Numbered from the stretch's first letter, positions 1 to 63,755 are shown. The stretch is DNA of 63,755 bases from Subtercola boreus (GCF_003399625.1 NZ_NBXA01000053.1:1-63755), one strand, 5' to 3'. Notes: generated by a model from the letters alone, not told the origin. Made by a program: numbers and translations.

Positions 1-90
1 AGGACACGCTGGACAGTGCGGTGGAAACCCGCGCTGAACGCGTTCGCGATCACCTTCGCCGACCGCTGGCCGGCAGCAGAAACCTACTAA
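1..90 (+). CDS. C-terminal end of an IS256-family (mutator) transposase, truncated by window edge
   Basis: Frame 1 reads 29 residues to a TAA at 88-90. The text includes WTVRWKPALNAFAITF and ends DRWPAAETY, the characteristic C-terminus of actinobacterial IS256-type DDE transposases. Only the tail is inside the window, so the state of the rest of the element is unknown. The A/C-rich stretch after the stop (about 91-135) should hold the right terminal inverted repeat, but I cannot define it without the left end. The family call rests on the tail motif alone. Confidence 0.7.
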   Translation, partial: RTRWTVRWKPALNAFAITFADRWPAAETY

Positions 91-227
91 CCAAAAATGC
101 CGGAAACACCGAAAACGTTACAGACCCGGTTGTGCTGACACGGCCTGTTTCTCGCAGCTATGTGTCGCAACCTCCGTCTAGAATTGGTGTAGCGAAGTAC
201 GGTTGTGGGACAGGTGGGGGAGTGGTT

Positions 228-806
228 ATGGGCAGGTTGATTGGGTATGCGCGGGTGTCGACGAAGAACCAGGACACCGACCGTCAAGAGCAAGATCTTT
301 TGGCTGCGGGGGTGCGCCGGGATGATTTGTATGTGGATCATGGGGTGAGTGGGGCCAGGGCGAGCCGGCCGGAGTTTGATCGGGCGTTGTTGGCGTTGCA
401 TGACGGTGACACTCTGGTTGTGACGACGCTTGACCGGTTGGGCCGGTCAACACAGAACATGCTGGCGTTGCCGGACATGCTTCGGGGGAGAGGCGCGGGT
501 CTTCGGGTGCTGAACTTGGGGGGTGGGAATGTGGACACGGGGACCCCGATGGGGTCGATGGTGTTCACGGTGATGGCGGCTCTTGCGCAGATGGAGCTCG
601 ACATCAAGCGGGAACGCATCACGGACAGCGTGACAAAACGCCGCGCAGCAGGGAAGGACCTCGGTGGGAGGCGTCAGCAGTTCACAGATAGTCAGATCGC
701 GAACGCACGCCGTCTGATTGATGCGGGGGAGCCGGCAGCTCAGGTCGCTAGGGATCTGGGCATGTCACGGGCGACGTTGTACCGGCGGATTGGGTCGTTG
801 ACTTAG
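228..806 (+). CDS. Serine recombinase / resolvase (Tn3 resolvase-invertase type)
   Basis: This 192-residue protein matches the small resolvase/invertase family in length. The N-terminal catalytic domain opens MGRLIGYARVST with the nucleophilic serine at residue 11, followed by the conserved LDRLGRS region and the long E-helix. The C-terminus is a helix-turn-helix (ARDLGMSRATLYRRI). The ATG at 228 is chosen because homology begins there and a GGTGGGGGAG ribosome site lies just upstream. The frame stays open upstream but that part has no resolvase character. It sits between two transposase remnants, so it probably belongs to a transposon or plasmid resolution system. Substrate sites were not identified. 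Confidence 0.88.
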   Translation: MGRLIGYARVSTKNQDTDRQEQDLLAAGVRRDDLYVDHGVSGARASRPEFDRALLALHDGDTLVVTTLDRLGRSTQNMLALPDMLRGRGAGLRVLNLGGGNVDTGTPMGSMVFTVMAALAQMELDIKRERITDSVTKRRAAGKDLGGRRQQFTDSQIANARRLIDAGEPAAQVARDLGMSRATLYRRIGSLT

Positions 807-925
807 TAGACACTGAGGGTGCCGGGGAGTTGTCGACGCGATTGTTGAAGCTTGCTTAAGCACCTTTCGATGATGTTGCGCCCCCGGTGGTAGGAGCGCT
901 GGACAGGATCTCGACGGCCGGCCCC
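803..925 (-). pseudogene. IS5-family transposase C-terminal remnant
   Basis: The minus strand reads a tail containing YHRGRNIIERCLSKLQQSRR. This resembles the (R/N)xxVERxFxxLKxxR motif close to the C-terminus of IS5-type (IS427/ISL2-like) transposases, where the catalytic Glu lies. No upstream DDE domain is present: the neighbouring DNA is taken by the 1008-1670 gene, so this is a fragment. It ends against the recombinase stop codon. The motif is short, so the assignment is moderate. Confidence 0.45.
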
Positions 926-1007
926 GATAGGAGACTGACAGCCCGATTGATGGTGCCGTTCGTTTCGTCGCTGGTGGTGACTCTGCCGCGGAGGTCGTCC
1001 GGGATTC

Positions 1008-1670
1008 CTATTGTCGTTTTGTGTGCGTGGTGGTGTCTGGGAGGGCGAGGCGGAGCGTGTGGTTGATGGTTCGGGTGTCGTAGGTGGCGGGGTCGAATGG
1101 GTGCCGGGGGTTGTTGTGCGCGCTGGTGACCCATTCGGTGAGGTCGTGGTGTTCATGGTCGGTGGGGTCGCTGAGGACGTCGAGGATGTGGTCGTAACCA
1201 TCGATGCCGCCGCTGTCTTCAAGAGGGCAACGCCGCTCACCCCGGATCACCGTGACGGTGGGGTCATCGGGTTTCATCGGGAGGGCTTCGATGAAATCCA
1301 GGCGGTGCAGCCAGTTGTCGCCGAGGTCGTACATATAGAACAGGGGCGCTTGTTCGGTGAGCACATCGCGGAGGGCGAAGTCTTCCTCAGCGAGGTAGAC
1401 GCCGTCATCGTCGTCTTCGCGGAGGAACGGGGACGCCCATCGTCTTGGCCGCATCGGGGTGATGGTGCCGTTCACGTTCGGGTCGTAATCGAGGAATTCG
1501 TGCAGGTGAGTGTTCTCCCAGCCCATCACGGTCTGGAGTGCATCGTGGACGTGGGGCAGGCGAAGGTCCGCATTGATTTCGAAAAGCCGCCAGATCTCCG
1601 GATCGCTGTCGATGAGATGAACCCTGACTCGGAAAAGAGCCGGACCGGTTTGTTTCACTCCTGCCGTCAT
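1008..1670 (-). CDS. Plasmid pRiA4b ORF-3-like protein
   Basis: The 220-residue product resembles the pRiA4b ORF-3 family, a fold of unknown function common on plasmids and in mobile regions. Visible hallmarks are an N-terminal strand (ALFRVRVHLIDSDPEIWR), then HDALQTVMGWENTHLHEF, and later FYMYDLGDNWLHRL and a GERRCPLED...GGIDGY segment. I chose the ATG at 1670 because the upstream part of the open frame is Arg-rich and lacks family similarity. It lies in the mobile-element-rich left flank, consistent with an accessory origin. Molecular role unknown. Confidence 0.8.
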   Translation of the reverse strand: MTAGVKQTGPALFRVRVHLIDSDPEIWRLFEINADLRLPHVHDALQTVMGWENTHLHEFLDYDPNVNGTITPMRPRRWASPFLREDDDDGVYLAEEDFALRDVLTEQAPLFYMYDLGDNWLHRLDFIEALPMKPDDPTVTVIRGERRCPLEDSGGIDGYDHILDVLSDPTDHEHHDLTEWVTSAHNNPRHPFDPATYDTRTINHTLRLALPDTTTHTKRQ

Positions 1671-1795
1671 CCCCAGATTCTCCCACGGCGGCAGCCAAGG
1701 GCGGTGGGTGCGTATCCAGGATGTCCGTGCCGAGGAATCGGCCTCGAGCTTTTTCACGCCCCGTCCGTACGCACCGTGTTGGATAGGCTTGGTCA

Positions 1796-1969
1796 ATGGT
1801 TGAGCACATCGAAGACTGTGACGTCTATGCTGCATCGTCGTACAAGGTCGCTATTTCCCATGGTCATCGGATGATGCAAAAGGTCAATCTGAAGGCACGG
1901 ATCGACACGGAAACCGGTGAGGTCACGTTCTACGTGCCGCTGGACATGATCGACACACTCCGCGACTAA
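1796..1969 (+). CDS. Small hypothetical protein (57 aa)
   Basis: An ATG at 1796 opens a 57-codon frame ending TAA at 1969. The product begins MVEHIEDCDVYAASSYKVAI and ends FYVPLDMIDTLRD. It is acidic, without membrane segments or cysteine pairs beyond a single Cys. Codon use is high in third-position G/C like neighbouring real genes, and no competing frame looks better. There is no obvious Shine-Dalgarno. I do not recognise a family. Confidence 0.4.
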   Translation: MVEHIEDCDVYAASSYKVAISHGHRMMQKVNLKARIDTETGEVTFYVPLDMIDTLRD

Positions 1970-2130
1970 TCCCCGATCCCAGCAAACAGACAGAATCGGG
2001 TACCGATTCAGGCCCCTCAAGTCGGACCCTCAATGAGAGTGAAACTTGGCGCGGAACTGGAAGCGTGGGTGTCCGCCCCACTAGGTTCGCAGGAGACCGT
2101 TCGGTCTGAGAGCTGCTGGGAGAGGTTGCC

Positions 2131-2418
2131 ATGAAAGCGGAGTGGGATGAGTCGTTCTTCGAACGCGTTCAGGTTGACGCCGCGGTGTACTGGGTCTGCT
2201 TCTGGACGCATGTTGTGAACTCGAGCGAGCGACACGACCCCACGAGAATCGACGGCGCCGACTCGGTTGAAGAGGTGCTGGCGTGGATAGACGCGAACGT
2301 GGGAACACGCAGCTACGAACTGTTTGTCGAGGTGGCCGACCGCGTACAGACGGTGGATCACGGCAGGGTTGACGCAAAAAAGCTCGTGCGCTTAGCGAGA
2401 GACATTCGTCCGTCCTGA
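2131..2418 (+). CDS. Hypothetical protein (95 aa)
   Basis: The frame starts at ATG 2131 preceded by GGGAGAGG at good spacing and ends TGA at 2418. The 95-residue product begins MKAEWDESFFERVQVDAAVY and is rich in acidic residues and tryptophan, with no predicted membrane helix. Open frames on the opposite strand over the same DNA are Arg/Ser/Pro-rich shadows. I recognise no domain. It follows the 57-aa gene after about 160 bp. Confidence 0.5.
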   Translation: MKAEWDESFFERVQVDAAVYWVCFWTHVVNSSERHDPTRIDGADSVEEVLAWIDANVGTRSYELFVEVADRVQTVDHGRVDAKKLVRLARDIRPS

Positions 2419-2544
2419 AACCTGGGAAGCCGACCAGGCCCTTTAAACAGACAGGGTAGCGGCCCGAAGACCGGACCCCCTCCGGAACTCTTACTCGGAC
2501 GTCGACGGGTATGCCGCTGCAGGTATCCTCGCGGTGTAGAGACT

Positions 2545-2766
2545 GTGACCGGAAGTGTCGTTTGGTGGAACGACGACGAGGGATGGGGTGCCCTGAGTTC
2601 GGACGCAGTGCCTTCGGAGGTGTTCGCGCATTTCTCCGAAGTTCAGATGGAGGGATATCGGGTTCTTCGATCTGGCCAAGACGTCGTGTTTGAGGTCGAG
2701 CACTTTCCAGCTGGTGTGGATGGCTATGTTTACCGTGCTTGGAAAATACGCGTTCCTGCTTCCTGA
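2545..2766 (+). CDS. Divergent cold-shock-domain-like small protein
   Basis: A GTG start gives 73 residues beginning MTGSVVWWNDDEGWGALSS. The arrangement matches the cold shock domain: strand 1 (GSVVWWN), a degenerate RNP1 (DEGWGAL where KGFGFI is usual), and RNP2-like VFAHFSEV. Length fits a single OB-fold (Csp proteins are about 65-75 residues). Loss of the two RNP1 Phe residues suggests altered nucleic-acid binding. The C-terminus (YVYRAWKIRV) also differs from ordinary CspA. Function as an RNA chaperone is therefore uncertain. Confidence 0.6.
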   Translation: MTGSVVWWNDDEGWGALSSDAVPSEVFAHFSEVQMEGYRVLRSGQDVVFEVEHFPAGVDGYVYRAWKIRVPAS

Positions 2767-3022
2767 TGGCCGGGCACGTCTAACTTCGCCCAAGACGGAC
2801 GTTCAGCGGAACCTCTTTGGGCTCACGCTAACCGAGAGGGGCAGCCTGTGGGAGAACGGCCAATTGGCGTCCTTCGACTCGCATGAGCTTTCCTGAAACT
2901 TGGCTTGGCCGAAGGGTGAGGTTTTCGGGCACGGGGAGCGGCTGGCGTGGTCTGTCGGCGCATCGCTTGGAGCTACTTTCCCAACTAGAGCATTGGGCGA
3001 GCCCCTGGTTTCCAGTTCTTGG

Positions 3023-3856
3023 TCAGGCCGTGGGTTTCCAGGACGATGCTGAGCCGGCCAAAACAGATTCGGTACGAACGGTGAGGGTCGTATCGACGTG
3101 CACGAGGTCCCCGCTTTCGATCGGCTGCCAGTTCGTTTCGTCATCCATGCGTTCACTGGCGATGACAACGCTCGGGTAGTCGAGGAGCTCGTCGGACTTG
3201 GCATGCAGATGCGACCCGCGAGCTGTGAACTTTCTCAATTCCGGTCCGACGCCGCCTGCGGGCCGCTCCAGCAGGTAGAGAGAATCTGTTGCCGGGTATC
3301 GCAATGCCCACAGGTCGGTGGGAGTGGTGAGCACGAAGTTGAGCGAGGTGATCGGAACGTTGTCATCAAGCCAGCTGACGGCCGCGACGATGCCGTCGCG
3401 GACGTTTCCGCCGTGCTGACGTGTCTCGGCGGTGATCAGAGCGAAGATACGCTCACTGTCGGTCTCGCCCATGACGAGCCCTGAACCGCCGCGGCTCACC
3501 AGTTGCGCGTCGAGTTCGGACATCCCGCCGATGTCTCCGTTGTGTGCAAAAAGCCGATCGTGCTGCAGGAAGGGGTGCGTGTTCGCCATTGTCTTGCCGC
3601 CCTTAGTGGAGTGCCTGACGTGAGCCACGAAGGTTGTGCCGCGCAGCCGGTGGGCTTCCTTCGTGAAGGAGGGGGTGTCCCAGGCCGGCAGGGGCCGCTT
3701 TTGCACGTTTGGTGAACCGTCCTCCCCGAAGGTTCCGATGCCGAAGCCGTCGGTGTTCGTCGTGCTCTGTGCGATGAGGCTGTCTGCCGCTTCGACCAGC
3801 CAGAACTCGGCTGTCGCGACCATGCGACCGGTGTGTAGCCCGAACAACCGGCACAT
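3023..3856 (-). CDS. Class II glutamine amidotransferase (YafJ-like)
   Basis: This 277-residue protein starts MCRLFGLHTGR, so Cys2 becomes the N-terminal nucleophile after Met removal, as in Ntn-type glutamine amidotransferases. Other family marks are FVAHVRHSTKG (Arg that binds glutamine), HPFLQHDRLFAHNGDIGG (oxyanion-hole Asn/Gly) and GETDSERIFALI. The ATG at 3856 is preferred over an ATG 15 nt upstream: it puts Cys at position 2 and has AAAGGCGG as ribosome site. There is no synthetase or acceptor domain, so the physiological ammonia acceptor is unknown. It is transcribed divergently from the stress operon at 4161. Confidence 0.85.
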   Translation of the reverse strand: MCRLFGLHTGRMVATAEFWLVEAADSLIAQSTTNTDGFGIGTFGEDGSPNVQKRPLPAWDTPSFTKEAHRLRGTTFVAHVRHSTKGGKTMANTHPFLQHDRLFAHNGDIGGMSELDAQLVSRGGSGLVMGETDSERIFALITAETRQHGGNVRDGIVAAVSWLDDNVPITSLNFVLTTPTDLWALRYPATDSLYLLERPAGGVGPELRKFTARGSHLHAKSDELLDYPSVVIASERMDDETNWQPIESGDLVHVDTTLTVRTESVLAGSASSWKPTA

Positions 3857-4058
3857 GTGACCGCCTTTCAAACGTTCCCGTCAGACTACGCGCGACATGT
3901 TGCTGCAGCTGCAGAGGGAGCTGGCCCGCCCACTGTCCCGGGGGAAGGGCGGAGCCGTGCGATAAGCCGCGCGACTCGCACGGATAGAACAGTGAAGCTC
4001 GGCGAGAACGTCCTCTGCGTCGTGGGGTCGGCCCGTTCTTCGCGCAGCCCGGCATTGT

Positions 4059-4072
4059 GGGACCTTTGGCAC
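4059..4072 (+). promoter_or_regulatory. DevR/DosR-type box (site I)
   Basis: GGGACCTTTGGCAC fits the GGGAC-N4-GNCCC pattern with the right arm as GGCAC. It lies about 90 bp before the DUF883-like/USP/bAERF operon. Confidence 0.6.
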
Positions 4073-4104
4073 TGGGCGGCGCGTACGGGGAGGGGCTGAA
4101 TGGT

Positions 4105-4140
4105 GTGGGAGGGTCGGCCGATCGCCCGAGGGCCTCCCAC
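4105..4140 (+). other. Inverted repeat in the leader of the 4161 operon
   Basis: GTGGGAGG at 4105-4112 pairs with CCTCCCAC at 4133-4140 around a GC-rich 20-nt spacer. It ends 20 nt before the start codon, so it could form an mRNA hairpin or be a protein-binding site. Role unknown. Confidence 0.4.
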
Positions 4141-4160
4141 TACTCGAAGGACGACATCGC

Positions 4161-4481
4161 ATGAGCACTCCGCAGGACGCCACGCCGGACACGGCGATCT
4201 CCACCGTCGCAGACCACGCCCACCACTCCATCGACCGCATCGCCGGAGTCACCAGGACCGCTGAGAACGATGTCCGGGCTTCCATGCGCGACGGCGTGAG
4301 GGCGGCAAAAGACGTCAAGGCGAGGGCAACGGCAGGAGCTGCTGACGGCCGATCGCAGGCGAGATCGACGGTTGCGACGTTCAACGACCGCGCGTCCGCA
4401 CACCCCGGGTTCCTGTTCGCCGCCGGAGCAGGGCTCGCACTCGGCGCCGTTCTCGTTCGCGCTGCCATCCGCCGCCTCTAG
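4161..4481 (+). CDS. DUF883/ElaB-YqjD-like membrane-anchored protein
   Basis: This 106-residue protein has an amphipathic Ala/Arg/Asp-rich helical region (about residues 10-80) followed by one C-terminal membrane segment (HPGFLFAAGAGLALGAVLV) and a basic tail AAIRRL. That is the architecture of the DUF883 (ElaB/YqjD) family, in which inactive ribosomes can be tethered to the inner membrane in stationary phase. The start has AAGGACG upstream. It leads an operon with a universal stress protein (27-nt gap) and a bAERF-type protein behind a DevR-type box, consistent with dormancy or stress. Ribosome binding here is inferred from the family only. Confidence 0.6.
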   Translation: MSTPQDATPDTAISTVADHAHHSIDRIAGVTRTAENDVRASMRDGVRAAKDVKARATAGAADGRSQARSTVATFNDRASAHPGFLFAAGAGLALGAVLVRAAIRRL

Positions 4482-4508
4482 GTTCTATACGACGTAGGAG
4501 ACGCAGCT

Positions 4509-5075
4509 ATGAACACGACGATCGCCTCACGCGCACACCCTTCCTCCTTAGCGATCGGCGATTCGGCACCCACAGTATGGCCATCCGGCCGTGTCGTCGT
4601 GGGAGTCGACGGATCGGCAGCATCAGTGTCTGCTCTTCGCCGAGGGATTGTGATTGCGCGCGCACTCCAAGTACCTCTGCAAGCAATCATCGTCTGGCGT
4701 TTCCCGACGGGCGTGTTGGAAGTCTTCCCGTCCGACTATTCACCGGAACAGGATGCCGTCGACCAGTTGACGGCCGTGACGTCCGCAGTCTTCGAAGGCT
4801 CCCCTCCCGATGACCTGATCCAGACGGCCATCGAAGGGTATCCCGCCGAAGTGCTCATCGAGATCAGCAGTGACGCCGCAATGCTGATCGTGGGAAGCCG
4901 CGGCAGAGGAGAAGTCGCTTCGCTCATCCTCGGATCGGTCAGCGCGGAGTGCGCCGAGAAAGCCCACTGTCCCGTTCTCGTCATGCACGGGACGTCAGCT
5001 GCAGAATCAGCCCAGAACCTGCTCGATGTAAGCACCAGCGATGCGACCGCCACCGCGTCGACTGCTGGTCATTAA
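4509..5075 (+). CDS. Universal stress protein, single UspA domain
   Basis: The 188-residue product has an N-terminal extension of about 28 residues, then RVVVGVDGSAASVSALRRG, the first UspA strand and helix. The ATP-binding signature G-x2-G-x9-G-(S/T) is intact (GSRGRGEVASLILGS near residues 129-143), followed by HCPVLVMH. It should therefore bind ATP like the Rv2623 class. GTAGGAGAC precedes the ATG. It is the second gene of the operon behind DevR-type site I. Rv2623 is a DosR-regulon gene in mycobacteria, which matches this context. Confidence 0.9.
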   Translation: MNTTIASRAHPSSLAIGDSAPTVWPSGRVVVGVDGSAASVSALRRGIVIARALQVPLQAIIVWRFPTGVLEVFPSDYSPEQDAVDQLTAVTSAVFEGSPPDDLIQTAIEGYPAEVLIEISSDAAMLIVGSRGRGEVASLILGSVSAECAEKAHCPVLVMHGTSAAESAQNLLDVSTSDATATASTAGH

Positions 5076-5133
5076 CCGACCGCAGGTGTCTTCGCCATCA
5101 TCGATCACGCCCGAGCACAGTCAGGAACCCACC

Positions 5134-6240
5134 ATGCCTAGAAACCCGAACGAAGACCTTGCAGAGCTTGTGAACACCGGCGGCTCGTTCTCGAGAGTGT
5201 TGGCCGGGTTCCCCGTCGACCTGGTCGAAGCGGCCCGCCCCGGGCCTCGGGCCAGGTCCATCACCCGGGCACTGGAAGCTGCCGGATCACCAGCATCAGA
5301 CGTCACCCTGATCGAAGGCATCCTGGCCGAACACGCGGAGGACCGCGAGCAGGTCCCCCGTTTCCTCCTCGTGCGCGACGGGAAGCTGGTCATCGATGAA
5401 TTCCTTTTCGGCAATGATATGCACTCAGACGAGGCGGGTTACGACCGTCTACCCAACCTGATTCCGCTGATCGTGCAACGCCAGTCGATGGTGCCGTACG
5501 TTGTGCTCGAGGCCTCTGCTGGGGGTGGCCGCATCCGCACCTTCCTCTCCGGACGAGAGCACTCCGACAGTGATGAGCGCATGATCGGTGAAGCGGAGCA
5601 TCTGCACGAGGCAAAAGGCGGGGGGCTCTCACACCGACCTCACGCACACCACACCGAAGAGATCTGGAAACGCAACGCGTCAGAGCTCGCCCAGGCGGTC
5701 AACGAGCTCATTGTACGGAACCGCGTGCACCTCCTGGTCGTGACAGGCGACCCACACGTCGTCGACCTCGTCGCGGCCGCGCTCACAGCGCCGGCCAAGG
5801 CGATACTCGTAACCCTCGGCTCCGATACCCTCGCCGCTGGGGCATCGGATGAACAACTCGACGAACTCGTTTCGACAAGCCTGGCCCGTCTCCGTCGCAC
5901 GCACCAGGAGGACGTGATCAGCCGGGCCGCAATGCAGGAAGGCGTCGACAATTCAGGAACGGATCATCGCCTGCAGCCCCTCGTGCATGCTCTGCAGCAG
6001 GCCACCGTCGACACGCTTCTCCTTGACCTTGAGGCGCTTGGGACTCACACACTCCTGGCTCTGGACGGCCCACCCTGGATCGCCGCCGTGCCTTCAGAGA
6101 CGTTCGGAACGGCGATTGTAGAGTCTGCTCCGGCGGCGGAGGCGCTCACTCGCGCCGCGATCGCGACCGGCGCCGAGGTCACTGTCGTTGAACACGGCAC
6201 ACTCCCGGATCACGCCGCGGCAGCACTGATCCGCGGATGA
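5134..6240 (+). CDS. bAERF-type protein (Rv2629-like, eRF1/Vms1-fold relative)
   Basis: The 368-residue protein resembles Rv2629-type proteins of the bacterial archaeo-eukaryotic release factor (bAERF) family, relatives of eRF1 domain 2 and the Vms1 peptidyl-tRNA hydrolase. Visible parts are an N-terminal strand-rich domain, a central VPYVVLEASAGGGRIRTF segment, and a long C-terminal domain with HLLVVTGDPHVVDLVAAAL. The His-rich run LSHRPHAHHTEEIW precedes the release-factor-like domain. The canonical GGQ loop is not present (a GGG lies in EAKGGGLSHR). The ATG at 5134 is supported by CAGGAA. Its neighbour USP and Rv2629's membership of the DosR regulon support a hypoxia role. Enzymatic function unproven. 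Confidence 0.72.
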   Translation: MPRNPNEDLAELVNTGGSFSRVLAGFPVDLVEAARPGPRARSITRALEAAGSPASDVTLIEGILAEHAEDREQVPRFLLVRDGKLVIDEFLFGNDMHSDEAGYDRLPNLIPLIVQRQSMVPYVVLEASAGGGRIRTFLSGREHSDSDERMIGEAEHLHEAKGGGLSHRPHAHHTEEIWKRNASELAQAVNELIVRNRVHLLVVTGDPHVVDLVAAALTAPAKAILVTLGSDTLAAGASDEQLDELVSTSLARLRRTHQEDVISRAAMQEGVDNSGTDHRLQPLVHALQQATVDTLLLDLEALGTHTLLALDGPPWIAAVPSETFGTAIVESAPAAEALTRAAIATGAEVTVVEHGTLPDHAAAALIRG

Positions 6241-6354
6241 GAACAGCGCGGCTCATCTGAATCGCACATCACTCGGCACGAAGTTGAGTGCGGCTAACAA
6301 GCCAGAGGCGTCGCCGATCATCGATATACCGATCACCAGGAGGGTGAGTTCACA

Positions 6355-7971
6355 GTGACTAACGCTCTTGTCGGGCAACCGGCCGCTCACAAGGAGGGCG
6401 GGTCGCCCTTTGCGCCCCTTCGGATCCCGCTCTTCCGGGCTCTCTGGATTGCCGTCGTCGTCGCAGATATCGGCGGCTGGATGCAGACAGTCGGCGCCCA
6501 GTGGTTGCTCGTAGGTCAACCCAACGCGACCGTACTCGTCGCGTTGGTCTCCACTGCAGCCGCAGTTCCGTTCCTCATCCTAGGAATACCCGCCGGGGTG
6601 CTCGGTGAGTTCCTCAACCGACGCCGGATCTTGATCGCTGTCCAAGGCTTCCAAGTGGTCGTCGGATCTGCTCTGGCCGTCCTGACCGTAATCGGGGAGA
6701 TGTCGCCCGCTTTGCTGCTCACGCTCACGTTCCTGCTCGGCGCCGGCGATGTCCTTCAGCTGCCCGCATATCAGGCTCTCGTTCAGGAGATCGTTCCCCG
6801 TACCCAGCTGACACGTTCAACATCGCTGAGCGCAATCGGGATAAACATATCGAGGGCCGTAGGACCAGCCCTCGCAGGGCTTGCGATCAGTACGGTGGGA
6901 ATAGGCTTCGTCTTCGCGCTGAACGTCGCGACGAGCATGTTCTTCCTGATCACTGTCCTGCGGTGGCGCGGATACGCACCGCCCACCCCTCATGTCGAAC
7001 CGTTCATCGATGCCGCGCGAGCCGGCCTCCGCTATGTTCTCTACTCCGGTGTCGTGCGCAATCTCTTTCTCAGGCTTTCGTTGTTCATCATTCCGGCGAA
7101 CGCGCTCTGGGCCCTCCTTCCCTTCATCGCGAGCTCACGGCTCCACCTCGGCTCTGACGGGTACGGCTTCCTGCTCGCCGCACTCGGGCTCGGCTCGGTT
7201 TCGGGTGCTCTTCTTCTGCCACTCACCCGCACCCGATTCAGTCTCAACAGCACCACCGCTGCAGGGGCCGCACTTTTCGGAGCCGGGACAATTGCCGCGA
7301 CCCTCTCCGCTTCGCTTCCCCTCACACTGGTGGTGTTGTTCGTAACCGGTGTGGCCTGGATCGACGTGGTGGCCTCTTTCAGCGCAGCGGTTCAGATTTT
7401 CTTACCAACCTGGGTGCGTTCCCGCGGGCTATCGGTTTACCAGATCATCTTCTTCGGCGGGGCTGCGCTCGGTTCCGCATTAGCCGGCGTCGTTGCCGAG
7501 GCACTCGGAATCACCCTGGTGAATGTGGTCGCCGGAATACTGCTCCTGGTCCTTGCTTCTATCCAGTTCCTTCGCCCGCTTCCGAGGTTCGAAAACATCG
7601 ACCAGTCGACCGCGATCATCCCAACCATCGATCAGGTCATCGTCGACTCCGAACTCGATTTCACCGACGATGCCACCACGCTGGTCATTTCGAGGTGGGA
7701 CGTCGCGCCCGAGCAGCACGCCTTGTTCATCGATCACATGCGGGCCGTCGAGGCCAGCAGGCGACGCACCGGGGCGCGTCATTGGGAACTGTACGTCGAC
7801 AAAGATCACAGGGACAGCTTCGTCGAAATCTTCGATATCGGATCATGGAGAGAACATCTCGAGCAAGACCGCAGCCGGCTCACTGAATACGACCACCAAC
7901 TCCTCTCCGCCGCCGCTGAGTTGGCGTCCGGTCCACCCGAACTCACCCAACTCATCTCCACCGATCGCTGA
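6355..7971 (+). CDS. MFS transporter, EntS-like (MFS_3), with C-terminal soluble domain
   Basis: The 538-residue protein has about 12 hydrophobic segments from residue 28 to about 405 and a soluble C-terminus of roughly 120 residues (TLVISRWDVAPEQHALFIDH...FVEIFDIGSWREHLEQDRSR). The C-terminal dimeric alpha/beta-barrel-like region is typical of MFS_3/enterobactin-exporter relatives. Substrate is unknown. It has a GTG start at 6355 with ACCAGGAGGG upstream. No DevR-type box is visible in the 114-bp gap before it, so its regulation may differ from the neighbouring stress genes. Confidence 0.82.
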   Translation: MTNALVGQPAAHKEGGSPFAPLRIPLFRALWIAVVVADIGGWMQTVGAQWLLVGQPNATVLVALVSTAAAVPFLILGIPAGVLGEFLNRRRILIAVQGFQVVVGSALAVLTVIGEMSPALLLTLTFLLGAGDVLQLPAYQALVQEIVPRTQLTRSTSLSAIGINISRAVGPALAGLAISTVGIGFVFALNVATSMFFLITVLRWRGYAPPTPHVEPFIDAARAGLRYVLYSGVVRNLFLRLSLFIIPANALWALLPFIASSRLHLGSDGYGFLLAALGLGSVSGALLLPLTRTRFSLNSTTAAGAALFGAGTIAATLSASLPLTLVVLFVTGVAWIDVVASFSAAVQIFLPTWVRSRGLSVYQIIFFGGAALGSALAGVVAEALGITLVNVVAGILLLVLASIQFLRPLPRFENIDQSTAIIPTIDQVIVDSELDFTDDATTLVISRWDVAPEQHALFIDHMRAVEASRRRTGARHWELYVDKDHRDSFVEIFDIGSWREHLEQDRSRLTEYDHQLLSAAAELASGPPELTQLISTDR

Positions 7972-7999
7972 CATGCATCAGCGATCCTGGCGAAACGTG

Positions 8000-8019
8000 G
8001 ACCTCAGGATTGTGAGGTC
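8000..8019. other. Perfect 7-bp inverted repeat before the glycosyltransferase gene
   Basis: GACCTCA-N6-TGAGGTC lies between the MFS stop (7971) and the ATG at 8056. It lacks a T-tract, so an operator is as likely as a terminator. It does not match the DevR-type boxes. Confidence 0.35.
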
Positions 8020-8055
8020 AGTCGACGAACCGAGGCGGGCCGCTAGCATCGCCTC

Positions 8056-9492
8056 ATGAGCAGACCGTCAGTTCGAGGCACGAACGCCGACACGGGGGAG
8101 CGCGTGCTGATTCTTTCGGCCGGAGTGGGTGCTGGGCACAATAGCGCTGCCGCGGCGTTGCAGCAGGCGTGCATCGGCCGTACCGACATCGTCGAGGTGC
8201 AGGTCATCGATGTTCTGCACCTGAGCAGCGCGCTCTACCGGGATGTGCTGGGCAAGGGGTACTTCGTTCTCGTCGAGGAGGTGCCATGGCTGGTCGAGTG
8301 GGGCTACGACGCCAGCGACCCTCCTTTTCGGCGACGCGGACCGATCGACCCCTGGACACGCGCGAACGCCCATCCTGTAGTTGATGCGATCAAGAGGTTC
8401 CGGCCGACGGCGATCATCTGCACGCACTTCCTGCCGGCCCAGCTGGTGGCCACGCTGGTGATCCGTGGTGTGATCCATGCCAAGACCGCCGTCGTGACGA
8501 CGGACTACGACTTCCAGGGACTCTGGCTGACCGGTGCGTTCCATGCTCTTTTCGTGGCGCGCGAAGAGGGAAGGGTGGAGGTGACAGCGCTCGGCTTACC
8601 GCAGGACCGTGTCGTGGCCTCCGGGATACCCATTGCCGAACAGCCTGCCTTCGAGCGAACGAGCGAAACCTCAGAGCTTCCGAAGCTGCTGATATCCGCG
8701 GGGGCGACCGGTGGCGACTACGCCGTCGCGGTCGTGCGGCAGACGCTGCACATGCGCTCCCCGTTCACGGCCACGGTCGTGTGCGGGCGAAACGACGCCC
8801 TGAGGGGGCGGATCGAGGAATTGGTTGCTCCGGTCGGTGACCGTTACCGCGTGCTCGGCCTCACCGCGGAGATGCCGCGGTTGCTGCGCGAGTCGGATCT
8901 GTTCGTCGGCAAACCGGGTGGGCTGTCGGCATCGGAGTGCATGGCTGCTGGTCTGCCCATGGTGTTGGTGAACCCCATCCCGGGCCAGGAAGTTCGAAAC
9001 GGCGACTACCTGATGGAACAGGGCGCAGCGGTGCGCTGCAATACGGCTGCCACGGTCGGGTGGAAGATCGACGAGGTGCTGCAGAATCCGGAGCGCCTGC
9101 TGCGAATGCAGGCCGCAGCTCGAAGAACCGGCCGGCCGCACGCCGCGGCTGTCGTGCTGAGCAGTCTCATCGATGGCCCGTCGCGGCCGCTGGTCGTGAC
9201 CCGTGCAGCACAGAAGACCATCTTCGACGCGAGCGAGAAACACCTCGTTGCGAGCGATCTGACAGGGAGCGGCAGACTCGCGCGGCTGGTCGACGCCTCA
9301 GAGGGCAGTACGGTCGCCGTTCTGCGAGCCGACGAGCTCGGCGATCTCGAGACACAGTACGGTGCCTCGGGTGCTGGTCTGACGCTGCGCCGCGAAGGTT
9401 CGCCTCTGTCGTTCCGCTGGGATGCACGGCGGGTGATCCGGGCCGTTCTCCGAAACGATGATGCTCTACACGTGCGAGTCGAAGGCATCTGA
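8056..9492 (+). CDS. MGDG synthase-type glycosyltransferase (GT28-like)
   Basis: The 478-residue protein has the N-terminal MGDG-synthase domain signature (ILSAGVGAGHNSAAAAL) and a C-terminal nucleotide-sugar binding domain with MPRLLRESDLFVGKPGGLSASE and AAGLPMVLVNPIPGQE. Such GT-B enzymes transfer sugars to diacylglycerol or related lipids at the cytoplasmic membrane face. An extra C-terminal part of about 100 residues (from about 375) does not look like the glycosyltransferase fold. I chose the ATG at 8056, which has a weak ribosome site. The 3' end overlaps the convergent GH3 gene by 27 bp. Acceptor and sugar are unknown. Confidence 0.8.
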   Translation: MSRPSVRGTNADTGERVLILSAGVGAGHNSAAAALQQACIGRTDIVEVQVIDVLHLSSALYRDVLGKGYFVLVEEVPWLVEWGYDASDPPFRRRGPIDPWTRANAHPVVDAIKRFRPTAIICTHFLPAQLVATLVIRGVIHAKTAVVTTDYDFQGLWLTGAFHALFVAREEGRVEVTALGLPQDRVVASGIPIAEQPAFERTSETSELPKLLISAGATGGDYAVAVVRQTLHMRSPFTATVVCGRNDALRGRIEELVAPVGDRYRVLGLTAEMPRLLRESDLFVGKPGGLSASECMAAGLPMVLVNPIPGQEVRNGDYLMEQGAAVRCNTAATVGWKIDEVLQNPERLLRMQAAARRTGRPHAAAVVLSSLIDGPSRPLVVTRAAQKTIFDASEKHLVASDLTGSGRLARLVDASEGSTVAVLRADELGDLETQYGASGAGLTLRREGSPLSFRWDARRVIRAVLRNDDALHVRVEGI

Positions 9493-11637
9493 GTCTGGTC
9501 GCAGCGGGCGCGCGCCCTCCCAGCTGGCTGGGCTCTGCTGGGCGGCGAGCACGGCCCAGTGTCCGGCGCGGGGTGTCCAACGGCGGGTGACCGGATCGCG
9601 TTGCATCGTGGGCCCCGCATCCAGCGTCACCCGTACCGAGGTCTCCTCGCCAGCCTGCAGTCGTACCTTCTGGAAGCCCAGAAGCTGGGACGTCGGCCTG
9701 CGAAGAGAGAGGTCTGCGGCATAGACCTGAATGACGGTCGAGCCCTCACGAGAACCTGTGTTCGTCACACGCACAGCTGCGCTGCCTCCCGAGCTGCTGA
9801 TGCTGTGGCTGAGCAGACGGTGTTCGAAGGTGGTGTACCCGAGTCCGAAACCGAACGGGAACGCGGGCGGGTGCCCTTCAGAGTCGAGCCTCCGCTGACC
9901 CCATGAGTCGTCGTACACGACCGACTTCGCCGATCGGTCGAAGGGTGGCAGATGAGAGGCATCCGTGGGGAGGAGGAAGGGCAGCCGCCCGCCAGGCTCC
10001 GCGCTTCCGCACAGCACGTCCGCGAGGGCGCGGCCACCTTCCATTCCGCCGTACCACGCGACGAGGAGCGCAGGAACGCGGTTTCGCCACGATTCTGTGA
10101 GGATCGCGCTACCGCCGACCATCACGACGATGATGCGAGGGTTCGCTGCGGCGACCACGGTGATGAGGCGCACATCCGACGGTCGCAGCTCGAGTGAGGC
10201 ACGATCGCCGCCACGGACGAACCGCGACACAAGGTGCGCCACACCTGTCACCAACGCGCGGAGGGCGCCCGCCGCGAAGACTCCGCCGAGCACACCGACA
10301 TCGACGCCACCTGTTACGATCGACTCGCCCTCATCGTGCTGGTCGAGTCCCACGACGACGATGACCGTCTCTGCAGTAGCGGCCGCCTTGATGGCCGCGC
10401 GCTCGTTGTCACCGGAGGTGAGAGTGATCCGCACTCCGGGAAGCGCCTCACGCAGCCCCTTCAGCGGCGAGACCGTCGACGGCGGGCGAACGCGGGACGA
10501 ACCGTTATCGCCGAGATTCGCCCTGTCAGCGAGCCGACCGATCATCGCAATGTGTCTGGTCTCAGCTGGCAACGGCAGCAGTGGCGCGGCCCCGATGGTG
10601 TCGTTCTTCAGCATCACGATCGATTCCTGGGCGACCTTCCGGGCGAGCGCCCGGTGAGAGCCGGAGGCGATCACGGCGGCACCCGGCTCGGCCGATTCGC
10701 GGGTCGCCGCATGCAACACGGTGGTGCGGAGGATCTGGGCCGCGGACTGCAGCACCGTCGCGCGGCCCAGGACACCGTCCCGGAGTGCCAGCGGCAGAGC
10801 ACGGGCACGAAGCAGCCGCAACGGCATCTCCACATCCATCCCCGCCTGCAGACTCGTCACCGGATCATGGGTACCGAACACCCAATCGCTCGTCACAAAT
10901 CCCCGGAAGCCCCACTCATCGCGCAGCACATCGGTGAGCAACGCCCGGTTGATATCCATGTACTCGCCCCGCACCCGGTTGTAGGCACTCATCACAGAGT
11001 CGGCACCCGCGTCGATGACGGCCTTGAAATGCGGCAGGTACACCTCATGCAGGGCAGCCTCGTCAACTGCAACATCGACCTCGAAGCGTTCGTTCTCCAT
11101 CGAATTGAGCGCGAAATGCTTCACGCACGCCATCACGTTCACACGAACGCCTCGCGTCAAAGCCGACCCCATCCGGCCGGTGAGAACCGGGTCTTCCCCG
11201 TAACACTCCTGCGCCCGGCCCCACGCGGGGTGCCTGAGGAGGTTCACGCAGACCGAAGCGGAATAGTTCGCGCCCCTCGCCCTCGTCTCCAGGCCGATCG
11301 CGAGACCGACCCGCTCCTCAAGGAGAGGATCCCACGTCGCAGCTCGCGCCATCGTCACAGGGAAGGCGGTGCAGGAGCCGATGACGACACCGCGAGCACC
11401 GTCACTGAACCGTATGCCGGGAATGCCGAGCCGGGACACCGCCCCGGCCACGAACGGCCGCCGGCCGTGCAACAGGGGGATGAGCGCCAGCAGGCGCCGG
11501 GGAGAATCACCGTCGAGCAGCCCGAGTATCTCAGCGACCGTCATCCGGTCGATCAGCCGGGCTGCTGCCTCATCCGCGTTGAGCTCGCCCACCCGCACCG
11601 CCCGCACGGCGTCACCGTAGGCGCCGCTCTCGCACAT
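9466..11637 (-). CDS. Glycoside hydrolase family 3 beta-glucosidase
   Basis: The 723-residue enzyme has the two-domain GH3 layout. The N-terminal barrel carries GVRVNVMACVKHFALNS (Lys-His substrate motif) and the nucleophile Asp in GFVTSDWVFG. An alpha/beta sandwich follows, then a C-terminal fibronectin III-like domain (GLGYTTFEHRL onward). There is no signal peptide, so it likely acts in the cytosol on imported beta-glucosides. The ATG at 11637 has AGAGGGG upstream. It lies 65 bp downstream of a tiny acidic-protein gene in the same direction, and both lie behind DevR-type site J. Substrate specificity cannot be read from the sequence. Confidence 0.88.
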   Translation of the reverse strand: MCESGAYGDAVRAVRVGELNADEAAARLIDRMTVAEILGLLDGDSPRRLLALIPLLHGRRPFVAGAVSRLGIPGIRFSDGARGVVIGSCTAFPVTMARAATWDPLLEERVGLAIGLETRARGANYSASVCVNLLRHPAWGRAQECYGEDPVLTGRMGSALTRGVRVNVMACVKHFALNSMENERFEVDVAVDEAALHEVYLPHFKAVIDAGADSVMSAYNRVRGEYMDINRALLTDVLRDEWGFRGFVTSDWVFGTHDPVTSLQAGMDVEMPLRLLRARALPLALRDGVLGRATVLQSAAQILRTTVLHAATRESAEPGAAVIASGSHRALARKVAQESIVMLKNDTIGAAPLLPLPAETRHIAMIGRLADRANLGDNGSSRVRPPSTVSPLKGLREALPGVRITLTSGDNERAAIKAAATAETVIVVVGLDQHDEGESIVTGGVDVGVLGGVFAAGALRALVTGVAHLVSRFVRGGDRASLELRPSDVRLITVVAAANPRIIVVMVGGSAILTESWRNRVPALLVAWYGGMEGGRALADVLCGSAEPGGRLPFLLPTDASHLPPFDRSAKSVVYDDSWGQRRLDSEGHPPAFPFGFGLGYTTFEHRLLSHSISSSGGSAAVRVTNTGSREGSTVIQVYAADLSLRRPTSQLLGFQKVRLQAGEETSVRVTLDAGPTMQRDPVTRRWTPRAGHWAVLAAQQSPASWEGARPLRPDSDAFDSHV

Positions 11638-11702
11638 CCACGTACCCCTCTACGAAAATGGTGTCGGTGGTGGGCTGGCGATCGCGGCAGAGAAGTGTGC
11701 TG

Positions 11703-11861
11703 TCACGGGGCGGGCGCTGGCCCGTCGGAGGGGGAGGCGTCGGGAATGGGTAGCAGACCCTGTTCTTCGAGGGAAGTGTTGACGATCTGTTCCTCGAGAA
11801 TGTCTTCAGCAGTTTCGATGCGATCGCTTTCGGATCCGTCGTCTCGGGTAGGAGGTTTCAT
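11703..11861 (-). CDS. Tiny acidic protein, paralogue of the gene at 46023
   Basis: A 52-residue frame starts at ATG 11861 and ends TGA at 11703. The product contains DRIETAEDILEEQIVN and ends GLLPIPDASPSDGPAPAP. The product of 46023-46187 contains DRIETAEDTVEEKIAD and ends GLLPLPDAAPSAGPAPAP. The spacing of the shared blocks is conserved over the whole length, which is strong evidence that both are genuine genes. The protein is acidic with a Pro/Ala tail and no membrane segment. It precedes the GH3 gene. I recognise no described family. Confidence 0.7.
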   Translation of the reverse strand: MKPPTRDDGSESDRIETAEDILEEQIVNTSLEEQGLLPIPDASPSDGPAPAP

Positions 11862-12082
11862 TGTGGAGATCCTGTCTTATGTGTTTCGCGGTGGTGACCT
11901 GCAGAGGCCGTAACGAGGGATGCTTCGGCTGACGCCAGCTGTGGGATCGCTTTGGCTTCGGTAGCCGAACCGGTCGGTTCGAGGGAGATTGTCAGTGCAC
12001 ATCTCGTTTCGTTCGGGAAAGCTGTGCAGAACTTTTCTGTTGATTACGTCGCAACTCTGACCGAAGAATCGTTCGTGCTGCA

Positions 12083-12096
12083 GTGCCGTTGGTCCC
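12083..12096 (-). promoter_or_regulatory. DevR/DosR-type box (site J)
   Basis: On the minus strand this reads GGGACCAACGGCAC inside TTCGGGACCAACGGCACTG. That 19-mer is also found exactly at site K (21759-21777) before the SDR gene. It lies about 220 bp before the tiny acidic protein/GH3 operon. Confidence 0.6.
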
Positions 12097-12101
12097 GAAC
12101 A

Positions 12102-12116
12102 GTCCCGGATCGGGAC
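12102..12116. promoter_or_regulatory. Palindrome adjacent to site J
   Basis: GTCCCG-GAT-CGGGAC is a perfect 6-bp inverted repeat six bases from site J. It reuses the GGGAC half-site in the reverse arrangement. It may be an accessory DevR site or another operator. Confidence 0.4.
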
Positions 12117-12121
12117 GCGCG

Positions 12122-12526
12122 TTACCAGCTATAGATGCGGGGGATGATCTGGTCGCGGCGTAATTCGTCAGGTCCGGGGAAGACGATCACGATGGGTACC
12201 CCGTCAGGTCCTGGTCCTTCGACGATGTCGAAACCGTCGATGGTCTGCGCGGTGACGTGGTCCGAAAGCTCTCGAAGGATCCCTTCACATCTGCGGAGGT
12301 CTTCGAGGGTGTCTGAGCTCCAGATGAGGTACTGAATGCCGATCGAGCCGAGTGCGTGCTCGGTGCGGTTCCCGCGGTCCCGCAGGTAGAGCTGGTAGTC
12401 GCCCGGACCGACAAGAAGCGCAGCTGAGGTGTCGCGGGTGGTGACGGATGCTTGAAGCAGCTTGGTATAGAAGTCTATGGATCGGTCGAGGTTCGTGACG
12501 AACATCACCGCCGAGGACAGACGCAT
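12122..12526 (-). CDS. VOC (glyoxalase/bleomycin-resistance fold) protein
   Basis: The 134-residue protein has paired beta-alpha-beta-beta-beta modules: MRLSSAVMFVTNLDRSIDFYTKLL, then GIQYLIWSSDTLEDLRRCEGIL. The C-terminal VIVFPGPDE is the usual last strand, although the metal-binding His/Glu residues of true glyoxalase I are not all evident. It could be a dioxygenase, isomerase or drug-binding protein. It starts 12 bp after the upstream universal stress protein stop, so the two form an operon behind DevR-type site L. Confidence 0.75.
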   Translation of the reverse strand: MRLSSAVMFVTNLDRSIDFYTKLLQASVTTRDTSAALLVGPGDYQLYLRDRGNRTEHALGSIGIQYLIWSSDTLEDLRRCEGILRELSDHVTAQTIDGFDIVEGPGPDGVPIVIVFPGPDELRRDQIIPRIYSW

Positions 12527-12538
12527 CGACGGCGCTGT

Positions 12539-13123
12539 CTAGCGGTCGTCGTGCATGATGAGTACGGGGCAGTGCGCGTGCTCGGCGCAGGCTGTGCTGA
12601 CAGAGCCGAGGAGCAGGCCGGCGAACCCGCCGTGGCCGCGGCTGCCGACGACGAGCATCTCCGCTCCGCGGCTCTCATCGATGAGGATCTCCGCCGGGTA
12701 CCCCTGCCGAATCGTCTGGGTAAACCACGCCGGGGCTGACCCGTCGAAGACCTGGTCCACGGCGTCGGCCATGATCTGCTCGGCGTCGGCCCGGGGAGAC
12801 CAGTCGGAGAACCCGTAGCTGCCGAATGCGCTGGGGTTGTGCCAGACGACTACGCCCTGCACGCTCGCGTTCGCTCCGGTCGCAACGAGTATCCCGCGTC
12901 GCAGCGCATCGAGGGATTCTGCGGAACCGTCGAGCCCGACGACAACGCGGGTGGTTCGCGGATGCGCTGCCGGGGTACCGAATTCTGTTGAGGGCGCCCG
13001 GTCGTAGTCGTCGGTTGCGACACCGGTGCCGTCGACGCCGAATCGGGAGACCCTGCTGTCGGATATCTCATCGGCCGGAAGGCCGGTTTCGTTATGCGTG
13101 TCGTGCGTGGTTGGGGTGGTCAT
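12539..13123 (-). CDS. Universal stress protein, single UspA domain
   Basis: The 194-residue protein has a 57-residue disordered N-terminal extension, then RVVVGLDGSAESLDALRRG. An intact ATP-binding signature (GSRGHGGFAGLLLGS) and HCPVLIMHDDR follow. It is close in layout to the USP at 4509. I chose the ATG at 13123 rather than the tandem ATGs at 13186 because DevR-type site L (13160-13173) lies between them and should be upstream of the transcript. First gene of a USP-VOC operon. Confidence 0.88.
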   Translation of the reverse strand: MTTPTTHDTHNETGLPADEISDSRVSRFGVDGTGVATDDYDRAPSTEFGTPAAHPRTTRVVVGLDGSAESLDALRRGILVATGANASVQGVVVWHNPSAFGSYGFSDWSPRADAEQIMADAVDQVFDGSAPAWFTQTIRQGYPAEILIDESRGAEMLVVGSRGHGGFAGLLLGSVSTACAEHAHCPVLIMHDDR

Positions 13124-13159
13124 GACGTCAGGTTCGCAGGCGAACGTACCGCCCGGACA

Positions 13160-13173
13160 GGGCCGAAGGTCAC
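13160..13173 (-). promoter_or_regulatory. DevR/DosR-type box (site L)
   Basis: The minus strand reads GTGACCTTCGGCCC. It ends 37 bp before the ATG at 13123. If the box is centred near -41 as in DosR promoters, the message would be nearly leaderless. Confidence 0.55.
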
Positions 13174-13364
13174 TACCTTTCATCATCGGGGGAGATCGTG
13201 GCGGGGGTTCCGCAAAGTGTGCACCTGCTGGAGGCGGGAGGAGTATCCGTCACCATTGGCGACGGTTTTGAACCGGGTGTGCAGCCGACCTCACCGGAGA
13301 GCCTGGCGAGCATGCGCTCGTGGGGAGAACGCCAGCAAATCACGAGTTGTATCGTGCTGTTCTG

Positions 13365-13820
13365 TCAGGCGGGGTGGATGATGAGGCGGAGCTCGTGTTC
13401 GAATTTTCGTCCTCGGATTTCAGTGGGGGTGATGCGTACGTAGACGAATTCTTCTGTAGGAATCCAGCGCGGAAGAAACTCGTCTGCGTCTGATCCGGGC
13501 GGGGCGTCGGGTCCGATGATCGCGGCGGCGCCTTTGACGGTGACGCTCCAGGCGCCGTTCTCGATTTGAGCGTCGACTTCGAGCACCACCGTGTTGTTGA
13601 TGAGCAAGTCACGGAGCTTCGTTCCGTGTGCGGTTCGGAAGATGATCGAGGCGCCGTCGGCGGTGTAGTTGACGGGAAAGATCTCGGGTTGGTTGTCGAT
13701 ACTCACCCCGAGTCGGCCGAGCGTGGTTGTGTTGAGGAGTTTCCAGCAATGTTCGGCTGAAAGTTCGGTGACGGGGCCTTGCGGCGACCACTCTTCAATG
13801 TCCTCTGTTGACGCGCTCAA
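13365..13820 (-). CDS. Pyridoxamine 5'-phosphate oxidase-like flavin-binding protein
   Basis: The 151-residue protein has the split-barrel fold pattern: LGRLGVSIDNQPEIFPVNY, IIFRTAHGTKLRDL and WSVTVKGAAAIIG. This matches the Pyridox_ox_2 (FMN/F420 split-barrel) family, several members of which are DosR-induced in mycobacteria. The likely start is TTG at 13820, which overlaps the TGA of the upstream dehydrogenase by 4 nt and is preceded by GGAAGAAGAG. It is the last gene of the pnt-adh operon. The real substrate is unknown. Confidence 0.8.
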   Translation of the reverse strand: MSASTEDIEEWSPQGPVTELSAEHCWKLLNTTTLGRLGVSIDNQPEIFPVNYTADGASIIFRTAHGTKLRDLLINNTVVLEVDAQIENGAWSVTVKGAAAIIGPDAPPGSDADEFLPRWIPTEEFVYVRITPTEIRGRKFEHELRLIIHPA

Positions 13821-14896
13821 CTGTTCTCTTCTTCCGTCGAATCGGGGTGCACGATGATCTTCACGGCGGTTTCTTTGTGGTTGATGAGGGTGTCGAATCC
13901 TTCGTCGATCAACCGGTCCAGGGGGATCTTCGCCGTGATGAAGGGGGCCAGGTTCACCTTGCCCTCTTGCACGAGTGTGATGGTGGCCGGGTGATCGTTG
14001 CAGTACGCGATTGTGCCCCGGAGGTCGATCTCCTTGAGCACGAGTTTCTGCATGTCGATGGTGGCCGGTTGCGACCAGATCGAGACGTTCACAATGACGC
14101 CGGCCGGGCGTACCGCGTCGAAGAGCTGGGTGAGGACGGCGTTGATGCTCGAGCATTCGAAAGCCACATCGGCCCCGACTCCGTCAGTGAGTTCGAGCAC
14201 GCGTGCCACGATGTCGTCTGTGGTGGGGTCGAGTACGTGATCTGCGACGCCGGTCGATACCGCTTTCGCCTTTCGTGCTGCGCTCGGCTCGGAGATGATG
14301 ACCGTCAGGCCCTCGGCTTTGAGTACCGCGGCCAGCAGCAATCCAATGGGTCCAGCGCCCCCGACGAGAGCGATGTCGCCTGATTTCGCGCCGCTGCGCA
14401 CGAAGGCATGGTGGCCGACAGACAGCGGCTCGATAAGGGCCGCCTGGTCGAGGGGAATCTCGCCGATGGGATGAACCCAGCGTCGTTCGACCACGATCTT
14501 TTCGCTGAGTCCGCCGCCGCCGCCGGCCAGGCCGATGAAGCCCATCTTCGTGCAGAGGTTGTAGTTGCCTGCCTTGCACGGTGCGCACTCTCCACACACG
14601 AAGTAGGGCTCGACGACGACGTTCTCGCCGACGGTCAGGTCGGTCACTCCGTCACCGAGTGCGGTGATCGTTCCCGAGAATTCGTGGCCCATGGTCACGG
14701 GTTCGGTCTCGTGTGTCAGCGGGTGCGGGTGTCCGGTCGGAGGGATGAAGATCGGCCCTTCGAGGTATTCGTGCAGGTCGGTGCCGCAGATGCCGCACCA
14801 GGCGATGTCGATTGCGACCGCGCCGGGCCGCAGCTCGGGTTCAGAGATGTCGTCGATGCGGATGTCGCCTCGCCCGTGAAATCGTGCTGCCTTCAT
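13817..14896 (-). CDS. Zinc-dependent medium-chain dehydrogenase, (R,R)-butanediol dehydrogenase-like
   Basis: The 359-residue enzyme shows the catalytic zinc ligands (GICGTDLHE; GHEFSG) and a structural zinc loop CGECAPCKAGNYNLC. The Rossmann motif is GGAGPIGLLLAAVLKAEG. The sequence style is that of 2,3-butanediol/sorbitol-type dehydrogenases, which would reduce acetoin or diacetyl with NADH. It sits in an operon with pntAaAbB and adhP, so a role in disposing of reductant is likely. The exact substrate is not determinable from sequence. Confidence 0.82.
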   Translation of the reverse strand: MKAARFHGRGDIRIDDISEPELRPGAVAIDIAWCGICGTDLHEYLEGPIFIPPTGHPHPLTHETEPVTMGHEFSGTITALGDGVTDLTVGENVVVEPYFVCGECAPCKAGNYNLCTKMGFIGLAGGGGGLSEKIVVERRWVHPIGEIPLDQAALIEPLSVGHHAFVRSGAKSGDIALVGGAGPIGLLLAAVLKAEGLTVIISEPSAARKAKAVSTGVADHVLDPTTDDIVARVLELTDGVGADVAFECSSINAVLTQLFDAVRPAGVIVNVSIWSQPATIDMQKLVLKEIDLRGTIAYCNDHPATITLVQEGKVNLAPFITAKIPLDRLIDEGFDTLINHKETAVKIIVHPDSTEEENS

Positions 14897-14964
14897 GAGA
14901 GTGTTCGCCGTTCTGTTGTTCTGTCGATTGCGTGCGGAGTCTGAGCTTGTGTAGTGGCTGGTGT

Positions 14965-15999
14965 TTACGCCACCGGTACCGGTGCGTGAACGAGGTCGAA
15001 CACGAGCCGGGCCGTCACGCCTCCGGTGAGAACTTCAGCCATAGCGGCGTTGACGTCGTCGAGCTGTCGGGGTTCGGCCACGACCCTTGTTCGTCCGTCG
15101 AGGTGCAGGGCGAAGACTTCTGCGAGGTCTTGGCGGGTACCGACGATGGATCCGATGATCGAGATGCCCTGCAGCACCGTTTCGAAGATCGGGATCTGCA
15201 TCACGCCGGCTGCGGGCATGCTCACGCAGATCAGGCGTCCGCCGCGTCGAAGAGAGGCGAAGGCCTGCTCGAAGACCTTCTGCGAGGGGGCGAGCACGAG
15301 TGCGACGTCGAGACCACCGAGTTTTGTGAGCTCCGCGACAGGGTCTGAGATGGCTGCGTTGACGACATGGGTGGCTCCGAGTTCGGTTGCGAGGTCGAGC
15401 TTGGGCTTCTCGATGTCGATAGCGACGACAGTTCCGCCCATGATCTGGCCGTACTGCACCGCCAGGTGGCCGAGGCCACCGATGCCGAAAACGCCGACGA
15501 GCTCGCTCGGGTTGATGTGGGCGACTTTCAGCGCTTTGTAGGTGGTCAGGCCGGCGCAGCTGAGGGGGGAAGCGTCGATCGAACTGATGCCGTCGGGTAC
15601 CGGAACGACGTACTTCGCGCTGGCGACCGCGTATTCCGCGAACGCTCCGTCGATGGAGTACCCGCTGTTCTGCTGCTTCTCGCAGAGTGTTTCGCGGCCA
15701 TCGATGCAGTACCGGCATTCCCCGCACGCGGATCCGAGCCAGGCGATGGCGACACGCTCACCGACGGTGCGGTCGGTGACCTGTGACCCGAGTTTCTCGA
15801 TGATACCGATGCCTTCGTGGCCGGGCACGAGGGGGAGGCTCGGCTTCACGGGCCAGTCACCGTGGGCGGCGTGAATGTCGGTGTGGCAGAGGCCGCACGT
15901 CTCCATGCGAATGAGCACCTGGTCTGTGGCAGGTTCGGGAATGTCCCGCTCCTGAATCTCAAGCGGTGCGCCGAACGAGGTGACTACTGCTGCCTTCAT
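14965..15999 (-). CDS. adhP: Alcohol dehydrogenase, AdhP-type, zinc-dependent
   Basis: The 344-residue protein matches the bacterial AdhP/yeast ADH1 class. It has catalytic zinc ligands in CGLCHTDIHAAHGDW and PGHEGIG, and a structural zinc loop CGECRYCIDGRETLC. It also has the distinctive NSGYSIDGAFAEYAVA and the NAD motif GIGGLGHLAVQYGQ. It probably interconverts ethanol and acetaldehyde. It lies 61 bp downstream of pntB in the same direction, and the whole run pntAa to 13365 appears co-transcribed from the region holding DevR-type sites A and B. Confidence 0.88.
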   Translation of the reverse strand: MKAAVVTSFGAPLEIQERDIPEPATDQVLIRMETCGLCHTDIHAAHGDWPVKPSLPLVPGHEGIGIIEKLGSQVTDRTVGERVAIAWLGSACGECRYCIDGRETLCEKQQNSGYSIDGAFAEYAVASAKYVVPVPDGISSIDASPLSCAGLTTYKALKVAHINPSELVGVFGIGGLGHLAVQYGQIMGGTVVAIDIEKPKLDLATELGATHVVNAAISDPVAELTKLGGLDVALVLAPSQKVFEQAFASLRRGGRLICVSMPAAGVMQIPIFETVLQGISIIGSIVGTRQDLAEVFALHLDGRTRVVAEPRQLDDVNAAMAEVLTGGVTARLVFDLVHAPVPVA

Positions 16000-16060
16000 G
16001 ATGTTCCTTCTGTGTGAGTCGGTGGTCGATTGTTCTGGTGAGGGATGTCCGCATCAGCTG

Positions 16061-17485
16061 TCAGGCGGTGACGTACTCTTTGACGGCCGTGGTGATGTCG
16101 GCCAGGCCCTTCTTCGCGTCGGCGAAGAACATCCCGGTCTTCGGGTCGGTGAACAGGGGATTGCTGATGCCCGCGTAGCCGGGCCTCATCGACCGTTTGA
16201 TCACCACAACCGATTTCGCGTGGTCGGCGTTCAGGATCGGCATCCCCGACACGGCATTCCCCGGCGTTCGGGCATCCGGGTTGCAGACGTCGTTCGCGCC
16301 GACGACGAGGGCTACGTCACAGTTGTCGAACGCTGCGTTCGCGTCGTCGAGCTGGAGCATCTGCTCGTAGGGCACGTTCGCCTCGGCGAGGAGCACATTC
16401 ATGTGCCCGGGCATCCGGCCGGCAACGGGGTGAATGGCGTACTTCACGTCGACACCGTGACTGATGAGCAGCTTGGCGAGTTCAGCGACTTCGTGTTGCG
16501 CCTGCGCCGCGGCGAGGCCGTAGCCCGGCACGATGAGCACGTGCTGCGCGTAGGCGAGTTGAATCGCAACGTCATCGGCGGTGAGCTGACGGATGTTCGT
16601 GAGATCTTCCGCAGGTGAGCCTGCGGCAGTCCCGGAGCTGTCGGCTGTTCCGAAGCCGCCGAGCACGATGGCGCCGACGGATCGGTTCATGGCCTTCGCC
16701 ATCTGCAAGGTCAGGATCGTTCCTGCCGCACCGACCAGCGCGCCGGCGATGATGAGGGCCTGGTTGTTGATCGCGAAGCCCGCCATCGCCACCGCAAGGC
16801 CGGTGAAAGCGTTCAGCAGCGACACGATCACCGGCGCATCCGCCCCGCCGATCGGCAGCACCATCAGCAGCCCGAACACGAGCGAGGCGATCAGGACGAC
16901 GAGGAGGAGTGTCAGGTTCGGAGGCCCGAAGAGCGCCCATATGCCGGCGCCGACCGCGACGAGGGCGGCGAGCACGTTGAGGATGCGGGCGCCGGGGAAG
17001 GTGAGCGGTTTGCCGGAGATGATGCCTTGGAGTTTGCCGGCGGCGATGAGGGATCCGGCGAAGGTGACGGAGCCGATCAGAACGTCGAGCACGATCGGGA
17101 TCGATACTGTGAGACTGAGCGCGCTCGAGTCGGTGTCGGCGACGAAGCTTGCGAATGCCACGGCGGCCGCAGCACCGCCGCCGACTGCGTTGAAGATGCT
17201 CACCAGTTGCGGGATGGCTGTCATTTTCACCGTGCGCGCCTGCACGATGCCGAAGACCGCACCGACCGAGACCCCGACGAGGAGAACGCCCCAGCCGATC
17301 CAGGTGCCCCCGGAGCTGATGGCCGCGAAGACGATCGTGGTGATCACGGCGACGGCCATGCCGCCGGCGGAGATCAGGTTGCCTCGTCGTGCTGTGGAGG
17401 GCGCCCGCATGAGGTGGAGCCCGACGACGAAGAGGGTGGCGGCGGCGAGGTAGACAACACCGACGACGAATTCGAACGTGCTCAT
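16061..17485 (-). CDS. pntB: NAD(P) transhydrogenase subunit beta
   Basis: The 474-residue protein has about eight or nine membrane segments in its first 270 residues, then the NADP(H)-binding domain III (VLIVPGYGLAAAQAQH, HPVAGRMPGHMNVLLAEA, VVGANDVCNPDAR). With the alpha subunits it couples hydride transfer between NADH and NADP+ to proton flux across the membrane. The start overlaps the pntAb stop by 4 nt. Placement in a fermentation and stress region suggests balancing NADH/NADPH when respiration is limited. Confidence 0.95.
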   Translation of the reverse strand: MSTFEFVVGVVYLAAATLFVVGLHLMRAPSTARRGNLISAGGMAVAVITTIVFAAISSGGTWIGWGVLLVGVSVGAVFGIVQARTVKMTAIPQLVSIFNAVGGGAAAAVAFASFVADTDSSALSLTVSIPIVLDVLIGSVTFAGSLIAAGKLQGIISGKPLTFPGARILNVLAALVAVGAGIWALFGPPNLTLLLVVLIASLVFGLLMVLPIGGADAPVIVSLLNAFTGLAVAMAGFAINNQALIIAGALVGAAGTILTLQMAKAMNRSVGAIVLGGFGTADSSGTAAGSPAEDLTNIRQLTADDVAIQLAYAQHVLIVPGYGLAAAQAQHEVAELAKLLISHGVDVKYAIHPVAGRMPGHMNVLLAEANVPYEQMLQLDDANAAFDNCDVALVVGANDVCNPDARTPGNAVSGMPILNADHAKSVVVIKRSMRPGYAGISNPLFTDPKTGMFFADAKKGLADITTAVKEYVTA

Positions 17486-17802
17486 GAGGGGTCCTTCGTG
17501 TCGGTGTTCACGGGGGTGGCGTTGGGCTTGCTGAACATCTGGAGCATCCGGTCGGTGACGACGTACCCGCCGAACACGTTCGCGGCGGCGAGAACGCCGG
17601 CGATGAAGGTGAGCACGTACCCGGTCGGGCTGTCGGCAAGTGCCGCGGTCACGATTGCACCTGCGATGACGACACCGTGGATGGCGTTGGCCCCTGACAT
17701 CATGGGGGTGTGCAGGGTTGAGGGGATCTTGCTGATCACCTCGACACCCACGAGCAGGCTGAGCACGAAGATCGCCAGGTTGCTGAAGAGCTGCTCGATC
17801 AT
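17482..17802 (-). CDS. pntAb: NAD(P) transhydrogenase subunit alpha part 2 (membrane)
   Basis: The 106-residue protein has three hydrophobic segments (FVLSLLVGVEVISKIP; ANAIHGVVIAGAIV; YVLTFIAGVLAAANVFGGY) and the GGYVVTDRML end typical of the alpha-2 subunit. It supplies the membrane part that is fused to PntA in enterobacteria but separate in many actinobacteria. It overlaps both neighbours by 4 nt, so the three pnt genes are translationally coupled. Confidence 0.93.
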   Translation of the reverse strand: MIEQLFSNLAIFVLSLLVGVEVISKIPSTLHTPMMSGANAIHGVVIAGAIVTAALADSPTGYVLTFIAGVLAAANVFGGYVVTDRMLQMFSKPNATPVNTDTKDPS

Positions 17803-19064
17803 GATGCGTTCACTTTCGCTGGCGCCTCGTCGGCGGGAATGGGGTCGAGTTTCAGTGCTGTGCGCACGGCGGCGTTGGTGACGGTGCCGCCGTGGCTGAC
17901 CACGATGCTGTGGTGGATCTCGTCGGTCTGATCGATCACGATGTCGTTTGCTGGCGCAAGAGCAGCGAGGACCGAGAGGATGTTCCGGGCGTACATCTGG
18001 GAAGCTGACGCGGGCAGATCGGCGGCAAGCTCACCCGCCCCGATGACGGTCACCCCGCCGTCGGTGACGATGGTCTTGCCGTCGACCGAGCCGGCAACGT
18101 TTCCTCCTTTGTCGCTCGAGCCGAGATCAACACACACCGAGCCATCTCGTAGTGCCTTCAGCGTTGCTGCGGAGACGAGCTCCGGGGGAATTCTGCCGGG
18201 AACCTTCGCCGTGGTGATGATGATGTCGAAGTCGACGAGGGCGTTGGCCAATTCATCTTGCTGGGTTTTCTGTTCCGCGCCGGTCATCTCGCGGGCATAC
18301 CCTCCCGCAGCTGCTCCCTGCGCGACTGAGGAGGTCAGGAATGTTGCACCGAGCGACTCCACTTCACCGCGGGAAGCCGCACGCACGTCGTATCCCGTCA
18401 CGACGGCGCCCAATCGTTTGAGCGTCGCGATCGCCTGCAGACCCGCGACTCCTGTTCCGATGACGATACCCTTGGCCGGTATCGCCGTACCGGCCGCGGT
18501 GATCATCATCGGCAGGTAACGACGATAGGCCGCGGCAGCAACGATTGCTGCACGGTACCCTGCGGCGCTCGATTGGGAGCTGAGCGCATCCATCGACTGC
18601 GCACGACTCAGCGTTCGAGGCAGAAGTTCGAGCGCCACTTCCGTCACGCCTCGCTCGGCCAACTTTGCGATACCGTCCAGGTTGTTGTACGGGTCGAGGA
18701 GGCCGACGATCATCTGCCCGGATCGGAGCGACTGCGTGAGCTCCGTGTCGGGGTACCGGATGACCGGAATCACGGTGCAGGTGGTAATGATCTGCGGGCG
18801 GGATGCCACTGTGGCGCCCGCATCGGTGTAGGCCGAGTCGTCGAATGTCGCCTTCGCGCCGGCGCCTGCCTCGACCATGACGGTGCGGCCGGCTGCGACG
18901 AGCCGTTTGACGGACGTCGGATCCAGTGCCACCCGCTGCTCGCCTTCAGCTGTCTCGGCCAGCACGCCGACCGTCAGGGCCAGCGATTTGTCGATCCGGG
19001 GGATCGGCGCGGACGCAGAGTCGGCAGGAGGAGAGTTTGGTGCGATGGTGGGTGACGATGTCAT
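17799..19064 (-). CDS. pntAa: NAD(P) transhydrogenase subunit alpha part 1 (NAD-binding)
   Basis: This 421-residue protein corresponds to the soluble domain I. Visible parts are LTVGVLAETAEGEQRVALDP, the Rossmann motif GTGVAGLQAIATLKRLGAVVTGYDVR, and the mobile-loop region IITTAKVPGRIPPELVS. The ATG at 19064 is chosen because upstream in-frame residues show no homology. It is the first gene of a long minus-strand operon (pntAa-pntAb-pntB-adhP-bdh-PNPOx). The divergent gap to the ALDH gene carries two DevR-type boxes. Confidence 0.93.
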   Translation of the reverse strand: MTSSPTIAPNSPPADSASAPIPRIDKSLALTVGVLAETAEGEQRVALDPTSVKRLVAAGRTVMVEAGAGAKATFDDSAYTDAGATVASRPQIITTCTVIPVIRYPDTELTQSLRSGQMIVGLLDPYNNLDGIAKLAERGVTEVALELLPRTLSRAQSMDALSSQSSAAGYRAAIVAAAAYRRYLPMMITAAGTAIPAKGIVIGTGVAGLQAIATLKRLGAVVTGYDVRAASRGEVESLGATFLTSSVAQGAAAGGYAREMTGAEQKTQQDELANALVDFDIIITTAKVPGRIPPELVSAATLKALRDGSVCVDLGSSDKGGNVAGSVDGKTIVTDGGVTVIGAGELAADLPASASQMYARNILSVLAALAPANDIVIDQTDEIHHSIVVSHGGTVTNAAVRTALKLDPIPADEAPAKVNAS

Positions 19065-19184
19065 GGGGGTCCATCCTGATCGCGGATACGTTACCGGTCG
19101 GCCCCCGAGCGGTACGCTGCGGGCGACACCGGAACCGGTGCGGCGAATACTCTGCAGTCCATCAGCGAACGAGGCCACCGTCGA

Positions 19185-19198
19185 GGGACCTTGGTCCT
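19185..19198. promoter_or_regulatory. DevR/DosR-type box (site A)
   Basis: GGGACCTTGGTCCT is one of the most symmetric boxes in the window. It lies in the pntAa/ALDH divergent gap, 46 bp centre-to-centre from site B. Confidence 0.65.
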
Positions 19199-19230
19199 CA
19201 CTTTGCAGGTTCGCTCCGGTGGGGGAATGA

Positions 19231-19244
19231 AGGTCGAAGGTCCC
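19231..19244. promoter_or_regulatory. DevR/DosR-type box (site B)
   Basis: The minus strand reads GGGACCTTCGACCT. Together with site A it could serve pntAa on one side and the ALDH gene on the other. Confidence 0.6.
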
Positions 19245-19313
19245 TATTCGCCGTCGGGCAGCGGTGCAAGGCTCAAGTCTGAGGCAGCGACGCTGCGGAA
19301 GAAGGCTTGCAGG

Positions 19314-20705
19314 ATGACGTACCAGACGATCAACCCGTTTACGAATGAAGTGGTGTCCACGTTCCCGAATGCGACGAAGGACGAGGTCGACAACGCGATC
19401 TCTGCGGCGCATGAGGCGTTCCTCGCCTGGCGGGACACCCCGTACACAACCAGAACCGCTGTGCTGGGCAAAGCGGCTGAGTTGCTGCGCGCCGAGAAGC
19501 GCCGTTACGCAGAGCTGCTGACCTTGGAGATGGGCAAGGTGATCGCCGAGGCCGAAGCAGAAGTCGACCTGTCTGCCGACATTCTGCAGTACTACGCCGA
19601 CCACGGCGCATCCCTACTCGAAACGATCAAGGTGCCTGTCGCTCTTGCAGCGGAAGGCGAGGTAGAGATCGTGAGCGAACCGCTCGGCGTGCTTCTCTCT
19701 GTCGAACCGTGGAACTTCCCGTACTACCAGGTGGTGCGTGTCGCAGCCCCGCAACTGCTCGCCGGTAACACCATCCTGCTCAAACACGCCAGCAACGTCC
19801 CCCAGGCCGCAGCAGCGTTCGATGACCTGTTCGAGCGTGCAGGGCTACCCGCGGGGGCGTTCAAGAACCTGTACCTGCCCCATGACCTCACCGAATACGT
19901 GATCAACGACCCGAGGGTTCGAGGTGTCGCGCTCACCGGCAGCGAAGAGGCCGGCGCGATCATCGCCGGCTATGCGGCGAAAGCAGTCAAGAAGAGCACC
20001 CTCGAGCTCGGCGGATCTGACGCGTTCGTCGTACTGGCCGATGCAGACATGGACAAGACGGTCGAATGGGCGGTATTCGGTCGCCATTGGAACGCGGGCC
20101 AGGTGTGCGTCTCCGCCAAGCGGATGATCGTCGTCGACGAAGTGTTCGACGAGTTCCTGGCGAAATACCGCCACGGCGTCGCTGCACTCACGATGGGCGA
20201 TCCGATGGATGCCGCGACCACGCTGGCCCCGATGTCGTCACAGGGAGCCGCAGACACTCTCGCCGGCCAGGTCGAAGAGGCCGTCGCCGGCGGGGCCACG
20301 GCCGAGACGCTTGGCGAGAAGGCGCCGACATCGGGAGCGTTCTTCCAACCCACGATCCTCACCGGAATGAATCCCACGAACCCGTCGTACTACGAAGAGT
20401 TCTTCGGCCCCGTCTCGATCATCATCCGCGTAAAAGATGAAGCCGAAGCGATCGCGGTCGCCAACGACTCACCCTTTGGGTTGGGCGGCTCAGTGTTCAC
20501 CGCCGACACGGTGCGCGGTGAGAAGGTCGCCCGTCAGATCGACACCGGAATGGTCTATGTGAACCATCCGACCATGGTGAAAGCCGACATCCCGTTCGGC
20601 GGAGTCAAGCACTCCGGGTACGGTCACGAACTCACCAACCTCGGTATCCAGGAATTCATTAACAAGAAGGTCATCGACGTCGTCGACATCAACGCGGCGT
20701 TCTAG
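19314..20705 (+). CDS. NAD(P)-dependent aldehyde dehydrogenase, succinate-semialdehyde dehydrogenase-like
   Basis: The 463-residue enzyme has all ALDH landmarks: EPWNFPYYQVVR, the coenzyme region ALTGSEEAG, the general base Glu in STLELGGSD, and the nucleophile Cys in NAGQVCVSAKR. The GabD-like style suggests oxidation of succinate semialdehyde. That would fit the nearby glutamate decarboxylase, which makes GABA, although no GABA transaminase is visible here. The start is ATG 19314 with GAAGAAGG upstream. It is followed after 23 bp by an alcohol dehydrogenase, so acetaldehyde is another possible substrate. Confidence 0.88.
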   Translation: MTYQTINPFTNEVVSTFPNATKDEVDNAISAAHEAFLAWRDTPYTTRTAVLGKAAELLRAEKRRYAELLTLEMGKVIAEAEAEVDLSADILQYYADHGASLLETIKVPVALAAEGEVEIVSEPLGVLLSVEPWNFPYYQVVRVAAPQLLAGNTILLKHASNVPQAAAAFDDLFERAGLPAGAFKNLYLPHDLTEYVINDPRVRGVALTGSEEAGAIIAGYAAKAVKKSTLELGGSDAFVVLADADMDKTVEWAVFGRHWNAGQVCVSAKRMIVVDEVFDEFLAKYRHGVAALTMGDPMDAATTLAPMSSQGAADTLAGQVEEAVAGGATAETLGEKAPTSGAFFQPTILTGMNPTNPSYYEEFFGPVSIIIRVKDEAEAIAVANDSPFGLGGSVFTADTVRGEKVARQIDTGMVYVNHPTMVKADIPFGGVKHSGYGHELTNLGIQEFINKKVIDVVDINAAF

Positions 20706-20728
20706 CGGACGAACTGCAGGAGCCACAG

Positions 20729-21727
20729 ATGACGCCGATGCGGGCGTGGGTGTCGGATGCGCGGAATCACGCGGTCGAACTCAGAACCGTCGCCGTGCCG
20801 CAGCCAGGCCAGGGCGAAGTGCTCGTGAAGGTGCTGGCCTGCGGCGTGTGCCGCACCGACCTGCACGTCATCGACGGCGACCTGCCCGTTCACCGCACGC
20901 ACGTCATCCCCGGGCATCAGGTAGTGGGCCGGATCGAGGCCGTCGACGCCAGCGTGAAAACGATGGTGGTCGGCGACCTCGTCGGCGCAGCCTGGCTTCG
21001 CAGTAGCTGCGGGGCCTGCGAGTGGTGTCGTTCGGGTCGGGAGAACCTCTGCCCGTTCTCGGCCTACACGGGCTGGGATGCCGACGGCGGATATGCCGAG
21101 TACATGACGGTTCCCGCCGCGTTCGCCTACCCGCTTCCTGCCGGCACAGACCCCGTGAGCACCGCGCCTCTCCTCTGTGCAGGCATCATCGGGTACCGGG
21201 CCCTCGAGCGCGCCGCTCTTCCTCCCGGCGGCAACCTCGGACTCTACGGATTCGGCTCCAGCGCCAGCCTGACCGCCCAGATCGCGCGAGCAGCCGGGGC
21301 GCGCATCTTCGCCGTCACCCGGGGGACGGCCAACCAAGAACTCGCCCGGAACCTCGGCGCCGTCTTCGTCGGCGATGAAAATGCCGTACCCGACGAGCCA
21401 CTCGACTCGGCGATCATCTTCGCCCCCGCCGGAGAGATCGTCCCGCAGGCCCTGGCCGCTACAAAGCGCGGGGGCACCGTGGTGATGGCGGGCATCCACA
21501 TGACCGATATTCCGGCCATGAACTACACCGACGACCTGTTCAACGAACGCGACCTCCGATCGGTCACCGCGAACACCAGGGCCGACGGGGCAGCATTCCT
21601 CCGCATCGCGCACACCCTCGCGCTCGCTCCCGACGTAACCGTGTACCCATTCAGCCAGGTCGACATCGCTCTGAACGACCTCCGTGCCGGCCGGGCGGCC
21701 GGTTCGCTCGTCATCAGAATGCCGTGA
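20729..21727 (+). CDS. Zinc-dependent alcohol dehydrogenase (AdhA-like)
   Basis: The 332-residue medium-chain dehydrogenase carries CGVCRTDLHVIDGDLP (catalytic zinc Cys and its Thr/Asp neighbours), PGHQVVGRIEA and a structural zinc loop CGACEWCRSGRENLC. The nucleotide-binding region reads LYGFGSSASLTAQIARA. The GHQ variant and overall style match the broad-specificity AdhA group. It follows the ALDH gene by 23 bp, forming an alcohol-aldehyde module likely controlled from sites A and B. Confidence 0.88.
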   Translation: MTPMRAWVSDARNHAVELRTVAVPQPGQGEVLVKVLACGVCRTDLHVIDGDLPVHRTHVIPGHQVVGRIEAVDASVKTMVVGDLVGAAWLRSSCGACEWCRSGRENLCPFSAYTGWDADGGYAEYMTVPAAFAYPLPAGTDPVSTAPLLCAGIIGYRALERAALPPGGNLGLYGFGSSASLTAQIARAAGARIFAVTRGTANQELARNLGAVFVGDENAVPDEPLDSAIIFAPAGEIVPQALAATKRGGTVVMAGIHMTDIPAMNYTDDLFNERDLRSVTANTRADGAAFLRIAHTLALAPDVTVYPFSQVDIALNDLRAGRAAGSLVIRMP

Positions 21728-21761
21728 AATCGTACCGCCGATGTTCGTCTGGGGAAGGTTC

Positions 21762-21775
21762 GGGACCAACGGCAC
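21762..21775 (+). promoter_or_regulatory. DevR/DosR-type box (site K)
   Basis: GGGACCAACGGCAC within TTCGGGACCAACGGCACTG, identical over 19 bp to site J. It lies 72 bp before the SDR start codon. Confidence 0.65.
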
Positions 21776-21846
21776 TGTCTGGCTGGAAGGACCTCGATCA
21801 TGCTGGGGTTCTGCGGCACACGACCGCAGAAGTGAAGAGGTTTGAG

Positions 21847-22581
21847 ATGAATCGCCTGTCAGAAAAAGTTGCCCTGATCAGCGGCGGTGCCCGAGGAATG
21901 GGTGCCGCTCACGCGGCCATGCTGGTCGCTGAGGGTGCACGAGTGGTCATCGGTGATCTCCTCGACGATGACGGCCGCGCGTTGGCTGCGCGTCTGGGTG
22001 ACGCGGCGTCGTATGTGCACCTCGACGTCACCGACGAAAGCGACTGGAATGCGGCCGTAGCCCACACCCTCGACGCCTTCGGTCATATCGACGTTCTGGT
22101 CAACAATGCCGGGATCGCCAACAGCGCCCCGATCGCTGACTTCCCGCTCGCGCTCTGGCAGAAAACGCTTGACATCAACCTGACCGGGGCGTTCCTCGGG
22201 ATCCGAGCAGTGATACCTCTTCTCGTCGGCCAGAAGAGCGGTTCCGTGATCAATATCTCCTCGGTCGAAGGGCTCCGCGGTAGCGCCGGTCTGCACGCCT
22301 ACGTCGCGACGAAATTCGCCCTGCGCGGACTCACAAAATCAGTTGCCGTTGAGGTCGGCGCGTCAGGTGTACGGGTGAACTCGATCCATCCCGGTTTCAT
22401 CACCACACCGATGACCGAGGGGATCACGGCCGCACAGTTGCAGATCCCGCTGGGCCGGGCCGCGGAACCCACCGAAGTCTCTGCTCTCGTGCTCTTTCTC
22501 GCCAGCGACGAATCCAGCTACTCCACCGGCTCGGAATTCGTCATCGACGGCGGTCTGACCGCCGGCATCCCGCACGCCTGA
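21847..22581 (+). CDS. Short-chain dehydrogenase/reductase
   Basis: The 244-residue classical SDR has the cofactor motif ALISGGARGMGAAHA, the NNAG motif (VLVNNAGIA), a catalytic Ser in VINISSVEGLRG, and the Tyr-x3-Lys replaced by YVATKFA, so Tyr and Lys are both present. The style resembles 3-alpha(20-beta)-hydroxysteroid and acetoin-type dehydrogenases. The ATG at 21847 has AAGAGG upstream. It lies behind DevR-type site K and is probably co-transcribed with the next gene 28 bp downstream. Confidence 0.87.
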   Translation: MNRLSEKVALISGGARGMGAAHAAMLVAEGARVVIGDLLDDDGRALAARLGDAASYVHLDVTDESDWNAAVAHTLDAFGHIDVLVNNAGIANSAPIADFPLALWQKTLDINLTGAFLGIRAVIPLLVGQKSGSVINISSVEGLRGSAGLHAYVATKFALRGLTKSVAVEVGASGVRVNSIHPGFITTPMTEGITAAQLQIPLGRAAEPTEVSALVLFLASDESSYSTGSEFVIDGGLTAGIPHA

Positions 22582-22609
22582 CCCTGACGCTACCGAAAGA
22601 GCACCCACG

Positions 22610-23257
22610 ATGTCCCTCACAACCACAACCACGGCCCGGCCTGATCATGACACGCGGATGCGAAAAGTAGTCACGCTCCCGAGACCCGCCGGAGCCCCCT
22701 ACGGGCTAAGAGGACTCGGTCAGGATTCCGCATCGATGTGGCAGCAGAGTTCTGACAGTCACGTTCGAGAGGTGTTCCGCCGCGTCATCCGTATCCTCAG
22801 CGACTCAGAAGACGGCCACCTGGCCGCTCTCCAATTCACGCTCTTCCTCCGCCACATCACACCTGCGAAACCCGATGAATCGTCGACCATTCTGGGTCAG
22901 CCCGTGAATGCGGCGCCCCAACCGATCGGTACGGCGCTCATCGTCAGTGCGCCTTCCTGCGATTCCTTCACGATCGCCGAGAACGTCGCGGCCGCATTGG
23001 CTGCACGCAATTGTGTGGAGCTCGCTCTGTTTGAACACCCCGCACCCGACGTGGCTGCGCTGATCAGAGCCCTGCAACATGTACTGCCAGAAGGTGTCTT
23101 CACCGTTCTCAGTGAACGAACCGGGTGGGGCGGTCGCGGGCCCGATACCGCCATCATCATTCTCACCCCAGACCGTGCGTTACTCAACGACAGGCCCTGG
23201 GTCAGTTCGAGACCGAAAAGTTCTCAGCAGGCGATGGTTTCGTTCTATAGCCGATGA
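22610..23257 (+). CDS. Hypothetical protein with degenerate aldehyde-dehydrogenase-like segment
   Basis: The 215-residue product is not a recognised full-length family member. Residues about 95-165 follow the pattern of an ALDH N-terminal half: PIGTALIVSAPSCDSF where PLGVVGVISPWNYP is usual, then NVAAALAARNCVELALFEHP and LQHVLPEGVFTVL. The catalytic Cys domain is absent. The N-terminus is polar and Thr/Arg-rich. GAAAGAG precedes the ATG. It could be a decayed ALDH fragment kept as an ORF or a non-catalytic protein. It closes the SDR operon and ends at a bidirectional terminator. Confidence 0.55.
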   Translation: MSLTTTTTARPDHDTRMRKVVTLPRPAGAPYGLRGLGQDSASMWQQSSDSHVREVFRRVIRILSDSEDGHLAALQFTLFLRHITPAKPDESSTILGQPVNAAPQPIGTALIVSAPSCDSFTIAENVAAALAARNCVELALFEHPAPDVAALIRALQHVLPEGVFTVLSERTGWGGRGPDTAIIILTPDRALLNDRPWVSSRPKSSQQAMVSFYSR

Positions 23258-23284
23258 CGGCATATCGACATCGGAAATGTTGAC

Positions 23285-23313
23285 CCGCCCCCTCGCTTTC
23301 ATCGGGGGGGCGG
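23285..23313. terminator. Bidirectional terminator-like hairpin
   Basis: CCGCCCCC (23285-23292) pairs with GGGGGCGG (23306-23313) around an 11-nt loop. It sits between the plus-strand gene ending 23257 and the convergent devR gene, whose last codons form its right arm. No long T-tract follows, as is common in high-GC genomes. Confidence 0.55.
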
Positions 23314-23943
23314 TGTGCTGCGTGTTTCGAGGTCGAAGATCGCCGCCTGGGTGCGGCGCTGTAGCCCGAGCTTTCCGAGCAGCCCGGAGACGTAGTTTTT
23401 GACGGTCTTCTCTGCCAGCGAGAGTCGCACCCCGATTTCGCGGTTAGTCAGCCCATCGGAGATGAGCGCCAAGACCTGCCGTTCCCTGGGGTTCAATGAG
23501 CTGAGCCGCGGATCAGCTTCGACTGTCGAGGCGAGCCGCTGGACCACACGTTTCGCGACGACAGGGTTCAACAGGGCTCTGCCAGCAGCGACCGCGCGAA
23601 TCGAATCGATCAGGCCGCTGCCGAGGATGTCTTTCAGAACATAGCCTGACGCTCCGGCCACAGCGGCTGCGGTGATCGCTTCATCATCGTCGAACGCCGT
23701 CAGCATCAAGCACTGCAGATCCGGGTACTCAGACCTCAGGTCTCGGCAGAGGTCGATGCCGTTTCCATCTGGCAGTTGCACATCAAGCAGAGCGATATCG
23801 GGTCTCGTCGCGGCGATCCGGGTGCGTGCCTGTGCGGTGGTCGCCGCCTCACCGATCACCTCGATGTCGGACTCAGCGTCGAGCAGCGAAGCTAGTCCGC
23901 GGCGGACCAGTTCATGATCATCCAGCAGGAAGACACGAATCAT
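23299..23943 (-). CDS. devR: DevR/DosR-type response regulator (NarL/LuxR family)
   Basis: The 214-residue protein has a receiver domain (acidic pair in LLDDHE, phospho-acceptor Asp54 in ALLDVQLPDG, Lys104) and a LuxR helix-turn-helix. The recognition helix AEKTVKNYVSGLL has Lys179, Lys182 and Asn183, the residues that contact DNA in mycobacterial DosR, at the same numbering, followed by KLGLQRRTQAA. It should activate genes carrying GGGAC-N4-GNCCC boxes, of which twelve occur in this window. The start codon overlaps the TGA of devS by 1 nt. Orthology is inferred from motif conservation. Confidence 0.9.
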   Translation of the reverse strand: MIRVFLLDDHELVRRGLASLLDAESDIEVIGEAATTAQARTRIAATRPDIALLDVQLPDGNGIDLCRDLRSEYPDLQCLMLTAFDDDEAITAAAVAGASGYVLKDILGSGLIDSIRAVAAGRALLNPVVAKRVVQRLASTVEADPRLSSLNPRERQVLALISDGLTNREIGVRLSLAEKTVKNYVSGLLGKLGLQRRTQAAIFDLETRSTPPPR

Positions 23944-25646
23944 CAGGCTTCCCGTGCGCTTTCACTGATCGGGATGCTCCACCGCACGGAGGTGCCGGGG
24001 TGTAAGGAATGGACTGTTAGTGTGCCTGAGCGTGACTTTGCTCGCTGAGCGAGGTTTCGAAGGCCGCTCCGTCGAGCGCCGGGACGTATGCCGACTCCGT
24101 TGTCGCGCACTTCGAACACAACGTCAGCTTCGATGATCTCCAAGGTGATGCTGATGGTTGATGCTGCCGCGTGTTTTGCGACGTTGGTGATCGCCTCCCG
24201 GCAGACGGCGGCGACGTCATCGGCGAGATCGTCAGTGACAAGGAAATCCACAGGCCCGGCGAATCGCACAACCGGCGTCGTACTGAAACCGGCCGAGAGT
24301 TCTTGGACGAGGTCGAGGATGCGATGCCGGATGGTGGGCTGGGCGATCGGGCGCGCTGAGAGAGCGAAGATGATGGTTCGGATCTGGGAGATGCTGGTAT
24401 CAAGATTCGCCACCGATACCAGAATCCGATCGGTGACGAGCGAGGGTGCTGCGCTTCCTGCGATGCTCTGCATCTCAAGGCCCGTGGCGAAGATCTGTTG
24501 AATCACATGATCGTGAAGGTCGCGTGCGATGCGGGCGCGGTCCTCGAACAGCGCCAGCGTCTGCCGGTCAGCTCGGGCGCGCGCGAGTTCCATGGCAATA
24601 CTCGCCTGGCCGGCGAAGTCTGCCGCCATCTCCAGATCTGAGGAAATGAACGGCAACCCCAACCTGTCTCTTACCACGAGCAGCACCCCCTTTGCAGCGC
24701 CTCCTGACATGAGCGGTATGGCCATGGCCGGGCCGATAGCGTCACCGTCAGGTGTCAGAGGCCCGAACTCACGGTCAGCGAACAGACGCGGCTGGCGTGC
24801 CTCCAGAACGCTCGCAAGCGACGGTTCCGCGTTCGAGATCCTCAGCCCCAACACAGATTCGGCACCATCACCGATCGCCGTATTGATAACGAACCGGTCC
24901 GTGCCGTCAGCTTCACCGACGATGCAGACAAGATCTGCTTCCGCCAACGCTGCGACCCGATCGGCGACCAAAGCGATCAGATCAGTCTCATCCGAGGACA
25001 ACAGGGCCGCGGTGATCTCTGCGGATGCCGCCGACCATGCCTGCCGACGGCGGGTTTCGGCGAACAGTCGTGCGTTCTCGATCGCGACACCCGCGGTAGC
25101 AGCGAGGGCAGTGACGAGCTGCTCGTCTTCAGCACTGAACTCACCGGATGACTGGTTCGAGAGATACAGATTGCCGTACACCTCGGATCGCACCCGAACG
25201 GGGACGCCAAGAAAACTACCCATCGGCGGATGTCCAGCAGGGAACCCCGAAGAGCGAAGATCGTCAGAAATCATGGCGAGGCGGATGGGGTGCGGATTCT
25301 CGATAAGGGCGCCAAGCAACCCGTGACCCTCGGGCAGGTGACCGATAGCCCGGATATCCTCCGCGGTCATTCCGACGTTGATGAACTGCTCGAGCCCACC
25401 GTTCGGCGACAACACACCCAACGCCCCGTACTGCGCATCGACCAGCTCGACCGCTGCGGCGACGATGCGCTCCAGAACAACCGGCAGCTCGAGCTGTTCA
25501 ACCACAGCCTGGTTCGCCCGGAGCAGAGCACGAAGTCTGCCCTGCGTCAAGAGCACGCCGCGCGCCTTCTCAACCAGGTCGCTGATCGCAACATCAAGCT
25601 CTCCACGCCCCTGGTCAGGGAACGAAAGGAAGTCGTGGTCGGTCAT
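23943..25646 (-). CDS. devS: DevS/DosS-type GAF sensor histidine kinase
   Basis: The 567-residue protein has the DevS layout: GAF-A (about 55-195), GAF-B (about 205-355), a HisKA_3 helix with the phospho-acceptor His378 in ARIARDLHDHVIQQIF, and a HATPase_c domain (ITNVAKHAAAS; VFEVRDNGVGI). GAF-A contains GHPPMGSFLGVPVRVR. Its His139 is in the place I expect for the proximal haem ligand of DosS (His149) and DosT, suggesting haem-based sensing of O2/NO/CO. The ATG at 25646 is selected because upstream residues lack homology. Upstream lies DevR-type box C, implying autoregulation. Confidence 0.87.
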   Translation of the reverse strand: MTDHDFLSFPDQGRGELDVAISDLVEKARGVLLTQGRLRALLRANQAVVEQLELPVVLERIVAAAVELVDAQYGALGVLSPNGGLEQFINVGMTAEDIRAIGHLPEGHGLLGALIENPHPIRLAMISDDLRSSGFPAGHPPMGSFLGVPVRVRSEVYGNLYLSNQSSGEFSAEDEQLVTALAATAGVAIENARLFAETRRRQAWSAASAEITAALLSSDETDLIALVADRVAALAEADLVCIVGEADGTDRFVINTAIGDGAESVLGLRISNAEPSLASVLEARQPRLFADREFGPLTPDGDAIGPAMAIPLMSGGAAKGVLLVVRDRLGLPFISSDLEMAADFAGQASIAMELARARADRQTLALFEDRARIARDLHDHVIQQIFATGLEMQSIAGSAAPSLVTDRILVSVANLDTSISQIRTIIFALSARPIAQPTIRHRILDLVQELSAGFSTTPVVRFAGPVDFLVTDDLADDVAAVCREAITNVAKHAAASTISITLEIIEADVVFEVRDNGVGIRPGARRSGLRNLAQRAKSRSGTLTVHSLHPGTSVRWSIPISESAREA

Positions 25647-25745
25647 CTCGGTACCACCTCGGATCGCTGAACCTCGCGATGCGCTGCGCACGACGGACCC
25701 CGTAGCCGCAGTCTAGGCCTATCACAGTTCACTCGCGCCGGCACT

Positions 25746-25759
25746 GGGACCAAAGGCCC
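25746..25759. promoter_or_regulatory. DevR/DosR-type box (site C)
   Basis: GGGACCAAAGGCCC lies between divergent devS (start 25646) and the tandem USP gene (start 25869). It could serve both. Confidence 0.62.
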
Positions 25760-25868
25760 TGCCGTGCTCCTTCGAAATCTGGCAAGATCTTGGCGTAGAA
25801 GCCCTGCACGACCTTCTTTCTCAGGACCCCGGAAAGATGAAACAGGCAGAGTCTTCGGAGAGAACCCC

Positions 25869-26765
25869 GTGAGCGGCATTATCCTCGTCGGCATCAACGA
25901 CACCGCGCCTAGTATCGCCGCAGCAAATTGGGCGTTGGAACGTGCACGCTCGACGCTGGATCGAATCGTCATTGTTCACGTCCTGAACGATGTTGACGCA
26001 GCAAATTCTGTCGCTCGGGATCACGCACTCGCGTTCCTCGCCAAGCAAGCGATCTCACTGCGCATCTCAGCACCCGAAACTCAGGTCACTACCGAGCTCT
26101 TGATCGGTAATCCGCTCGAAGAACTCACCACCGCGGCCTCAGCGGCTACGCTTCTGGTCATCGGTACGCACAAGACAGGATTTGTTCAGGGCCGTGTCTT
26201 CGGCTCCAAATACATTCAACTCGCCGCCACGACCCCTATCCCGCTGGCTGTGATACCCATGCCCGCGAACCGGGGCGGCCGCGCAGGCGTTGTGGTTGGC
26301 CTGAGCGACAGCCGAAGCACCGCGGTCACCCTCGACTTCGCAATCAAGGAAGCTCGACGTACGCTCAGCAGCATCACGCTCGTGCATTCCTGGACCCTGC
26401 CGAACATGCCGGGTGAAGTCTTCAGAGACGGCGGTCGACGGGAGTTTGAGTACTCGCTTATCGCCGAGAAACTTCTGGACCATGCGAAAACGCACATACA
26501 CACTGTTGCCCCTGACGTCCCCGTTCGCACCCGCAGTCTTCGCCGGCCACCGGCCGAGGGACTACTAGACGCAGCCGGAACAGCTCTCCTTCTCGTTCTC
26601 GGTAGAACCGCGCCCGGTCCGGCGGGTGGCGGTGTTCTCGGTGCAACCGTGCATGACGTGCTGGTGAACCTCACCACCGCCACCATGATTGTCCCCCCTG
26701 AAAACGATCGCCCCGGCACCCCCGAATTTCAGCTGGCCGACACCGAACACGTTGCCATAGCTTGA
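25869..26765 (+). CDS. Tandem-domain universal stress protein with degenerate nucleotide motifs
   Basis: The 298-residue protein consists of two UspA domains: residues 1-145, starting SGIILVGINDTAPS, and 150-290, starting GVVVGLSDSRSTAV. The first G-x2-G-x9-G motif is altered (GTHKTGFVQGRVFGS) and the second reads GRTAPGPAGGGVLGA. ATP binding may therefore be weak or lost, unlike the single-domain USPs at 4509 and 12539. The GTG at 25869 has CGGAGAG upstream. Tandem USPs divergent from or next to devRS occur in mycobacteria (the Rv3134c context), which fits this position. Confidence 0.85.
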   Translation: MSGIILVGINDTAPSIAAANWALERARSTLDRIVIVHVLNDVDAANSVARDHALAFLAKQAISLRISAPETQVTTELLIGNPLEELTTAASAATLLVIGTHKTGFVQGRVFGSKYIQLAATTPIPLAVIPMPANRGGRAGVVVGLSDSRSTAVTLDFAIKEARRTLSSITLVHSWTLPNMPGEVFRDGGRREFEYSLIAEKLLDHAKTHIHTVAPDVPVRTRSLRRPPAEGLLDAAGTALLLVLGRTAPGPAGGGVLGATVHDVLVNLTTATMIVPPENDRPGTPEFQLADTEHVAIA

Positions 26766-26819
26766 ATTCGCTAACGGGCGGCTTGCCTCGACGGTGATCC
26801 CCAGGGGCCGGTTCGATAA

Positions 26820-26833
26820 AGGACCTTCGGCCC
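26820..26833 (+). promoter_or_regulatory. DevR/DosR-type box (site D)
   Basis: AGGACCTTCGGCCC lies about 150 bp before the BON-domain gene and downstream of the tandem USP stop. Confidence 0.55.
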
Positions 26834-26985
26834 TAAGCGGCGGAGCGTGAGCGTGTTACGTTCGCCTAACCTGATCGATTTCATGGAACCGATGATCTCT
26901 GCACCCGCCATGGAAACCCGTGATCGATCCAGCACCGCGCTTCGACCTCCGCCGCGTGCGTGGTCCCGAGAGAAAGCAGACTCTT

Positions 26986-27633
26986 TTGACGAATTCCGCA
27001 CAAGCGCAAAACGATCCTAATATTCAGTCATCCGTGCATGAGGAGCTCGAATGGACTCCGGATGTTGATGCTGGGGGCATCGGTGTCGCCGTGAACGATG
27101 GCGCGGTTTCGCTCTCGGGCGAGGTGACGACGTATCTGCAGCGTCTATCCGCGATCCACGCCGCCCTTCGGGTGAGGGGTGCGCGTGCTGTTGTTGACGA
27201 CATCGTCGTGAACTCGAAGAGCAACTACCGTCAGTCCGAAACTGATCTTGCCCGCTCGGTGCAGAACGCGCTCGAAAGCGGCACCAACGTTCCATCAACG
27301 GTGAAGGCAGAACTAACCGGCCGAGCCGTGACGCTGACGGGCGAGGTGCAGTGGGATTTCGAGCGGCAAAGCGCACGCCACGCCGTCCAGGGGCTTGCCG
27401 GCATCGACTCGATCGACAGCGAGATAGTCCTTCGGCCACGGCCCGCGGATACCCAAGCCGGGACCCGTATCAAGGCCGCCCTCGACCGGAACGCATCGCT
27501 TGCCGGCACCAAGATTGAAGTGCTGGTCATCGGCACGAGCGGTCCGTTCGCACCTGGGCGCAATTCCGGACCGCTGAGAAGGTCGCTTGGTCTTCGCCCC
27601 ACATCACGCACCTCGACAACGAGATCCTGGTGA
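26986..27633 (+). CDS. BON-domain protein with a frameshifted third domain
   Basis: BON 1 is at about residues 12-80, starting IQSSVHEELEWTPDVDAGGI. BON 2 is at about 82-150, ending in the GEVQWDFERQSARHAV loop and IDSEIVLRP. BON 3 begins AGTRIKAALDRNASLAGTKI, but the frame leaves homology after EVLVIGTS. The shifted frame resumes RTWAQFRTAEKVAWSS and HLDNEILVSWL, ending TAG at 27644. The intact protein would therefore be a three-BON protein. TTG 26986 after GAGAGAAAG is the likely start, and a GTG at 26920 is possible. BON proteins act in envelope and osmotic stress. It lies behind site D. Confidence 0.72.
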   Translation: MTNSAQAQNDPNIQSSVHEELEWTPDVDAGGIGVAVNDGAVSLSGEVTTYLQRLSAIHAALRVRGARAVVDDIVVNSKSNYRQSETDLARSVQNALESGTNVPSTVKAELTGRAVTLTGEVQWDFERQSARHAVQGLAGIDSIDSEIVLRPRPADTQAGTRIKAALDRNASLAGTKIEVLVIGTSGPFAPGRNSGPLRRSLGLRPTSRTSTTRSW

Positions 27634-27829
27634 GTTGGCTTTAGCTCCGAATCCGATGGGATGGGCGGGTCTCCCCTCCCAGCGGCACGCTTTCAATCGT
27701 TCGGAAGTCGCCATCGTCAGCAGTACCGAGTGGCAACCTGAGTAGACTCCTTTCTACGCGCTTCCGCGCTTGGACTCTTCCGATTCTGCCCGGGTTCTCT
27801 CAACAACAATCGTTCGTTGAAAGTTCACC

Positions 27830-28518
27830 ATGGACGATCGTCCATTCGAGGTACCGATTACATCCGCAGATAACGGTGCGGGAGGTTTGTGCGGCGCGTT
27901 CGTTGCAGCGCTCTCGGTCTCGGGGGCTTCGATCTCGGTATTCGGTCGCGATGGTCAGCAGTCCACGATTTGTGCATCGAATTCGATCGCGGCCCGAGCA
28001 GAGACATTGCAATTCGAATTGCAGCAGGGCCCCACTGGGAGGCGCTGAACACCGGTCGACCGGTCCTCGTGCCCGATCTCTCCGGCCAGGAAAACCGGGT
28101 CTGGCCTGTCTTTTCGGGTGCCGCACAGGAGATCGGTATCGCCGCAGTCTTCGCCTTTCCGATGAGGATCGGTGCCGCGACGATCGGTGTCGTCGATCTT
28201 TACAGCACTACACCGCGATGGCTGGACACCACAGAGATTGTTGTCGCGACGTCGATGGCCGGCCGAACCGCGGTAGCCGCAGTGAACAAGGCCATGCTCG
28301 GCGCCCTGAATTCTGGCTCTACCGAGCACGAACGGTCCCCTTCGATGCGCCGAGAGGTACACCAAGCCACCGGCATGATCCAAGCGCAACTGGATATCAG
28401 CACCACCGACGCTCTCGCCCGGTTGCGTGCTCATGCCTTCTCGACCGGGATCGCGATCAACGAGCTGGCCCGCCAGATCGTTGATCGGAGCCTGGATCTC
28501 AGTGCCCTTCCCGACTAA
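27830..28518 (+). pseudogene. GAF-ANTAR protein split by a frameshift near 28025
   Basis: The frame from ATG 27830 reads GASISVFGRDGQQSTICAS and LQFELQQGP, then departs. The frame ending at 28518 continues with GPHWEALNTGRPVLVPDLSG, the rest of the GAF domain, and an ANTAR domain (REVHQATGMIQAQLDISTTD, LRAHAFSTGIAINELAR). One base is missing in or near the GGGCCCC run at 28025-28032. Restored, it would be about 230 residues, a GAF sensor coupled to an RNA-binding antiterminator. The shift may be an assembly error in a homopolymer or a real inactivation. The next gene encodes a second, intact GAF-ANTAR protein. Confidence 0.68.
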
Positions 28519-28555
28519 CCCACCTCAACCCGGCATCAATCAAGGAGCAATCATC

Positions 28556-29329
28556 ATGGATGGGACAACACGTGAAGCACGCATCAGCGCAGCCTTCGTC
28601 AAGGTAGCCGACACCCTCACGAAGGACTTCGACGTCGTGGATCTCTTACACACTCTCGTCGAAGAATGCGTCGAGATACTCGGCATCGACGCGGGCGGGT
28701 TGATGCTCGCCGACGCCAACGGGCAGCTGCAGCTCATGACGTCGACCAGCGAGTCCGCGGACCTTGTCGAGATCATGCAACTCGCAGCCGATGCAGGTCC
28801 ATGCATCGACTGCTTCGCAACAGGAGTAGCGGTGAACGTTCCCGACATCCAGCACGATGGTGGTCAATGGCCGGCCTTCCAGAAAGCCGCCATCCAGCAA
28901 GGTTTTAACTCGGTGCACGCCACACCGATGAAGCTCCGCGGCCACATCATCGGAACCATGAATCTCTTCGGCAAAAAATCGGCCGAAGTAAGCGCGAGGG
29001 ACGCCGACTTGGCGCAGGCACTCACCGACGTCGCAACCATCGGGATCCTGCAGGAGCGCCTCATCCGTGAGGGGCAGATGATCGCTGAACAATTGCACAG
29101 CGCCCTCGACACCCGGATCATCATCGAACAGGCCAAAGGCTTCGTCGCCCACTCACTGTCCATCGAAATGCCGGATGCGTTCTTCGCGCTTCGCTCTTAC
29201 GCGAGAAACCACAATTTCACGATCCGCTCGGTCGCGGAACAGATCAGCAACCAGACCCTGACAGTAGACGAGCTGACCCTCAACCCGCTAAGTAAAGATT
29301 CAGCTCCTGCTCGGCCGCGATCTGAGTGA
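28556..29329 (+). CDS. GAF-ANTAR domain transcription antiterminator
   Basis: The 257-residue protein has a GAF domain (about 10-165; IDAGGLMLADANGQLQLMTS, AGPCIDCFATGVAVNVPDI) and a C-terminal ANTAR domain (about 180-240; LHSALDTRIIIEQAKGFVAH, LRSYARNHNFTIRSVAEQI). ANTAR domains bind dual-hexaloop RNA and prevent termination, while GAF domains sense small ligands. AAGGAG lies before the ATG. It is 37 bp downstream of the split GAF-ANTAR gene. Its 3' end overlaps the convergent glutaminase gene by 50 bp. Targets are unknown. Confidence 0.88.
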   Translation: MDGTTREARISAAFVKVADTLTKDFDVVDLLHTLVEECVEILGIDAGGLMLADANGQLQLMTSTSESADLVEIMQLAADAGPCIDCFATGVAVNVPDIQHDGGQWPAFQKAAIQQGFNSVHATPMKLRGHIIGTMNLFGKKSAEVSARDADLAQALTDVATIGILQERLIREGQMIAEQLHSALDTRIIIEQAKGFVAHSLSIEMPDAFFALRSYARNHNFTIRSVAEQISNQTLTVDELTLNPLSKDSAPARPRSE

Positions 29330-30215
29330 TTGCGGCCTGGGCCCGCACGCTGTTGCCGAACTGGTCGAGCCTGGGGGAGAACGCGGCGATCGCGAGCCGC
29401 CCCGGTACGACGCACACGATACCGCCACCCACACCGCTCTTCCCGGGAAGACCGACCGTGTAGGCCCAGTCCCCGGATGCTTCGTAGAGACCTTCCATCG
29501 TCATTTCGGCGAGGATGTGAGGCACGTTCTCAGCCCGGATCACACGCGTTTTTGTCAGAGGATTGATTCCCCCTGACGCGAGTGTCGCGCCCATCACTGC
29601 GAGATCGGCGGTGGTGACCATCGTCGAGCACTGCCGGGTGTAAACGTCGCAGGCTTCCATCGGGTCGGAGTACACGAACCCTGCACTGTACAACAGCCAG
29701 GCGATGCCGCGGTTGTGGAAATTTGTGGACTGTTCGGACGCATTGACAGCGTCGCTCAATGAAAGGCTTCTCCCGGCGAACGCGCTCTGCCCTGCAAGAA
29801 TTTTGTGCCACCGATCCTCAGCGTTCGTGGCCGAAATCAGACTCGCCGAGGCGATGGCTCCAGCATTCACGAGTGCCGACATGGGTTTGTCTGCGTGCAA
29901 CGCCAGCGCTAGAACGGAGTTGAAGGGCATCCCTGTCGGATCTGTGCCGACTTTCGCGCGGAACGCTTTCGCGCCGACCTCTTCCATGGCCAGTGCCATG
30001 GTGAAGACTTTTGAAATCGACTCGAGCGCGAACTCGACATCAGCGTCGCCAGCGTTGAAGACGTCACCTCCGGTCGTCGCAACGCTGATACCGAAAAGAG
30101 TCGGATCGACAGAGGCGAGTGCCGCGATGTAGTCTGCGTTTTTGCCACCGCCGTCATTCATGTTGTCCGCCAGCGCGCGCGCTACAGCCGTCTGGATCGG
30201 ATCATCAGCCAGCAT
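29280..30215 (-). CDS. glsA: Glutaminase A
   Basis: The 311-residue serine-dependent glutaminase has the SxxK motif in FALESISKVFTMALA, NAGAIASASL, and the GLPGKSGVGGGI motif near the C-terminus. It deamidates glutamine to glutamate plus ammonia. It is the last gene of SPFH-gadB-gadC-glsA and overlaps gadC by 11 nt. In acid resistance such glutaminases supply NH3 that binds protons and glutamate for GadB. The pairing with GadC here matches that scheme. Confidence 0.93.
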   Translation of the reverse strand: MLADDPIQTAVARALADNMNDGGGKNADYIAALASVDPTLFGISVATTGGDVFNAGDADVEFALESISKVFTMALAMEEVGAKAFRAKVGTDPTGMPFNSVLALALHADKPMSALVNAGAIASASLISATNAEDRWHKILAGQSAFAGRSLSLSDAVNASEQSTNFHNRGIAWLLYSAGFVYSDPMEACDVYTRQCSTMVTTADLAVMGATLASGGINPLTKTRVIRAENVPHILAEMTMEGLYEASGDWAYTVGLPGKSGVGGGIVCVVPGRLAIAAFSPRLDQFGNSVRAQAAITQIAAEQELNLYLAG

Positions 30216-31812
30216 GAGCCGGCGGCTTTAGCACGCTGTCGTCGCGTGCTTCCTCGGGTGCCTTGGCAGACAGGGTGACGGTTCCGGGGGTGCGGTTCTC
30301 GGTTTCCCACGTGAATTCGGCGAAGTCGCTGTGGGCGTCTCGCCAGCTCTGCTTACGCATCCGGAAGACGACGAATGGCACGGCGACGAAGATGACCGAG
30401 AGTACGACGAGGAGGCCGACGTACAGAACCGGGCTGCCGACGGCGATCTGGCCTGGCGGAATGAAGCTGAAGAACATGGCGACGAGGGAGCCGAGGAAGC
30501 CGACGCCTGCAACGACCCAGACTCCCACTTTGCCGCCGGGGATGCGGTACGGACGAGGGCGATTGGGTTGTTTCAGGCGCAGCCGGATGACAGCGGCGAA
30601 CATGAGAAGGTACATGACGAGGTAGAGGATCACCGTGAGCTGGCTGAGGATCTGGTACACCGACTGCACGGACGGTAGCACGATGAACAGAACCGCCAGT
30701 ACCGTAACGATCGCTGCCTGCAGCAGCATGATGTTTCTGCCCATGCCGTGCTTGTTGGTGCGCTGGAAGAACTTGGGCAGGTTGCCCGCTTTGGCTACCA
30801 CCAGAAGGCCTGAGGAGGGCCCACTGATCCAGGTCACGATGCCGGCGAATACACCGATCGCCAACGCGACGGCGATGATCGGCCCTGCCCACGCGATGTG
30901 TGCCCAGACGAAGAGGTCGTTGTACGCGGTCAGAAGGCTCTGGGTGAGGTTGATGTCGTTCTTCGGCACGATGAATGCGACGGCGAGGGCGCCGAGCACG
31001 AAGACCACTACGGTACCGACGGCCGCGATGAGCACGGCAATCGGGTAACTCCGGGTGGGATTGGTGACGTCTTTGACGTGGATCGCGTTCATCTCCATGC
31101 CCGCATAGAACAGAAAAATGCTGGCTGCGAGGACGATGTTCGAGAAGTTCGAGAAGTCAGGAACCACCGCACTCCACGAAATCTCGATCTGCGGCTTGTT
31201 ACCGGCGATGACGTATGCGAAGCCGAGAACGATGAGGATGCCACCAGGAACCAGAGTGCCGATGACTCCGCCCCATTTTGCGACGCGCGAGAACGCCTTC
31301 GCTCCTTTCAGAGCGATGAACGTGGCGAGCCAGTAGACCACGAGAACGACAGCCAGGATGAAGAGGCGATTACTCGCGACAGCGGCGTCGGCGTTCAGAT
31401 CTGGCCCGGTGTACGCCAACGCGACAGCACCGAACGTCAAGGCGGTGGGAAACCAGATCGTCACTTCGAGCACCAGCATAAACATTGCAACGAGGGCCCA
31501 CCGGTAGCCGAACGCCTCACCGACCCAGCGGAAGACGCCGCCCTTCTCCGGCCAGGCCGTTGCGAGCTCGGCCGCCACGAGCGCCGTTGGCACGAGGAAC
31601 AGAACCGCCGCCAGCAGGTAGTAGAAGATCGATCCGAGCCCATATTCGGCCACCGCAGGGAGGCCGCGAAGGCTCAGCACAGCGACGATGTTGAGCATCG
31701 CGAGACCGAAGATACTGATGGTTGCGACCTGCTTTACCGTGCGTTTCGGCTTTTTGCTCGTCAGGTGACCCGATTGTGGAGCTGGGTTGGTCTGTGCAGT
31801 TGTGGTGGCCAT
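30205..31812 (-). CDS. gadC: Glutamate:GABA antiporter-like amino acid permease (GadC type)
   Basis: The 535-residue APC-superfamily transporter has about 12 membrane segments, beginning VKQVATISIFGLAMLNIVAV, and a charged C-terminal tail of about 60 residues. The position between gadB and glsA and the LSLRGLPAVAEYGLGSIFYY region favour GadC: glutamate or glutamine in, GABA out, consuming an internal proton through GadB. The ATG at 31812 is preceded by CGGAG. The in-frame extension upstream is antisense to gadB and rejected. It starts 20 bp after gadB. Confidence 0.86.
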   Translation of the reverse strand: MATTTAQTNPAPQSGHLTSKKPKRTVKQVATISIFGLAMLNIVAVLSLRGLPAVAEYGLGSIFYYLLAAVLFLVPTALVAAELATAWPEKGGVFRWVGEAFGYRWALVAMFMLVLEVTIWFPTALTFGAVALAYTGPDLNADAAVASNRLFILAVVLVVYWLATFIALKGAKAFSRVAKWGGVIGTLVPGGILIVLGFAYVIAGNKPQIEISWSAVVPDFSNFSNIVLAASIFLFYAGMEMNAIHVKDVTNPTRSYPIAVLIAAVGTVVVFVLGALAVAFIVPKNDINLTQSLLTAYNDLFVWAHIAWAGPIIAVALAIGVFAGIVTWISGPSSGLLVVAKAGNLPKFFQRTNKHGMGRNIMLLQAAIVTVLAVLFIVLPSVQSVYQILSQLTVILYLVMYLLMFAAVIRLRLKQPNRPRPYRIPGGKVGVWVVAGVGFLGSLVAMFFSFIPPGQIAVGSPVLYVGLLVVLSVIFVAVPFVVFRMRKQSWRDAHSDFAEFTWETENRTPGTVTLSAKAPEEARDDSVLKPPAHAG

Positions 31813-31832
31813 GGTGTGCTCCGGGGTTTGTC

Positions 31833-33206
31833 TCAGTGGTGGAATGCGGGTTGGGTTTCGATGGGCATGGGGGAGTCCAGTCGGTTGAGGTAGTCCGTCT
31901 GCTTGGCCATGTCGACGAGGAACTTGTCGGCGAGGTCCATGCTCATGCCGTTTCGCACCACGATGCGCTGAACGGTGATGTCTTGAAGGTCTGCCGGCAT
32001 CGGATACGCCGGTACCAGCCAACCCTCCGTTCGCAGTCGATCCGAGAGGTGGTACAGCGTCCAGTTCTTCGAGTGGTCGTCTTTCAGGCGCCAGGCGAAG
32101 ACAGGAATATCGGTGCCATCGTTCCAGAGTTCGAAGGGGCCGAGTTTCGCAATGCCGGCGGCCAGATATGTGGCGACATCGTGCGATGCCTGCTGAACCT
32201 GGGTGTAGCCGTCTCGGCCGAGCCGGAGGAACAGGTAGTACTGCAGCAGCACCTGGGCTGCCGGCCGGGAGAAGTTCAACGCGAACGTCGGCATATCTCC
32301 ACCGAGGTAGCTGACCTTGAAGATGAGGTCTTCCGGCAACAAATCGACGGAGCGCCAGATGACCCAGCCGAGCCCGGGGTAGACGAGTCCATACTTGTGG
32401 CCGGACGTGCTGATCGAGTGGACCCGTTCGAGGCGGAAATCCCACTCGAGGTCAGGCTGAAGGAACGGAGCGATCATGCCACCCGACGCCGCATCGACGT
32501 GGATGGCGACATCGAGCCCCGTTTTCGCCTGGATAGCATCGAGGGCCTCAGCAATACGTTTCACCGGTTCGTACATTCCGGTGTAGGTGACTCCGAGAAT
32601 CGCGACGACTCCGATGGTGTTCTCATCGACGAAGGCGTCGAGCCCGACGCCGTCGAACGTCTTGTGTTCTTCGCTGATCGGTACGTAGCGGGCCTCGATG
32701 TCCCAGTAGTTGCAGAACTTCTCCCAGCAGACCTGAACGGCGGAACTCATGACCATGTTGGGTCTTTCGGTTGACTTGCCTGCAGCCCTTCGGCTTTGCT
32801 GCCAGCGTCGTTTCAGGGCTAGGCCGCCCAGCATGCAGGCCTCCGATGACCCGACCGTCGACGTGCCGATCGTGCCGGCCGGGTCTGGACAGTTCCACAA
32901 CTTCGCGAGGATGCGCCAGCAGTTCTCTTCGATCGCCGCGGTTTGCGGATACTCGTCTTTGTCGATCATGTTCTTGTCGAACGACTCTGCGTACAACCGT
33001 TTCGCGTGATCATCCATCCAGGTACCGACGAACGTGGCCAGATTCAATCGGGCGTTGCCATCAAGCATCGTCTCGTCGTGCACGATCTGGTAGGCGGTTT
33101 CGGGCAGCATCTGATCGTCGGAAAGTTCGTACTTCGAGGCGACGGTATTCTCGCCAGGCCGGGCGAACAACGGGTTCACTGTGACGAATTTGCGGTCGTG
33201 TTCCAT
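31833..33206 (-). CDS. gadB: Glutamate decarboxylase
   Basis: The 457-residue PLP enzyme shows VGSSEACMLGGLALKRRW, HVDAASGGMIAPF (Asp contacting the PLP nitrogen), and the Schiff-base Lys in STSGHKYGLVYPGLGW. Length and motifs match bacterial GadA/B. It converts glutamate to GABA and CO2, consuming a cytosolic proton. AAGAGG precedes the ATG. It is second in an operon led by an SPFH protein and followed by gadC and glsA, a complete glutamate-dependent acid-resistance set behind DevR-type box F. Confidence 0.95.
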   Translation of the reverse strand: MEHDRKFVTVNPLFARPGENTVASKYELSDDQMLPETAYQIVHDETMLDGNARLNLATFVGTWMDDHAKRLYAESFDKNMIDKDEYPQTAAIEENCWRILAKLWNCPDPAGTIGTSTVGSSEACMLGGLALKRRWQQSRRAAGKSTERPNMVMSSAVQVCWEKFCNYWDIEARYVPISEEHKTFDGVGLDAFVDENTIGVVAILGVTYTGMYEPVKRIAEALDAIQAKTGLDVAIHVDAASGGMIAPFLQPDLEWDFRLERVHSISTSGHKYGLVYPGLGWVIWRSVDLLPEDLIFKVSYLGGDMPTFALNFSRPAAQVLLQYYLFLRLGRDGYTQVQQASHDVATYLAAGIAKLGPFELWNDGTDIPVFAWRLKDDHSKNWTLYHLSDRLRTEGWLVPAYPMPADLQDITVQRIVVRNGMSMDLADKFLVDMAKQTDYLNRLDSPMPIETQPAFHH

Positions 33207-33235
33207 GGAAAACCTCTTCTTCTTCGTGGGTGACG

Positions 33236-34057
33236 TCAGGTCGTGGCGAGTCGGGCAAGTGTCGCGGTCTCGGTCACTGCTGCCGCGGTCGCGGTTTCTT
33301 TGGCAAGGAAGGACCCGAGTTCGCTGATAGTGCTCATCAGCGGCGCGGGGAAGACGACGGTGGTGTTCTTGTCGACGCCGAGCTCGATGAGGGTCTGCAG
33401 GTTTCGGAGCTGCAGGGCGAGCGGGTGAGCCATCATCGTGTCGGAGGCTTCACCGAGCGCTGCGGCGGCAAGCGCTTCGCCCTCGGCGGCGATGATCTTT
33501 GCCCGCTTCTCACGCTCGGCTTCGGCCTGTTTCGCCATTGCCCGTTTCATCGTCTCAGGCAGTTGGATGTCTTTGAGCTCCACCAGTGTGACTTCCACGC
33601 CCCAGTCGAGGGTTGTCAGATCAAGGATCTTCCTGATGTCCGCGTTGATGATGTCTGTTTCGGCGAGCATCTCATCGAGAGTGTGTTTGCCGACAACCTT
33701 CCGCAGCGTGGTTTGGGCAATCTGGTCTATCGCGGCGTTGACGTTCTCGATGGCGACGACCGACTTGACTGCGTCGACGACCCGGAAGTAGGCGACGGCT
33801 GAGATGTCGACGCTGACGTTGTCTTTGGTGATGATGCCCTGGGACTGGATCGGCATAGTGATGATCCGCAGCGTCACCTTCGTGAGCCGGTCGGCGATCG
33901 GGATGATGATGGCAAGGCCCGGCTTCTTCGTCCCGATGACCCGGCCGAAACGGAACTGCACCCCCATCTCGTACTGCGTGACGACGTGGATCGCGAGCCC
34001 CAGCGCGATGATCACCAGAATGCCCACAACCACCAAGACCATCAGGAGGGCGGTCAT
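33236..34057 (-). CDS. SPFH/stomatin-prohibitin family membrane protein
   Basis: The 273-residue protein has one N-terminal membrane helix (MVLVVVGILVIIALGLAIHVV). The SPFH domain follows (QYEMGVQFRFGRVIGTKKPG, VKSVVAIENVNAAIDQIAQTTLR) and then a coiled-coil-like AKQAEAEREKRAKIIAAEGEAL stretch. Stomatin-type slipins organise membrane microdomains and can modulate channels and transporters. The ATG at 34057 has AGGCGG, and it overlaps the stop of a 26-codon upstream ORF (ATGA). As leader of the gad operon it may scaffold GadC or membrane proteases, but that is inference. Confidence 0.87.
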   Translation of the reverse strand: MTALLMVLVVVGILVIIALGLAIHVVTQYEMGVQFRFGRVIGTKKPGLAIIIPIADRLTKVTLRIITMPIQSQGIITKDNVSVDISAVAYFRVVDAVKSVVAIENVNAAIDQIAQTTLRKVVGKHTLDEMLAETDIINADIRKILDLTTLDWGVEVTLVELKDIQLPETMKRAMAKQAEAEREKRAKIIAAEGEALAAAALGEASDTMMAHPLALQLRNLQTLIELGVDKNTTVVFPAPLMSTISELGSFLAKETATAAAVTETATLARLATT

Positions 34058-34134
34058 GAGACACCGCCTGAAGATCTCACCGGGATGGGGCAAGGCCCGG
34101 TCGTGATGGTGTACTCGGTCGGTGAATCGATCAT
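34054..34134 (-). CDS. Short upstream ORF (26 aa) coupled to the SPFH gene
   Basis: ATG 34134 follows an excellent CTAAGGAG site and opens a 26-codon ORF beginning MIDSPTEYTITTGP. Its TGA overlaps the SPFH ATG by 4 nt. The ackA leader has a similarly placed 9-codon ORF (44867-44896) coupled in the same way, and the DNA upstream of the two is homologous. It may act as a leader peptide governing translation of the gad operon rather than as a functional protein. Confidence 0.5.
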   Translation of the reverse strand: MIDSPTEYTITTGPCPIPVRSSGGVS

Positions 34135-34149
34135 GAAACTGCTCCTTAG

Positions 34150-34200
34150 GGCATCGGTGAGAACCGCTGCCAAGGACCGGAGCAACACGGCCGACACTAC
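34150..34200 (-). promoter_or_regulatory. Conserved promoter/5' leader of the SPFH-gad operon
   Basis: The minus strand carries TAGTGT (34199-34194, a plausible -10 about 31 bp from the centre of box F), then GTTGCTCCGGTCCTTGGCAG, then a hairpin CGGT-TCTC-ACCG (34066+89 to 34155; bases 34155-34166). The same order and near-identical sequence occur in front of ackA at 44800-44850, where the stem is CGGTG-TTT-CACCG. Conservation of the stem with a changed loop suggests an mRNA structure. Confidence 0.5.
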
Positions 34201-34223
34201 GCCGGCGGTGGTTCCTGCTGGTA

Positions 34224-34237
34224 GGGACTTTGTACCC
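34224..34237 (-). promoter_or_regulatory. DevR/DosR-type box (site F)
   Basis: GGGACTTTGTACCC on the plus strand. Read towards the SPFH gene it is GGGTACAAAGTCCC, matching GGGTACTAAGTCCT before ackA in both sequence and distance to the leader. Confidence 0.62.
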
Positions 34238-34345
34238 ATTTGCAGGGTGCCAACGGAGCCGCGCGTTCGCTTGTCGGACGTTGCGGCCGCTCGTATTTGG
34301 TCGGCGGCCTTGACATCGGAGCGTTCCGGGGAGAGCCTGTGGGAA

Positions 34346-34359
34346 GTCACTCTGGCCCT
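34346..34359 (+). promoter_or_regulatory. DevR/DosR-like box (site E)
   Basis: GTCACTCTGGCCCT lies inside AGTCACTCTGGCCCTTGGTG, a 20-mer repeated exactly in front of the GH65 gene (site G). Distance from this 20-mer to the start codon is 33 nt in both cases. Confidence 0.55.
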
Positions 34360-34397
34360 TGGTGTCGTTCGAACACGCGAATGAACCGAGGACTGCC

Positions 34398-34730
34398 ATG
34401 ACTGACGCGCTCACCACCACGACTGCCGAGTGGGTCGATGACGCACCTGAAACCGCCAAGCTGCGTGCACAGCTTGACGAAGCCCTGATCCTGGAACACG
34501 CATCGGGTCGGGCGTGGCGGGTATGTGACTCGCGGGTACCCGTCGGGTCTCAGGACAGATGTGTTGGCTTTGTCGAAGAACGCGACGGTCTCTACGAAGT
34601 GATGCAGGTCACTGAGACATTCATCTGGACCACACTCGGTTCGATGCGGGCTGCGCTCGATCACCTCGTTGCCACCGCCGAGTTGAGGACCTTCGCCTCT
34701 GTGGAGGGCGCCCCGACCACGATTGGCTGA
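34398..34730 (+). CDS. Hypothetical protein (110 aa) leading the phosphoketolase operon
   Basis: The product has an acidic N-terminal part (ETAKLRAQLDEALILEHASG) and a compact C-terminal part (CVGFVEERDGLYEVMQVTET, SMRAALDHLVATAE) with two cysteines and no membrane segment. I recognise no family. The ATG at 34398 is supported by ACCGAGGA, conserved at the same distance in front of the GH65 gene. Located 126 bp before xfp in the same direction and behind box E, it may be a small regulator or accessory protein of the fermentation operon. Confidence 0.65.
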   Translation: MTDALTTTTAEWVDDAPETAKLRAQLDEALILEHASGRAWRVCDSRVPVGSQDRCVGFVEERDGLYEVMQVTETFIWTTLGSMRAALDHLVATAELRTFASVEGAPTTIG

Positions 34731-34856
34731 CTGATGTCGCCGTGTCAGCCACGGGCAGGCAGCGCGTCCTCTTCGCTTGACACGCGGTTTCGTCAGGAGC
34801 CGGTCGCACAACTACTAGGACCGCGGGCTGCCGCGGTCGGTTCGGAGCATCCACTG

Positions 34857-37250
34857 ATGACGTCAACGACCATCGCGACGCAGAACACGGCCACCCTTTC
34901 CCTAGACCTTGCCGAGAGGATGAATGCGTATTGGCGAGCGGCGAATTATGTTTCGGTCGGACAGTTGTACCTGTACGCGAATCCGCTGCTCCGTGAGCCC
35001 TTGAAACTTGCCCATGTGAAGCCACTTGTCGTCGGGCATTGGGGCACGACGCCGGGACAGAATTTCATCTACGTGCATCTGAACCGGGTGATCACCAAGT
35101 ACGACCTGGACATGTTCTACATCGCGGGCCCAGGTCACGGCGGCGCCGCACTGGTGGGGAACACGTATCTGGAAGGCACGTACAGCGAGGTCTATCCTGA
35201 CGTCAGTCAAGATGAAACCGGTCTCACCCGGCTGTTCACACAGTTTTCTTTCCCCGGCGGGATCTCCAGCCACGTCGCGCCGACAACGCCGGGCTCCATC
35301 CATGAGGGCGGTGAGCTCGGCTACTCCCTGAGTCACGCCTTCGGCGCCGCTTTCGACAACCCCGATCTGATCGTGGCGTGCATCATCGGGGACGGTGAGG
35401 CCGAAACCGGGCCGTTGGCGACCTCCTGGCATTCCAACAAATTCCTCGACCCGATCACCGACGGTGCGGTGCTACCGATTCTGCATCTGAACGGCTGGAA
35501 GATCAGCAACCCCACGGTACTTGCCCGTATCGAGGGAGAAGAACTCGAACAATTCCTCCGCGGTTGCGGCTGGGACCCCATCTTCGTCGAAGGTGACGAC
35601 CCTGCAGTGATGCATCAGCTGATGGCAGCTGCGCTGGATCAGGCCGTCGAAGACATCCGCGACACGCAAGCGGCCGCACGCAGCGCGAATGCCAGCTCAA
35701 GGCCCCGGTGGCCGATGATCGTCCTGCGATCGCCGAAAGGATGGACCGGCCCGAAAGAGGTCGACGGTCTCAAGATCGAGGGAACCTTCCGCTCACACCA
35801 GGTGCCGCTCCTGGTGGATCCGGAGCATCCCGAGCACGTCGCGCAACTCGAAGAATGGATGCGCAGTTACAAGCCCGAGGAACTCTTCGACCACGACGGC
35901 CGACTCATCCCGGAACTTGCTTCCCTCTCACCGGTCGGGGATCGCCGGATGGGCGCCAACCCGCACGCGAACGGCGGGCTGCTCCTGCACACCCTGCGGA
36001 TGCCGGACTTCCACACTCACGCCGTGAGTGTCCCGGAACCGGGCTCCGTGGGAGCCGAAGACACCGGCGTGCTGGGTCAGTTTCTCCGTGACGTCGTCTC
36101 GTTGAACGAGCAGGGAAGAAATTTTCGCATCTTCGGACCCGACGAAACACTCTCGAACATCCTCGGGGCCGTTTTCGACGCCACCAACCGGCAGTGGAAC
36201 GCACAAACCTCACCGGACGACGAATACCTCGCCCCCACCGGGCGGGTGCTGGACTCAATGCTCAGCGAACACCAGTCGGAAGGGTGGCTCGAAGGCTACC
36301 TCCTCACCGGCCGCCATGGTCTCTTCAACTGCTACGAAGCGTTCATCCACATCGTCGATTCCATGTTCAACCAGCACGCGAAATGGTTGAAAGTCACGAA
36401 AGAGCTGCCCTGGCGGCGCGGAATCGCGTCCCTGAACTACCTGCTCACCTCGCACGTGTGGCAACAGGACCACAACGGCTTCACCCATCAGGATCCTGGC
36501 TTCCTCGACCATGTCGTGAACAAAAAAGCCGACATCGTGCGCGTGTACCTGCCGCCGGACGCGAACACTCTCCTGTCCGTGTTTGATCACTGTCTACGAA
36601 GCCGCGACTACGTCAACGTCGTCGTCGCCGGCAAACACACCATGCCGCAATGGCTGACGATGGACCAGGCCGTCGTGCACTGCACCGAAGGCATCGGAAT
36701 CTGGGACTGGGCCAGCAACGACCAACACGATGAACCGGACGTGGTGATGGCCTGCTGCGGGGACACCCCAACCCTCGAAGTTCTCGCCGCCGTGAGCATC
36801 CTCCGCGAGCATCTGCCCGAGCTGAAAATCCGGGTCATCAACGTGGTAGACCTGATGCGCCTGCAGCCCAGCACCGAGCATCCCCACGGCCTCACCGACA
36901 CCGACTACGACTCGCTCTTCACCACCAACACACCAATCGTTTTCGCGTTCCACGGATACCCTGGGCTCATTCACCGCCTCACCTACCGCCGCACCAACCG
37001 CAACATGCATGTCCGCGGCTACAACGAGGAAGGCACCATCACCACACCCTTCGACATGCGCGTCCAAAACGGTCTGGACCGGTACCACCTTGTCCAAGAT
37101 GTCATCGACCGCCTTCCACAAACCGGCTCAGAGGGCGCTCATCTCAAGCAGATCGTGACCGACAAACTCGTCGAACACAACAAATACATCGACACCCACG
37201 GCCAGGACATGCCCGAGATCCTCAACTGGAAGTGGCAGAGCACCCCGTGA
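34857..37250 (+). CDS. xfp: Xylulose-5-phosphate/fructose-6-phosphate phosphoketolase
   Basis: The 797-residue ThDP enzyme has [20 protein letters not shown], the ThDP/Mg motif [18 protein letters not shown], and [15 protein letters not shown] in the middle. Length fits the family (about 790-830). It cleaves xylulose-5-P or fructose-6-P with phosphate to acetyl-P plus glyceraldehyde-3-P or erythrose-4-P. Acetyl-P can go straight to AckA (encoded at 44893) for ATP. The ATG at 34857 has CGGAG upstream. It is coupled through a GTGA overlap to the aldolase gene, so operon xfp-fba-pgm-ATPase is clear. Confidence 0.96.
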
Positions 37251-38329
37251 GCGGCGATCTAGAAGCCATGGCACAGAACTTGGTGGCCGGCGCCAAAGGC
37301 CTCCTCGCAATCGATGAAAGCATCGGTACCTGCAACCGCCGGTTCGGACGATTCGGAATCCCTCAAACATCGGAGATGCGCCGTTCCTGGCGGGAGACGC
37401 TGATCACGACCCCGGGACTTTCCGAGTTCATCAGCGGCGCCATCCTCTTCGACGAAACGATCGAGCAGAAGGCGAGCAACGGGACCCGTTTTCTGGAGAT
37501 CCTCGCTGGCGTTGGTATTGCCGCCGGAATCAAGGTAGACACCGGTACGGTGCCGCTCGCCGGCCATCCCGACGAGAAGATCACCGAGGGTTTGGATGGT
37601 CTCCGGCAGCGACTGGAGCGGTACTCGATGTTGGGGGCCTCGTTCGCGAAGTGGCGGGCGGTTTTCGCAATCGATCACGGAACTCCCAGTGCGGCGTCGG
37701 TAGCCGCCAACTCGAACGCCCTGGCACGGTATGCGGCGCTGTGTCAGGAAGCGGGAATGGTTCCCGTCGTCGAACCCGAAGTACTCATGCGAGGCACGCA
37801 CTCCATCCAGGAATGCGAAGAAGCCACCGAGACTGTGCTTCGATCGGTTTTCGTCGCCCTCCAGCTTCACGGTGTGCAGCTCGAGGGGATGATTCTCAAA
37901 CCCAACATGGTCGTCCCCGGCGCCGACAGCCCGAACCAAGTAGCGGCCGAGCTCGTGGCGCAGGCGACAGTGCGATGTCTGCGCCGCGTCGTGCCCGCCG
38001 CCGTTCCCGGTGTGCTCTTCCTCTCTGGCGGCCAACCCGGGCCCATCGCCACCGCCCGGCTGAACGCAATGAATTCGACCGGCCCAGACAGGCCCGGCCC
38101 GCAACCGTGGGCGCTGGGATTCTCTTTCGGTCGTGCCATCCAACAGCCGGCACTGGCAATTTGGGGCGGAGCTTCGTCCGAGAGGGGCGACGCCCAACTA
38201 TCGGTACTGCACCGTGCACGCTGCAACACAGCCGCACGCCAGGGACTCTACGAACCGGCAATGGAGAACCACCAAACCCCAGCGATACACCCATATTCAG
38301 CGGCGGAACGTACAGCGTTACTGGCGTGA
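37247..38329 (+). CDS. Class I fructose-bisphosphate aldolase
   Basis: The 360-residue enzyme carries [50 protein letters not shown] and the Schiff-base Lys in [10 protein letters not shown], then LFLSGGQ. This is the metal-independent class I aldolase, common in eukaryotes but found in some actinobacteria. The GTG at 37247 overlaps the xfp stop by 4 nt. A GTG 15 nt upstream is an alternative. In this operon it could link triose phosphates with fructose phosphates around the phosphoketolase. Confidence 0.9.
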
Positions 38330-38919
38330 TCTACTTCATCCGCCACGGCGAAACAGAATGGTCACTCACCGGAAAGCACACCGGTCAAACAGACATCCCC
38401 CTGACAACCCACGGAAAGAGTCAGGCACGCGCACTCACGCCACGGCTGCGCGATATCCCGTTCGCCGCCGTCATCTCAAGCCCCCTGCAACGAGCTGTCG
38501 AAACATGCCAGCTGTCCGGCCTTTTACTAACCGAAACCGTGCCAGACGTCGATGAATGGAACTACGGCCAGTACGAGGGGCTGACGTCTGACACGATCAG
38601 GGACACCCGGCCCGGGTGGGGCGTGTTCCGTGACGGATGCCCCGGCGGAGAGTCTGTCGACCAGGTTCAGCAGCGAGCCGACCGAGTCCTCAGCCGGCTA
38701 CGCAGGTACCCCGGTAATGTTGCGGTTTTCTCGCACGGCCAGTTCGGTGAAGCGTTGGCGGCCCGATGGATCGGGCGCCCGGTGCTAGAGGCGCAACACT
38801 TTCACCTCGACCCGGCGACGGTCAGCATCTTCCAGATCGACCCCGCACATCCGGCGGTGCCGGTCATCTCACTATGGAACAGCTCCGGCACGCTTCCCGG
38901 GAAAAAGGACGCACTATGA
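38326..38919 (+). CDS. Histidine phosphatase / phosphoglycerate mutase family protein
   Basis: The 197-residue protein begins [20 protein letters not shown], with the catalytic His in RHGE. It has SSPLQRAVETC, the Glu in WNYGQYEGLT, and the second catalytic His in VFSHGQFGEAL. This matches the broad-specificity phosphatase/cofactor-dependent mutase branch. The small size and lack of mutase-specific insertions favour a phosphatase. The GTG start at 38326 overlaps the aldolase stop by 4 nt. Its substrate in this operon may be a sugar phosphate. Confidence 0.87.
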   Translation: MIYFIRHGETEWSLTGKHTGQTDIPLTTHGKSQARALTPRLRDIPFAAVISSPLQRAVETCQLSGLLLTETVPDVDEWNYGQYEGLTSDTIRDTRPGWGVFRDGCPGGESVDQVQQRADRVLSRLRRYPGNVAVFSHGQFGEALAARWIGRPVLEAQHFHLDPATVSIFQIDPAHPAVPVISLWNSSGTLPGKKDAL

Positions 38920-41399
38920 CGACCCCATCGGCCACAGCACCCACCGCGCTCAAAGACATGTCGTTGGCTCAGATCGAAAAAAAACTCGTCTCATCCGCGA
39001 AAGGCATCAGCGGTCATGAAGCGGCACACCGGCTCCTGCAGTACGGTCCGAACGAGATCGCTGAGAAGAACGACAACCAGCTCCTGAAGTTTCTCGGCTA
39101 CTTCTGGGGCCCGATCCCGTGGATGATCGAAGCCGCCGTGATCCTCTCCGGAGTTCTGCAGCACTGGCCCGACTTCATCATCATTCTCGTGCTCCTGCTC
39201 GCCAACGCGGTCGTCGGATTCGTTGAGGAACGCCAAGCCGGCAATGCAGTGGCCGCTCTGAAAGCACAACTCGCCAGCACCGCAACCGTACTCCGTGACG
39301 GCACCTGGGCTGGATGCCCGGCCCGGGACCTCGTGCCGGGTGACGTCATCCGGCTACGCCTGGGGGACATTGTGCCAGCCGATGCCCGGCTCCTTGCCGG
39401 GGACCCCGTCGAAATCGACCAGTCCGCGCTGACCGGAGAATCCCTTCCCGTCACCGCGAAACCAGGCGACGCAGCCTACTCGGGCTCGATCCTCCGACAC
39501 GGCGAAACGGACGCGCTGGTCTACGCGACAGGATCCGATACCTACTTCGGTGCGACAGCACACCTGGTTCAGGAGGCGCACACGGTCAGCCACTTCCAAC
39601 GCGCCGTGTTGAAGATCGGCAACTTCCTCATCATCCTGGCCGTGGTCTTGGTCGCACTGATCGTCGTTGTCGCCATTGTTCGCGGTGATTCGCCCCTCAC
39701 GACCCTGCAATTCGCTCTCGTCCTACTCGTGGCGGCGATCCCCGTCGCGATGCCGACGGTTCTATCTGTCACCATGGCCGTCGGAGCGCGCCTGCTGTCG
39801 AAAAAGAAAGCAATCGTCACCCGGCTCTCCGCGATCGAGGAGCTCGCGGGTGTGGACATCCTCTGCTCCGACAAGACCGGAACGCTCACCCAGAACTCCC
39901 TGACCCTCGGTGGTCCTTTTCTGTCTGGCACGGCAACCACAGAGGAGATCGTACTGTGCGGTGCCCTGGCGTCACGGGCCGAGGACAAAGACCCCATCGA
40001 CCTCGCCGTCATCGGCGGCCTGCCACAATCAGTGCAGCTCTCTGACTACATCGTCACCGAATTCACCCCCTTCGATCCGGTACACAAACGCACCGAAGCC
40101 ACCGTCACCGGAAAAGACGGAACCACCTTCAAGGTCACAAAGGGAGCACCTCAGGTGATCCTCGCGATGGTCGCGGATCACACCGCTATCAAAACCAGCG
40201 TCGACAAGGCTGTTCACGACTTTGCTGCACGCGGCTTCCGCTCCCTCGGCGTGGCCCGCGCAAGCACAACAGGGTCTTGGGAATTCCTCGGCGTACTGCC
40301 CCTCTTCGACCCACCCCGAAAAGACGCAGCACACACCATCGCAACAGCAGGGCAGATGGGCGTCGCCGTCAAGATGGTGACCGGCGACCAGCTCGCTATC
40401 GCCAAAGAAACCGCCAAAAAGCTGGGCATGGGCACCAACATCCTCGATGCCTCCGGCCTCGGTGACGCCAAACACAACGAAACAGCTGACGTCACCGCCT
40501 CAATCGAAACGTCCGACGGTTTCGCCCAAGTGTTCCCTGAACATAAGTTCCACATCGTCGACATCCTTCAGAAGAACGGCCACATCGTCGGTATGACCGG
40601 CGACGGCGTGAACGATGCGCCGGCGCTGAAAGAAGCCGACTGCGGAATCGCTGTCGCAGGTGCCACGGACGCGGCCCGCGCGGCCGCAGCAATCGTGCTC
40701 ACGACACCCGGTCTTTCCGTGATCATCGACGCGATCAGGGAAAGCCGCCGCATCTTCCAGCGGATGAACAGCTACGCGATCTACCGCATCGCGGAGACTC
40801 TGCGGGTACTGCTGTTCATGACTCTCGCGATTCTCGTTTTCAATTTCTACCCGGTGACCGCGATCATGATCGTGCTGCTGGCTCTGATGAACGACGGCGC
40901 GATCCTAGCGATCGCCTACGATCACGTGCTCTACCGCAACAAACCAGAGAAATGGAAGATGCGTCCGGTTCTCAGCATCGCCAGTGTTCTCGGAATCATG
41001 GGCACGATTGCCGTTTTTGGGCTGCTGTTTCTCGCGCAGAACGTTTTCCATCTCAGCGGCCCGGAAGTGCAGACCATGATGTACCTGAAACTGTCAGTCG
41101 CCGGCCATCTCACGATCTTCCTTACGCGAACCCGTGGACCGTTCTGGTCTCAGCGCCCCGCCCGCATCCTTGTCATCGCAGTCTTCGGCACCCAGGCCAT
41201 TGCCACCTGCTTCGCCCTGTTCGGACTCTTCATGGCAGCCCTTCCCTGGTGGTGGGTCGCGTTCGTCTGGGGATACGCGATCGTCTGGGCGCTGCTGAAC
41301 GACCGAGTGAAGCTTGCCACCTACTGGGTTCTCGATCACCTGAAGACCCCTTTGACGACAGTGGGCCGCACGCGCGCCCTCACCCAGAACGCCCGCTGA
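38916..41399 (+). CDS. Plasma-membrane proton-translocating P-type ATPase (type IIIA-like)
   Basis: The 827-residue pump has the actuator motif DQSALTGESLPVT, the phosphorylated Asp in CSDKTGTLTQNS, the nucleotide-domain VTKGAPQVIL, the hinge GMTGDGVNDAPALKEADCG, and about ten membrane segments. The N-terminus is short and overall style matches fungal/plant and archaeal H+-ATPases. It would expel protons at the cost of ATP, which suits acid produced by the phosphoketolase pathway. The ATG overlaps the previous stop by 4 nt. Ion specificity is inferred. Confidence 0.9.
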   Translation: MTTPSATAPTALKDMSLAQIEKKLVSSAKGISGHEAAHRLLQYGPNEIAEKNDNQLLKFLGYFWGPIPWMIEAAVILSGVLQHWPDFIIILVLLLANAVVGFVEERQAGNAVAALKAQLASTATVLRDGTWAGCPARDLVPGDVIRLRLGDIVPADARLLAGDPVEIDQSALTGESLPVTAKPGDAAYSGSILRHGETDALVYATGSDTYFGATAHLVQEAHTVSHFQRAVLKIGNFLIILAVVLVALIVVVAIVRGDSPLTTLQFALVLLVAAIPVAMPTVLSVTMAVGARLLSKKKAIVTRLSAIEELAGVDILCSDKTGTLTQNSLTLGGPFLSGTATTEEIVLCGALASRAEDKDPIDLAVIGGLPQSVQLSDYIVTEFTPFDPVHKRTEATVTGKDGTTFKVTKGAPQVILAMVADHTAIKTSVDKAVHDFAARGFRSLGVARASTTGSWEFLGVLPLFDPPRKDAAHTIATAGQMGVAVKMVTGDQLAIAKETAKKLGMGTNILDASGLGDAKHNETADVTASIETSDGFAQVFPEHKFHIVDILQKNGHIVGMTGDGVNDAPALKEADCGIAVAGATDAARAAAAIVLTTPGLSVIIDAIRESRRIFQRMNSYAIYRIAETLRVLLFMTLAILVFNFYPVTAIMIVLLALMNDGAILAIAYDHVLYRNKPEKWKMRPVLSIASVLGIMGTIAVFGLLFLAQNVFHLSGPEVQTMMYLKLSVAGHLTIFLTRTRGPFWSQRPARILVIAVFGTQAIATCFALFGLFMAALPWWWVAFVWGYAIVWALLNDRVKLATYWVLDHLKTPLTTVGRTRALTQNAR

Positions 41400-41405
41400 C
41401 ATCCC

Positions 41406-44400
41406 CTACATATCCGACTCTCCGCTCAAAGCCACAACGAAGCGTTGACCGGACGACAATGTTTTGTGTTGCCCGTCGATATCCAGCTGAATGCGACGCC
41501 GCCGTCCTGCGTCAACCTGAACGCTGAGCCGGTCCTGGGTCAGTTCAACGCGAATACGCTGCTCCCGATACACGAGCACGAACGCGACCCTGTGCAGCTC
41601 CACCGGAAGTGCCGGGTGCAGCCACAGCGTGTCGCCCCGGATTTCTAGACCGGCATAGCAGCGGATCGCCATGTCCACCGACCCGGCCATCGCCCCCAGA
41701 TGAATGCCTTCGTGTGTCGTACCTTGATGGCCGCCGGTCAGGTCGCTGGTAAGGGCGCTGCCCAAAAGCTCCCATGACCGGGTGCGGTCCCGCCGCGCCT
41801 CCACCCACGACTCGACAACGTTGCTGAGCGTCGAGCCGCGGGTCGACCGCGCGATGTAGAAATCGACCGTACGAACGATGGTGCGCGCAGGCAGCGTGTA
41901 CCCCAGATCGGCGAAAATACCGCGAAGCTCCTCCGCGGAAAAGAGATACAGCAGCATGAGAACGTCAGCCTGTTTGGAGAGCCGGTAGTCGTTCGTGTTA
42001 AGGCCTTCCGCGTTCAGGATGAGGTCGAGCCGGCCCAGATTACCGTAACGGGCGCGATACGTGTCCCAATCGAACTCGGAGAGCGCCTCGTACCCTTCGA
42101 ACTGGCTGATCACCCCATCGGCATGGAAAACCACCCGCAGTTTCCGGCTGATCCGAGCCCATAATCGTGTCTCACCCGCGACCAGATTCAGCTGATCCCA
42201 CAGCGGCCCGCAATCTCGTCCTCTCAGAATAGTGATGGTCTGCAGCGCGCGTTTCAGCAGCCACGCGGTCATCACGTTCGTGTAGGCGTTGTTTCGAATT
42301 CCGCTACCCGGAGACCCCGGGTTGCCGTCATGGAACTCATCCGGCCCCATCACCCCGTCAATGTCGTAACGGTCATCGGCCGGGTTGTAGACAGCGATGC
42401 TGACAAAGAACCGGGCGACCTCGACGATCAACTCGGCACCCTCCCGGACCAAGAAATCCGTGTCACCGGTTGCCTCGTACAGCTGCCACGCACTGTAGGC
42501 GACAGCGAGACCGGCATGGTGTTCGAGGTGGGAGTTATCGGGCATCCACGACTGATTACGAGGGTTAAACAGCTCGGTTGGGGTCAGTTCACGGCCATCC
42601 ATTCCGCTTTGCCACGGGAACATCGCACCCGAATGCCCGTTAGCTCGAGCGGCTGCCCGGGCCTCTTCGAGGCGCCGATACCGGTACCCGGTCACTGATC
42701 GGCTGATGTCGGGCCGGCGGAGCGTGACTATTGGGTACACAAAGATCTCATCCCAGAAGATGTGACCGCGGTAACCCTCACCACTCAACCCGCGTGCGGG
42801 TATACCTGCATCCGCATCGGCTCGGCCAGCAGCGACAGTCTGCAAGACATGGAAGGTGTTCACGTTGAGAGCGAGGGAGCGAGCGGGACTATTGCTCTCG
42901 ATCTCAACGGCGAAGTCATCCCAGAGGGTTTGCCATTTCTTACGGTGCTCGTCTTCGAGTTCTGCCGGGTTCGGCGTTCGATCCATCCAGCGTTGCGCGG
43001 CCTCTGCCGGGGCCTCGACAGCGCGATCGTGTGAGGTCACCGCGACGACGGACTTGTCCACCCGAATCGGATGGCCCGGTGAAACCTGCACGTCGAACTC
43101 ATGCCCGATCCACGTGTCACCGTTAGTGATCAGTCGCCGGCCCGACTCGAGTTGCTCCTCGCCGCCGAGCACTCTCGTTCGTTGCACAAGCGCAATCCGG
43201 ATCTCAGACTGCGTCGTCATCACTTGCATCAGCACAGTGTCGGGCCCGGTGGCCTCCGCACGCGACGACACCAAATGCACATGAGCGAGCAACTGGTCTT
43301 CATCGACGTTCATGTTCGAGACCGCACCGTCGAGTGCGCTCTGGACAACAAACGCGCCCGACCAGTTTTCGGCCTCGATAGTCGTCTGCAACACGGCAAT
43401 GTGGGGTGATGCGAGAGAAATGAACCTGCGAGACGTCACCACAGTGACTTTGTCGCCGTCATGCCGGTAACGCACCTCACGGGTAAGCACGGCCGCTTTC
43501 AAATCAAGCTCCTGCGAGTAGGACAAGATCTCCGCCGTACCGGGTTTGAGCCAGGCCCCGCCCGGGACTCGCAGGCGAAGCGGCAACCAGTTCGGAGCGT
43601 TGACCAAATGTTCGTCATCATCCGTGCGGGTACCGAAATCCGTTGTCACCCGGTTGAAAACACCGGCGAAATAGGTGCCGGGATAGTGAACGTCATCTGC
43701 GGAAGCTTCGGCAGCAGCGCCACGTGTTCCCCAGTAGGCGTTACTCAGCGTGCACAGAGTCTCGCGGTCGCCCTCTGTTGCCGGATCAAAGCTGTCGTAC
43801 TTCAGCACCCACGGGTCCACCAACGAACCTGGTGAGGCGCCTGCGGCGGTGAGCTGACGCTCCCGGCTGAGGTCGAGTTCCCCCAAATCAGAGACGACAA
43901 CGTCGGCGCCCGCGGCCCGCAATCGCTCGCCCGCACCATCGCGGTCCATCCCCACGACCAAACCGAAACCTCCCGCGGCGCCCGCCTGGACACCAGCCGT
44001 TGCGTCCTCCACCATGGCCGCAGAAGCCGGTGTTACACCCAACTGCCCTGCCGCCTCAAGGAACACAGCCGGATCGGGCTTACCTGGAAGGTGCAGACGG
44101 ATCGCATCGTTACCATCTACACGAACAGAGAACAGATCCATCACCCCCGCAGCCGCGAGTACCGCAACGCAGTTCCGGCTCGACGTGACCACGGCCGTCG
44201 GCACTCCACGCCGCTGCAGGTGGCGCAGCAGGCGCACCGCGTCAGGAAATGCCGTCACACCGTCCTTGGCGATGACGAGGTCGAAGAAGTGTTGCTTACG
44301 CGCAGCCAACGCACGCACTGTCAACTGATCGTCGGGATCACCCACCGTGCCTTCCGGCAGCGTGATGTTGCGTGAGGCGAGGAAGGTTCGGATGCCGTCT

Positions 44401-44630
44401 TCTCGGGAGCGCCCGTCAACGTAACGGCGATAGTCGTCTGTCTGGTCGAAGGGTGACCCGCCGTTCGGCCCGAGTTTCGGGAGCACCTCGTCAAACAACT
44501 TCTTCCATGCGGCCGCGTGCACGAGCGCGGTTTCGGTAACCACTCCATCCATGTCGAAGACGATCGCCGCGTACGCGCAACGCCCCGAATGCAATATCGG
44601 GTACGCGGCATCGGCATCTGCAGCAGTCAC
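41406..44630 (-). CDS. Fused beta-phosphoglucomutase (HAD) and GH65 disaccharide phosphorylase
   Basis: The 1074-residue protein has an N-terminal HAD domain (about 20-235; FDMDGVVTETALVHAAAWKK, VTSSRNCVAVLAAAG, MVEDATAGVQAG). The rest is a GH65 phosphorylase with the catalytic Glu in GVMGPDEFHDGN and a C-terminal beta domain. GH65 enzymes split maltose, trehalose, kojibiose or nigerose with phosphate to glucose plus beta-glucose-1-P, and the HAD domain turns this into glucose-6-P without ATP. GTG 44630 is chosen because its upstream 53 bp align with the leader of 34398. Its 3' end is 6 bp from the convergent ATPase stop. Confidence 0.9.
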   Translation of the reverse strand: MTAADADAAYPILHSGRCAYAAIVFDMDGVVTETALVHAAAWKKLFDEVLPKLGPNGGSPFDQTDDYRRYVDGRSREDGIRTFLASRNITLPEGTVGDPDDQLTVRALAARKQHFFDLVIAKDGVTAFPDAVRLLRHLQRRGVPTAVVTSSRNCVAVLAAAGVMDLFSVRVDGNDAIRLHLPGKPDPAVFLEAAGQLGVTPASAAMVEDATAGVQAGAAGGFGLVVGMDRDGAGERLRAAGADVVVSDLGELDLSRERQLTAAGASPGSLVDPWVLKYDSFDPATEGDRETLCTLSNAYWGTRGAAAEASADDVHYPGTYFAGVFNRVTTDFGTRTDDDEHLVNAPNWLPLRLRVPGGAWLKPGTAEILSYSQELDLKAAVLTREVRYRHDGDKVTVVTSRRFISLASPHIAVLQTTIEAENWSGAFVVQSALDGAVSNMNVDEDQLLAHVHLVSSRAEATGPDTVLMQVMTTQSEIRIALVQRTRVLGGEEQLESGRRLITNGDTWIGHEFDVQVSPGHPIRVDKSVVAVTSHDRAVEAPAEAAQRWMDRTPNPAELEDEHRKKWQTLWDDFAVEIESNSPARSLALNVNTFHVLQTVAAGRADADAGIPARGLSGEGYRGHIFWDEIFVYPIVTLRRPDISRSVTGYRYRRLEEARAAARANGHSGAMFPWQSGMDGRELTPTELFNPRNQSWMPDNSHLEHHAGLAVAYSAWQLYEATGDTDFLVREGAELIVEVARFFVSIAVYNPADDRYDIDGVMGPDEFHDGNPGSPGSGIRNNAYTNVMTAWLLKRALQTITILRGRDCGPLWDQLNLVAGETRLWARISRKLRVVFHADGVISQFEGYEALSEFDWDTYRARYGNLGRLDLILNAEGLNTNDYRLSKQADVLMLLYLFSAEELRGIFADLGYTLPARTIVRTVDFYIARSTRGSTLSNVVESWVEARRDRTRSWELLGSALTSDLTGGHQGTTHEGIHLGAMAGSVDMAIRCYAGLEIRGDTLWLHPALPVELHRVAFVLVYREQRIRVELTQDRLSVQVDAGRRRRIQLDIDGQHKTLSSGQRFVVALSGESDM

Positions 44631-44668
44631 GGGCATCCTCGGTTCGTCCACTTCGGGGGCAGGCACCA

Positions 44669-44682
44669 AGGGCCAGAGTGAC
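44669..44682 (-). promoter_or_regulatory. DevR/DosR-like box (site G)
   Basis: The minus strand reads GTCACTCTGGCCCT within the 20-mer shared exactly with site E. It faces the GH65 gene. Confidence 0.55.
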
Positions 44683-44764
44683 TGATTTCAGCGCCACTCT
44701 ATCGTGGGCGGATGCCAAACGATCAAGGCGCCATTGAGATCTCAGAAGCACAACGCGGAGCCGT

Positions 44765-44778
44765 GGGTACTAAGTCCT
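44765..44778 (+). promoter_or_regulatory. DevR/DosR-type box (site F')
   Basis: GGGTACTAAGTCCT faces ackA and matches site F. A TAGTCT hexamer at 44801-44806, about 30 bp from the box centre, is the candidate -10. Confidence 0.58.
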
Positions 44779-44799
44779 TGTGGCTCAAACAGCTGCAAC

Positions 44800-44850
44800 G
44801 TAGTCTCGGTTTTGTTGCTCCGGTCCCTGGCAGCGGTGTTTCACCGACGT
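44800..44850 (+). promoter_or_regulatory. Conserved promoter/5' leader of the ackA operon
   Basis: GTAGTCTCGG, then GTTGCTCCGGTCCCTGGCAG, then a hairpin CGGTG-TTT-CACCG (44834-44846). This is the counterpart of 34150-34200 in front of the SPFH-gad operon. The stem is preserved while its loop changes. Confidence 0.5.
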
Positions 44851-44866
44851 GCTGGAGGAGTTGTTG

Positions 44867-44896
44867 ATGCGTCATCTCGTGACGGACGGACCGTGA
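44867..44896 (+). CDS. Nine-codon upstream ORF coupled to ackA
   Basis: GGAGGAG precedes an ATG that opens MRHLVTDGP and stops TGA, overlapping the GTG of ackA by 4 nt. The strong ribosome site here and the absence of one directly before the ackA GTG suggest ackA is translated by coupling. It matches the arrangement at 34054-34134. Confidence 0.45.
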   Translation: MRHLVTDGP

Positions 44897-46026
44897 ATGA
44901 GGCAGCGCACGCTGTCCTGGTTGTGAATGTCGGGTCGTCTTCCTGCAAGATCTCTCTAGCGCGCGGCCGAGACGTGCAGCAGATCGACACTGGCGCAGAT
45001 TCGGCACTCGAGTGGACCGCTCCCCGCTGGCAGGACTTCACCAAGACGCAGGGCGGCTTCACACCCGAGTTCGTGTTGCACCGGTTCGTGCACTCGGGAG
45101 GCGTCTTCGCCGGCCCGACCAGGATAGACGCCGCTGTCCGGGCCAATCTTGAAGGCCTTACCTCGCTGGCTCCGCTGCACACGAAGAACGCACTCAAAAT
45201 TGTCGACACCGTGGCAGCCGCGTTCCCGCTGTCGACCGGAATCGCCTGTTTCGATACCACTTTCCACGAGACGCTGCCGCAAGCAGCGTTCACCTACGCA
45301 ATACCGTCCGCGTGGAGAGAGGGACACGGTATCCGCAAATACGGGTTTCACGGATTCGCCCACGACTATGCCGACACGCGTGCACGAGAAATCCTCGGTC
45401 AGTCCCCGGTGTCGAAAGTTCTCAGTTGCCATCTCGGGTCAGGGGCGTCGCTGGCGGCCATCATCGACGGTGTGAGCTTCGATACCACGATGGGTTTCAC
45501 GCCCGTCGATGGGCTGGTCATGGCTACCCGTCCCGGTTCCGTTGACCCCGGTGCTCTCGCGTGGCTGTTGGTCAACACGTCGCTGCGACCGAGCGAGATG
45601 GCTCACCTGCTCGAGCACTCTTCAGGCCTCACCGGTATCGCCGGACACGGTGACATGAAGCTGATCATGACAGCTGCCGGAAAAGGTGACCCGGAGGCGG
45701 TGCTCGCTTACGAAGTGTGGCTGCACCGGCTGGTGGGGGAGATGGGCCGCATGATCGCCGTGATGGGTGGAGTCGACCTGATCGTATTCGGTGGCGGCAT
45801 AGGTAACCATGCCTGGCAGGCGCGGTCGGATGCCGTCGCGGCTCTTGGGTTCCTGAATGCACGCATCGATCCCGACACTAATCGCACCGCCCACGAGGAC
45901 ATGCTGATCAGCACACACGATTCTGCTGTCGCAACAGTCGTCCTGGAAGCGCGTGAAGATATCGCGATGCTCCGAAGCGCGGGGGCCGCCGGAGCTCTCC
46001 AGGAGTCACAGTCGAAGGAACAATGA
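44893..46026 (+). CDS. ackA: Acetate kinase
   Basis: The 377-residue ASKHA-fold enzyme starts near VLVVNVGSSSCKISLARG. It has ACFDTTFHETLPQ, RKYGFHGFAHDY, SCHLGSGASLAAI, DTTMGFTPVDGLVMATRPGS and FGGGIGNHAWQAR. It transfers phosphate from acetyl-P to ADP. No pta is needed here because the Xfp encoded 7.6 kb away makes acetyl-P directly. It is slightly shorter than the usual 400 residues. The GTG at 44893 is coupled to a short leader ORF. The following tiny gene overlaps its stop. Confidence 0.94.
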   Translation: MNEAAHAVLVVNVGSSSCKISLARGRDVQQIDTGADSALEWTAPRWQDFTKTQGGFTPEFVLHRFVHSGGVFAGPTRIDAAVRANLEGLTSLAPLHTKNALKIVDTVAAAFPLSTGIACFDTTFHETLPQAAFTYAIPSAWREGHGIRKYGFHGFAHDYADTRAREILGQSPVSKVLSCHLGSGASLAAIIDGVSFDTTMGFTPVDGLVMATRPGSVDPGALAWLLVNTSLRPSEMAHLLEHSSGLTGIAGHGDMKLIMTAAGKGDPEAVLAYEVWLHRLVGEMGRMIAVMGGVDLIVFGGGIGNHAWQARSDAVAALGFLNARIDPDTNRTAHEDMLISTHDSAVATVVLEAREDIAMLRSAGAAGALQESQSKEQ

Positions 46027-46187
46027 TGACAACCGAACCACCCAACAGAACAGCCGAGCACATCGATCGCATCGAAACCGCAGAAGACACGGTGGAAGAA
46101 AAGATCGCCGACGATTTGCTTCTCGAGTCCGGGCTCCTTCCGCTACCAGACGCCGCACCATCGGCTGGCCCTGCACCTGCTCCCTAA
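46023..46187 (+). CDS. Tiny acidic protein, paralogue of the gene at 11703
   Basis: A 54-residue ORF starts ATGATG overlapping the ackA stop (ATGA), with GAAGGA before it. It contains HIDRIETAEDTVEEKIADD and ends GLLPLPDAAPSAGPAPAP. The protein at 11703-11861 shares the DRIETAED core, the Leu/Glu-rich middle and the Pro-rich tail. Too short for routine gene calling, it is supported by this paralogy and by translational coupling to ackA. No known family recognised. It may be a small modulator. Confidence 0.7.
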   Translation: MMTTEPPNRTAEHIDRIETAEDTVEEKIADDLLLESGLLPLPDAAPSAGPAPAP

Positions 46188-46337
46188 AGGAAATCGCCAC
46201 GGAGCTTCGTCAGTACTCAGGGGGGCAGAGCTTCCGCCGAGTCCGGATGTCGGATACACCACATTGCAGCTAGCGCGTCAACATGGGTCGCGTGATCGAC
46301 CGGCTCGGATGAGCACACCCGGAAACAAGGAGACCTA

Positions 46338-47528
46338 ATGAACATATTCGCAGCCCTTGGTGACGCCCTCGCTACGGCTGCGTCGATGGCGTGGCAGATT
46401 CTCTGGCCTCTGGTGTTCGGTTTCACGATCTCGGGCGTGATTCAGGCCGTCGTTCGAAAAGACCGCATTACCGCGCTGATGGCCAACGATTCGCCTCGCG
46501 CTCTCACAGTCGCATCGCTGCTCGGCGCAGCATCGTCGTCCTGCTCATACGCCGCAGTAGCCTTGGCGCGGGCGTTGTTCCGTAAAGGGTCAAGCTTCTC
46601 CGCGGCGATGGCTTTCGAGATCGCTTCCACGAACCTTGTGCTCGAGCTCGGCCTCATCCTCGCGTTCGTCATGGGGTGGCAGTTCACGCTCGCCGAATTC
46701 GTCGGCGGCCCGATCATGATCATCCTTGTCGCCGTCGGCATGAGAATCTGGATGCACGGCCGCCTCATCGACCGAGCTCGAACCCAAGCCAACAAGGGTG
46801 TCGCCGGGTCCATGGAAGGTCATGCGGCGATGGACATGTCGGTGCGGAGCGATGCCAGTTTCTTCGGCAGGCTGTTCTCTCATGAGGGCATCACGAGCGT
46901 GTCAAAATACTTCGTGATGGACTGGGCCGCAGTGCTTCGCGATATCGTCATCGGCGTGCTGATTGCCGGTGCGTTCGCAGCATGGGTACCCACCGAGTGG
47001 TTGCAGGCGATCTTCTTCGAAAACAACCCGACTCTTTCCTTCATTCTCGGCCCGCTCATCGGACCACTGCTGGCGATGGTCAGCTTCGTATGCTCGGTCG
47101 GCAACGTACCCCTTGCAGCGGTGCTCTGGAACGGCGGTATCAGCTTCGGCGGGGTTGTGAGCTTTATCTTCGCCGACCTGATCATCATCCCGATCATCCT
47201 GATCTACAAGAAGTACTACGGCTGGGCGGTGGCACTGCGCATCACCGGCATCTTCTACGCAGCAATGGTGCTCGCCGGGTACGCCGTCGAGCTGATCTTC
47301 ACCCCCCTGGGTCTCGTGCCCACCAACCGTAATCTCAGCATCGTCGAGGCGGGGATTTCCTGGAACTACACGACCTGGCTGAACATCATCGCGATCACCC
47401 TCGCCGGCGTGCTGCTGGTGGTGTTCTTCCGTTCCGGGAGCGGCCCGATGCTGACGATGATGGGCGGCGCACCCGAGCCGGAGGCTGGTCATGGCGAAGA
47501 CACATCGACCGAAGCGCGACAGAGATAG
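46338..47528 (+). CDS. Permease of the YraQ/ArsP_1 (DUF318) family
   Basis: The 396-residue integral membrane protein has two related halves separated by a soluble loop (about 140-190). Motifs are GAASSSCSYAAVALARALFRKG in the first half and FVCSVGNVPLAAVLWNGG in the second, the paired Cys/Ser-Gly/Asn-Pro regions of this family. Members include organoarsenical and uncharacterised permeases. Substrate unknown. AAGGAG precedes the ATG. It lies 150 bp after the ackA-linked small gene, and I see no DevR-type box in that gap, so co-transcription with ackA is possible. Confidence 0.82.
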   Translation: MNIFAALGDALATAASMAWQILWPLVFGFTISGVIQAVVRKDRITALMANDSPRALTVASLLGAASSSCSYAAVALARALFRKGSSFSAAMAFEIASTNLVLELGLILAFVMGWQFTLAEFVGGPIMIILVAVGMRIWMHGRLIDRARTQANKGVAGSMEGHAAMDMSVRSDASFFGRLFSHEGITSVSKYFVMDWAAVLRDIVIGVLIAGAFAAWVPTEWLQAIFFENNPTLSFILGPLIGPLLAMVSFVCSVGNVPLAAVLWNGGISFGGVVSFIFADLIIIPIILIYKKYYGWAVALRITGIFYAAMVLAGYAVELIFTPLGLVPTNRNLSIVEAGISWNYTTWLNIIAITLAGVLLVVFFRSGSGPMLTMMGGAPEPEAGHGEDTSTEARQR

Positions 47529-47663
47529 CCCAGCATTCCCCGCGTTCATCGCGTGGTGTATGCCGATTCTGTGGGCAGGGAAACGCGGAAGTATTCGCAA
47601 ATCCTGACGACTCAGGGAACACCACTCGCCGGCCAGGCCTTATGGACTCGTTGGCACGTGGGT

Positions 47664-47906
47664 CTAGTCGGGGATGGGCGGGTATCCGCCGTCAGGGTGG
47701 GGGAGTGTGTGCATCCAGAGCATGGCCGCGTCGGCCCGCTCTAAAGCTGCTGCCGCTATCTCGATCGCGACCCGGGAATCATGTCAGTCGGTGTTCCAGC
47801 TGTCTTCGGCCATCACGATTCGGCCTTCATCGCCGAGCCGGCGAAGGCGGCGGAGTGATGCGCGGATCTCCTCGCGAATGTCATCTGCGCTCACCGGCTC
47901 CGTCAT
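47664..47906 (-). pseudogene. Small ORF coupled to a serine recombinase, interrupted by an in-frame TGA
   Basis: ATG 47906 overlaps the recombinase stop by 4 nt. The frame reads VSADDIREEIRASLRRLRRL...EDSWNTD to TGA (40 aa). It then continues in the same frame with HDSRVAIEIAAAALERADAA...HPDGGYPPIPD to TAG (39 aa). Both halves look coding (high third-position G/C, sensible composition). A CGA-to-TGA change is one explanation, two separate small proteins another. Function unknown. Confidence 0.5.
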
Positions 47907-48565
47907 GCTGTCACGCTCGACGCGACCGCACCATGCACAATCTCCGAGAGAGTGCCCGCATCGAAGGCCGGCGCGTCGCTGTCCACCAGGTCGGCTGCGG
48001 CTTGTTCGTACCTATATAAGGTCGCTCTGGACCAGCCGACGAGCCGGGCAGCATCGGCGGCCGTCTTCCCACCTTTCCGGGCGCCGCGTACGATCTCGAG
48101 TTTCTCTGCAATTACCTTCGGGTCGCTGGCGGGCCGACCGAACCGGGTGCCGGCCGCTTGGGCGACGGCGATGCCGGCGTTGACGCGTTCGACGATGAGC
48201 TCGCGCTCGTACTCGGCCAGGGTGGCGAGCATGCCGAGCATCATCCTGCCGGTTTTCGTCGACGGGTCGATCCCGTCAGACACGGACCGCACGTTGATAC
48301 CGGCTTGCTGTAGCGACTTCACCGTGTTGAGCACATCGATCAGCGACCGGCCGAGCCGGTCGATCCTCCAGACCACGACGGTGTCACCCTCGACGGCGTG
48401 CTGAAGGAGCTGTCTCATCGCGGGCCTGCTCGCCGCGACCTTTGTTCCCGAGGTGACGTCGGAAAAGATGTCCCGCTGCTGAACCCCAATTTTCACGAGT
48501 GCGTCAACCTGTAGCTGCGCATCCTGCGCCGCGGTGCTGATCCGCGTGTACCCGAGTAGTCTCAT
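47903..48565 (-). CDS. Serine recombinase / DNA invertase (resolvase family)
   Basis: The 220-residue protein has the catalytic Ser10 in MRLLGYTRISTAAQD, WRIDRLGRSLIDVL, and the E-helix region LAEYERELIVERVNAGI. The C-terminal helix-turn-helix is AARLVGWSRATLYRYE. A C-terminal extension of about 30 residues follows. It is unrelated at close level to the recombinase at 228 (different N-terminus and tail). It marks the right boundary of the stress/fermentation region, near an IS-end-like repeat and a decayed DUF1622 gene, which suggests insertion or rearrangement here. Confidence 0.9.
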   Translation of the reverse strand: MRLLGYTRISTAAQDAQLQVDALVKIGVQQRDIFSDVTSGTKVAASRPAMRQLLQHAVEGDTVVVWRIDRLGRSLIDVLNTVKSLQQAGINVRSVSDGIDPSTKTGRMMLGMLATLAEYERELIVERVNAGIAVAQAAGTRFGRPASDPKVIAEKLEIVRGARKGGKTAADAARLVGWSRATLYRYEQAAADLVDSDAPAFDAGTLSEIVHGAVASSVTA

Positions 48566-48924
48566 GCCGCCATCATGCCTTAGGAAGTCCTAGAAACCGG
48601 CGCGAGACACGCACGACTGCGAGATGAGTTTCCAAGACAACTGGCAACCGCGGAATCTCGCGGATCTTGCAGGGCGTTCCGCGGGGGAGTGGGTGCCTCA
48701 GAAACCTTTAGCTTGTCGAGACATCACCTGGCTGGAGTGCTCAAGTCCGGGAGCGCACCGCGATGTCAAACCGTGCGACGCAAAGATGTTCGTTTGCTTC
48801 GTCAGGGGTCTGGGGGGCAGAACAACGCTCAGTGCCAGGTGATCCGGCACACGCTTCGCTGCGTGATCCTAAATTGAAGCACGAGGGTGTGGCGGGATGA
48901 TCGGGGTTCTGTCTGTGTAGGGGG
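48566..48924. other. Gene-free stretch between recombinase and DUF1622 remnant
   Basis: About 360 bp upstream of the recombinase. The only structure I can point to is a 20-bp exact copy of the IS3-type left end found at 63583. Short plus-strand frames here lack ribosome sites and family character. Confidence 0.5.
48695..48714 (+). repeat. Isolated copy of the IS left-end sequence
   Basis: GCCTCAGAAACCTTTAGCTT is identical to 63583-63602, which precedes the IS3-type transposase start. No transposase ORF accompanies this copy, so it may be a relic or solo end. Confidence 0.55.
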
Positions 48925-49296
48925 ATGACGTTTCAAAACATCGTAGAGTTCGTCGATGCGCATTGACGGCTCCGGTGTTCTGATCATCGTGGGCGGTGCG
49001 GCGATCTCGTCAGGACAGTCCGGGGCCAAGGGCCGGCTATCGCCTATACCGCCAGTATTTCGGCCGGTCGATCCTGCTCGCTCTCGAGTTCCTGGTCGCG
49101 GCCGGCATCATTCGCACGGTCGCTGTCACCCCCGACACGCAACAGCGTCGCTGTAATTGCGGCGATCATCCTAATCCGCACCTTTCTGAGTTTCTCGCTC
49201 GAACTTGAGATCACCGGCCGGTGGCCGTGGCAGACCTGGAAAACTCCCTCCGCAGAGTCGGACTCCGCGCTGGGTTCGATGGGTACTGCGGGCTGA
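48925..49296 (+). pseudogene. DUF1622 membrane protein, broken by several frameshifts
   Basis: Pieces in different frames line up as one DUF1622-type protein: MTFQNIVEFVDAH (from ATG 48925), DGSGVLIIVGGAA, YRLYRQYFGRSILLALEF with LVAAGIIRTVAVTP, then SVAVIAAIILIRTFLSF and LELEITGRWPWQTW, ending TGA at 49296. At least three frame changes are needed. The family consists of small membrane proteins (two or three helices) of unknown role. Decay next to a recombinase is plausible. Clustered assembly indels are the alternative. Confidence 0.65.
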
Positions 49297-49308
49297 CTTA
49301 CCGGTCTG

Positions 49309-50640
49309 TCACTTGACGGATCCCCGCTGGCTGTCGTAGACACCACGGGCTGGAACCAGTGCGGGGGGATTCATGCTCAGGGCAGCCGAAGCGACAAAAG
49401 CCGCTACCAGAAGTCCTGCGCAGACCCAGAATGCCTCCGAATAGCCCTCGGTGCTGCCCTGAGCTGTCAACGGAGCAACGAGGGCTACGCCGAGCGAGCC
49501 GCCAACGCCGACGGAAACCCCGTTCAGAGCGGGAAGAAGGCCTGGAGCACTCACCGGACTCAGCAGAACCGAAAGCCCGTTGATCATCGGGAGTACCACC
49601 CCACTGAAACACACACCGAGACCGCAGATGGCGAGAATTCTCAGCGTCATGTTGGGGGCGAGGGCTGCGGCGGCCAGCGCGATCGCCGAGCCCATGAGGC
49701 CGACTCTGAGCAACAAGATCCAACCGAGACGGGGGGCCAGTCGGCCCGAGACAGGGGCAAGAGCGAGCGCGAGAACCGCAGGCGGAATGAGGAAGAACAG
49801 GGCGGTATCGAAGGAGTTGAGGCCATATCCACCACGAAGATCCTGTGCGAGAAGGACAACAAGATAGCTGGTGGTCGCAAACGCACCGGCGATGCCGGCA
49901 AGTGTGGTGATGAGGAACGGCCAGATCGATCGAGAGGTAAGGAGGCGCACAACCACCAATGGGGTGGATGCGGACTGCGCATGCTGGGCGTACAGGACTA
50001 GGAGCAACGGTGTGCACAGCAGGAGAATCACGCCGAACAGGGGAGGCCAGGTCGCTGTCGTGAGAACGAATAAACCGCTGTTCAGGAGGATGATCGCGGC
50101 GCTGACGATCACGGCACCGAGACTATCGAATCTTTCTACGCGCAGAGAGCGCGGGATTGTTGCGTGAGGTAAAACCCGCCACAGAAGAATGAGAGCGATG
50201 ATTCCCACTCCTGCGACGACGGCAAAGACTGGTCGATAGCCGAATCGGTCTCGAATCGCGCCACCAGCAAGTCCGTCCAGCCCGAACAGACCTCCCCCGA
50301 AGGCACTGATGAGTCCGACCGTCGATCCGAAGACCAAGGGTGTGAGGGTCTCCCTCAGAACGAGATAGGTCAGCGGAAAGACAGCGCCGGAGACCCCCTC
50401 CAGCGTCCGGCCAAGGAGGAGAAGCGTTACTGAGGGCGCCACGGCAACTACCAGGCTCCCCACCGCTGACACGAGCACGACCGCGAGGAAGACCGAGCGC
50501 CTGCTCCGATAGTCACTCAGCCGCACAGCCACCAGGCTGGAAACGCCGCTGGCGAGAAAGAACAGCGCCTGCGAACCGGCGGTAGCGCCGCTTGGGGCTC
50601 CGAGTTCTGCAGCGATTGCGGGAAGCACTGGCGCGACCAT
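49309..50640 (-). CDS. MFS transporter (exporter type)
   Basis: At least 443 residues with 11-12 membrane segments, including LSDYRSRRSVFLAVVLVSAVGS (the loop 2-3 motif A region) and LGRTLEGVSGAVFPLTY. The ATG at 50640 truncates the first helix. The frame is open upstream and reads VVALIFGVLSYQLGIS with no ATG/GTG/TTG. A CTG at 50727 overlaps the GntR stop by 4 nt with GGAG seven bases before it and would give 472 residues. It is the last gene of the BtpA-GntR operon. It may export a toxic intermediate or import substrate. Confidence 0.82.
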   Translation of the reverse strand: MVAPVLPAIAAELGAPSGATAGSQALFFLASGVSSLVAVRLSDYRSRRSVFLAVVLVSAVGSLVVAVAPSVTLLLLGRTLEGVSGAVFPLTYLVLRETLTPLVFGSTVGLISAFGGGLFGLDGLAGGAIRDRFGYRPVFAVVAGVGIIALILLWRVLPHATIPRSLRVERFDSLGAVIVSAAIILLNSGLFVLTTATWPPLFGVILLLCTPLLLVLYAQHAQSASTPLVVVRLLTSRSIWPFLITTLAGIAGAFATTSYLVVLLAQDLRGGYGLNSFDTALFFLIPPAVLALALAPVSGRLAPRLGWILLLRVGLMGSAIALAAAALAPNMTLRILAICGLGVCFSGVVLPMINGLSVLLSPVSAPGLLPALNGVSVGVGGSLGVALVAPLTAQGSTEGYSEAFWVCAGLLVAAFVASAALSMNPPALVPARGVYDSQRGSVK

Positions 50641-50723
50641 CGAAATGCCGAGCTGGTAGCTCAGTACCCCGAAGATCAGCGCGACGACTTTCCCCCTGTG
50701 AGACGGAGGGAAGTGTCGCGGTT

Positions 50724-51443
50724 TCAGTGTTCGACTCCGTCGGAATCGTCAGGGGCGGGTGCTGACGTGTACGGCACTTCCAGTGCTGAGAAGGAAGGAA
50801 TCCGGTCGCGCTCGATGTGGGTGTAGGCCACCGCCTCTGCAACACGTTCATTCCCGGAGGCAATGGCGTCTCGCAGATTGACGTGATCGTCGAATGCATC
50901 ATCGGCGTCCAGTCGAGAGGTGAGATAGAACAACCACAGCATCTGTCCTGTGACCGAACGCATCATCGTCTTCATCAACCGATTGCCGGCGAGGTCGACG
51001 ACGGCTTCGTGATACCAGGTGCTTGCCTGGGCGACCTCGAACAGATCGCCCGAGTGCACGACATTCTGCGAATGACTCAGGGCATCAGTGAGCGGCTTCA
51101 TCGATGCCCCGGCGGCCACTTGCCTTGCAGCGTAGCGGGCGGCTCCGACCTCGATGCACAGCCTCAGATCGAAGAGGTCGTTGACCCGCTTCTCGTCCCA
51201 GCTAGTGACGACAGCTCCGCGTCGCGGAAAAGTCTGCACAAACCCGTCCATCTCTAACTGCGGTACGGCCTCACGGAGAGGAACACGTGATACCTCGAGC
51301 TCTTCGGCAAGTCGTTGCTCCGCCAAACGCGAACCTTGTGGATAGCGCCCAAGGATGATGCGTCGCCTCAGCTCGAAGTACGTCTGCTGCGATAATGAAC
51401 TCTTTCGACCGGTCTCGGACAGCACATCAATGTCGATGGTCAC
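50724..51443 (-). CDS. GntR-family (FCD) transcriptional regulator
   Basis: The 239-residue regulator has an N-terminal winged helix (SSLSQQTYFELRRRIILGRY, LAEELEVSRVPLREAVPQLE) and an FCD effector domain with candidate metal-binding residues (LFDLRLCIEVGAARYAA, WYHEAVVDLAGN, DDHVNLRDAI). The GTG at 51443 is preferred because GGAGG lies just upstream. An ATG at 51476 is possible but lacks a ribosome site. It lies inside the catabolic operon, whose promoter is overlapped by a GTATAC palindrome with a second copy about 72 bp away, so autoregulation released by a pathway metabolite is likely. Confidence 0.85.
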   Translation of the reverse strand: MTIDIDVLSETGRKSSLSQQTYFELRRRIILGRYPQGSRLAEQRLAEELEVSRVPLREAVPQLEMDGFVQTFPRRGAVVTSWDEKRVNDLFDLRLCIEVGAARYAARQVAAGASMKPLTDALSHSQNVVHSGDLFEVAQASTWYHEAVVDLAGNRLMKTMMRSVTGQMLWLFYLTSRLDADDAFDDHVNLRDAIASGNERVAEAVAYTHIERDRIPSFSALEVPYTSAPAPDDSDGVEH

Positions 51444-51483
51444 CTGGCCTCCGTTTCTCTGAATTGTTTCGAGCATGATGTGG

Positions 51484-53076
51484 CTACTTCGAGATCGAGA
51501 GCTTACTGAAGTCAAGCTCATTCGCCCCGATGTTCTGGGACTGCGGGACACCCTGAAGCCACTTCTGAGACACAACCCAGTCCTTATTGTTCGACAATGT
51601 CATGTAGCACCCTGTCGCTGAATACGTCTGAGCAGCTCGTGCGAAGAGGGCATTGTCTCCTGTCAGCACCGCAGCATTGAGATCAGCGTCGGTTGAGGGG
51701 TCATCGCACTGGAAATAGTTGATGCCGCCGGTCTTATCCCAGAAGACATGGCCCCACATATACGGGTTGCCGCCGTCGGCGCCGTTGTTGCCGTCGATGA
51801 ATGCGTCCGGCCCTTGGGTGGGATCGTTCGCCCAGCCGAAGATCTGCGATGTGGGGAAACTCTGGGCGCTGGCCTGCACGCCATCGGCCTGCATGTCGGC
51901 GGCTACGATGTTGGCCATCTGCTGGGCGTTGGTGTTGTCCGAGGCGTAGCCGATCACCATCGGTGTTCCGGTCGGCAGGGTCTTGGCATATGCGGCCATC
52001 ACCGTCGGGTCGAACGAAAGGTTCTGCTTGTCTAAGCCATCGGGCATCATTCCCTTGGCGTAAAGCGTCGTCGCAGGCTCAGATCGGGCTCCCAATACCT
52101 GGTCCACTAGCTTCTGCTGATCGATGGACTGCAAGAACGCCGTTCTGCTCTCCTTTGTCGAGAAGAACTCTTTACTCGGGTTTGTGAGCACGAGAGCCGC
52201 CTGAAAGGTCGGCAGCAGATCACTATTGAAGGCAGGATTGTTCTGGTACTTGGGCAGGCTCGAAGACGGAAGGTTCGCCACGCTGACAGAGACATCGCCG
52301 TGGTCGATGGCCAGTTGGAGCGCTGAGACATCGCTGAAGACAGGGAGCTCGACGGAGGTGAACGGCGAGATCGTCCCCCAGTACCCCGGGTACTGGGTGA
52401 GGGTGTATTTGCTGCCCACGATGGCGCCGGTCAGTTCATACGGCCCCGTGCCGACGTCGTGGGTCTGCAGGTATGTCTGTGCATTGTCTGCACCGGCATT
52501 TGCCTGGAGGGCGGTCGGAGACTCCATTTTCGGCCCGAACGGTGAGGCGAGATAGTCGAGGAAGGCCGCATTCGGGTTCTTGAGCGTGACGACTGCAGTG
52601 AGGTCGTCCGGGGTGTCCACGGAGCTCACGTCGGCGACCATGTAGGCAGCTCCGCCGTTGACGGCGAGCCGTCGCTCGAACGACTGCCTGACGGCGTCTG
52701 ACGTGAATGGCGTGCCGTCGTGGAAGGTGACGCCGGGATGCAGTGAAAAGGTGTAGACCGTGTTGTCAGCCGAGACCGTCCAGGAATCCGCCAACCTCGG
52801 GGCGATCTGCCGGGTGTCGACGTTGTTTTGGTACTGCACGAGACCCTCGTAGGTGTTGAGCACGATCGCAAGTCCGTTGTTCGCGTAGTACACGTCCGGG
52901 TCCGGCGGCTGGCCGATATCGTTCAGAAGACCGACAGTGAGAACCCCATCGGTCGGTGCCGGGTTGGGTTTCTGTGGACCGTTCGCCGCGCAGGCGGTGA
53001 GGGTGATCATCGATGAGACGGCCAGTGCGACCAGTACTCCCCGCAATGCTCTATTTCGGTTCGGTGAGAGTGACAC
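51484..53076 (-). CDS. ABC transporter solute-binding lipoprotein (family 5, peptide/opine type)
   Basis: The 530-residue protein has a lipoprotein signal: basic start SPNRNRALRG, hydrophobic core VLVALAVSSMITL, lipobox LTAC. The SBP_5 fold follows (NTYEGLVQYQNN, VYTFSLHPGVTFHDGTPF, DVGTGPYELTG). It captures substrate outside the membrane for the permeases encoded downstream of it in the cluster. The GTG at 53076 is supported by AAGGAG eight bases before. Family 5 proteins bind peptides, opines, glycated amino acids or nickel. The bound ligand is unknown. Confidence 0.87.
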   Translation of the reverse strand: MSLSPNRNRALRGVLVALAVSSMITLTACAANGPQKPNPAPTDGVLTVGLLNDIGQPPDPDVYYANNGLAIVLNTYEGLVQYQNNVDTRQIAPRLADSWTVSADNTVYTFSLHPGVTFHDGTPFTSDAVRQSFERRLAVNGGAAYMVADVSSVDTPDDLTAVVTLKNPNAAFLDYLASPFGPKMESPTALQANAGADNAQTYLQTHDVGTGPYELTGAIVGSKYTLTQYPGYWGTISPFTSVELPVFSDVSALQLAIDHGDVSVSVANLPSSSLPKYQNNPAFNSDLLPTFQAALVLTNPSKEFFSTKESRTAFLQSIDQQKLVDQVLGARSEPATTLYAKGMMPDGLDKQNLSFDPTVMAAYAKTLPTGTPMVIGYASDNTNAQQMANIVAADMQADGVQASAQSFPTSQIFGWANDPTQGPDAFIDGNNGADGGNPYMWGHVFWDKTGGINYFQCDDPSTDADLNAAVLTGDNALFARAAQTYSATGCYMTLSNNKDWVVSQKWLQGVPQSQNIGANELDFSKLSISK

Positions 53077-53117
53077 TTCTTGCTCCTTTGCAGTGGTGAG
53101 GGGTGAAGATCGCCGGG

Positions 53118-54104
53118 TCACGCGCTGAGACGCGGGTCGGCGAGAGTCTGCAGAACGTCGACGATCGCGTTTACGATGATGTAGATCGTGCCGAGAACGA
53201 GAGTGACGCCGGCGATGGCTGGAAAATCCGAGACGGGGATGCTGTTGGCCAGGTAGTTGCCGATACCCGGCCAGCTGAAGATCTGTTCGACGACAACAAC
53301 GCCAGCGAACATGAAGCCCAGTTGCAGGCCGGCCATCGAGAGTGCGGGGCCGATCGAGTTTCGGATGACGTGTCGAGCGATGACGACGTGACCCTTCAAC
53401 CCCTTCGACTCGGCAGTGCGAACGAAGTCGGCTTGCAGGGTGGATTCGAGGCTCGAACGAAGGATTCGTCCAATCGCGATTGCAGGGGCGATGGCTAGAA
53501 CCACGCCCGGCAGAATCAAGTGTTGCCAAGCGACTCCCCAGGTTCCGGGGTCTCCCGTGACGATGCTGTCGATCAGCAGGAACCCGGTCGGTCCGGTGGT
53601 GTCTGCTCCCTGGCCAGACGCCGGAAGCCAGCTCAGCTGGGCGTAGAAGATCACGATGCCGCCGAGCGCGAGCAGGAACGGGGGAGCGGTCGCCAGTACC
53701 AATAGGGGCCCCCGGTAGAAGGCGCTTCCGCGCCAGCGGAGCGCACCAGAGACGGCGAAGATCGTACCGAGGATCAGTGCGAACACGAACGATACTGTGA
53801 CCAGCTCGATCGTTGCCGGCAGAAAGGCAGCCAGGTCACTCGTGACCGAACGATGGCTGCGGAAGGACATGCCGAGATCGCCGTGCAGCAGGTTCGTCAG
53901 AAATTGGAGGTACTGCACGGGGAGAGGGTCGTTCAGACCGAGCGCCTGACGTTCGGCAGCCACTGCCGCCGGCGAGGCGTTATTGCCGAGGAATGCTTTC
54001 ACCGGGTCGCCGGGAGAGACGGCTTGAAGCAGGAAGATGATGGCCGTGAGCACGAGGAGGAGCACGACGGCCGACGCCAGGCGGCGCACGACGAATCTGG
54101 TCAT
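53118..54104 (-). CDS. ABC transporter permease (DppB/OppB type)
   Basis: The 328-residue permease has about six membrane segments beginning RRLASAVVLLLVLTAIIFLL. It has the periplasmic RQALGLNDPLPVQYLQFL segment and the EAA loop region LESTLQADFVRTAESKGL. The pattern MTRFVVRRL...PGDP is diagnostic of the DppB group. It forms a heterodimer with the product of 54115. The gap to the binding-protein gene is about 40 bp. Confidence 0.92.
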   Translation of the reverse strand: MTRFVVRRLASAVVLLLVLTAIIFLLQAVSPGDPVKAFLGNNASPAAVAAERQALGLNDPLPVQYLQFLTNLLHGDLGMSFRSHRSVTSDLAAFLPATIELVTVSFVFALILGTIFAVSGALRWRGSAFYRGPLLVLATAPPFLLALGGIVIFYAQLSWLPASGQGADTTGPTGFLLIDSIVTGDPGTWGVAWQHLILPGVVLAIAPAIAIGRILRSSLESTLQADFVRTAESKGLKGHVVIARHVIRNSIGPALSMAGLQLGFMFAGVVVVEQIFSWPGIGNYLANSIPVSDFPAIAGVTLVLGTIYIIVNAIVDVLQTLADPRLSA

Positions 54105-54114
54105 TGGGGGTTCC

Positions 54115-54981
54115 TCACCGTTTCGAATTCATCAGAGTGCGGATGGCGTCGCCGCCGAGGTTCGCGATGAGGCTGAGCAGAAGCACAGCGATTCCCGGCG
54201 TCAACGGAACCCACCACTGACTGAGCAGCTGCTGGAGGCTCCGGGCGGTGTCGGCCCCCAGCTCGGGAGCAGGAGCCGACTGGCCGAGCCCCAGGAACGA
54301 GAGCCCTGCCAACAGCAGCACCACGTTGCCGATGTCGAGGCTCGCGGTGACGATGGCAGTGGGTACCACCCCCGGGAGGATGTGCCGGAGCACGATCCTC
54401 GGGCGGGAGATCCCAGCCAGTCGGGCTGCTTCGACATGGGGCCGCGCCGCGATCGATCGTACTTCACCGCGGATGATGCGGGCGTAGAACGGCCACCACA
54501 CCACGGCGATCCCGATCAGGGTGTTCTGCAGGCTGTAACCCAGGGCGGCGACGATTGCGATCGCCACCAGCGTTCCGGGCAGCGCGAGGAAGAGGTCGGT
54601 GAATCGCATCAGGAGGTTGTCGAGCCATCCTCCGAACACCCCTGCGAGAGTTCCGATGACCCCACCGATGACGAGCCCGGTCGCCACGATGAGCAGGGAG
54701 GCGAACCAGCTGACCTGGATTCCCCAGAGGGTCCGGCTCAGCAGGTCGCGACCGATCGCATCCGTTCCGAGCAGGTGATCGGGGGACCCTGGTGGCAGGT
54801 TCAGCCCGCCGACGGACTGAATGGGGTCGTACGGTGCAATGACCCGCGCGAGCAGCGCGACAACAGTGACCAGTCCGAGAAGAAGAACGATTGCGAAGCT
54901 CAGGCGGTTGCCGGCGTGGAGGCGGAGCGCAGAGGTCGGCAGTCCCAGCCGGCGAGCGGCAATGTTCGTCGAGGCGGTCAT
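54115..54981 (-). CDS. ABC transporter permease (DppC/OppC type)
   Basis: The 288-residue permease has an N-terminal cytosolic stretch, about six membrane helices, HLLGTDAIGRDLLSRTLWG and the EAA loop IIRGEVRSIAARPHVEAARL, typical of DppC. It pairs with the DppB-type subunit 10 bp downstream. Its start overlaps the ATPase stop by 4 nt (54978-54981). Confidence 0.92.
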   Translation of the reverse strand: MTASTNIAARRLGLPTSALRLHAGNRLSFAIVLLLGLVTVVALLARVIAPYDPIQSVGGLNLPPGSPDHLLGTDAIGRDLLSRTLWGIQVSWFASLLIVATGLVIGGVIGTLAGVFGGWLDNLLMRFTDLFLALPGTLVAIAIVAALGYSLQNTLIGIAVVWWPFYARIIRGEVRSIAARPHVEAARLAGISRPRIVLRHILPGVVPTAIVTASLDIGNVVLLLAGLSFLGLGQSAPAPELGADTARSLQQLLSQWWVPLTPGIAVLLLSLIANLGGDAIRTLMNSKR

Positions 54982-56783
54982 GCCAGAACCCCGATGTCGG
55001 GTACCGACGCGAGCAGCGACTGGGTGTACGGGTGTGATGGATGCTCGATCACCTCATTCACCGGGCCGGCTTCGACGATTTCGCCCTGGGTCATCACGAC
55101 GATCCGGTCGCCCATCAACCGGGCCACGGAGAGGTCGTGCGTGACGAAGAGGACGGTCATGGTCAATTCCTGCCGCATCTCACGGATGAGATTCAGAACG
55201 CTTGCGGCCAGCGACGCGTCCAGCGCACTGGTCGGTTCGTCGCAGAGCAGAACGGCCGGAGGGATCATCGTCGCTCGCGCAAGCGCGACGCGCTGGCGCT
55301 GCCCTCCCGAGAGGTCAGCCGGTCTCACTCCGGCCACCGACAGGGGCAGGCCGATCGATACGAGTGCCTTGTCGATGCGCTTGCGGTTCTCAGCGTCGCC
55401 CAGGCGGAGGGGAAGCAACCGCTCTCTCAAGAGTTCACCGATGGAGAGCCACGGGGTCAGCGAGGAGCCAGCATCCTGGAACACCATCTGAGCACCTCCC
55501 TCCGCGAGGGCGACGCTCCCTGATGTGGCGGGCGTCAGTCCGGCGATGACCCGCAGCAGGGTCGACTTTCCCGATCCGCTCTCACCGACGATCGAGACGG
55601 CTTCTCCGGCTTGCACGGTGAGATCGACACCGCGGAGCGCATGCACCTCGCGGCGCTTGCGACCGCCTGACTTCAAGACGAATCGGGTGTGCAGGCCCTC
55701 GACGCGAACGGCGGGTGCGGCGGCTTCGTTCCGCGTCCGCGGGGTGACAACGCTGTCGCCTTGACTGTGGTGGGCTAGGTTCTGCACGTCGTTGATGGAA
55801 CGCCAGCACGCCCGGAGATGGGCGTCAGCGGCAGGGATCCCGCCTTGCTCGAGAGGTGGCTGCTCCACGGCGCATCGATCGATGGCGAGCGGACATCTGG
55901 TGTGGTAGGCGCATCCGGTCATCCGTTCGCCCGGCGACCCTGTCTCGGGCCGGAGCGTCAACAACTCGCGGTCCCTCGGAGTCTCGAGCGACAGCCGTGA
56001 TCGCAGCAGGCCAACGGTGTAGGGGTGGTTCGGGCGGTGCAGAATGTCGGAGACCGACCCCAGTTCTGCGATCCGTCCGGCATAGAGCACGGCGATCCGG
56101 TCGGCGATCTGGCCGGCGACGGCGAGATCGTGGGTGATCAACACCACGCTGCAGTCGAATTCGTCCCGCAACTCACGCAGCAGGTCGAGAACCTGGGCCT
56201 GGACGGTGACGTCGAGAGCGGTGGTCGGTTCATCGGCGATGATCAGCGATGGCCGCCCGGCGACAGCGATGGCCGCCATGATCCTCTGTCGGAGCCCCCC
56301 TGAGAGCTCATGCGGAAAGACCCGGAAGCGCAACTCGGGGTCGGCGATACCCACCGCCGACATCAGACGAATCGCCTCGGCGTGGTCATGGGTGGACTCC
56401 GTCACCTGCCGCCCGACCCGCATGGTGGGGTTGAGCGAGGTCATCGGGTCCTGGAAGATGACCCCGAGCTCGTCGCGGCGCACTGTCCGGAGCTCCTCGG
56501 CGCTACCATGCACGATATCGACGCCGGCGACACGAATCGCGCCGGTTATCTCTGGAGCCGCCGCTGACGGAAGCAGGCCGAGCAGAGCCAAGGCGAGAAC
56601 GCTCTTCCCCGAGCCCGACTCGCCGACAAGCCCCACGATCTCACCTCGGCCGATGGTCAGATTCACGCCACGGAGCACATTTGATCGCACACCGTCGCGT
56701 TGCAGGCTGATATGCAGGCCCTCGATCGACGCGGCTTCGCCGACACCACCGCGCTGTGGGGCCGTCTGGCTAGCTGATGTCAT
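54978..56783 (-). CDS. Fused ABC ATPase (DppD-DppF in one chain)
   Basis: The 601-residue protein contains two complete nucleotide-binding domains. The first (about 15-330) has Walker A GESGSGKSVLALALLG, signature ELSGGLRQRI and the Opp-type C-terminal Cys cluster region (GCAYHTRCPLAIDRC). The second (about 355-600) has GESGSGKSTLLRVIAG, signature DLSGGQRQRVALARA and Walker B VLLCDEPTSAL. It powers the two permeases. It begins within the last codons of the deacetylase-like gene (14-nt overlap). Confidence 0.94.
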   Translation of the reverse strand: MTSASQTAPQRGGVGEAASIEGLHISLQRDGVRSNVLRGVNLTIGRGEIVGLVGESGSGKSVLALALLGLLPSAAAPEITGAIRVAGVDIVHGSAEELRTVRRDELGVIFQDPMTSLNPTMRVGRQVTESTHDHAEAIRLMSAVGIADPELRFRVFPHELSGGLRQRIMAAIAVAGRPSLIIADEPTTALDVTVQAQVLDLLRELRDEFDCSVVLITHDLAVAGQIADRIAVLYAGRIAELGSVSDILHRPNHPYTVGLLRSRLSLETPRDRELLTLRPETGSPGERMTGCAYHTRCPLAIDRCAVEQPPLEQGGIPAADAHLRACWRSINDVQNLAHHSQGDSVVTPRTRNEAAAPAVRVEGLHTRFVLKSGGRKRREVHALRGVDLTVQAGEAVSIVGESGSGKSTLLRVIAGLTPATSGSVALAEGGAQMVFQDAGSSLTPWLSIGELLRERLLPLRLGDAENRKRIDKALVSIGLPLSVAGVRPADLSGGQRQRVALARATMIPPAVLLCDEPTSALDASLAASVLNLIREMRQELTMTVLFVTHDLSVARLMGDRIVVMTQGEIVEAGPVNEVIEHPSHPYTQSLLASVPDIGVLA

Positions 56784-57753
56784 GGTGCGCCGCCTCTCTC
56801 TTCGTCGAGTCGATGTCGTCGATATCGCTGGTTCTGCTCACGGGTGCGGCTGCACGCTTTCGCACCACGTCGTAGATCGCGCGCGGCTGGGTGAACCAGA
56901 CATCACTGCCGCGCGTCGTCATGTGCTCGAGTGCGCGCGTCAGCTGTCTTAGCCGGAACGGCGCACCCGAGATGAAGGAGTGTACGACGATGCTCATCAC
57001 GAGAGGTTGCTCGTCGGCCGCCAGAAGCAGTTCATCGAACTCGTCGATGATCATGTCGGCGAAATCTGCTGCGCTGACATGGCGCCCGATCATCGAGGTG
57101 CTGTCGTTGAGCTCGAGCGCGTAGGGCATGGCGAGCAGGGGCATACCGCGCGTCTTCAACCAGACCGGCTGGTCGTCCAGCCTCAGATCCATCAGGTAGC
57201 GGTAACCGTTCTCCACGAGCAGATCGAGCGAATTCTCCGTATGCGAGAGCCATGGACTCGACCAGCCGAGGGGCGCGGTACCCTCTTCCTCGCAGATGCG
57301 TGCAGCGACGGTCTTCAGGTACGCACGTTCCTTCGCTTCGTCGAGACCGCTCAGCGAGTCGGAGTTCGAAATTCCGTGCCCGACGATCTCGGCACCGAGC
57401 CGGCGTGCTTCGCTGACGAGCTCGGGTGCCGAATCGTAGACGGCAGTGTTCAGGAGCACCGTGGGAGCAATCCCGAAGCTGTCCAGCCGCTTCAGCAGAC
57501 GGAAGGCGCCCACCCGGTTGCCGTAGTCGCGCCAGCTGGCATTGACAAGGTCGGGCGCCGGTACTCCGTCGAGCAGGTTCTCGGCGTGCCCCGATCCGAA
57601 GTGGTAGTCCTCGATTCCCACGGCGACATAGACGGCGAGTTTCTTTCCACCGGGCCACAGACCATGATGCGCGTCGCCTATGGGGGAGTAGTCGTAACGA
57701 TCGTGCGACGCCAGGGCGCCCGAGACGGTCACGGCGTGAAGGGGGGAGGTCAT
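56770..57753 (-). CDS. Polysaccharide deacetylase / allantoinase (PuuE)-like hydrolase
   Basis: The 327-residue NodB-fold protein carries VAVGIEDYHFG, YGNRVGAFRLLKRLDSFGI, EIVGHGISNSDSLSGL and GWSSPWLSHTENSLDLL. These resemble the cofactor-light PuuE allantoinase branch of carbohydrate esterase 4 rather than peptidoglycan deacetylases: no signal peptide, and Glu-Asp in place of the usual first Asp pair. A C-N hydrolase acting in the cytosol on a ring amide or N-acyl compound is likely. The ATG at 57753 overlaps the amidohydrolase stop by 4 nt. Confidence 0.8.
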   Translation of the reverse strand: MTSPLHAVTVSGALASHDRYDYSPIGDAHHGLWPGGKKLAVYVAVGIEDYHFGSGHAENLLDGVPAPDLVNASWRDYGNRVGAFRLLKRLDSFGIAPTVLLNTAVYDSAPELVSEARRLGAEIVGHGISNSDSLSGLDEAKERAYLKTVAARICEEEGTAPLGWSSPWLSHTENSLDLLVENGYRYLMDLRLDDQPVWLKTRGMPLLAMPYALELNDSTSMIGRHVSAADFADMIIDEFDELLLAADEQPLVMSIVVHSFISGAPFRLRQLTRALEHMTTRGSDVWFTQPRAIYDVVRKRAAAPVSRTSDIDDIDSTKREAAHHDIS

Positions 57754-59273
57754 CTGTTTCCGATCCATCTGTTCATTCCGAGGTCTTCCGAGGCGGCCTG
57801 GCGAACCATCGCTTCATAGGGCGCGCGAAGTCGAGCCGCGCCCTGTTGTGCACGGTGGATTGCGGGTGCTTTCTGGGCGAAGAGCTCGCGGGCCTCGTCG
57901 AGGAGGGCGAGCTCGTCGACGAGGGTGACCGCGCCTTCTTCGAAGACCACGCGGCCGTCGACCATGGTGAGCCGCACACTCGACCCGGACTCGCAGTAGA
58001 CAAGTTGTCCACGCAAGTCGTTGAACGGGGTAAAAGCCGCGCTGTGCAGATCGAGTAGCGTGAGATCTGCCAGAAAGCCTTCGCTCACCGCGCCGAGTCG
58101 ATCCGACTGAAGGAGCGAGGCCGCGCCGCCCTGCCAGAGGCTCTCAAGAATCTCGCTGGCGGTCGGCCACAGCGAGCTGTCGAGACCGGCCACATTGTGG
58201 ATGAGGCCGGTCGTCTTCACGACTCCCCAGAGGTTCGCGGAGTCGTCGCAGATCGCCTCATCGATGCCCAACGCGACTGGAATGCCGAGCTCCTTCATTC
58301 GTCGGAACGGTGCGACTCCGCTGCCCAGTCGCAGATTACTGATGGGGTTGTGCGCAATCACCGCTCCCGCCTCCGCGATCAGGCGCAGGTCGTGATCATC
58401 GACCCAGACGGCGTGAATCACGTTCATCCGATCGCTCAGCAACCCGAGATCGCGCGTGTACTCGACGAGCGAGCGCCCCTGAAAGCGAGGTTGCTCGCTC
58501 ATCAGGGCCCGCTGGACCTTCGTCTCGAGCATGTGCGCGAACAACGGAACCCGGTACTTGCGACTCCGTTCGTCGAGCGCCTCGAAGTACTCGGTACTCA
58601 CCCGCTGCGGTGCGGAGATGGAGACGGCCGCGGTGAGGCGACCGGCTTCCCTGCCGTGCCAACGGTCGAAGAAGTAGTCGTAGAGAGCCAGGAGCCCCTC
58701 ACGATCCATCGGCGCCGGCGCCTCCAACGACGCCAATAGTTCGCCAGCAGCGCCGGTGGCGATGTAGGGCAGTTTCTGCGCCTCCGGGAGTTCGGGCTGA
58801 TCGAGCGCGACGCTCGCCCTGATTCCGCAGTCGGCGTAGGCCTGCATCACTGCGTCGATGATCTCCGGGGTGGGGAACGGCATCAAGAAGGCATCGTCCT
58901 GTACCGTCGTCGTTCCGGTGCGGAGCATTTCGAGCGCTGCCAGCATCGTGCGGAGGTATGCCTCACGCGGAGTGGGGGCAAGCGCGATGTCGGCGGGGGA
59001 TTCGTAGAGCATGAAGAGTTCTAGGGGCAAACTCTGCAGTGAACCCTTCAGGTGGTTCGCTGGCGAGTGGAAGTGCGCATTGATGAGGCCCGGTAGAACG
59101 ATGTGGTGCGACCGGCCCTCTACCACCCGGTCGATCACCGCGCCGGCGCGGGAGCGGGCGCCTCGGCCGATCGCAGCGATGCGGTTGCCCTCGACGAGCA
59201 CATCGATCGGCCCGACCATGCCGGACTCGGCTGCAGGGTCGTAGATGTACACATCGGCGAAGAGCGTGTTCAC
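57750..59273 (-). CDS. Amidohydrolase/deaminase (TRZ/ATZ, guanine-deaminase-like superfamily)
   Basis: The 507-residue metal-dependent hydrolase shows LPGLINAHFHSPANHLKGSL (metal ligands HxH), a His in PLFAHMLETK, AVIAHNPISNLRLGSG and GIDEA (catalytic Asp). The C-terminal composite domain is VDGRVVFEEG. The group deaminates or dechlorinates nucleobase-like rings. The GTG at 59273 overlaps the racemase stop by 4 nt. Alongside a racemase and a PuuE-like enzyme it points to a purine, hydantoin or imidazole-type substrate, though the specific compound cannot be named. Confidence 0.85.
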   Translation of the reverse strand: MNTLFADVYIYDPAAESGMVGPIDVLVEGNRIAAIGRGARSRAGAVIDRVVEGRSHHIVLPGLINAHFHSPANHLKGSLQSLPLELFMLYESPADIALAPTPREAYLRTMLAALEMLRTGTTTVQDDAFLMPFPTPEIIDAVMQAYADCGIRASVALDQPELPEAQKLPYIATGAAGELLASLEAPAPMDREGLLALYDYFFDRWHGREAGRLTAAVSISAPQRVSTEYFEALDERSRKYRVPLFAHMLETKVQRALMSEQPRFQGRSLVEYTRDLGLLSDRMNVIHAVWVDDHDLRLIAEAGAVIAHNPISNLRLGSGVAPFRRMKELGIPVALGIDEAICDDSANLWGVVKTTGLIHNVAGLDSSLWPTASEILESLWQGGAASLLQSDRLGAVSEGFLADLTLLDLHSAAFTPFNDLRGQLVYCESGSSVRLTMVDGRVVFEEGAVTLVDELALLDEARELFAQKAPAIHRAQQGAARLRAPYEAMVRQAASEDLGMNRWIGNR

Positions 59274-59962
59274 GACCCCGCCACCCGGCCCGCGCCCGCG
59301 CGCACCAGCCGCTGAGCCACAAGCCCCTCTGCCATCGTCACGGCAGCAGCCACACCCTCGACGACGGGAACGCCCAGAAGGGTGCCGAGCGGATCGACCA
59401 GATCCGCCAGCCCCGCGCAGCCGAGAACGATGGCGCCCGCGTCATCCTGCTCAACGGCCCGACGACCTTCGGCTGCGAAGTCGTCGAGCAGGTGCAGCGA
59501 ACCGTTCGCGATCCCGGTCACGGGCTCGTCGATGGCGCGAACGACGCACCGATGGCCGAGCCCCAACGAGCGCACGACACGGTCGGACTGGTCGCGAGTA
59601 CGTCTAGGCATAGTGATGATGCTGAACCGGCTCGCGAGGAGCGCCGCGGTCATCAGGGCGGCCTCGGTCATGCCCACCACAGGAACGTCAGCCAGCTCGC
59701 GGGCGGCAGCCACCCCGGTGTCTCCGAAGCAGGCGACGACGTAGGCGTCGACTCGTTCGGCGCCGGACTCGAGTTGCCGGATCTCTGTCAGAACGCTCAG
59801 TGCGCCCCACACTTCGTCGACGTGGCTCTCGATGCTCGGTGTGCCGCTTGTTGGCGTAATGCCGACGAGCGTCGTATCGGGCCGGGCTGCGGCACCGGCC
59901 GACGCCAGGACCGTGTCCGTCATGGTGCGGGTCGTGTTCGGGTTTACGACGGCGATTCTCAT
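59270..59962 (-). CDS. Aspartate/glutamate/hydantoin racemase family protein
   Basis: The 230-residue protein begins MRIAVVNPNTTRTMTDTVLA, the PNT motif typical of hydantoin/allantoin racemases. It has the two catalytic Cys in VVACFGDTGVAAARE and IVLGCAGLADL. It should epimerise a stereocentre by two-base chemistry without cofactor. It overlaps both neighbours by 4 nt, so it is translated in step with the kinase and amidohydrolase. Confidence 0.87.
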   Translation of the reverse strand: MRIAVVNPNTTRTMTDTVLASAGAAARPDTTLVGITPTSGTPSIESHVDEVWGALSVLTEIRQLESGAERVDAYVVACFGDTGVAAARELADVPVVGMTEAALMTAALLASRFSIITMPRRTRDQSDRVVRSLGLGHRCVVRAIDEPVTGIANGSLHLLDDFAAEGRRAVEQDDAGAIVLGCAGLADLVDPLGTLLGVPVVEGVAAAVTMAEGLVAQRLVRAGAGRVAGS

Positions 59963-60840
59963 CGGAGCGCTCCTGCAGCGGAGACGAGACCGTCGATTCC
60001 GTAGGCGCTGATCGCCGTTCGGGCGGCTGCTGATCCGCAGCGTGCGGCATCCACTGCGTCTCCCGAGACCAGGTGCACCGCTGCGAAGCCCCCGCAGAAG
60101 GCGTCTCCGGCGCCCGTGCTGTCAACGGCGACAGCACGTTCGCTCGACACCTCGGTGAGCGTGCCGTCGTGCAGAACAATCGATCCTCTTTGGGCGCGCT
60201 TGATGACCACGGTGCGCGGTCCGAGATCGTGGAAGAGGTGAGCCGCCGCGGCCAGGTCATCGGTCTCGGCCAGCGTCACGGCCTCGATCTCGCTCGGTAG
60301 AAAGACGTCGCAGTCGGCGATGATCCCGAACAGGGCTTCACGATTGCCCACAAGGTAGTCCTCTTGAAGATCGAGGTAGAGGGTTGCGTCGGTGTTGGCC
60401 CGCAGCCAGGGGGTTAGCGCGAGCTGGGACTGAAGGCTCATCGCCGAGATCAGGATGCCGTCGGCTTGGAGCACCGCATCCGTCACATCGGTTGGATAGA
60501 CCGAGAGCCTGTCGAATTCGTCCTCGGTGGCGAGCATCGTCCAGCGGCGGGAGCCGTCAGGGAAGTAGTCGATGATGTTCCGAACGGTCGGTATGTCGCG
60601 CGACGGCAGGTCGTCGACGACGATGCCAGCTTCGCGGAGGGACTGCAGCACCGACGGAGGCAAGTCGGAACCGACCGGTGCGAGCATCCTGACGTCATCG
60701 AGGTAGAGACGCGCGGCGAGTGCGGCATAGGCCGCATCGCCGCCGATAGCCGGGGCGCTTCGATCCTGCCCGTGCACGGCTTCGTCGATTGTCAGGTTTC
60801 CGATGCAGACCAAAGACATCACTCCGTCACGCCCGGCCAT
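59959..60840 (-). CDS. PfkB-family carbohydrate/nucleoside kinase
   Basis: The 293-residue kinase has an N-terminal VCIGNLTIDEAVHG, GGDAAYAALAARLYL and the C-terminal anion-hole motif VDSTGAGDAFCGGFAA with catalytic Asp. PfkB kinases of this length phosphorylate ribose, nucleosides or glycated amines (FrlD-type fructoselysine kinase). The ATG at 60840 with GGAAG upstream overlaps the SIS gene by 14 nt. Next to a SIS-domain protein it resembles the FrlD/FrlB pairing: phosphorylate, then cleave a sugar-amine bond. Confidence 0.88.
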   Translation of the reverse strand: MAGRDGVMSLVCIGNLTIDEAVHGQDRSAPAIGGDAAYAALAARLYLDDVRMLAPVGSDLPPSVLQSLREAGIVVDDLPSRDIPTVRNIIDYFPDGSRRWTMLATEDEFDRLSVYPTDVTDAVLQADGILISAMSLQSQLALTPWLRANTDATLYLDLQEDYLVGNREALFGIIADCDVFLPSEIEAVTLAETDDLAAAAHLFHDLGPRTVVIKRAQRGSIVLHDGTLTEVSSERAVAVDSTGAGDAFCGGFAAVHLVSGDAVDAARCGSAAARTAISAYGIDGLVSAAGALR

Positions 60841-62017
60841 CGAGATCAGCTTCCGCTGCTTCGAATTTGGCCATTCCGAGGTGGTAGCCGATCATCTGCG
60901 CCGGTACGACATAGAGCAGTGGACTGAGAGACTCGCTCACGACCGGCAGTTCGAGTACGCCGTCAGCGTGCTCGTCGAAGGCATGCTCTCCGACGGTTGT
61001 GATGGCGAACAGATGCCCGCCATAACGGTGGGCGTCGCGGCCGGTGTCCACCGCGCGTGGGATCGACGGCCCGGTCGGAGCGAAGAGGAAGAGAGGTTCA
61101 TCCGGTTTCTGCGAGTTGTAGTGGTGGTACTCCTCGACCTGGATCTCCAGTGCGTGATCGGGTGTTGTCTCTTTGACCTTCGCGGCCCCGATGATCGCGG
61201 CCGCCCAGTTGGGTCCGGCCGCTGAGAAGAGGTACATGCCGTGACGGGCGTGCTCCGCCGCGATCGAAGCGATCGGGCCGTCGAGTCGGTCGAGCGTCGT
61301 GCCGATCAGTTCGGGCAGCTCCTCTAGTTCTTCGCCCAGCGCCTCTGCTCCGTCTGTTCCCCTCAGAACCCCGACAGTTGTGGCCAGGCGCAGGAGAAGG
61401 GCGAGAGCGGCAGTGGACGACTGGGTCGGCCAACCCACCCGGGTCGCTTCGAGAACGAGGGTGTTCTCGCTCTCGCGATCGATGGTCGAGCCTGCGGTGT
61501 TGGTCAGCGCAAGCGTCAGAGCGTCAGCGTGCTGTGCCACCAAGACCGCCTCCACCGTGCGCGTTGTCTCTCCAGAGCTCGACAGCGCGATGACCAGGGA
61601 AGAAGAGGTCACGAGGTGACGCTGGTAGTACGCGAATTCGAGGCTCTGCACGGGTTCGCAGAGCACGCCGAGCATGAGTTCGAGCGCGTGGCGTGCGGCG
61701 ATCATGACAGCCAGGGAGTCACCGGCGCCGACGAGGAAGACCCGGTCGAAATGCGATTCTGCGAGACGGTGGCTGACGGCCGCGAGTTCGGCTTCGTTGC
61801 GGTGCCAGGTGTTGCGGATGGCCTGGGGCTGCCCGAACATCTCACCCCTCGTCGCTTCCACGCGGGCCCGGCGCTTGGCGTCGAGTGGATCATCGGTCGG
61901 GAGGGCCAGGATGCCAGCGCGCTCTGCGGCGGACACGCGCACGATCACCTCCTTCTGGCGGTCGTCCAGCGGGCTGTCCGCCGAGAGCAGGGGGCTGTCG
62001 AGAGGGGTGTTCGTCAT
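60827..62017 (-). CDS. SIS-domain sugar-phosphate isomerase/deglycase-like protein
   Basis: The 396-residue protein has two SIS domains: about 75-220 with RVFLVGAGDSLAVMIAARH and SSSLVIALSSSGETTRT, and about 235-385 with GMYLFSAAGPNWAAAIIGAA and ALEIQVEEYHHYN. It resembles the isomerase half of GlmS, AgaS, or FrlB-type deglycases, and lacks the glutaminase domain. The EEYHH segment places a Glu/His in the usual active-site helix. With the PfkB kinase it could release an amine from a 6-phospho-sugar adduct. Substrate unknown. Confidence 0.85.
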   Translation of the reverse strand: MTNTPLDSPLLSADSPLDDRQKEVIVRVSAAERAGILALPTDDPLDAKRRARVEATRGEMFGQPQAIRNTWHRNEAELAAVSHRLAESHFDRVFLVGAGDSLAVMIAARHALELMLGVLCEPVQSLEFAYYQRHLVTSSSLVIALSSSGETTRTVEAVLVAQHADALTLALTNTAGSTIDRESENTLVLEATRVGWPTQSSTAALALLLRLATTVGVLRGTDGAEALGEELEELPELIGTTLDRLDGPIASIAAEHARHGMYLFSAAGPNWAAAIIGAAKVKETTPDHALEIQVEEYHHYNSQKPDEPLFLFAPTGPSIPRAVDTGRDAHRYGGHLFAITTVGEHAFDEHADGVLELPVVSESLSPLLYVVPAQMIGYHLGMAKFEAAEADLDGRA

Positions 62018-62074
62018 TCGAAGTTCTCCGGTAGGGGTTCGGGCGAGCTGGATCTGAGGGAAGGGCGTTGCGGA

Positions 62075-62899
62075 CTAGCCCCGGGTGGCGCCGGCCGCTG
62101 CGTCGCGAGCGGTGCGGAATGCGTCCGCAAGGCGTTCGACCGCAGCAGGACTGATGCGGGCGTCGTGATCAGGGCCGTCTTTGATCGCGCTGCCGAGGAT
62201 CGCACCGTCAGAGCCGCGCACCGCGTCGCCGAGAGTTGTTGCGGTGACTCGCCCTCCGATCAGAACATCGACGTTGTCGTCGAGGAGTGCTTTGACGGCG
62301 GCGATGTCGCTGATGGCGTCATTCACGCCGCTGTCACGGGTCACGATGATCTTGTCGGCTCCGCCGAACGAGAGAGCCTCGGCAGCGGCCCAGCGCACGT
62401 CGCCTGTCACGGCCCGGCTTGTCGCCTCGTGCGCGTCCGCCCACACCTCGACTCCGCTGCCCAGCAGGCGCTTCATGTGCGCGACCTCAGACGAGCATCC
62501 CTCGATCCATCCTGTCGGACCCACCGAGATGCCGGTGAGCACCTTGACCCGAATGAACTGAGCGTCGATGGCGTGTGCGATGGCGACAGCGGACGGTCCG
62601 TCGTTGTGGCCGGCGACGACGCCCAGCGAGACGTCAGTGGCTCGGCGTACCGCCGCTCCAATGACGGACATGGCGGCGACGGTCGCCGGCCCGATCAGAG
62701 TGGGCTGGGGGTTGTCGCTGGCGTCCTGAATCATCACGTCGGTGAAACCGGCGCCAACTAGGACCTGAGCGTCTTCAGCGGCTGCATCGGCGATCGCTGA
62801 GATGGAATGGCCGAGGTAGTTTGGTGCGCCGGGCAGAGGGGGAAGGTGCAGAACACCTACGAGTCGGAACAATGTGATCTCATGCCTTTCAATCTTCAT
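62075..62899 (-). CDS. BtpA/SgcQ-family TIM-barrel protein
   Basis: The 274-residue protein contains LVGVLHLPPLPGAPNYLG, VMIQDASDNPQP, IRVKVLTGISVGPTGWIEG, ADKIIVTRDSG and VLIGGRVTATT, the BtpA pattern. BtpA was named for photosystem I in cyanobacteria, but relatives such as SgcQ lie in sugar-catabolism clusters. The ATG at 62899 is nearly at the predicted transcript start. A TTG at 62872, giving an N-terminus MFRLVGVLHLPPLPG with GAAAGG upstream, would fit family proteins better. It is the first gene of the operon. Activity unknown. Confidence 0.83.
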   Translation of the reverse strand: MKIERHEITLFRLVGVLHLPPLPGAPNYLGHSISAIADAAAEDAQVLVGAGFTDVMIQDASDNPQPTLIGPATVAAMSVIGAAVRRATDVSLGVVAGHNDGPSAVAIAHAIDAQFIRVKVLTGISVGPTGWIEGCSSEVAHMKRLLGSGVEVWADAHEATSRAVTGDVRWAAAEALSFGGADKIIVTRDSGVNDAISDIAAVKALLDDNVDVLIGGRVTATTLGDAVRGSDGAILGSAIKDGPDHDARISPAAVERLADAFRTARDAAAGATRG

Positions 62900-62906
62900 C
62901 GATTCT

Positions 62907-62938
62907 CAAACGGTATACAAACGCGTTTAGATTGTCAA
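62907..62938 (-). promoter_or_regulatory. Promoter of the BtpA operon with overlapping GTATAC operator
   Basis: Minus strand: TTGACA (revcomp of 62933-62938), then a -10 of TATACC or TACCGT at 15 or 17 nt spacing. The -10 is embedded in a CGTTTGTATACCGTTTG-type palindrome around 62913-62918. Occupancy would block the polymerase. The GntR protein of the same operon is the obvious candidate repressor. Confidence 0.62.
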
Positions 62939-62980
62939 GATATTGTTGTTTGTTCGCGTTTTTTTCTTGCATGGGCAATA

Positions 62981-62997
62981 AACGGTATACGAAGAGA
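62981..62997 (-). promoter_or_regulatory. Second GTATAC operator copy
   Basis: AAACGGTATACGAAGAG repeats the AAACGGTATACAAA of the promoter operator, 72 bp apart (about seven helical turns), in the same orientation. Spacing suits looping or cooperative repression. Confidence 0.55.
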
Positions 62998-63582
62998 AAT
63001 TGTTCGTCGAATGCGATGAAAGCCCGACTCACCATGGTCATCGGCATCGTTACCGCCGATCTTGCCCGCGTGACACGCGTGTTCTTTCAAGATTGCCTGG
63101 CGGCGGGCCGAGCCGCCCAAGCTTGTCGAGAGATGCATGGGCGCCGCTGCATGCTCGCGCGGCCGCTTAGCGACTGGGTTCCATCCGGAGGTGCGAGCGA
63201 GGGCCGCGAAGAACCCGTCTCTGACTCACACTCCGGCGGTGCCGGTGCGGTGGTCGCCGGCCGGTGGCTGGTTGCAGGTGATCCGGTCGGGAGTGAGAGG
63301 GAGGTCGGTCGTGCGGCAGCAGCAGTCGAGAATCAGTTCGGCCAGTCCCCGGCCGGTGGACGCAACGTGCATGACGTCGTGGCCACTAGAGCCCGACGGA
63401 CTCGAAGAGTACCTGGCATAAGGTCCACTATCAGCAGGCTGAAGACCGTCAAGAAACACGGCATCGACGCACCGACGCGCGTGTCTCATAAACCCTTGTA
63501 GCGCCGGGTGGCGGAGTTGCCGAACCGCCATTGAACCCGACATTGGCGAGCCGTAGACAAGCTAAGGGGATCTACTTGAGAC

Positions 63583-63610
63583 GCCTCAGAAACCTTTAGC
63601 TTTCTGAGGC
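63583..63610. repeat. IS3-type element left end with internal hairpin
   Basis: GCCTCAGAAA (63583-63592) and TTTCTGAGGC (63601-63610) form a perfect 10-bp inverted repeat around an 8-nt loop. The 20-mer 63583-63602 recurs at 48695. It precedes the transposase start by about 110 bp. Confidence 0.5.
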
Positions 63611-63695
63611 ATGAGTCCTTCTAGACTTGGGTCTGCCCAGGGTTTGGTTGTCACCTGACCTGTGAGATTTCATTCTCGCTGGAAGGATGTCAGTC

Positions 63696-63755
63696 ATGGC
63701 AAAGGCATATCCGAAAGAGTTCCGCGATGATGTCGTGGCGGTGGTCCGGAAGGGC
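63696..63755 (+). CDS. IS3-family transposase OrfA, N-terminus, truncated by window edge
   Basis: Twenty codons are visible, translating MAKAYPKEFRDDVVAVVRKG, the typical opening of the OrfA helix-turn-helix protein of IS3-family elements (PKEFRDDVV). GGAAGGATG lies 6-14 nt upstream. The remainder, including the catalytic OrfB, is outside the window. Confidence 0.8.
   Translation, partial: MAKAYPKEFRDDVVAVVRKG

Follow-up and report, generated by a model that had tools for sequence, protein, structure and literature searches.

A predicted OsdR/DevR-type regulon of stress, fermentation and acid-resistance islands in Subtercola boreus

Genes and candidate boxes of the window

The window, that is, the whole stretch of DNA analysed here, comprises 63,755 nucleotides of Subtercola boreus (contig C53; NZ_NBXA01000053.1). 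Its minus strand carries devR (23299..23943), encoding a NarL-type response regulator (Pfam Response_reg and GerE), and devS (23943..25688; gene caller start 25646), encoding a GAF-GAF histidine kinase of the DosS/DosT type according to Pfam. Aligned over the length of DevR, 115 of 212 residues are identical to M. tuberculosis DevR (3c3w), and D54, T82, K104, K179, K182, N183 and R197 are kept. The protein thus combines a receiver and its phosphorylation site (D54) with a LuxR-type HTH, and the DosR contact residues Lys179, Lys182 and Asn183, which the original prediction had named for the DevR at 23299, are all present. GAF-A of DevS aligns with DosT 2vzw (E 4e-43) and DosS 2w3d (E 4.4e-38). 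H153 and Y175 of DevS correspond to His149 and Tyr171 of DosS (with an assumed chain offset of 57), the former being the proximal haem ligand. With these equivalents and the order GAF-GAF-HisKA_3-HATPase, DevS has the make-up of a sensor kinase for which haem binding is predicted.

Universal stress protein (USP) genes, a mark of such a regulon, adjoin the regulator. A USP gene lies at 12539..13123 (minus strand; Pfam Usp; start corrected to 13123) and is followed by three subunit genes of an NAD(P) transhydrogenase (16061..19064, minus strand; PNTB, PNTB_4TM, AlaDh_PNT) and a gene for an aldehyde dehydrogenase of the succinate-semialdehyde type (19314..20705, plus strand; Aldedh), which has 80.2% DNA identity with an annotated succinate-semialdehyde dehydrogenase on a Frondihabitans plasmid. 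Two tandem GAF-ANTAR genes occupy 27889..29329 on the plus strand (27889-28518 and 28427-29329; GAF_2, ANTAR). On the minus strand, 29280..34057 encodes an SPFH protein (slipin), glutamate decarboxylase, a GadC-like amino-acid permease and glutaminase according to Pfam. A PLP glutamate decarboxylase, an antiporter and a glutaminase, as glutamate/glutamine-dependent acid resistance calls for, are found in one gene string, their substrate specificity being predicted from the Pfam families; gadB-gadC-glsA is also annotated on Frondihabitans plasmid 3. The remaining genes, again assigned by Pfam, encode phosphoketolase, a class I aldolase, a PGM-like member of the histidine-phosphatase family and a cation P-type ATPase (34857..41399, plus strand), a HAD domain fused to GH65 (41406..44630, minus strand) and acetate kinase (ackA, 44893..46026, plus strand).

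It had been proposed that twelve intergenic sites of the geometry GGGAC-N4-GNCCC precede genes of this set. By our own gene calls all twelve are intergenic, provided that the USP gene at 12.5-13.1 kb starts at ATG 13123 and not at 13186. All have roughly the proposed shape, but the exact pattern is found at only one of them (25746), the second exact match in the window (38600) being coding. With one mismatch allowed the pattern is not enriched in the window (29 matches vs 34.6 expected by chance) and, as written, is therefore no evidence. The 19-bp identity between two of the sites is real and involves the 21762 box; its minus-strand copy, however, is 12081-12099, and 12078-12096 is not identical.

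A matrix built from the published S. coelicolor OsdR table is independent of the window. Among about 63,700 positions it ranks 26820 first, 13160 third, 21762 fifth, 12083 sixth, 25746 seventh, 19231 16th, 19185 18th and 4059 38th, so that seven of the twelve sites are within the 18 best window positions and eight rank high. Two are weaker (34224, rank 305; 44765, rank 1,202) and two, 34346 and 44669, fail with ranks of about 4,630. The latter were rejected as DevR boxes, with a score of -0.1 on a matrix trained without them, whereas 34224 and 44765 were retained because their -10 box keeps the common spacing or misses it by one base and because contig C48 has a box and leader resembling theirs. 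Ten of the twelve sites are predicted to behave as DevR/DosR (OsdR) boxes, palindromes of the GGGRCC/GGGACT type; the single weak sites 4059, 34224 and 44765 could still be chance matches.

The box at 4059..4072 (plus strand; 13.2 on the window matrix, as a training-set member) stands 5' of genes for a 106-aa ORF, a USP and baeRF2. That at 12083..12096 (minus strand) has a -10 CAGAGT toward the GH3 side, and that at 13160..13173 (minus strand) is centred 43 nt from the USP ATG at 13123, with a -10 GAACCT, forming a predicted leaderless promoter. Between pntA (minus) and the aldehyde dehydrogenase gene (plus) lie the box at 19185..19198, to which no strand is assigned and which has the top window score (17.0 on the ten-site matrix, as a training-set member), and the box at 19231..19244 (minus strand), whose -10 AAGGCT points toward the dehydrogenase. 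For the 4059 and 19185 boxes, both directions lack a -10 at the common spacing. The box at 21762..21775 (plus strand; -10 CATGCT) precedes an SDR gene (21847-22581), and that at 25746..25759 (plus strand), between devS (minus) and a tandem-USP gene (plus), has a -10 CAAGAT toward the USP gene; toward devS none is found at the common spacing, so that autoregulation of devSR is unproven. The box with the best OsdR-matrix match, 26820..26833 (plus strand; -10 TACGTT), stands 5' of a BON-domain gene. At 34224..34237 (minus strand) a box of the form GGGTACAAAGTCCC has a -10 TAGTGT pointing to the SPFH-gad operon, and a box of this type recurs with its leader in C48 (L019:1509). The last box, 44765..44778 (plus strand), is 5' of ackA, with a -10 TAGTCT one base off the common spacing.

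Sites had also been claimed before the transhydrogenase, dehydrogenase, phosphoketolase and GH65 genes. A directed -10 is found for the USP, aldehyde dehydrogenase, gad and ackA genes, but phosphoketolase and GH65 drop out of the list. Direct DevR control of the phosphoketolase of the window was not supported, the best site within 400 bp scoring only 6.3, and the -10 box at 44765 points to ackA and not to GH65, for which none lies at the usual spacing.

Promoter geometry and islands on other contigs

The -10 elements have a preferred position. Among the 56 directions of the genome's own boxes, 11 have an AnnnT whose A stands at offset 31 from the box centre and 10 have one at offset 32, against a mean of 2.2 (sd 1.4, highest 6) at other offsets; at the named loci (n=79), it occurs at offset 31 74 times in 332 directions, against a mean of 8.0 (sd 4.1, highest 25). 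A start codon 42-43 nt from the box is found at 8 of 28 own boxes (1.2 expected; Poisson 3.5e-5), at 16 of 35 boxes of relatives (1.5 expected) and at 26 of 171 in the named loci (8.9 expected), counts which across relatives are not independent, because promoters are shared by descent (L089 and L095 are one S. boreus contig). Both A(-11) and T(-7) accompany such starts in 7 of 8 own cases, 10 of 16 in relatives and 9 of 23 named cases. Genes at all loci were called with a gene caller whose training set was the window. Relative to predicted start sites, the -10 and start-codon spacings place the boxes over the -35 element, near -42.5, and the mRNAs with a start codon 42-43 nt from the box are therefore probably leaderless.

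In a genome-wide search with a first refined pattern, RGGACYWWNGNCCY, control matches were as numerous as real ones (15 rows each). A second, RKGACYWWNGDCMY, devised with sites in the window, C20 and C26 already known, gave 43 distinct places, 20 of them within four islands. Signal and chance are separated only by the clustering and position of the boxes. Islands similar to that of the window were found on three other contigs (C20, C26 and C48; some contigs are possibly neighbours in the genome), hence the regulon is not confined to the window. They repeat, in varying sets, genes for USPs, transhydrogenase, aldehyde and alcohol dehydrogenases, gad, phosphoketolase and acetate kinase.

A window matrix was trained on the ten accepted sites and used with cut-offs of 10 (own genome) and 11 (named loci). 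The stretch C26:500-520 kb, picked for its second devSR, has 7 intergenic matches in 3.8 kb and 3 coding ones; C20:41-81 kb, picked for clustered pattern matches and hence not blind, has 4 coding matches beside 8 intergenic ones in 5.6 kb. At a score of at least 10, the 19 control stretches, each of 20 kb, have 2 matches in 32.9 kb of intergenic and 12 in 347 kb of coding sequence; at a score of at least 8, the respective numbers are 6 and 80. For C26 alone, the intergenic density differs from the controls with a Fisher value of 3.7e-6. At 80 named devS loci, 158 intergenic matches in 179 kb compare with 69 coding matches in 1,378 kb at a score of at least 11, a 17.6-fold higher density. The expectation that the matrix would be commoner 5' of genes than inside them was thus borne out, among the sampled stretches, in the islands and around devS of the named loci, but it is little enriched in the 19 controls: the box signal is confined to the islands and, in the 80 named genomes, to the surroundings of devS.

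Target genes recur beside the regulator in other places. gadBC is beside devSR in the genome's own C26 and in G009 and G001, phosphoketolase in the own C26 and in S. boreus, and phosphoketolase lies within 10 kb of devS in 17 of the 80 named loci. A box within 400 bp is found for phosphoketolase in 11 of 20 cases examined (vs 107 of 1,987 random windows) and for pntA in 6 of 7; within the same distance upstream it is rare for ackA (1/7), gadB (0/4), SPFH (1/3) and ALDH (1/6), some of which lie inside operons. On Frondihabitans plasmids, devSR, USP, SSADH and BON genes are accompanied by boxes, and a gadB has one 183 bp upstream. The two Frondihabitans stretches have 12 matches scoring at least 10, of which 3 of 5 on plasmid 3 are in genes and 2 of 7 on plasmid 1 precede no listed gene.

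A leader element of some DevR promoters

Downstream of the DevR promoters of gad and ackA, at the predicted mRNA starts, a common element (GUUGCUCC ... GGCAGCGG ... SD) was found, at 34132..34186 (minus strand) before the SPFH-gadB-permease-glutaminase operon and at 44814..44869 (plus strand) before ackA. It matched no known RNA family here and is possibly a new RNA element, which may control the translation of some regulon messages. The rejected sites 34346 and 44669 are possible diverged copies of this leader, at 34346..34400 (plus strand; GUCACU...GGUGUC), before ORF 34398 and phosphoketolase, and at 44628..44682 (minus strand), before HAD-GH65; the assignment is by resemblance only, the covariance model including neither. 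An ANTAR match was present in 12 of 20 leader stretches examined.

Interpretation and comparison with known systems

Taken together, the boxes concentrate on islands repeating the gene set of the window, and comparison of these islands favours the proposal of a DevR/DosR-type regulon laid out around its own regulator. We consider it likely, with good confidence, that an OsdR/DevR-type hypoxia regulon of this Microbacteriaceae genome governs the stress, fermentation and acid-resistance islands, in which DevS signals to DevR and DevR activates the boxes as a class II type activator. DevS would be a sensor kinase that detects oxygen, NO or redox state through its GAF domain, probably with bound haem, and, judging from its family, would phosphorylate DevR. 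The conserved contact residues and conserved boxes suggest that DevR binds palindromes of the type GGGACC-WWN-GGCMC. The box centre lies 31-32 nt ahead of the A in an xAnnnT -10, i.e. about 42.5 nt upstream of the predicted start, and this position over the -35 region points to class II type activation. Transcription would begin on the start codon itself at the USP genes, the C26 phosphoketolase and the C20 pntA, other messages having leaders. The gene set (GadB-GadC, with or without glutaminase, phosphoketolase, acetate kinase, dehydrogenases, transhydrogenase and USPs) would suit low-oxygen survival by acetate fermentation with redox and pH balance.

Two other origins of the box pattern were weighed. 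The boxes might be a high-GC palindrome picked after the fact with permissive mismatches, as the literal pattern is not over-represented and two of the twelve sites fail; the independent matrix, the C26 locus, the control stretches, the 80 named loci and the fixed -10 and start-codon spacings speak against this, and chance is very unlikely, indeed barely credible, as an explanation of the whole box set. Alternatively, another NarL-family regulator, either the DevR paralogue of C26 or a more distant one, might bind the boxes while the DevR of the window has another role. The genome has 33 DevR-like stretches and the C26 copy is 67% identical, but boxes of one kind surround both this copy and the DevR of the window, identity falls to 42% in the next paralogue, and boxes are dense around devS in the 80 named genomes, which makes this distinctly improbable. 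As devSR of C20 has decayed and a TAG interrupts the frame of devS in C26, the DevSR pair of the window is probably the main regulator of all islands.

The leaders raise a further alternative, namely that control of the fermentation and acid-resistance genes of the window is mainly post-transcriptional and is exerted by the GAF-ANTAR pair through the leaders, the DevR boxes of gad and ackA being secondary. Outside the genus, leaders precede pntA, ALDH, gadBC and SPFH genes, and of 22 such matches 21 lack a DevR box (score at least 9.7) within 75 bp; a GAF-ANTAR gene is present in 14 of 15 leader-bearing genomes vs 56 of 184 others, and the 5' half of a leader fits the SD region of that same leader better than the SD regions of others. 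Against it stand the missing dual A1/G4 hexaloop, the classical shape of ANTAR targets (0 of 34 leaders, with one such loop in 4 of 34), the weak covariation within the proposed 5' hairpin and the lack of a leader match at most boxes of the window (USP, pnt, SDR, BON). We regard this explanation as unlikely. A combined scheme, in which DevR would activate transcription of the dispersed islands, partly into leaderless mRNAs, and a new class of ~55-nt leader, as target of the tandem GAF-ANTAR pair, would gate the translation of messages for pnt, gad, SPFH, aldehyde dehydrogenase and acetate kinase through a 5' hairpin competing with SD pairing, is possible though rather doubtful; in Subtercola the two systems would be fused, with DevR promoters at or just before the leader. 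It is weakened by the slide control of the 5' hairpin and by the box-to-leader distances.

If the DevR regulon is true, the reach of the best-studied bacterial dormancy switch would widen to an actinobacterial lineage from the environment, and its role from persistence to a life of fermentation and acid buffering, and the physiology of DevR regulons would be open to study outside pathogenic mycobacteria. From the fixed distances between box, -10 and start codon, promoters in many Actinomycetota can be predicted in a form open to direct testing. Should the leader be an ANTAR target, it would be a new RNA class and explain the role of the GAF-ANTAR pairs beside these genes.

The predicted regulon resembles that of M. 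tuberculosis DosR/DevR in the domains and key residues of DevR and DevS and in having USP genes as members. The gene content of the M. tuberculosis regulon is different from the Subtercola set, and the latter, unlike the former, is linked to glutamate-dependent acid resistance and phosphoketolase. In both, boxes overlap the -35 element, as described for DosR in the relevant part of PMC3029386, though the box differs, being GGGACC-WWN-GGC here and GGGACTTNNGNCCC in M. tuberculosis as printed in PMC6448022.

The OsdR regulon of Streptomyces was shown by EMSA and transcriptomics (PMC5069765), hence such a regulon outside mycobacteria is not new. As described in the sections of that paper on OsdR/OsdK of S. 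coelicolor, a GAF sensor kinase and a DevR-type regulator are likewise combined, the core box GGGACCTTCGGCCC stands 5' of SCO0167 (usp) and narG2 in the OsdR table, and genes around the regulator (USP, zinc alcohol dehydrogenase, PNPOx) share a cluster of boxes. Table 1 of PMC5069765 lists nitrate reductase, PPDK and others; gad, phosphoketolase and acetate kinase, which are absent from that table, stand in their place here. In Subtercola, moreover, the boxes are spread over islands of four contigs, and a considerable share of the promoters look leaderless.

In the account of actinobacterial ANTAR-target RNAs given in PMC8164766, about 37% overlap the RBS or start codon. The leaders described here similarly overlap the RBS, and their genomes, often the loci themselves, have GAF-ANTAR proteins; they differ in lacking the dual hexaloop described there and in a possible GUUGCU/GGCAGC hairpin competing with SD pairing. 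Rhodococcus equi 103S is, like Subtercola, an actinobacterium with Xfp and predicted DosR boxes, which the relevant passages of PMC2947987 mention apart. As the original prediction had supposed, a DosR-type regulon with fermentation and glutamate-dependent acid-resistance content was not found described in the literature searched; it is this content that appears new here, the kind of regulon itself being known from Streptomyces and the mycobacteria.

DevR-type boxes, their predicted regulator and promoter spacing

The original prediction described twelve intergenic sites of the form GGGAC-N4-GNCCC around devR. Taken literally, this pattern is not enriched in the window: exact matches number 2, and allowing one mismatch gives 29, where shuffles predict 34.6; being without enrichment, it was dropped as a test. 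A narrower motif, roughly RGGACC-WWN-GNCMY, is shared by the sites themselves. A matrix with 26 published S. coelicolor OsdR sites as its sole source was used to rank the ~63,700 positions of the window, and it placed 26820 first, 13160 third, 21762 fifth, 12083 sixth, 25746 seventh, 19231 16th, 19185 18th and 4059 38th. The sites at 34224 (305th) and 44765 (1202nd) ranked low and were kept as weaker members, while those at 34346 and 44669 (both near 4,630) were ruled out as DevR boxes by their scores. Hence, ten of the twelve sites stand.

Along its full length, DevR aligns with 3c3w, the DevR of M. tuberculosis (E 1.4e-69; identity at 115 of 212 residues), and the alignment bears out that the contact residues Lys179, Lys182 and Asn183 are kept, together with D54, T82, K104 and R197. 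DevS matches the GAF-A domains of DosT and DosS and the ATPase domains of both. Its His153 and Tyr175 align with His149 and Tyr171 under an assumed PDB chain offset of 57, chosen since it puts these two residues in place, and they are kept in at least 90% of 16 aligned sequences. His149 of DosS is taken here to be the haem ligand.

Outside the window, a matrix made from the ten kept sites was run over sampled stretches of the same genome (4.12 Mb in 95 contigs, contig C53 being the window in full). At a score of at least 10, C26:500-520 kb, picked because a second devSR lies there, held 7 sites in 3.8 kb of intergenic DNA and 3 in coding DNA. The stretch C20:41-81 kb, picked for its clustered pattern matches and so not a blind test, held 8 in 5.6 kb intergenic and 4 coding, and 19 control stretches of 20 kb held 2 in 32.9 kb intergenic and 12 in 347 kb coding (against the controls, Fisher p is 3.7e-6 for C26 by itself and 1.3e-8 when C20 is added). 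Across Actinomycetota, 80 named devS loci gave 158 intergenic matches in 179 kb at a score of at least 11, vs 69 coding matches in 1,378 kb. The predicted excess of matches upstream of genes over those inside them is a property of the two islands and of the devS loci, and there is little of it in the control stretches.

The genome-wide total of the pattern RGGACYWWNGNCCY equalled that of its reversed control, so totals were abandoned in favour of clustering and position. The pattern RKGACYWWNGDCMY, devised only after the sites in the window, C20 and C26 were known, occurs at 43 distinct places (45 rows, as two palindromes appear twice): 8 in the window at 4-27 kb, 7 in C20, 4 in C26:484-513 kb and 1 in C48; the remaining 23 are close in number to the matches of the reversed control (25 rows). 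One good DevR-type box, at C3:191938 (L018:5939), falls inside the grpE frame of a dnaK cluster and is probably due to chance.

The position of -10-type elements was measured as A-nnn-T pairs from the box centre, in both directions of each box. At the boxes of the own genome, the A stood at offset 31 in 11 and at offset 32 in 10 of 56 directions (other offsets: mean 2.2, sd 1.4, highest 6). Relatives in the genus and family gave 21 and 7 of 70 directions (other offsets: mean 2.3), and 79 named loci gave 74 of 332 at offset 31 (other offsets: mean 8.0, sd 4.1, highest 25). A box centred near -42.5 and overlapping the -35 element would produce this spacing, and M. tuberculosis DevR targets are described as so arranged (PMC3029386).

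Start codons were counted where an open coding-like frame begins exactly 42-43 nt from the box centre. It was found that 28 own boxes gave 8 cases (1.2 expected), 35 boxes of genus or family relatives 16 (1.5 expected) and 171 boxes of named loci 26 (8.9 expected). Both A(-11) and T(-7) were present at 7 of 8 such starts in the own genome, 10 of 16 in relatives and 9 of 23 in the named loci with S. boreus excluded. At this distance transcription should begin on the start codon, and leaderless mRNAs are thus predicted for the USP gene at window position 13123, the phosphoketolase of C26, its S. boreus counterpart and pntA of C20. Leaderless transcription was rejected for most promoters of the window, in that only 13160 among the ten boxes has a start codon at 42-43 nt (frames scored); the mRNAs of the other nine would carry leaders. 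Leaderless mRNAs are frequent in mycobacteria (PMC8022548). In passages from some of the papers listed on leaderless transcripts, DosR and promoters, there was no statement of this fixed distance between DosR box and start codon.

Gene islands and their devSR pairs

By Pfam and tblastn, the window encodes USP, BON and PNPOx proteins, alcohol and aldehyde dehydrogenases, transhydrogenase, SDR, devSR, two GAF-ANTAR proteins, a glutaminase-permease-GadB-SPFH group, phosphoketolase, aldolase, HAD-GH65 and acetate kinase. USP, SDR, transhydrogenase, alcohol dehydrogenase and PNPOx recur in the C20 island, with a SOUL protein added; its aldehyde dehydrogenase is of another type, 30% identical to that of the window. 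The C26 island holds USPs, SDR, phosphoketolase, glyoxalase, gadB with a gadC-like permease, and PNPOx. The C48 island has two boxes and comprises SDR, BON, ackA, transhydrogenase, ADH, PNPOx and aldehyde dehydrogenase; given that contigs are unordered in the draft, C48 and the window contig C53 could be neighbours.

The second devSR, on C26, encodes a DevR 67% identical to that of the window and a DevS 61% identical with a TAG in frame. A third pair has decayed to devS-devR fragments (L016:4063-4738, C20:65.1-65.7 kb), and the DevR boxes of that island remain. In two relatives (G003, G006), a DevS open over its full length is followed by a DevR match of 84-85% beside C20-type genes. Since the window pair is the only devSR of the genome with both frames observed open, it probably serves the boxes on the other contigs as well.

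Similar neighbourhoods occur elsewhere: gadB-gadC adjoin devSR in the relatives G009 and G001 too, phosphoketolase and USPs adjoin it in G008, of the same genus, and 17 of the 80 named loci (Microbacteriaceae, Micromonospora, Pseudonocardia, Amycolatopsis and others) have phosphoketolase at most 10 kb from devS. A box was found within 400 bp upstream of 11 of 20 devS-linked phosphoketolases, a set that takes in the window and C26 and counts S. boreus twice; random windows drawn from these loci gave 107 of 1,987. The corresponding figures were 6/7 for pntA, 1/7 for ackA, 0/4 for gadB, 1/3 for SPFH and 1/6 for ALDH. The phosphoketolase of the window itself, before which a DevR site had been claimed, has no box within 400 bp upstream.

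An RNA leader element in the islands

The same sequence, GTTGCTCCGGTCC-Y-TGGCAGCGG, stands right after the predicted starts of the gad operon (34186, minus strand) and of ackA (44814, plus strand). Copies of this leader, arranged as GUUGCUCC...GGCAGCGG...SD at or near predicted starts, lie at 34132-34186 (minus) and 44814-44869 (plus), in C48 at L019:750, 1559 and 5994, and at L072:9007; the near invariance of GUUGCUCC and GGCAGCGG in alignment A2 is a consequence of this pattern having been used to find the instances. The pattern GTTGCTCC-N4-12-GGCAGCGG occurs 4 times in the whole own genome, always in DevR islands, and its reversed control matches once. A covariance model of 15 instances recovered six leaders in the genome, of which four had been used to train it; every one of the six lies in a DevR island (two in C53, three in C48, one in C26). 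The best score in 380 kb of control DNA was 12.8 bits. Rfam gave nothing in the window at gathering scores and nothing in 34000-34450 at E <=1. By eye, a 9-codon reading frame (44867-44896) lies between leader and ackA and a 26-codon frame (34054-34134) between leader and SPFH gene; each overlaps the start of the following gene, to which it is possibly translationally coupled. In C48, a short protein downstream of a leader (L019:1139-1444) has a weak ribosome-hibernation match (S30AE, E 0.023).

In the stretches examined there were 34 leader matches, 12 from the genus and 22 from other genera. A DevR box scoring at least 9.7 lay within 75 bp of 8 of the 12 (three stand 42-44 nt before the leader, four 48-49 nt and one 65 nt), and of only 1 of the 22, itself the weakest match. 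That match (L239:10490-10544, in G099) precedes pntA and has a DevR-type box 66 nt before it, the same layout as in C48 (L019:5994). Leaders of other genera precede pntA, aldehyde dehydrogenase, gadBC and SPFH genes. A general association of the leader with DevR was rejected: the leader is absent (E <=0.05) from two Frondihabitans stretches and from the 29 of 80 named devS loci that were scanned, S. boreus being omitted as a known positive.

A GAF-ANTAR gene was present in 12 of 20 fetched leader stretches (one being C48 and two others from the genus). Among 199 genomes of the family Microbacteriaceae, 15 have a leader at E <=1e-4 (10 genera, three Subtercola genomes), a cut chosen after the list was known; at E <=0.01 there were 44, most of them weak. 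An ANTAR homologue (E 1e-20) was found in 14 of these 15 vs 56 of the 184 others (Fisher p 1.9e-6). Classical ANTAR-target hexaloops were sought and found in none of the 34 leaders. In L179 (G004:C1:743116), a leader without DevR box is flanked on one side by GAF-ANTAR genes and on the other by a gadB homologue with 89% identity to that of C26.

With RNAfold, the 5' end or the following CCNNGG pairs with the Shine-Dalgarno region in many leaders, as judged by eye. Swapping these regions among 28 leaders weakened the fold (9 of 2,000 permutations were as stable) and shortened the longest helix (1 of 2,000 reached it); six of the 34 rows, one weak match and five near copies, had been removed beforehand, and leaders related to each other within one genome stayed in. 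A competing hairpin, GUUGCU/GGCAGC, is possible in 33 of the 34 matches. Its covariation by RNAalifold is weak: one pair is changed on both sides in 34 rows, a level that 16 of 500 shuffles reached. When one arm was shifted by 3 columns, the covariation score rose from 0.109 to 0.126, with 89% of cells paired. Going by resemblance, the rejected sites at 34346 and 44669 look like diverged leader copies: GUCACU/GGUGUC and GUCACU/GGUGCC still form five of the six pairs, two of the positions having changed on both sides. Neither site is among the covariance-model matches. The RNA leader is the most novel by-product of the analysis.

Plasmid-borne modules and known DevR-type regulons

In the Antarctic Frondihabitans sp. 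PAMC 28766, plasmids 1 and 3 (L247, L248) carry devSR-USP-SSADH-BON and gadB-gadC-glsA modules with DevR-type boxes before the SSADH gene, the BON gene, the USP/DevS pair and gadB; other matches on the two plasmids lie inside genes or before no gene listed there. From this it follows that such modules can be plasmid-borne. Plasmid 1 also has many IS elements. A plasmid search gave partial matches in 17 records, none spanning 80% of the query. Resolvase genes and a pRiA4b ORF-3-like gene occupy 21-806, 1008-1835 and 47903-48565, close to the start of the contig and beyond the island; C53 is possibly plasmid DNA or a mobile region.

The original reading of a DosR regulon over fermentation and acid resistance was confirmed in part as an observation and supported in part as an interpretation: there is very probably a true OsdR-type regulon here, spread over several islands and unusual for the fermentation and acid-resistance genes it contains, and for this regulon we infer DevR binding, signal and physiology. 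No description of DevR control of phosphoketolase or glutamate decarboxylase was seen in the titles and abstract starts of the matches listed, mostly outside subscription journals. For R. equi, the portion of PMC2947987 consulted mentions Xfp and DosR boxes, apart from each other; PMC10581053 was discarded as a DevR source, the word in its excerpt being 'Devriesea'. OsdR of S. coelicolor (PMC5069765) governs a DevR-type regulon with the same box as the window, so that a regulon of this type outside mycobacteria was already known.
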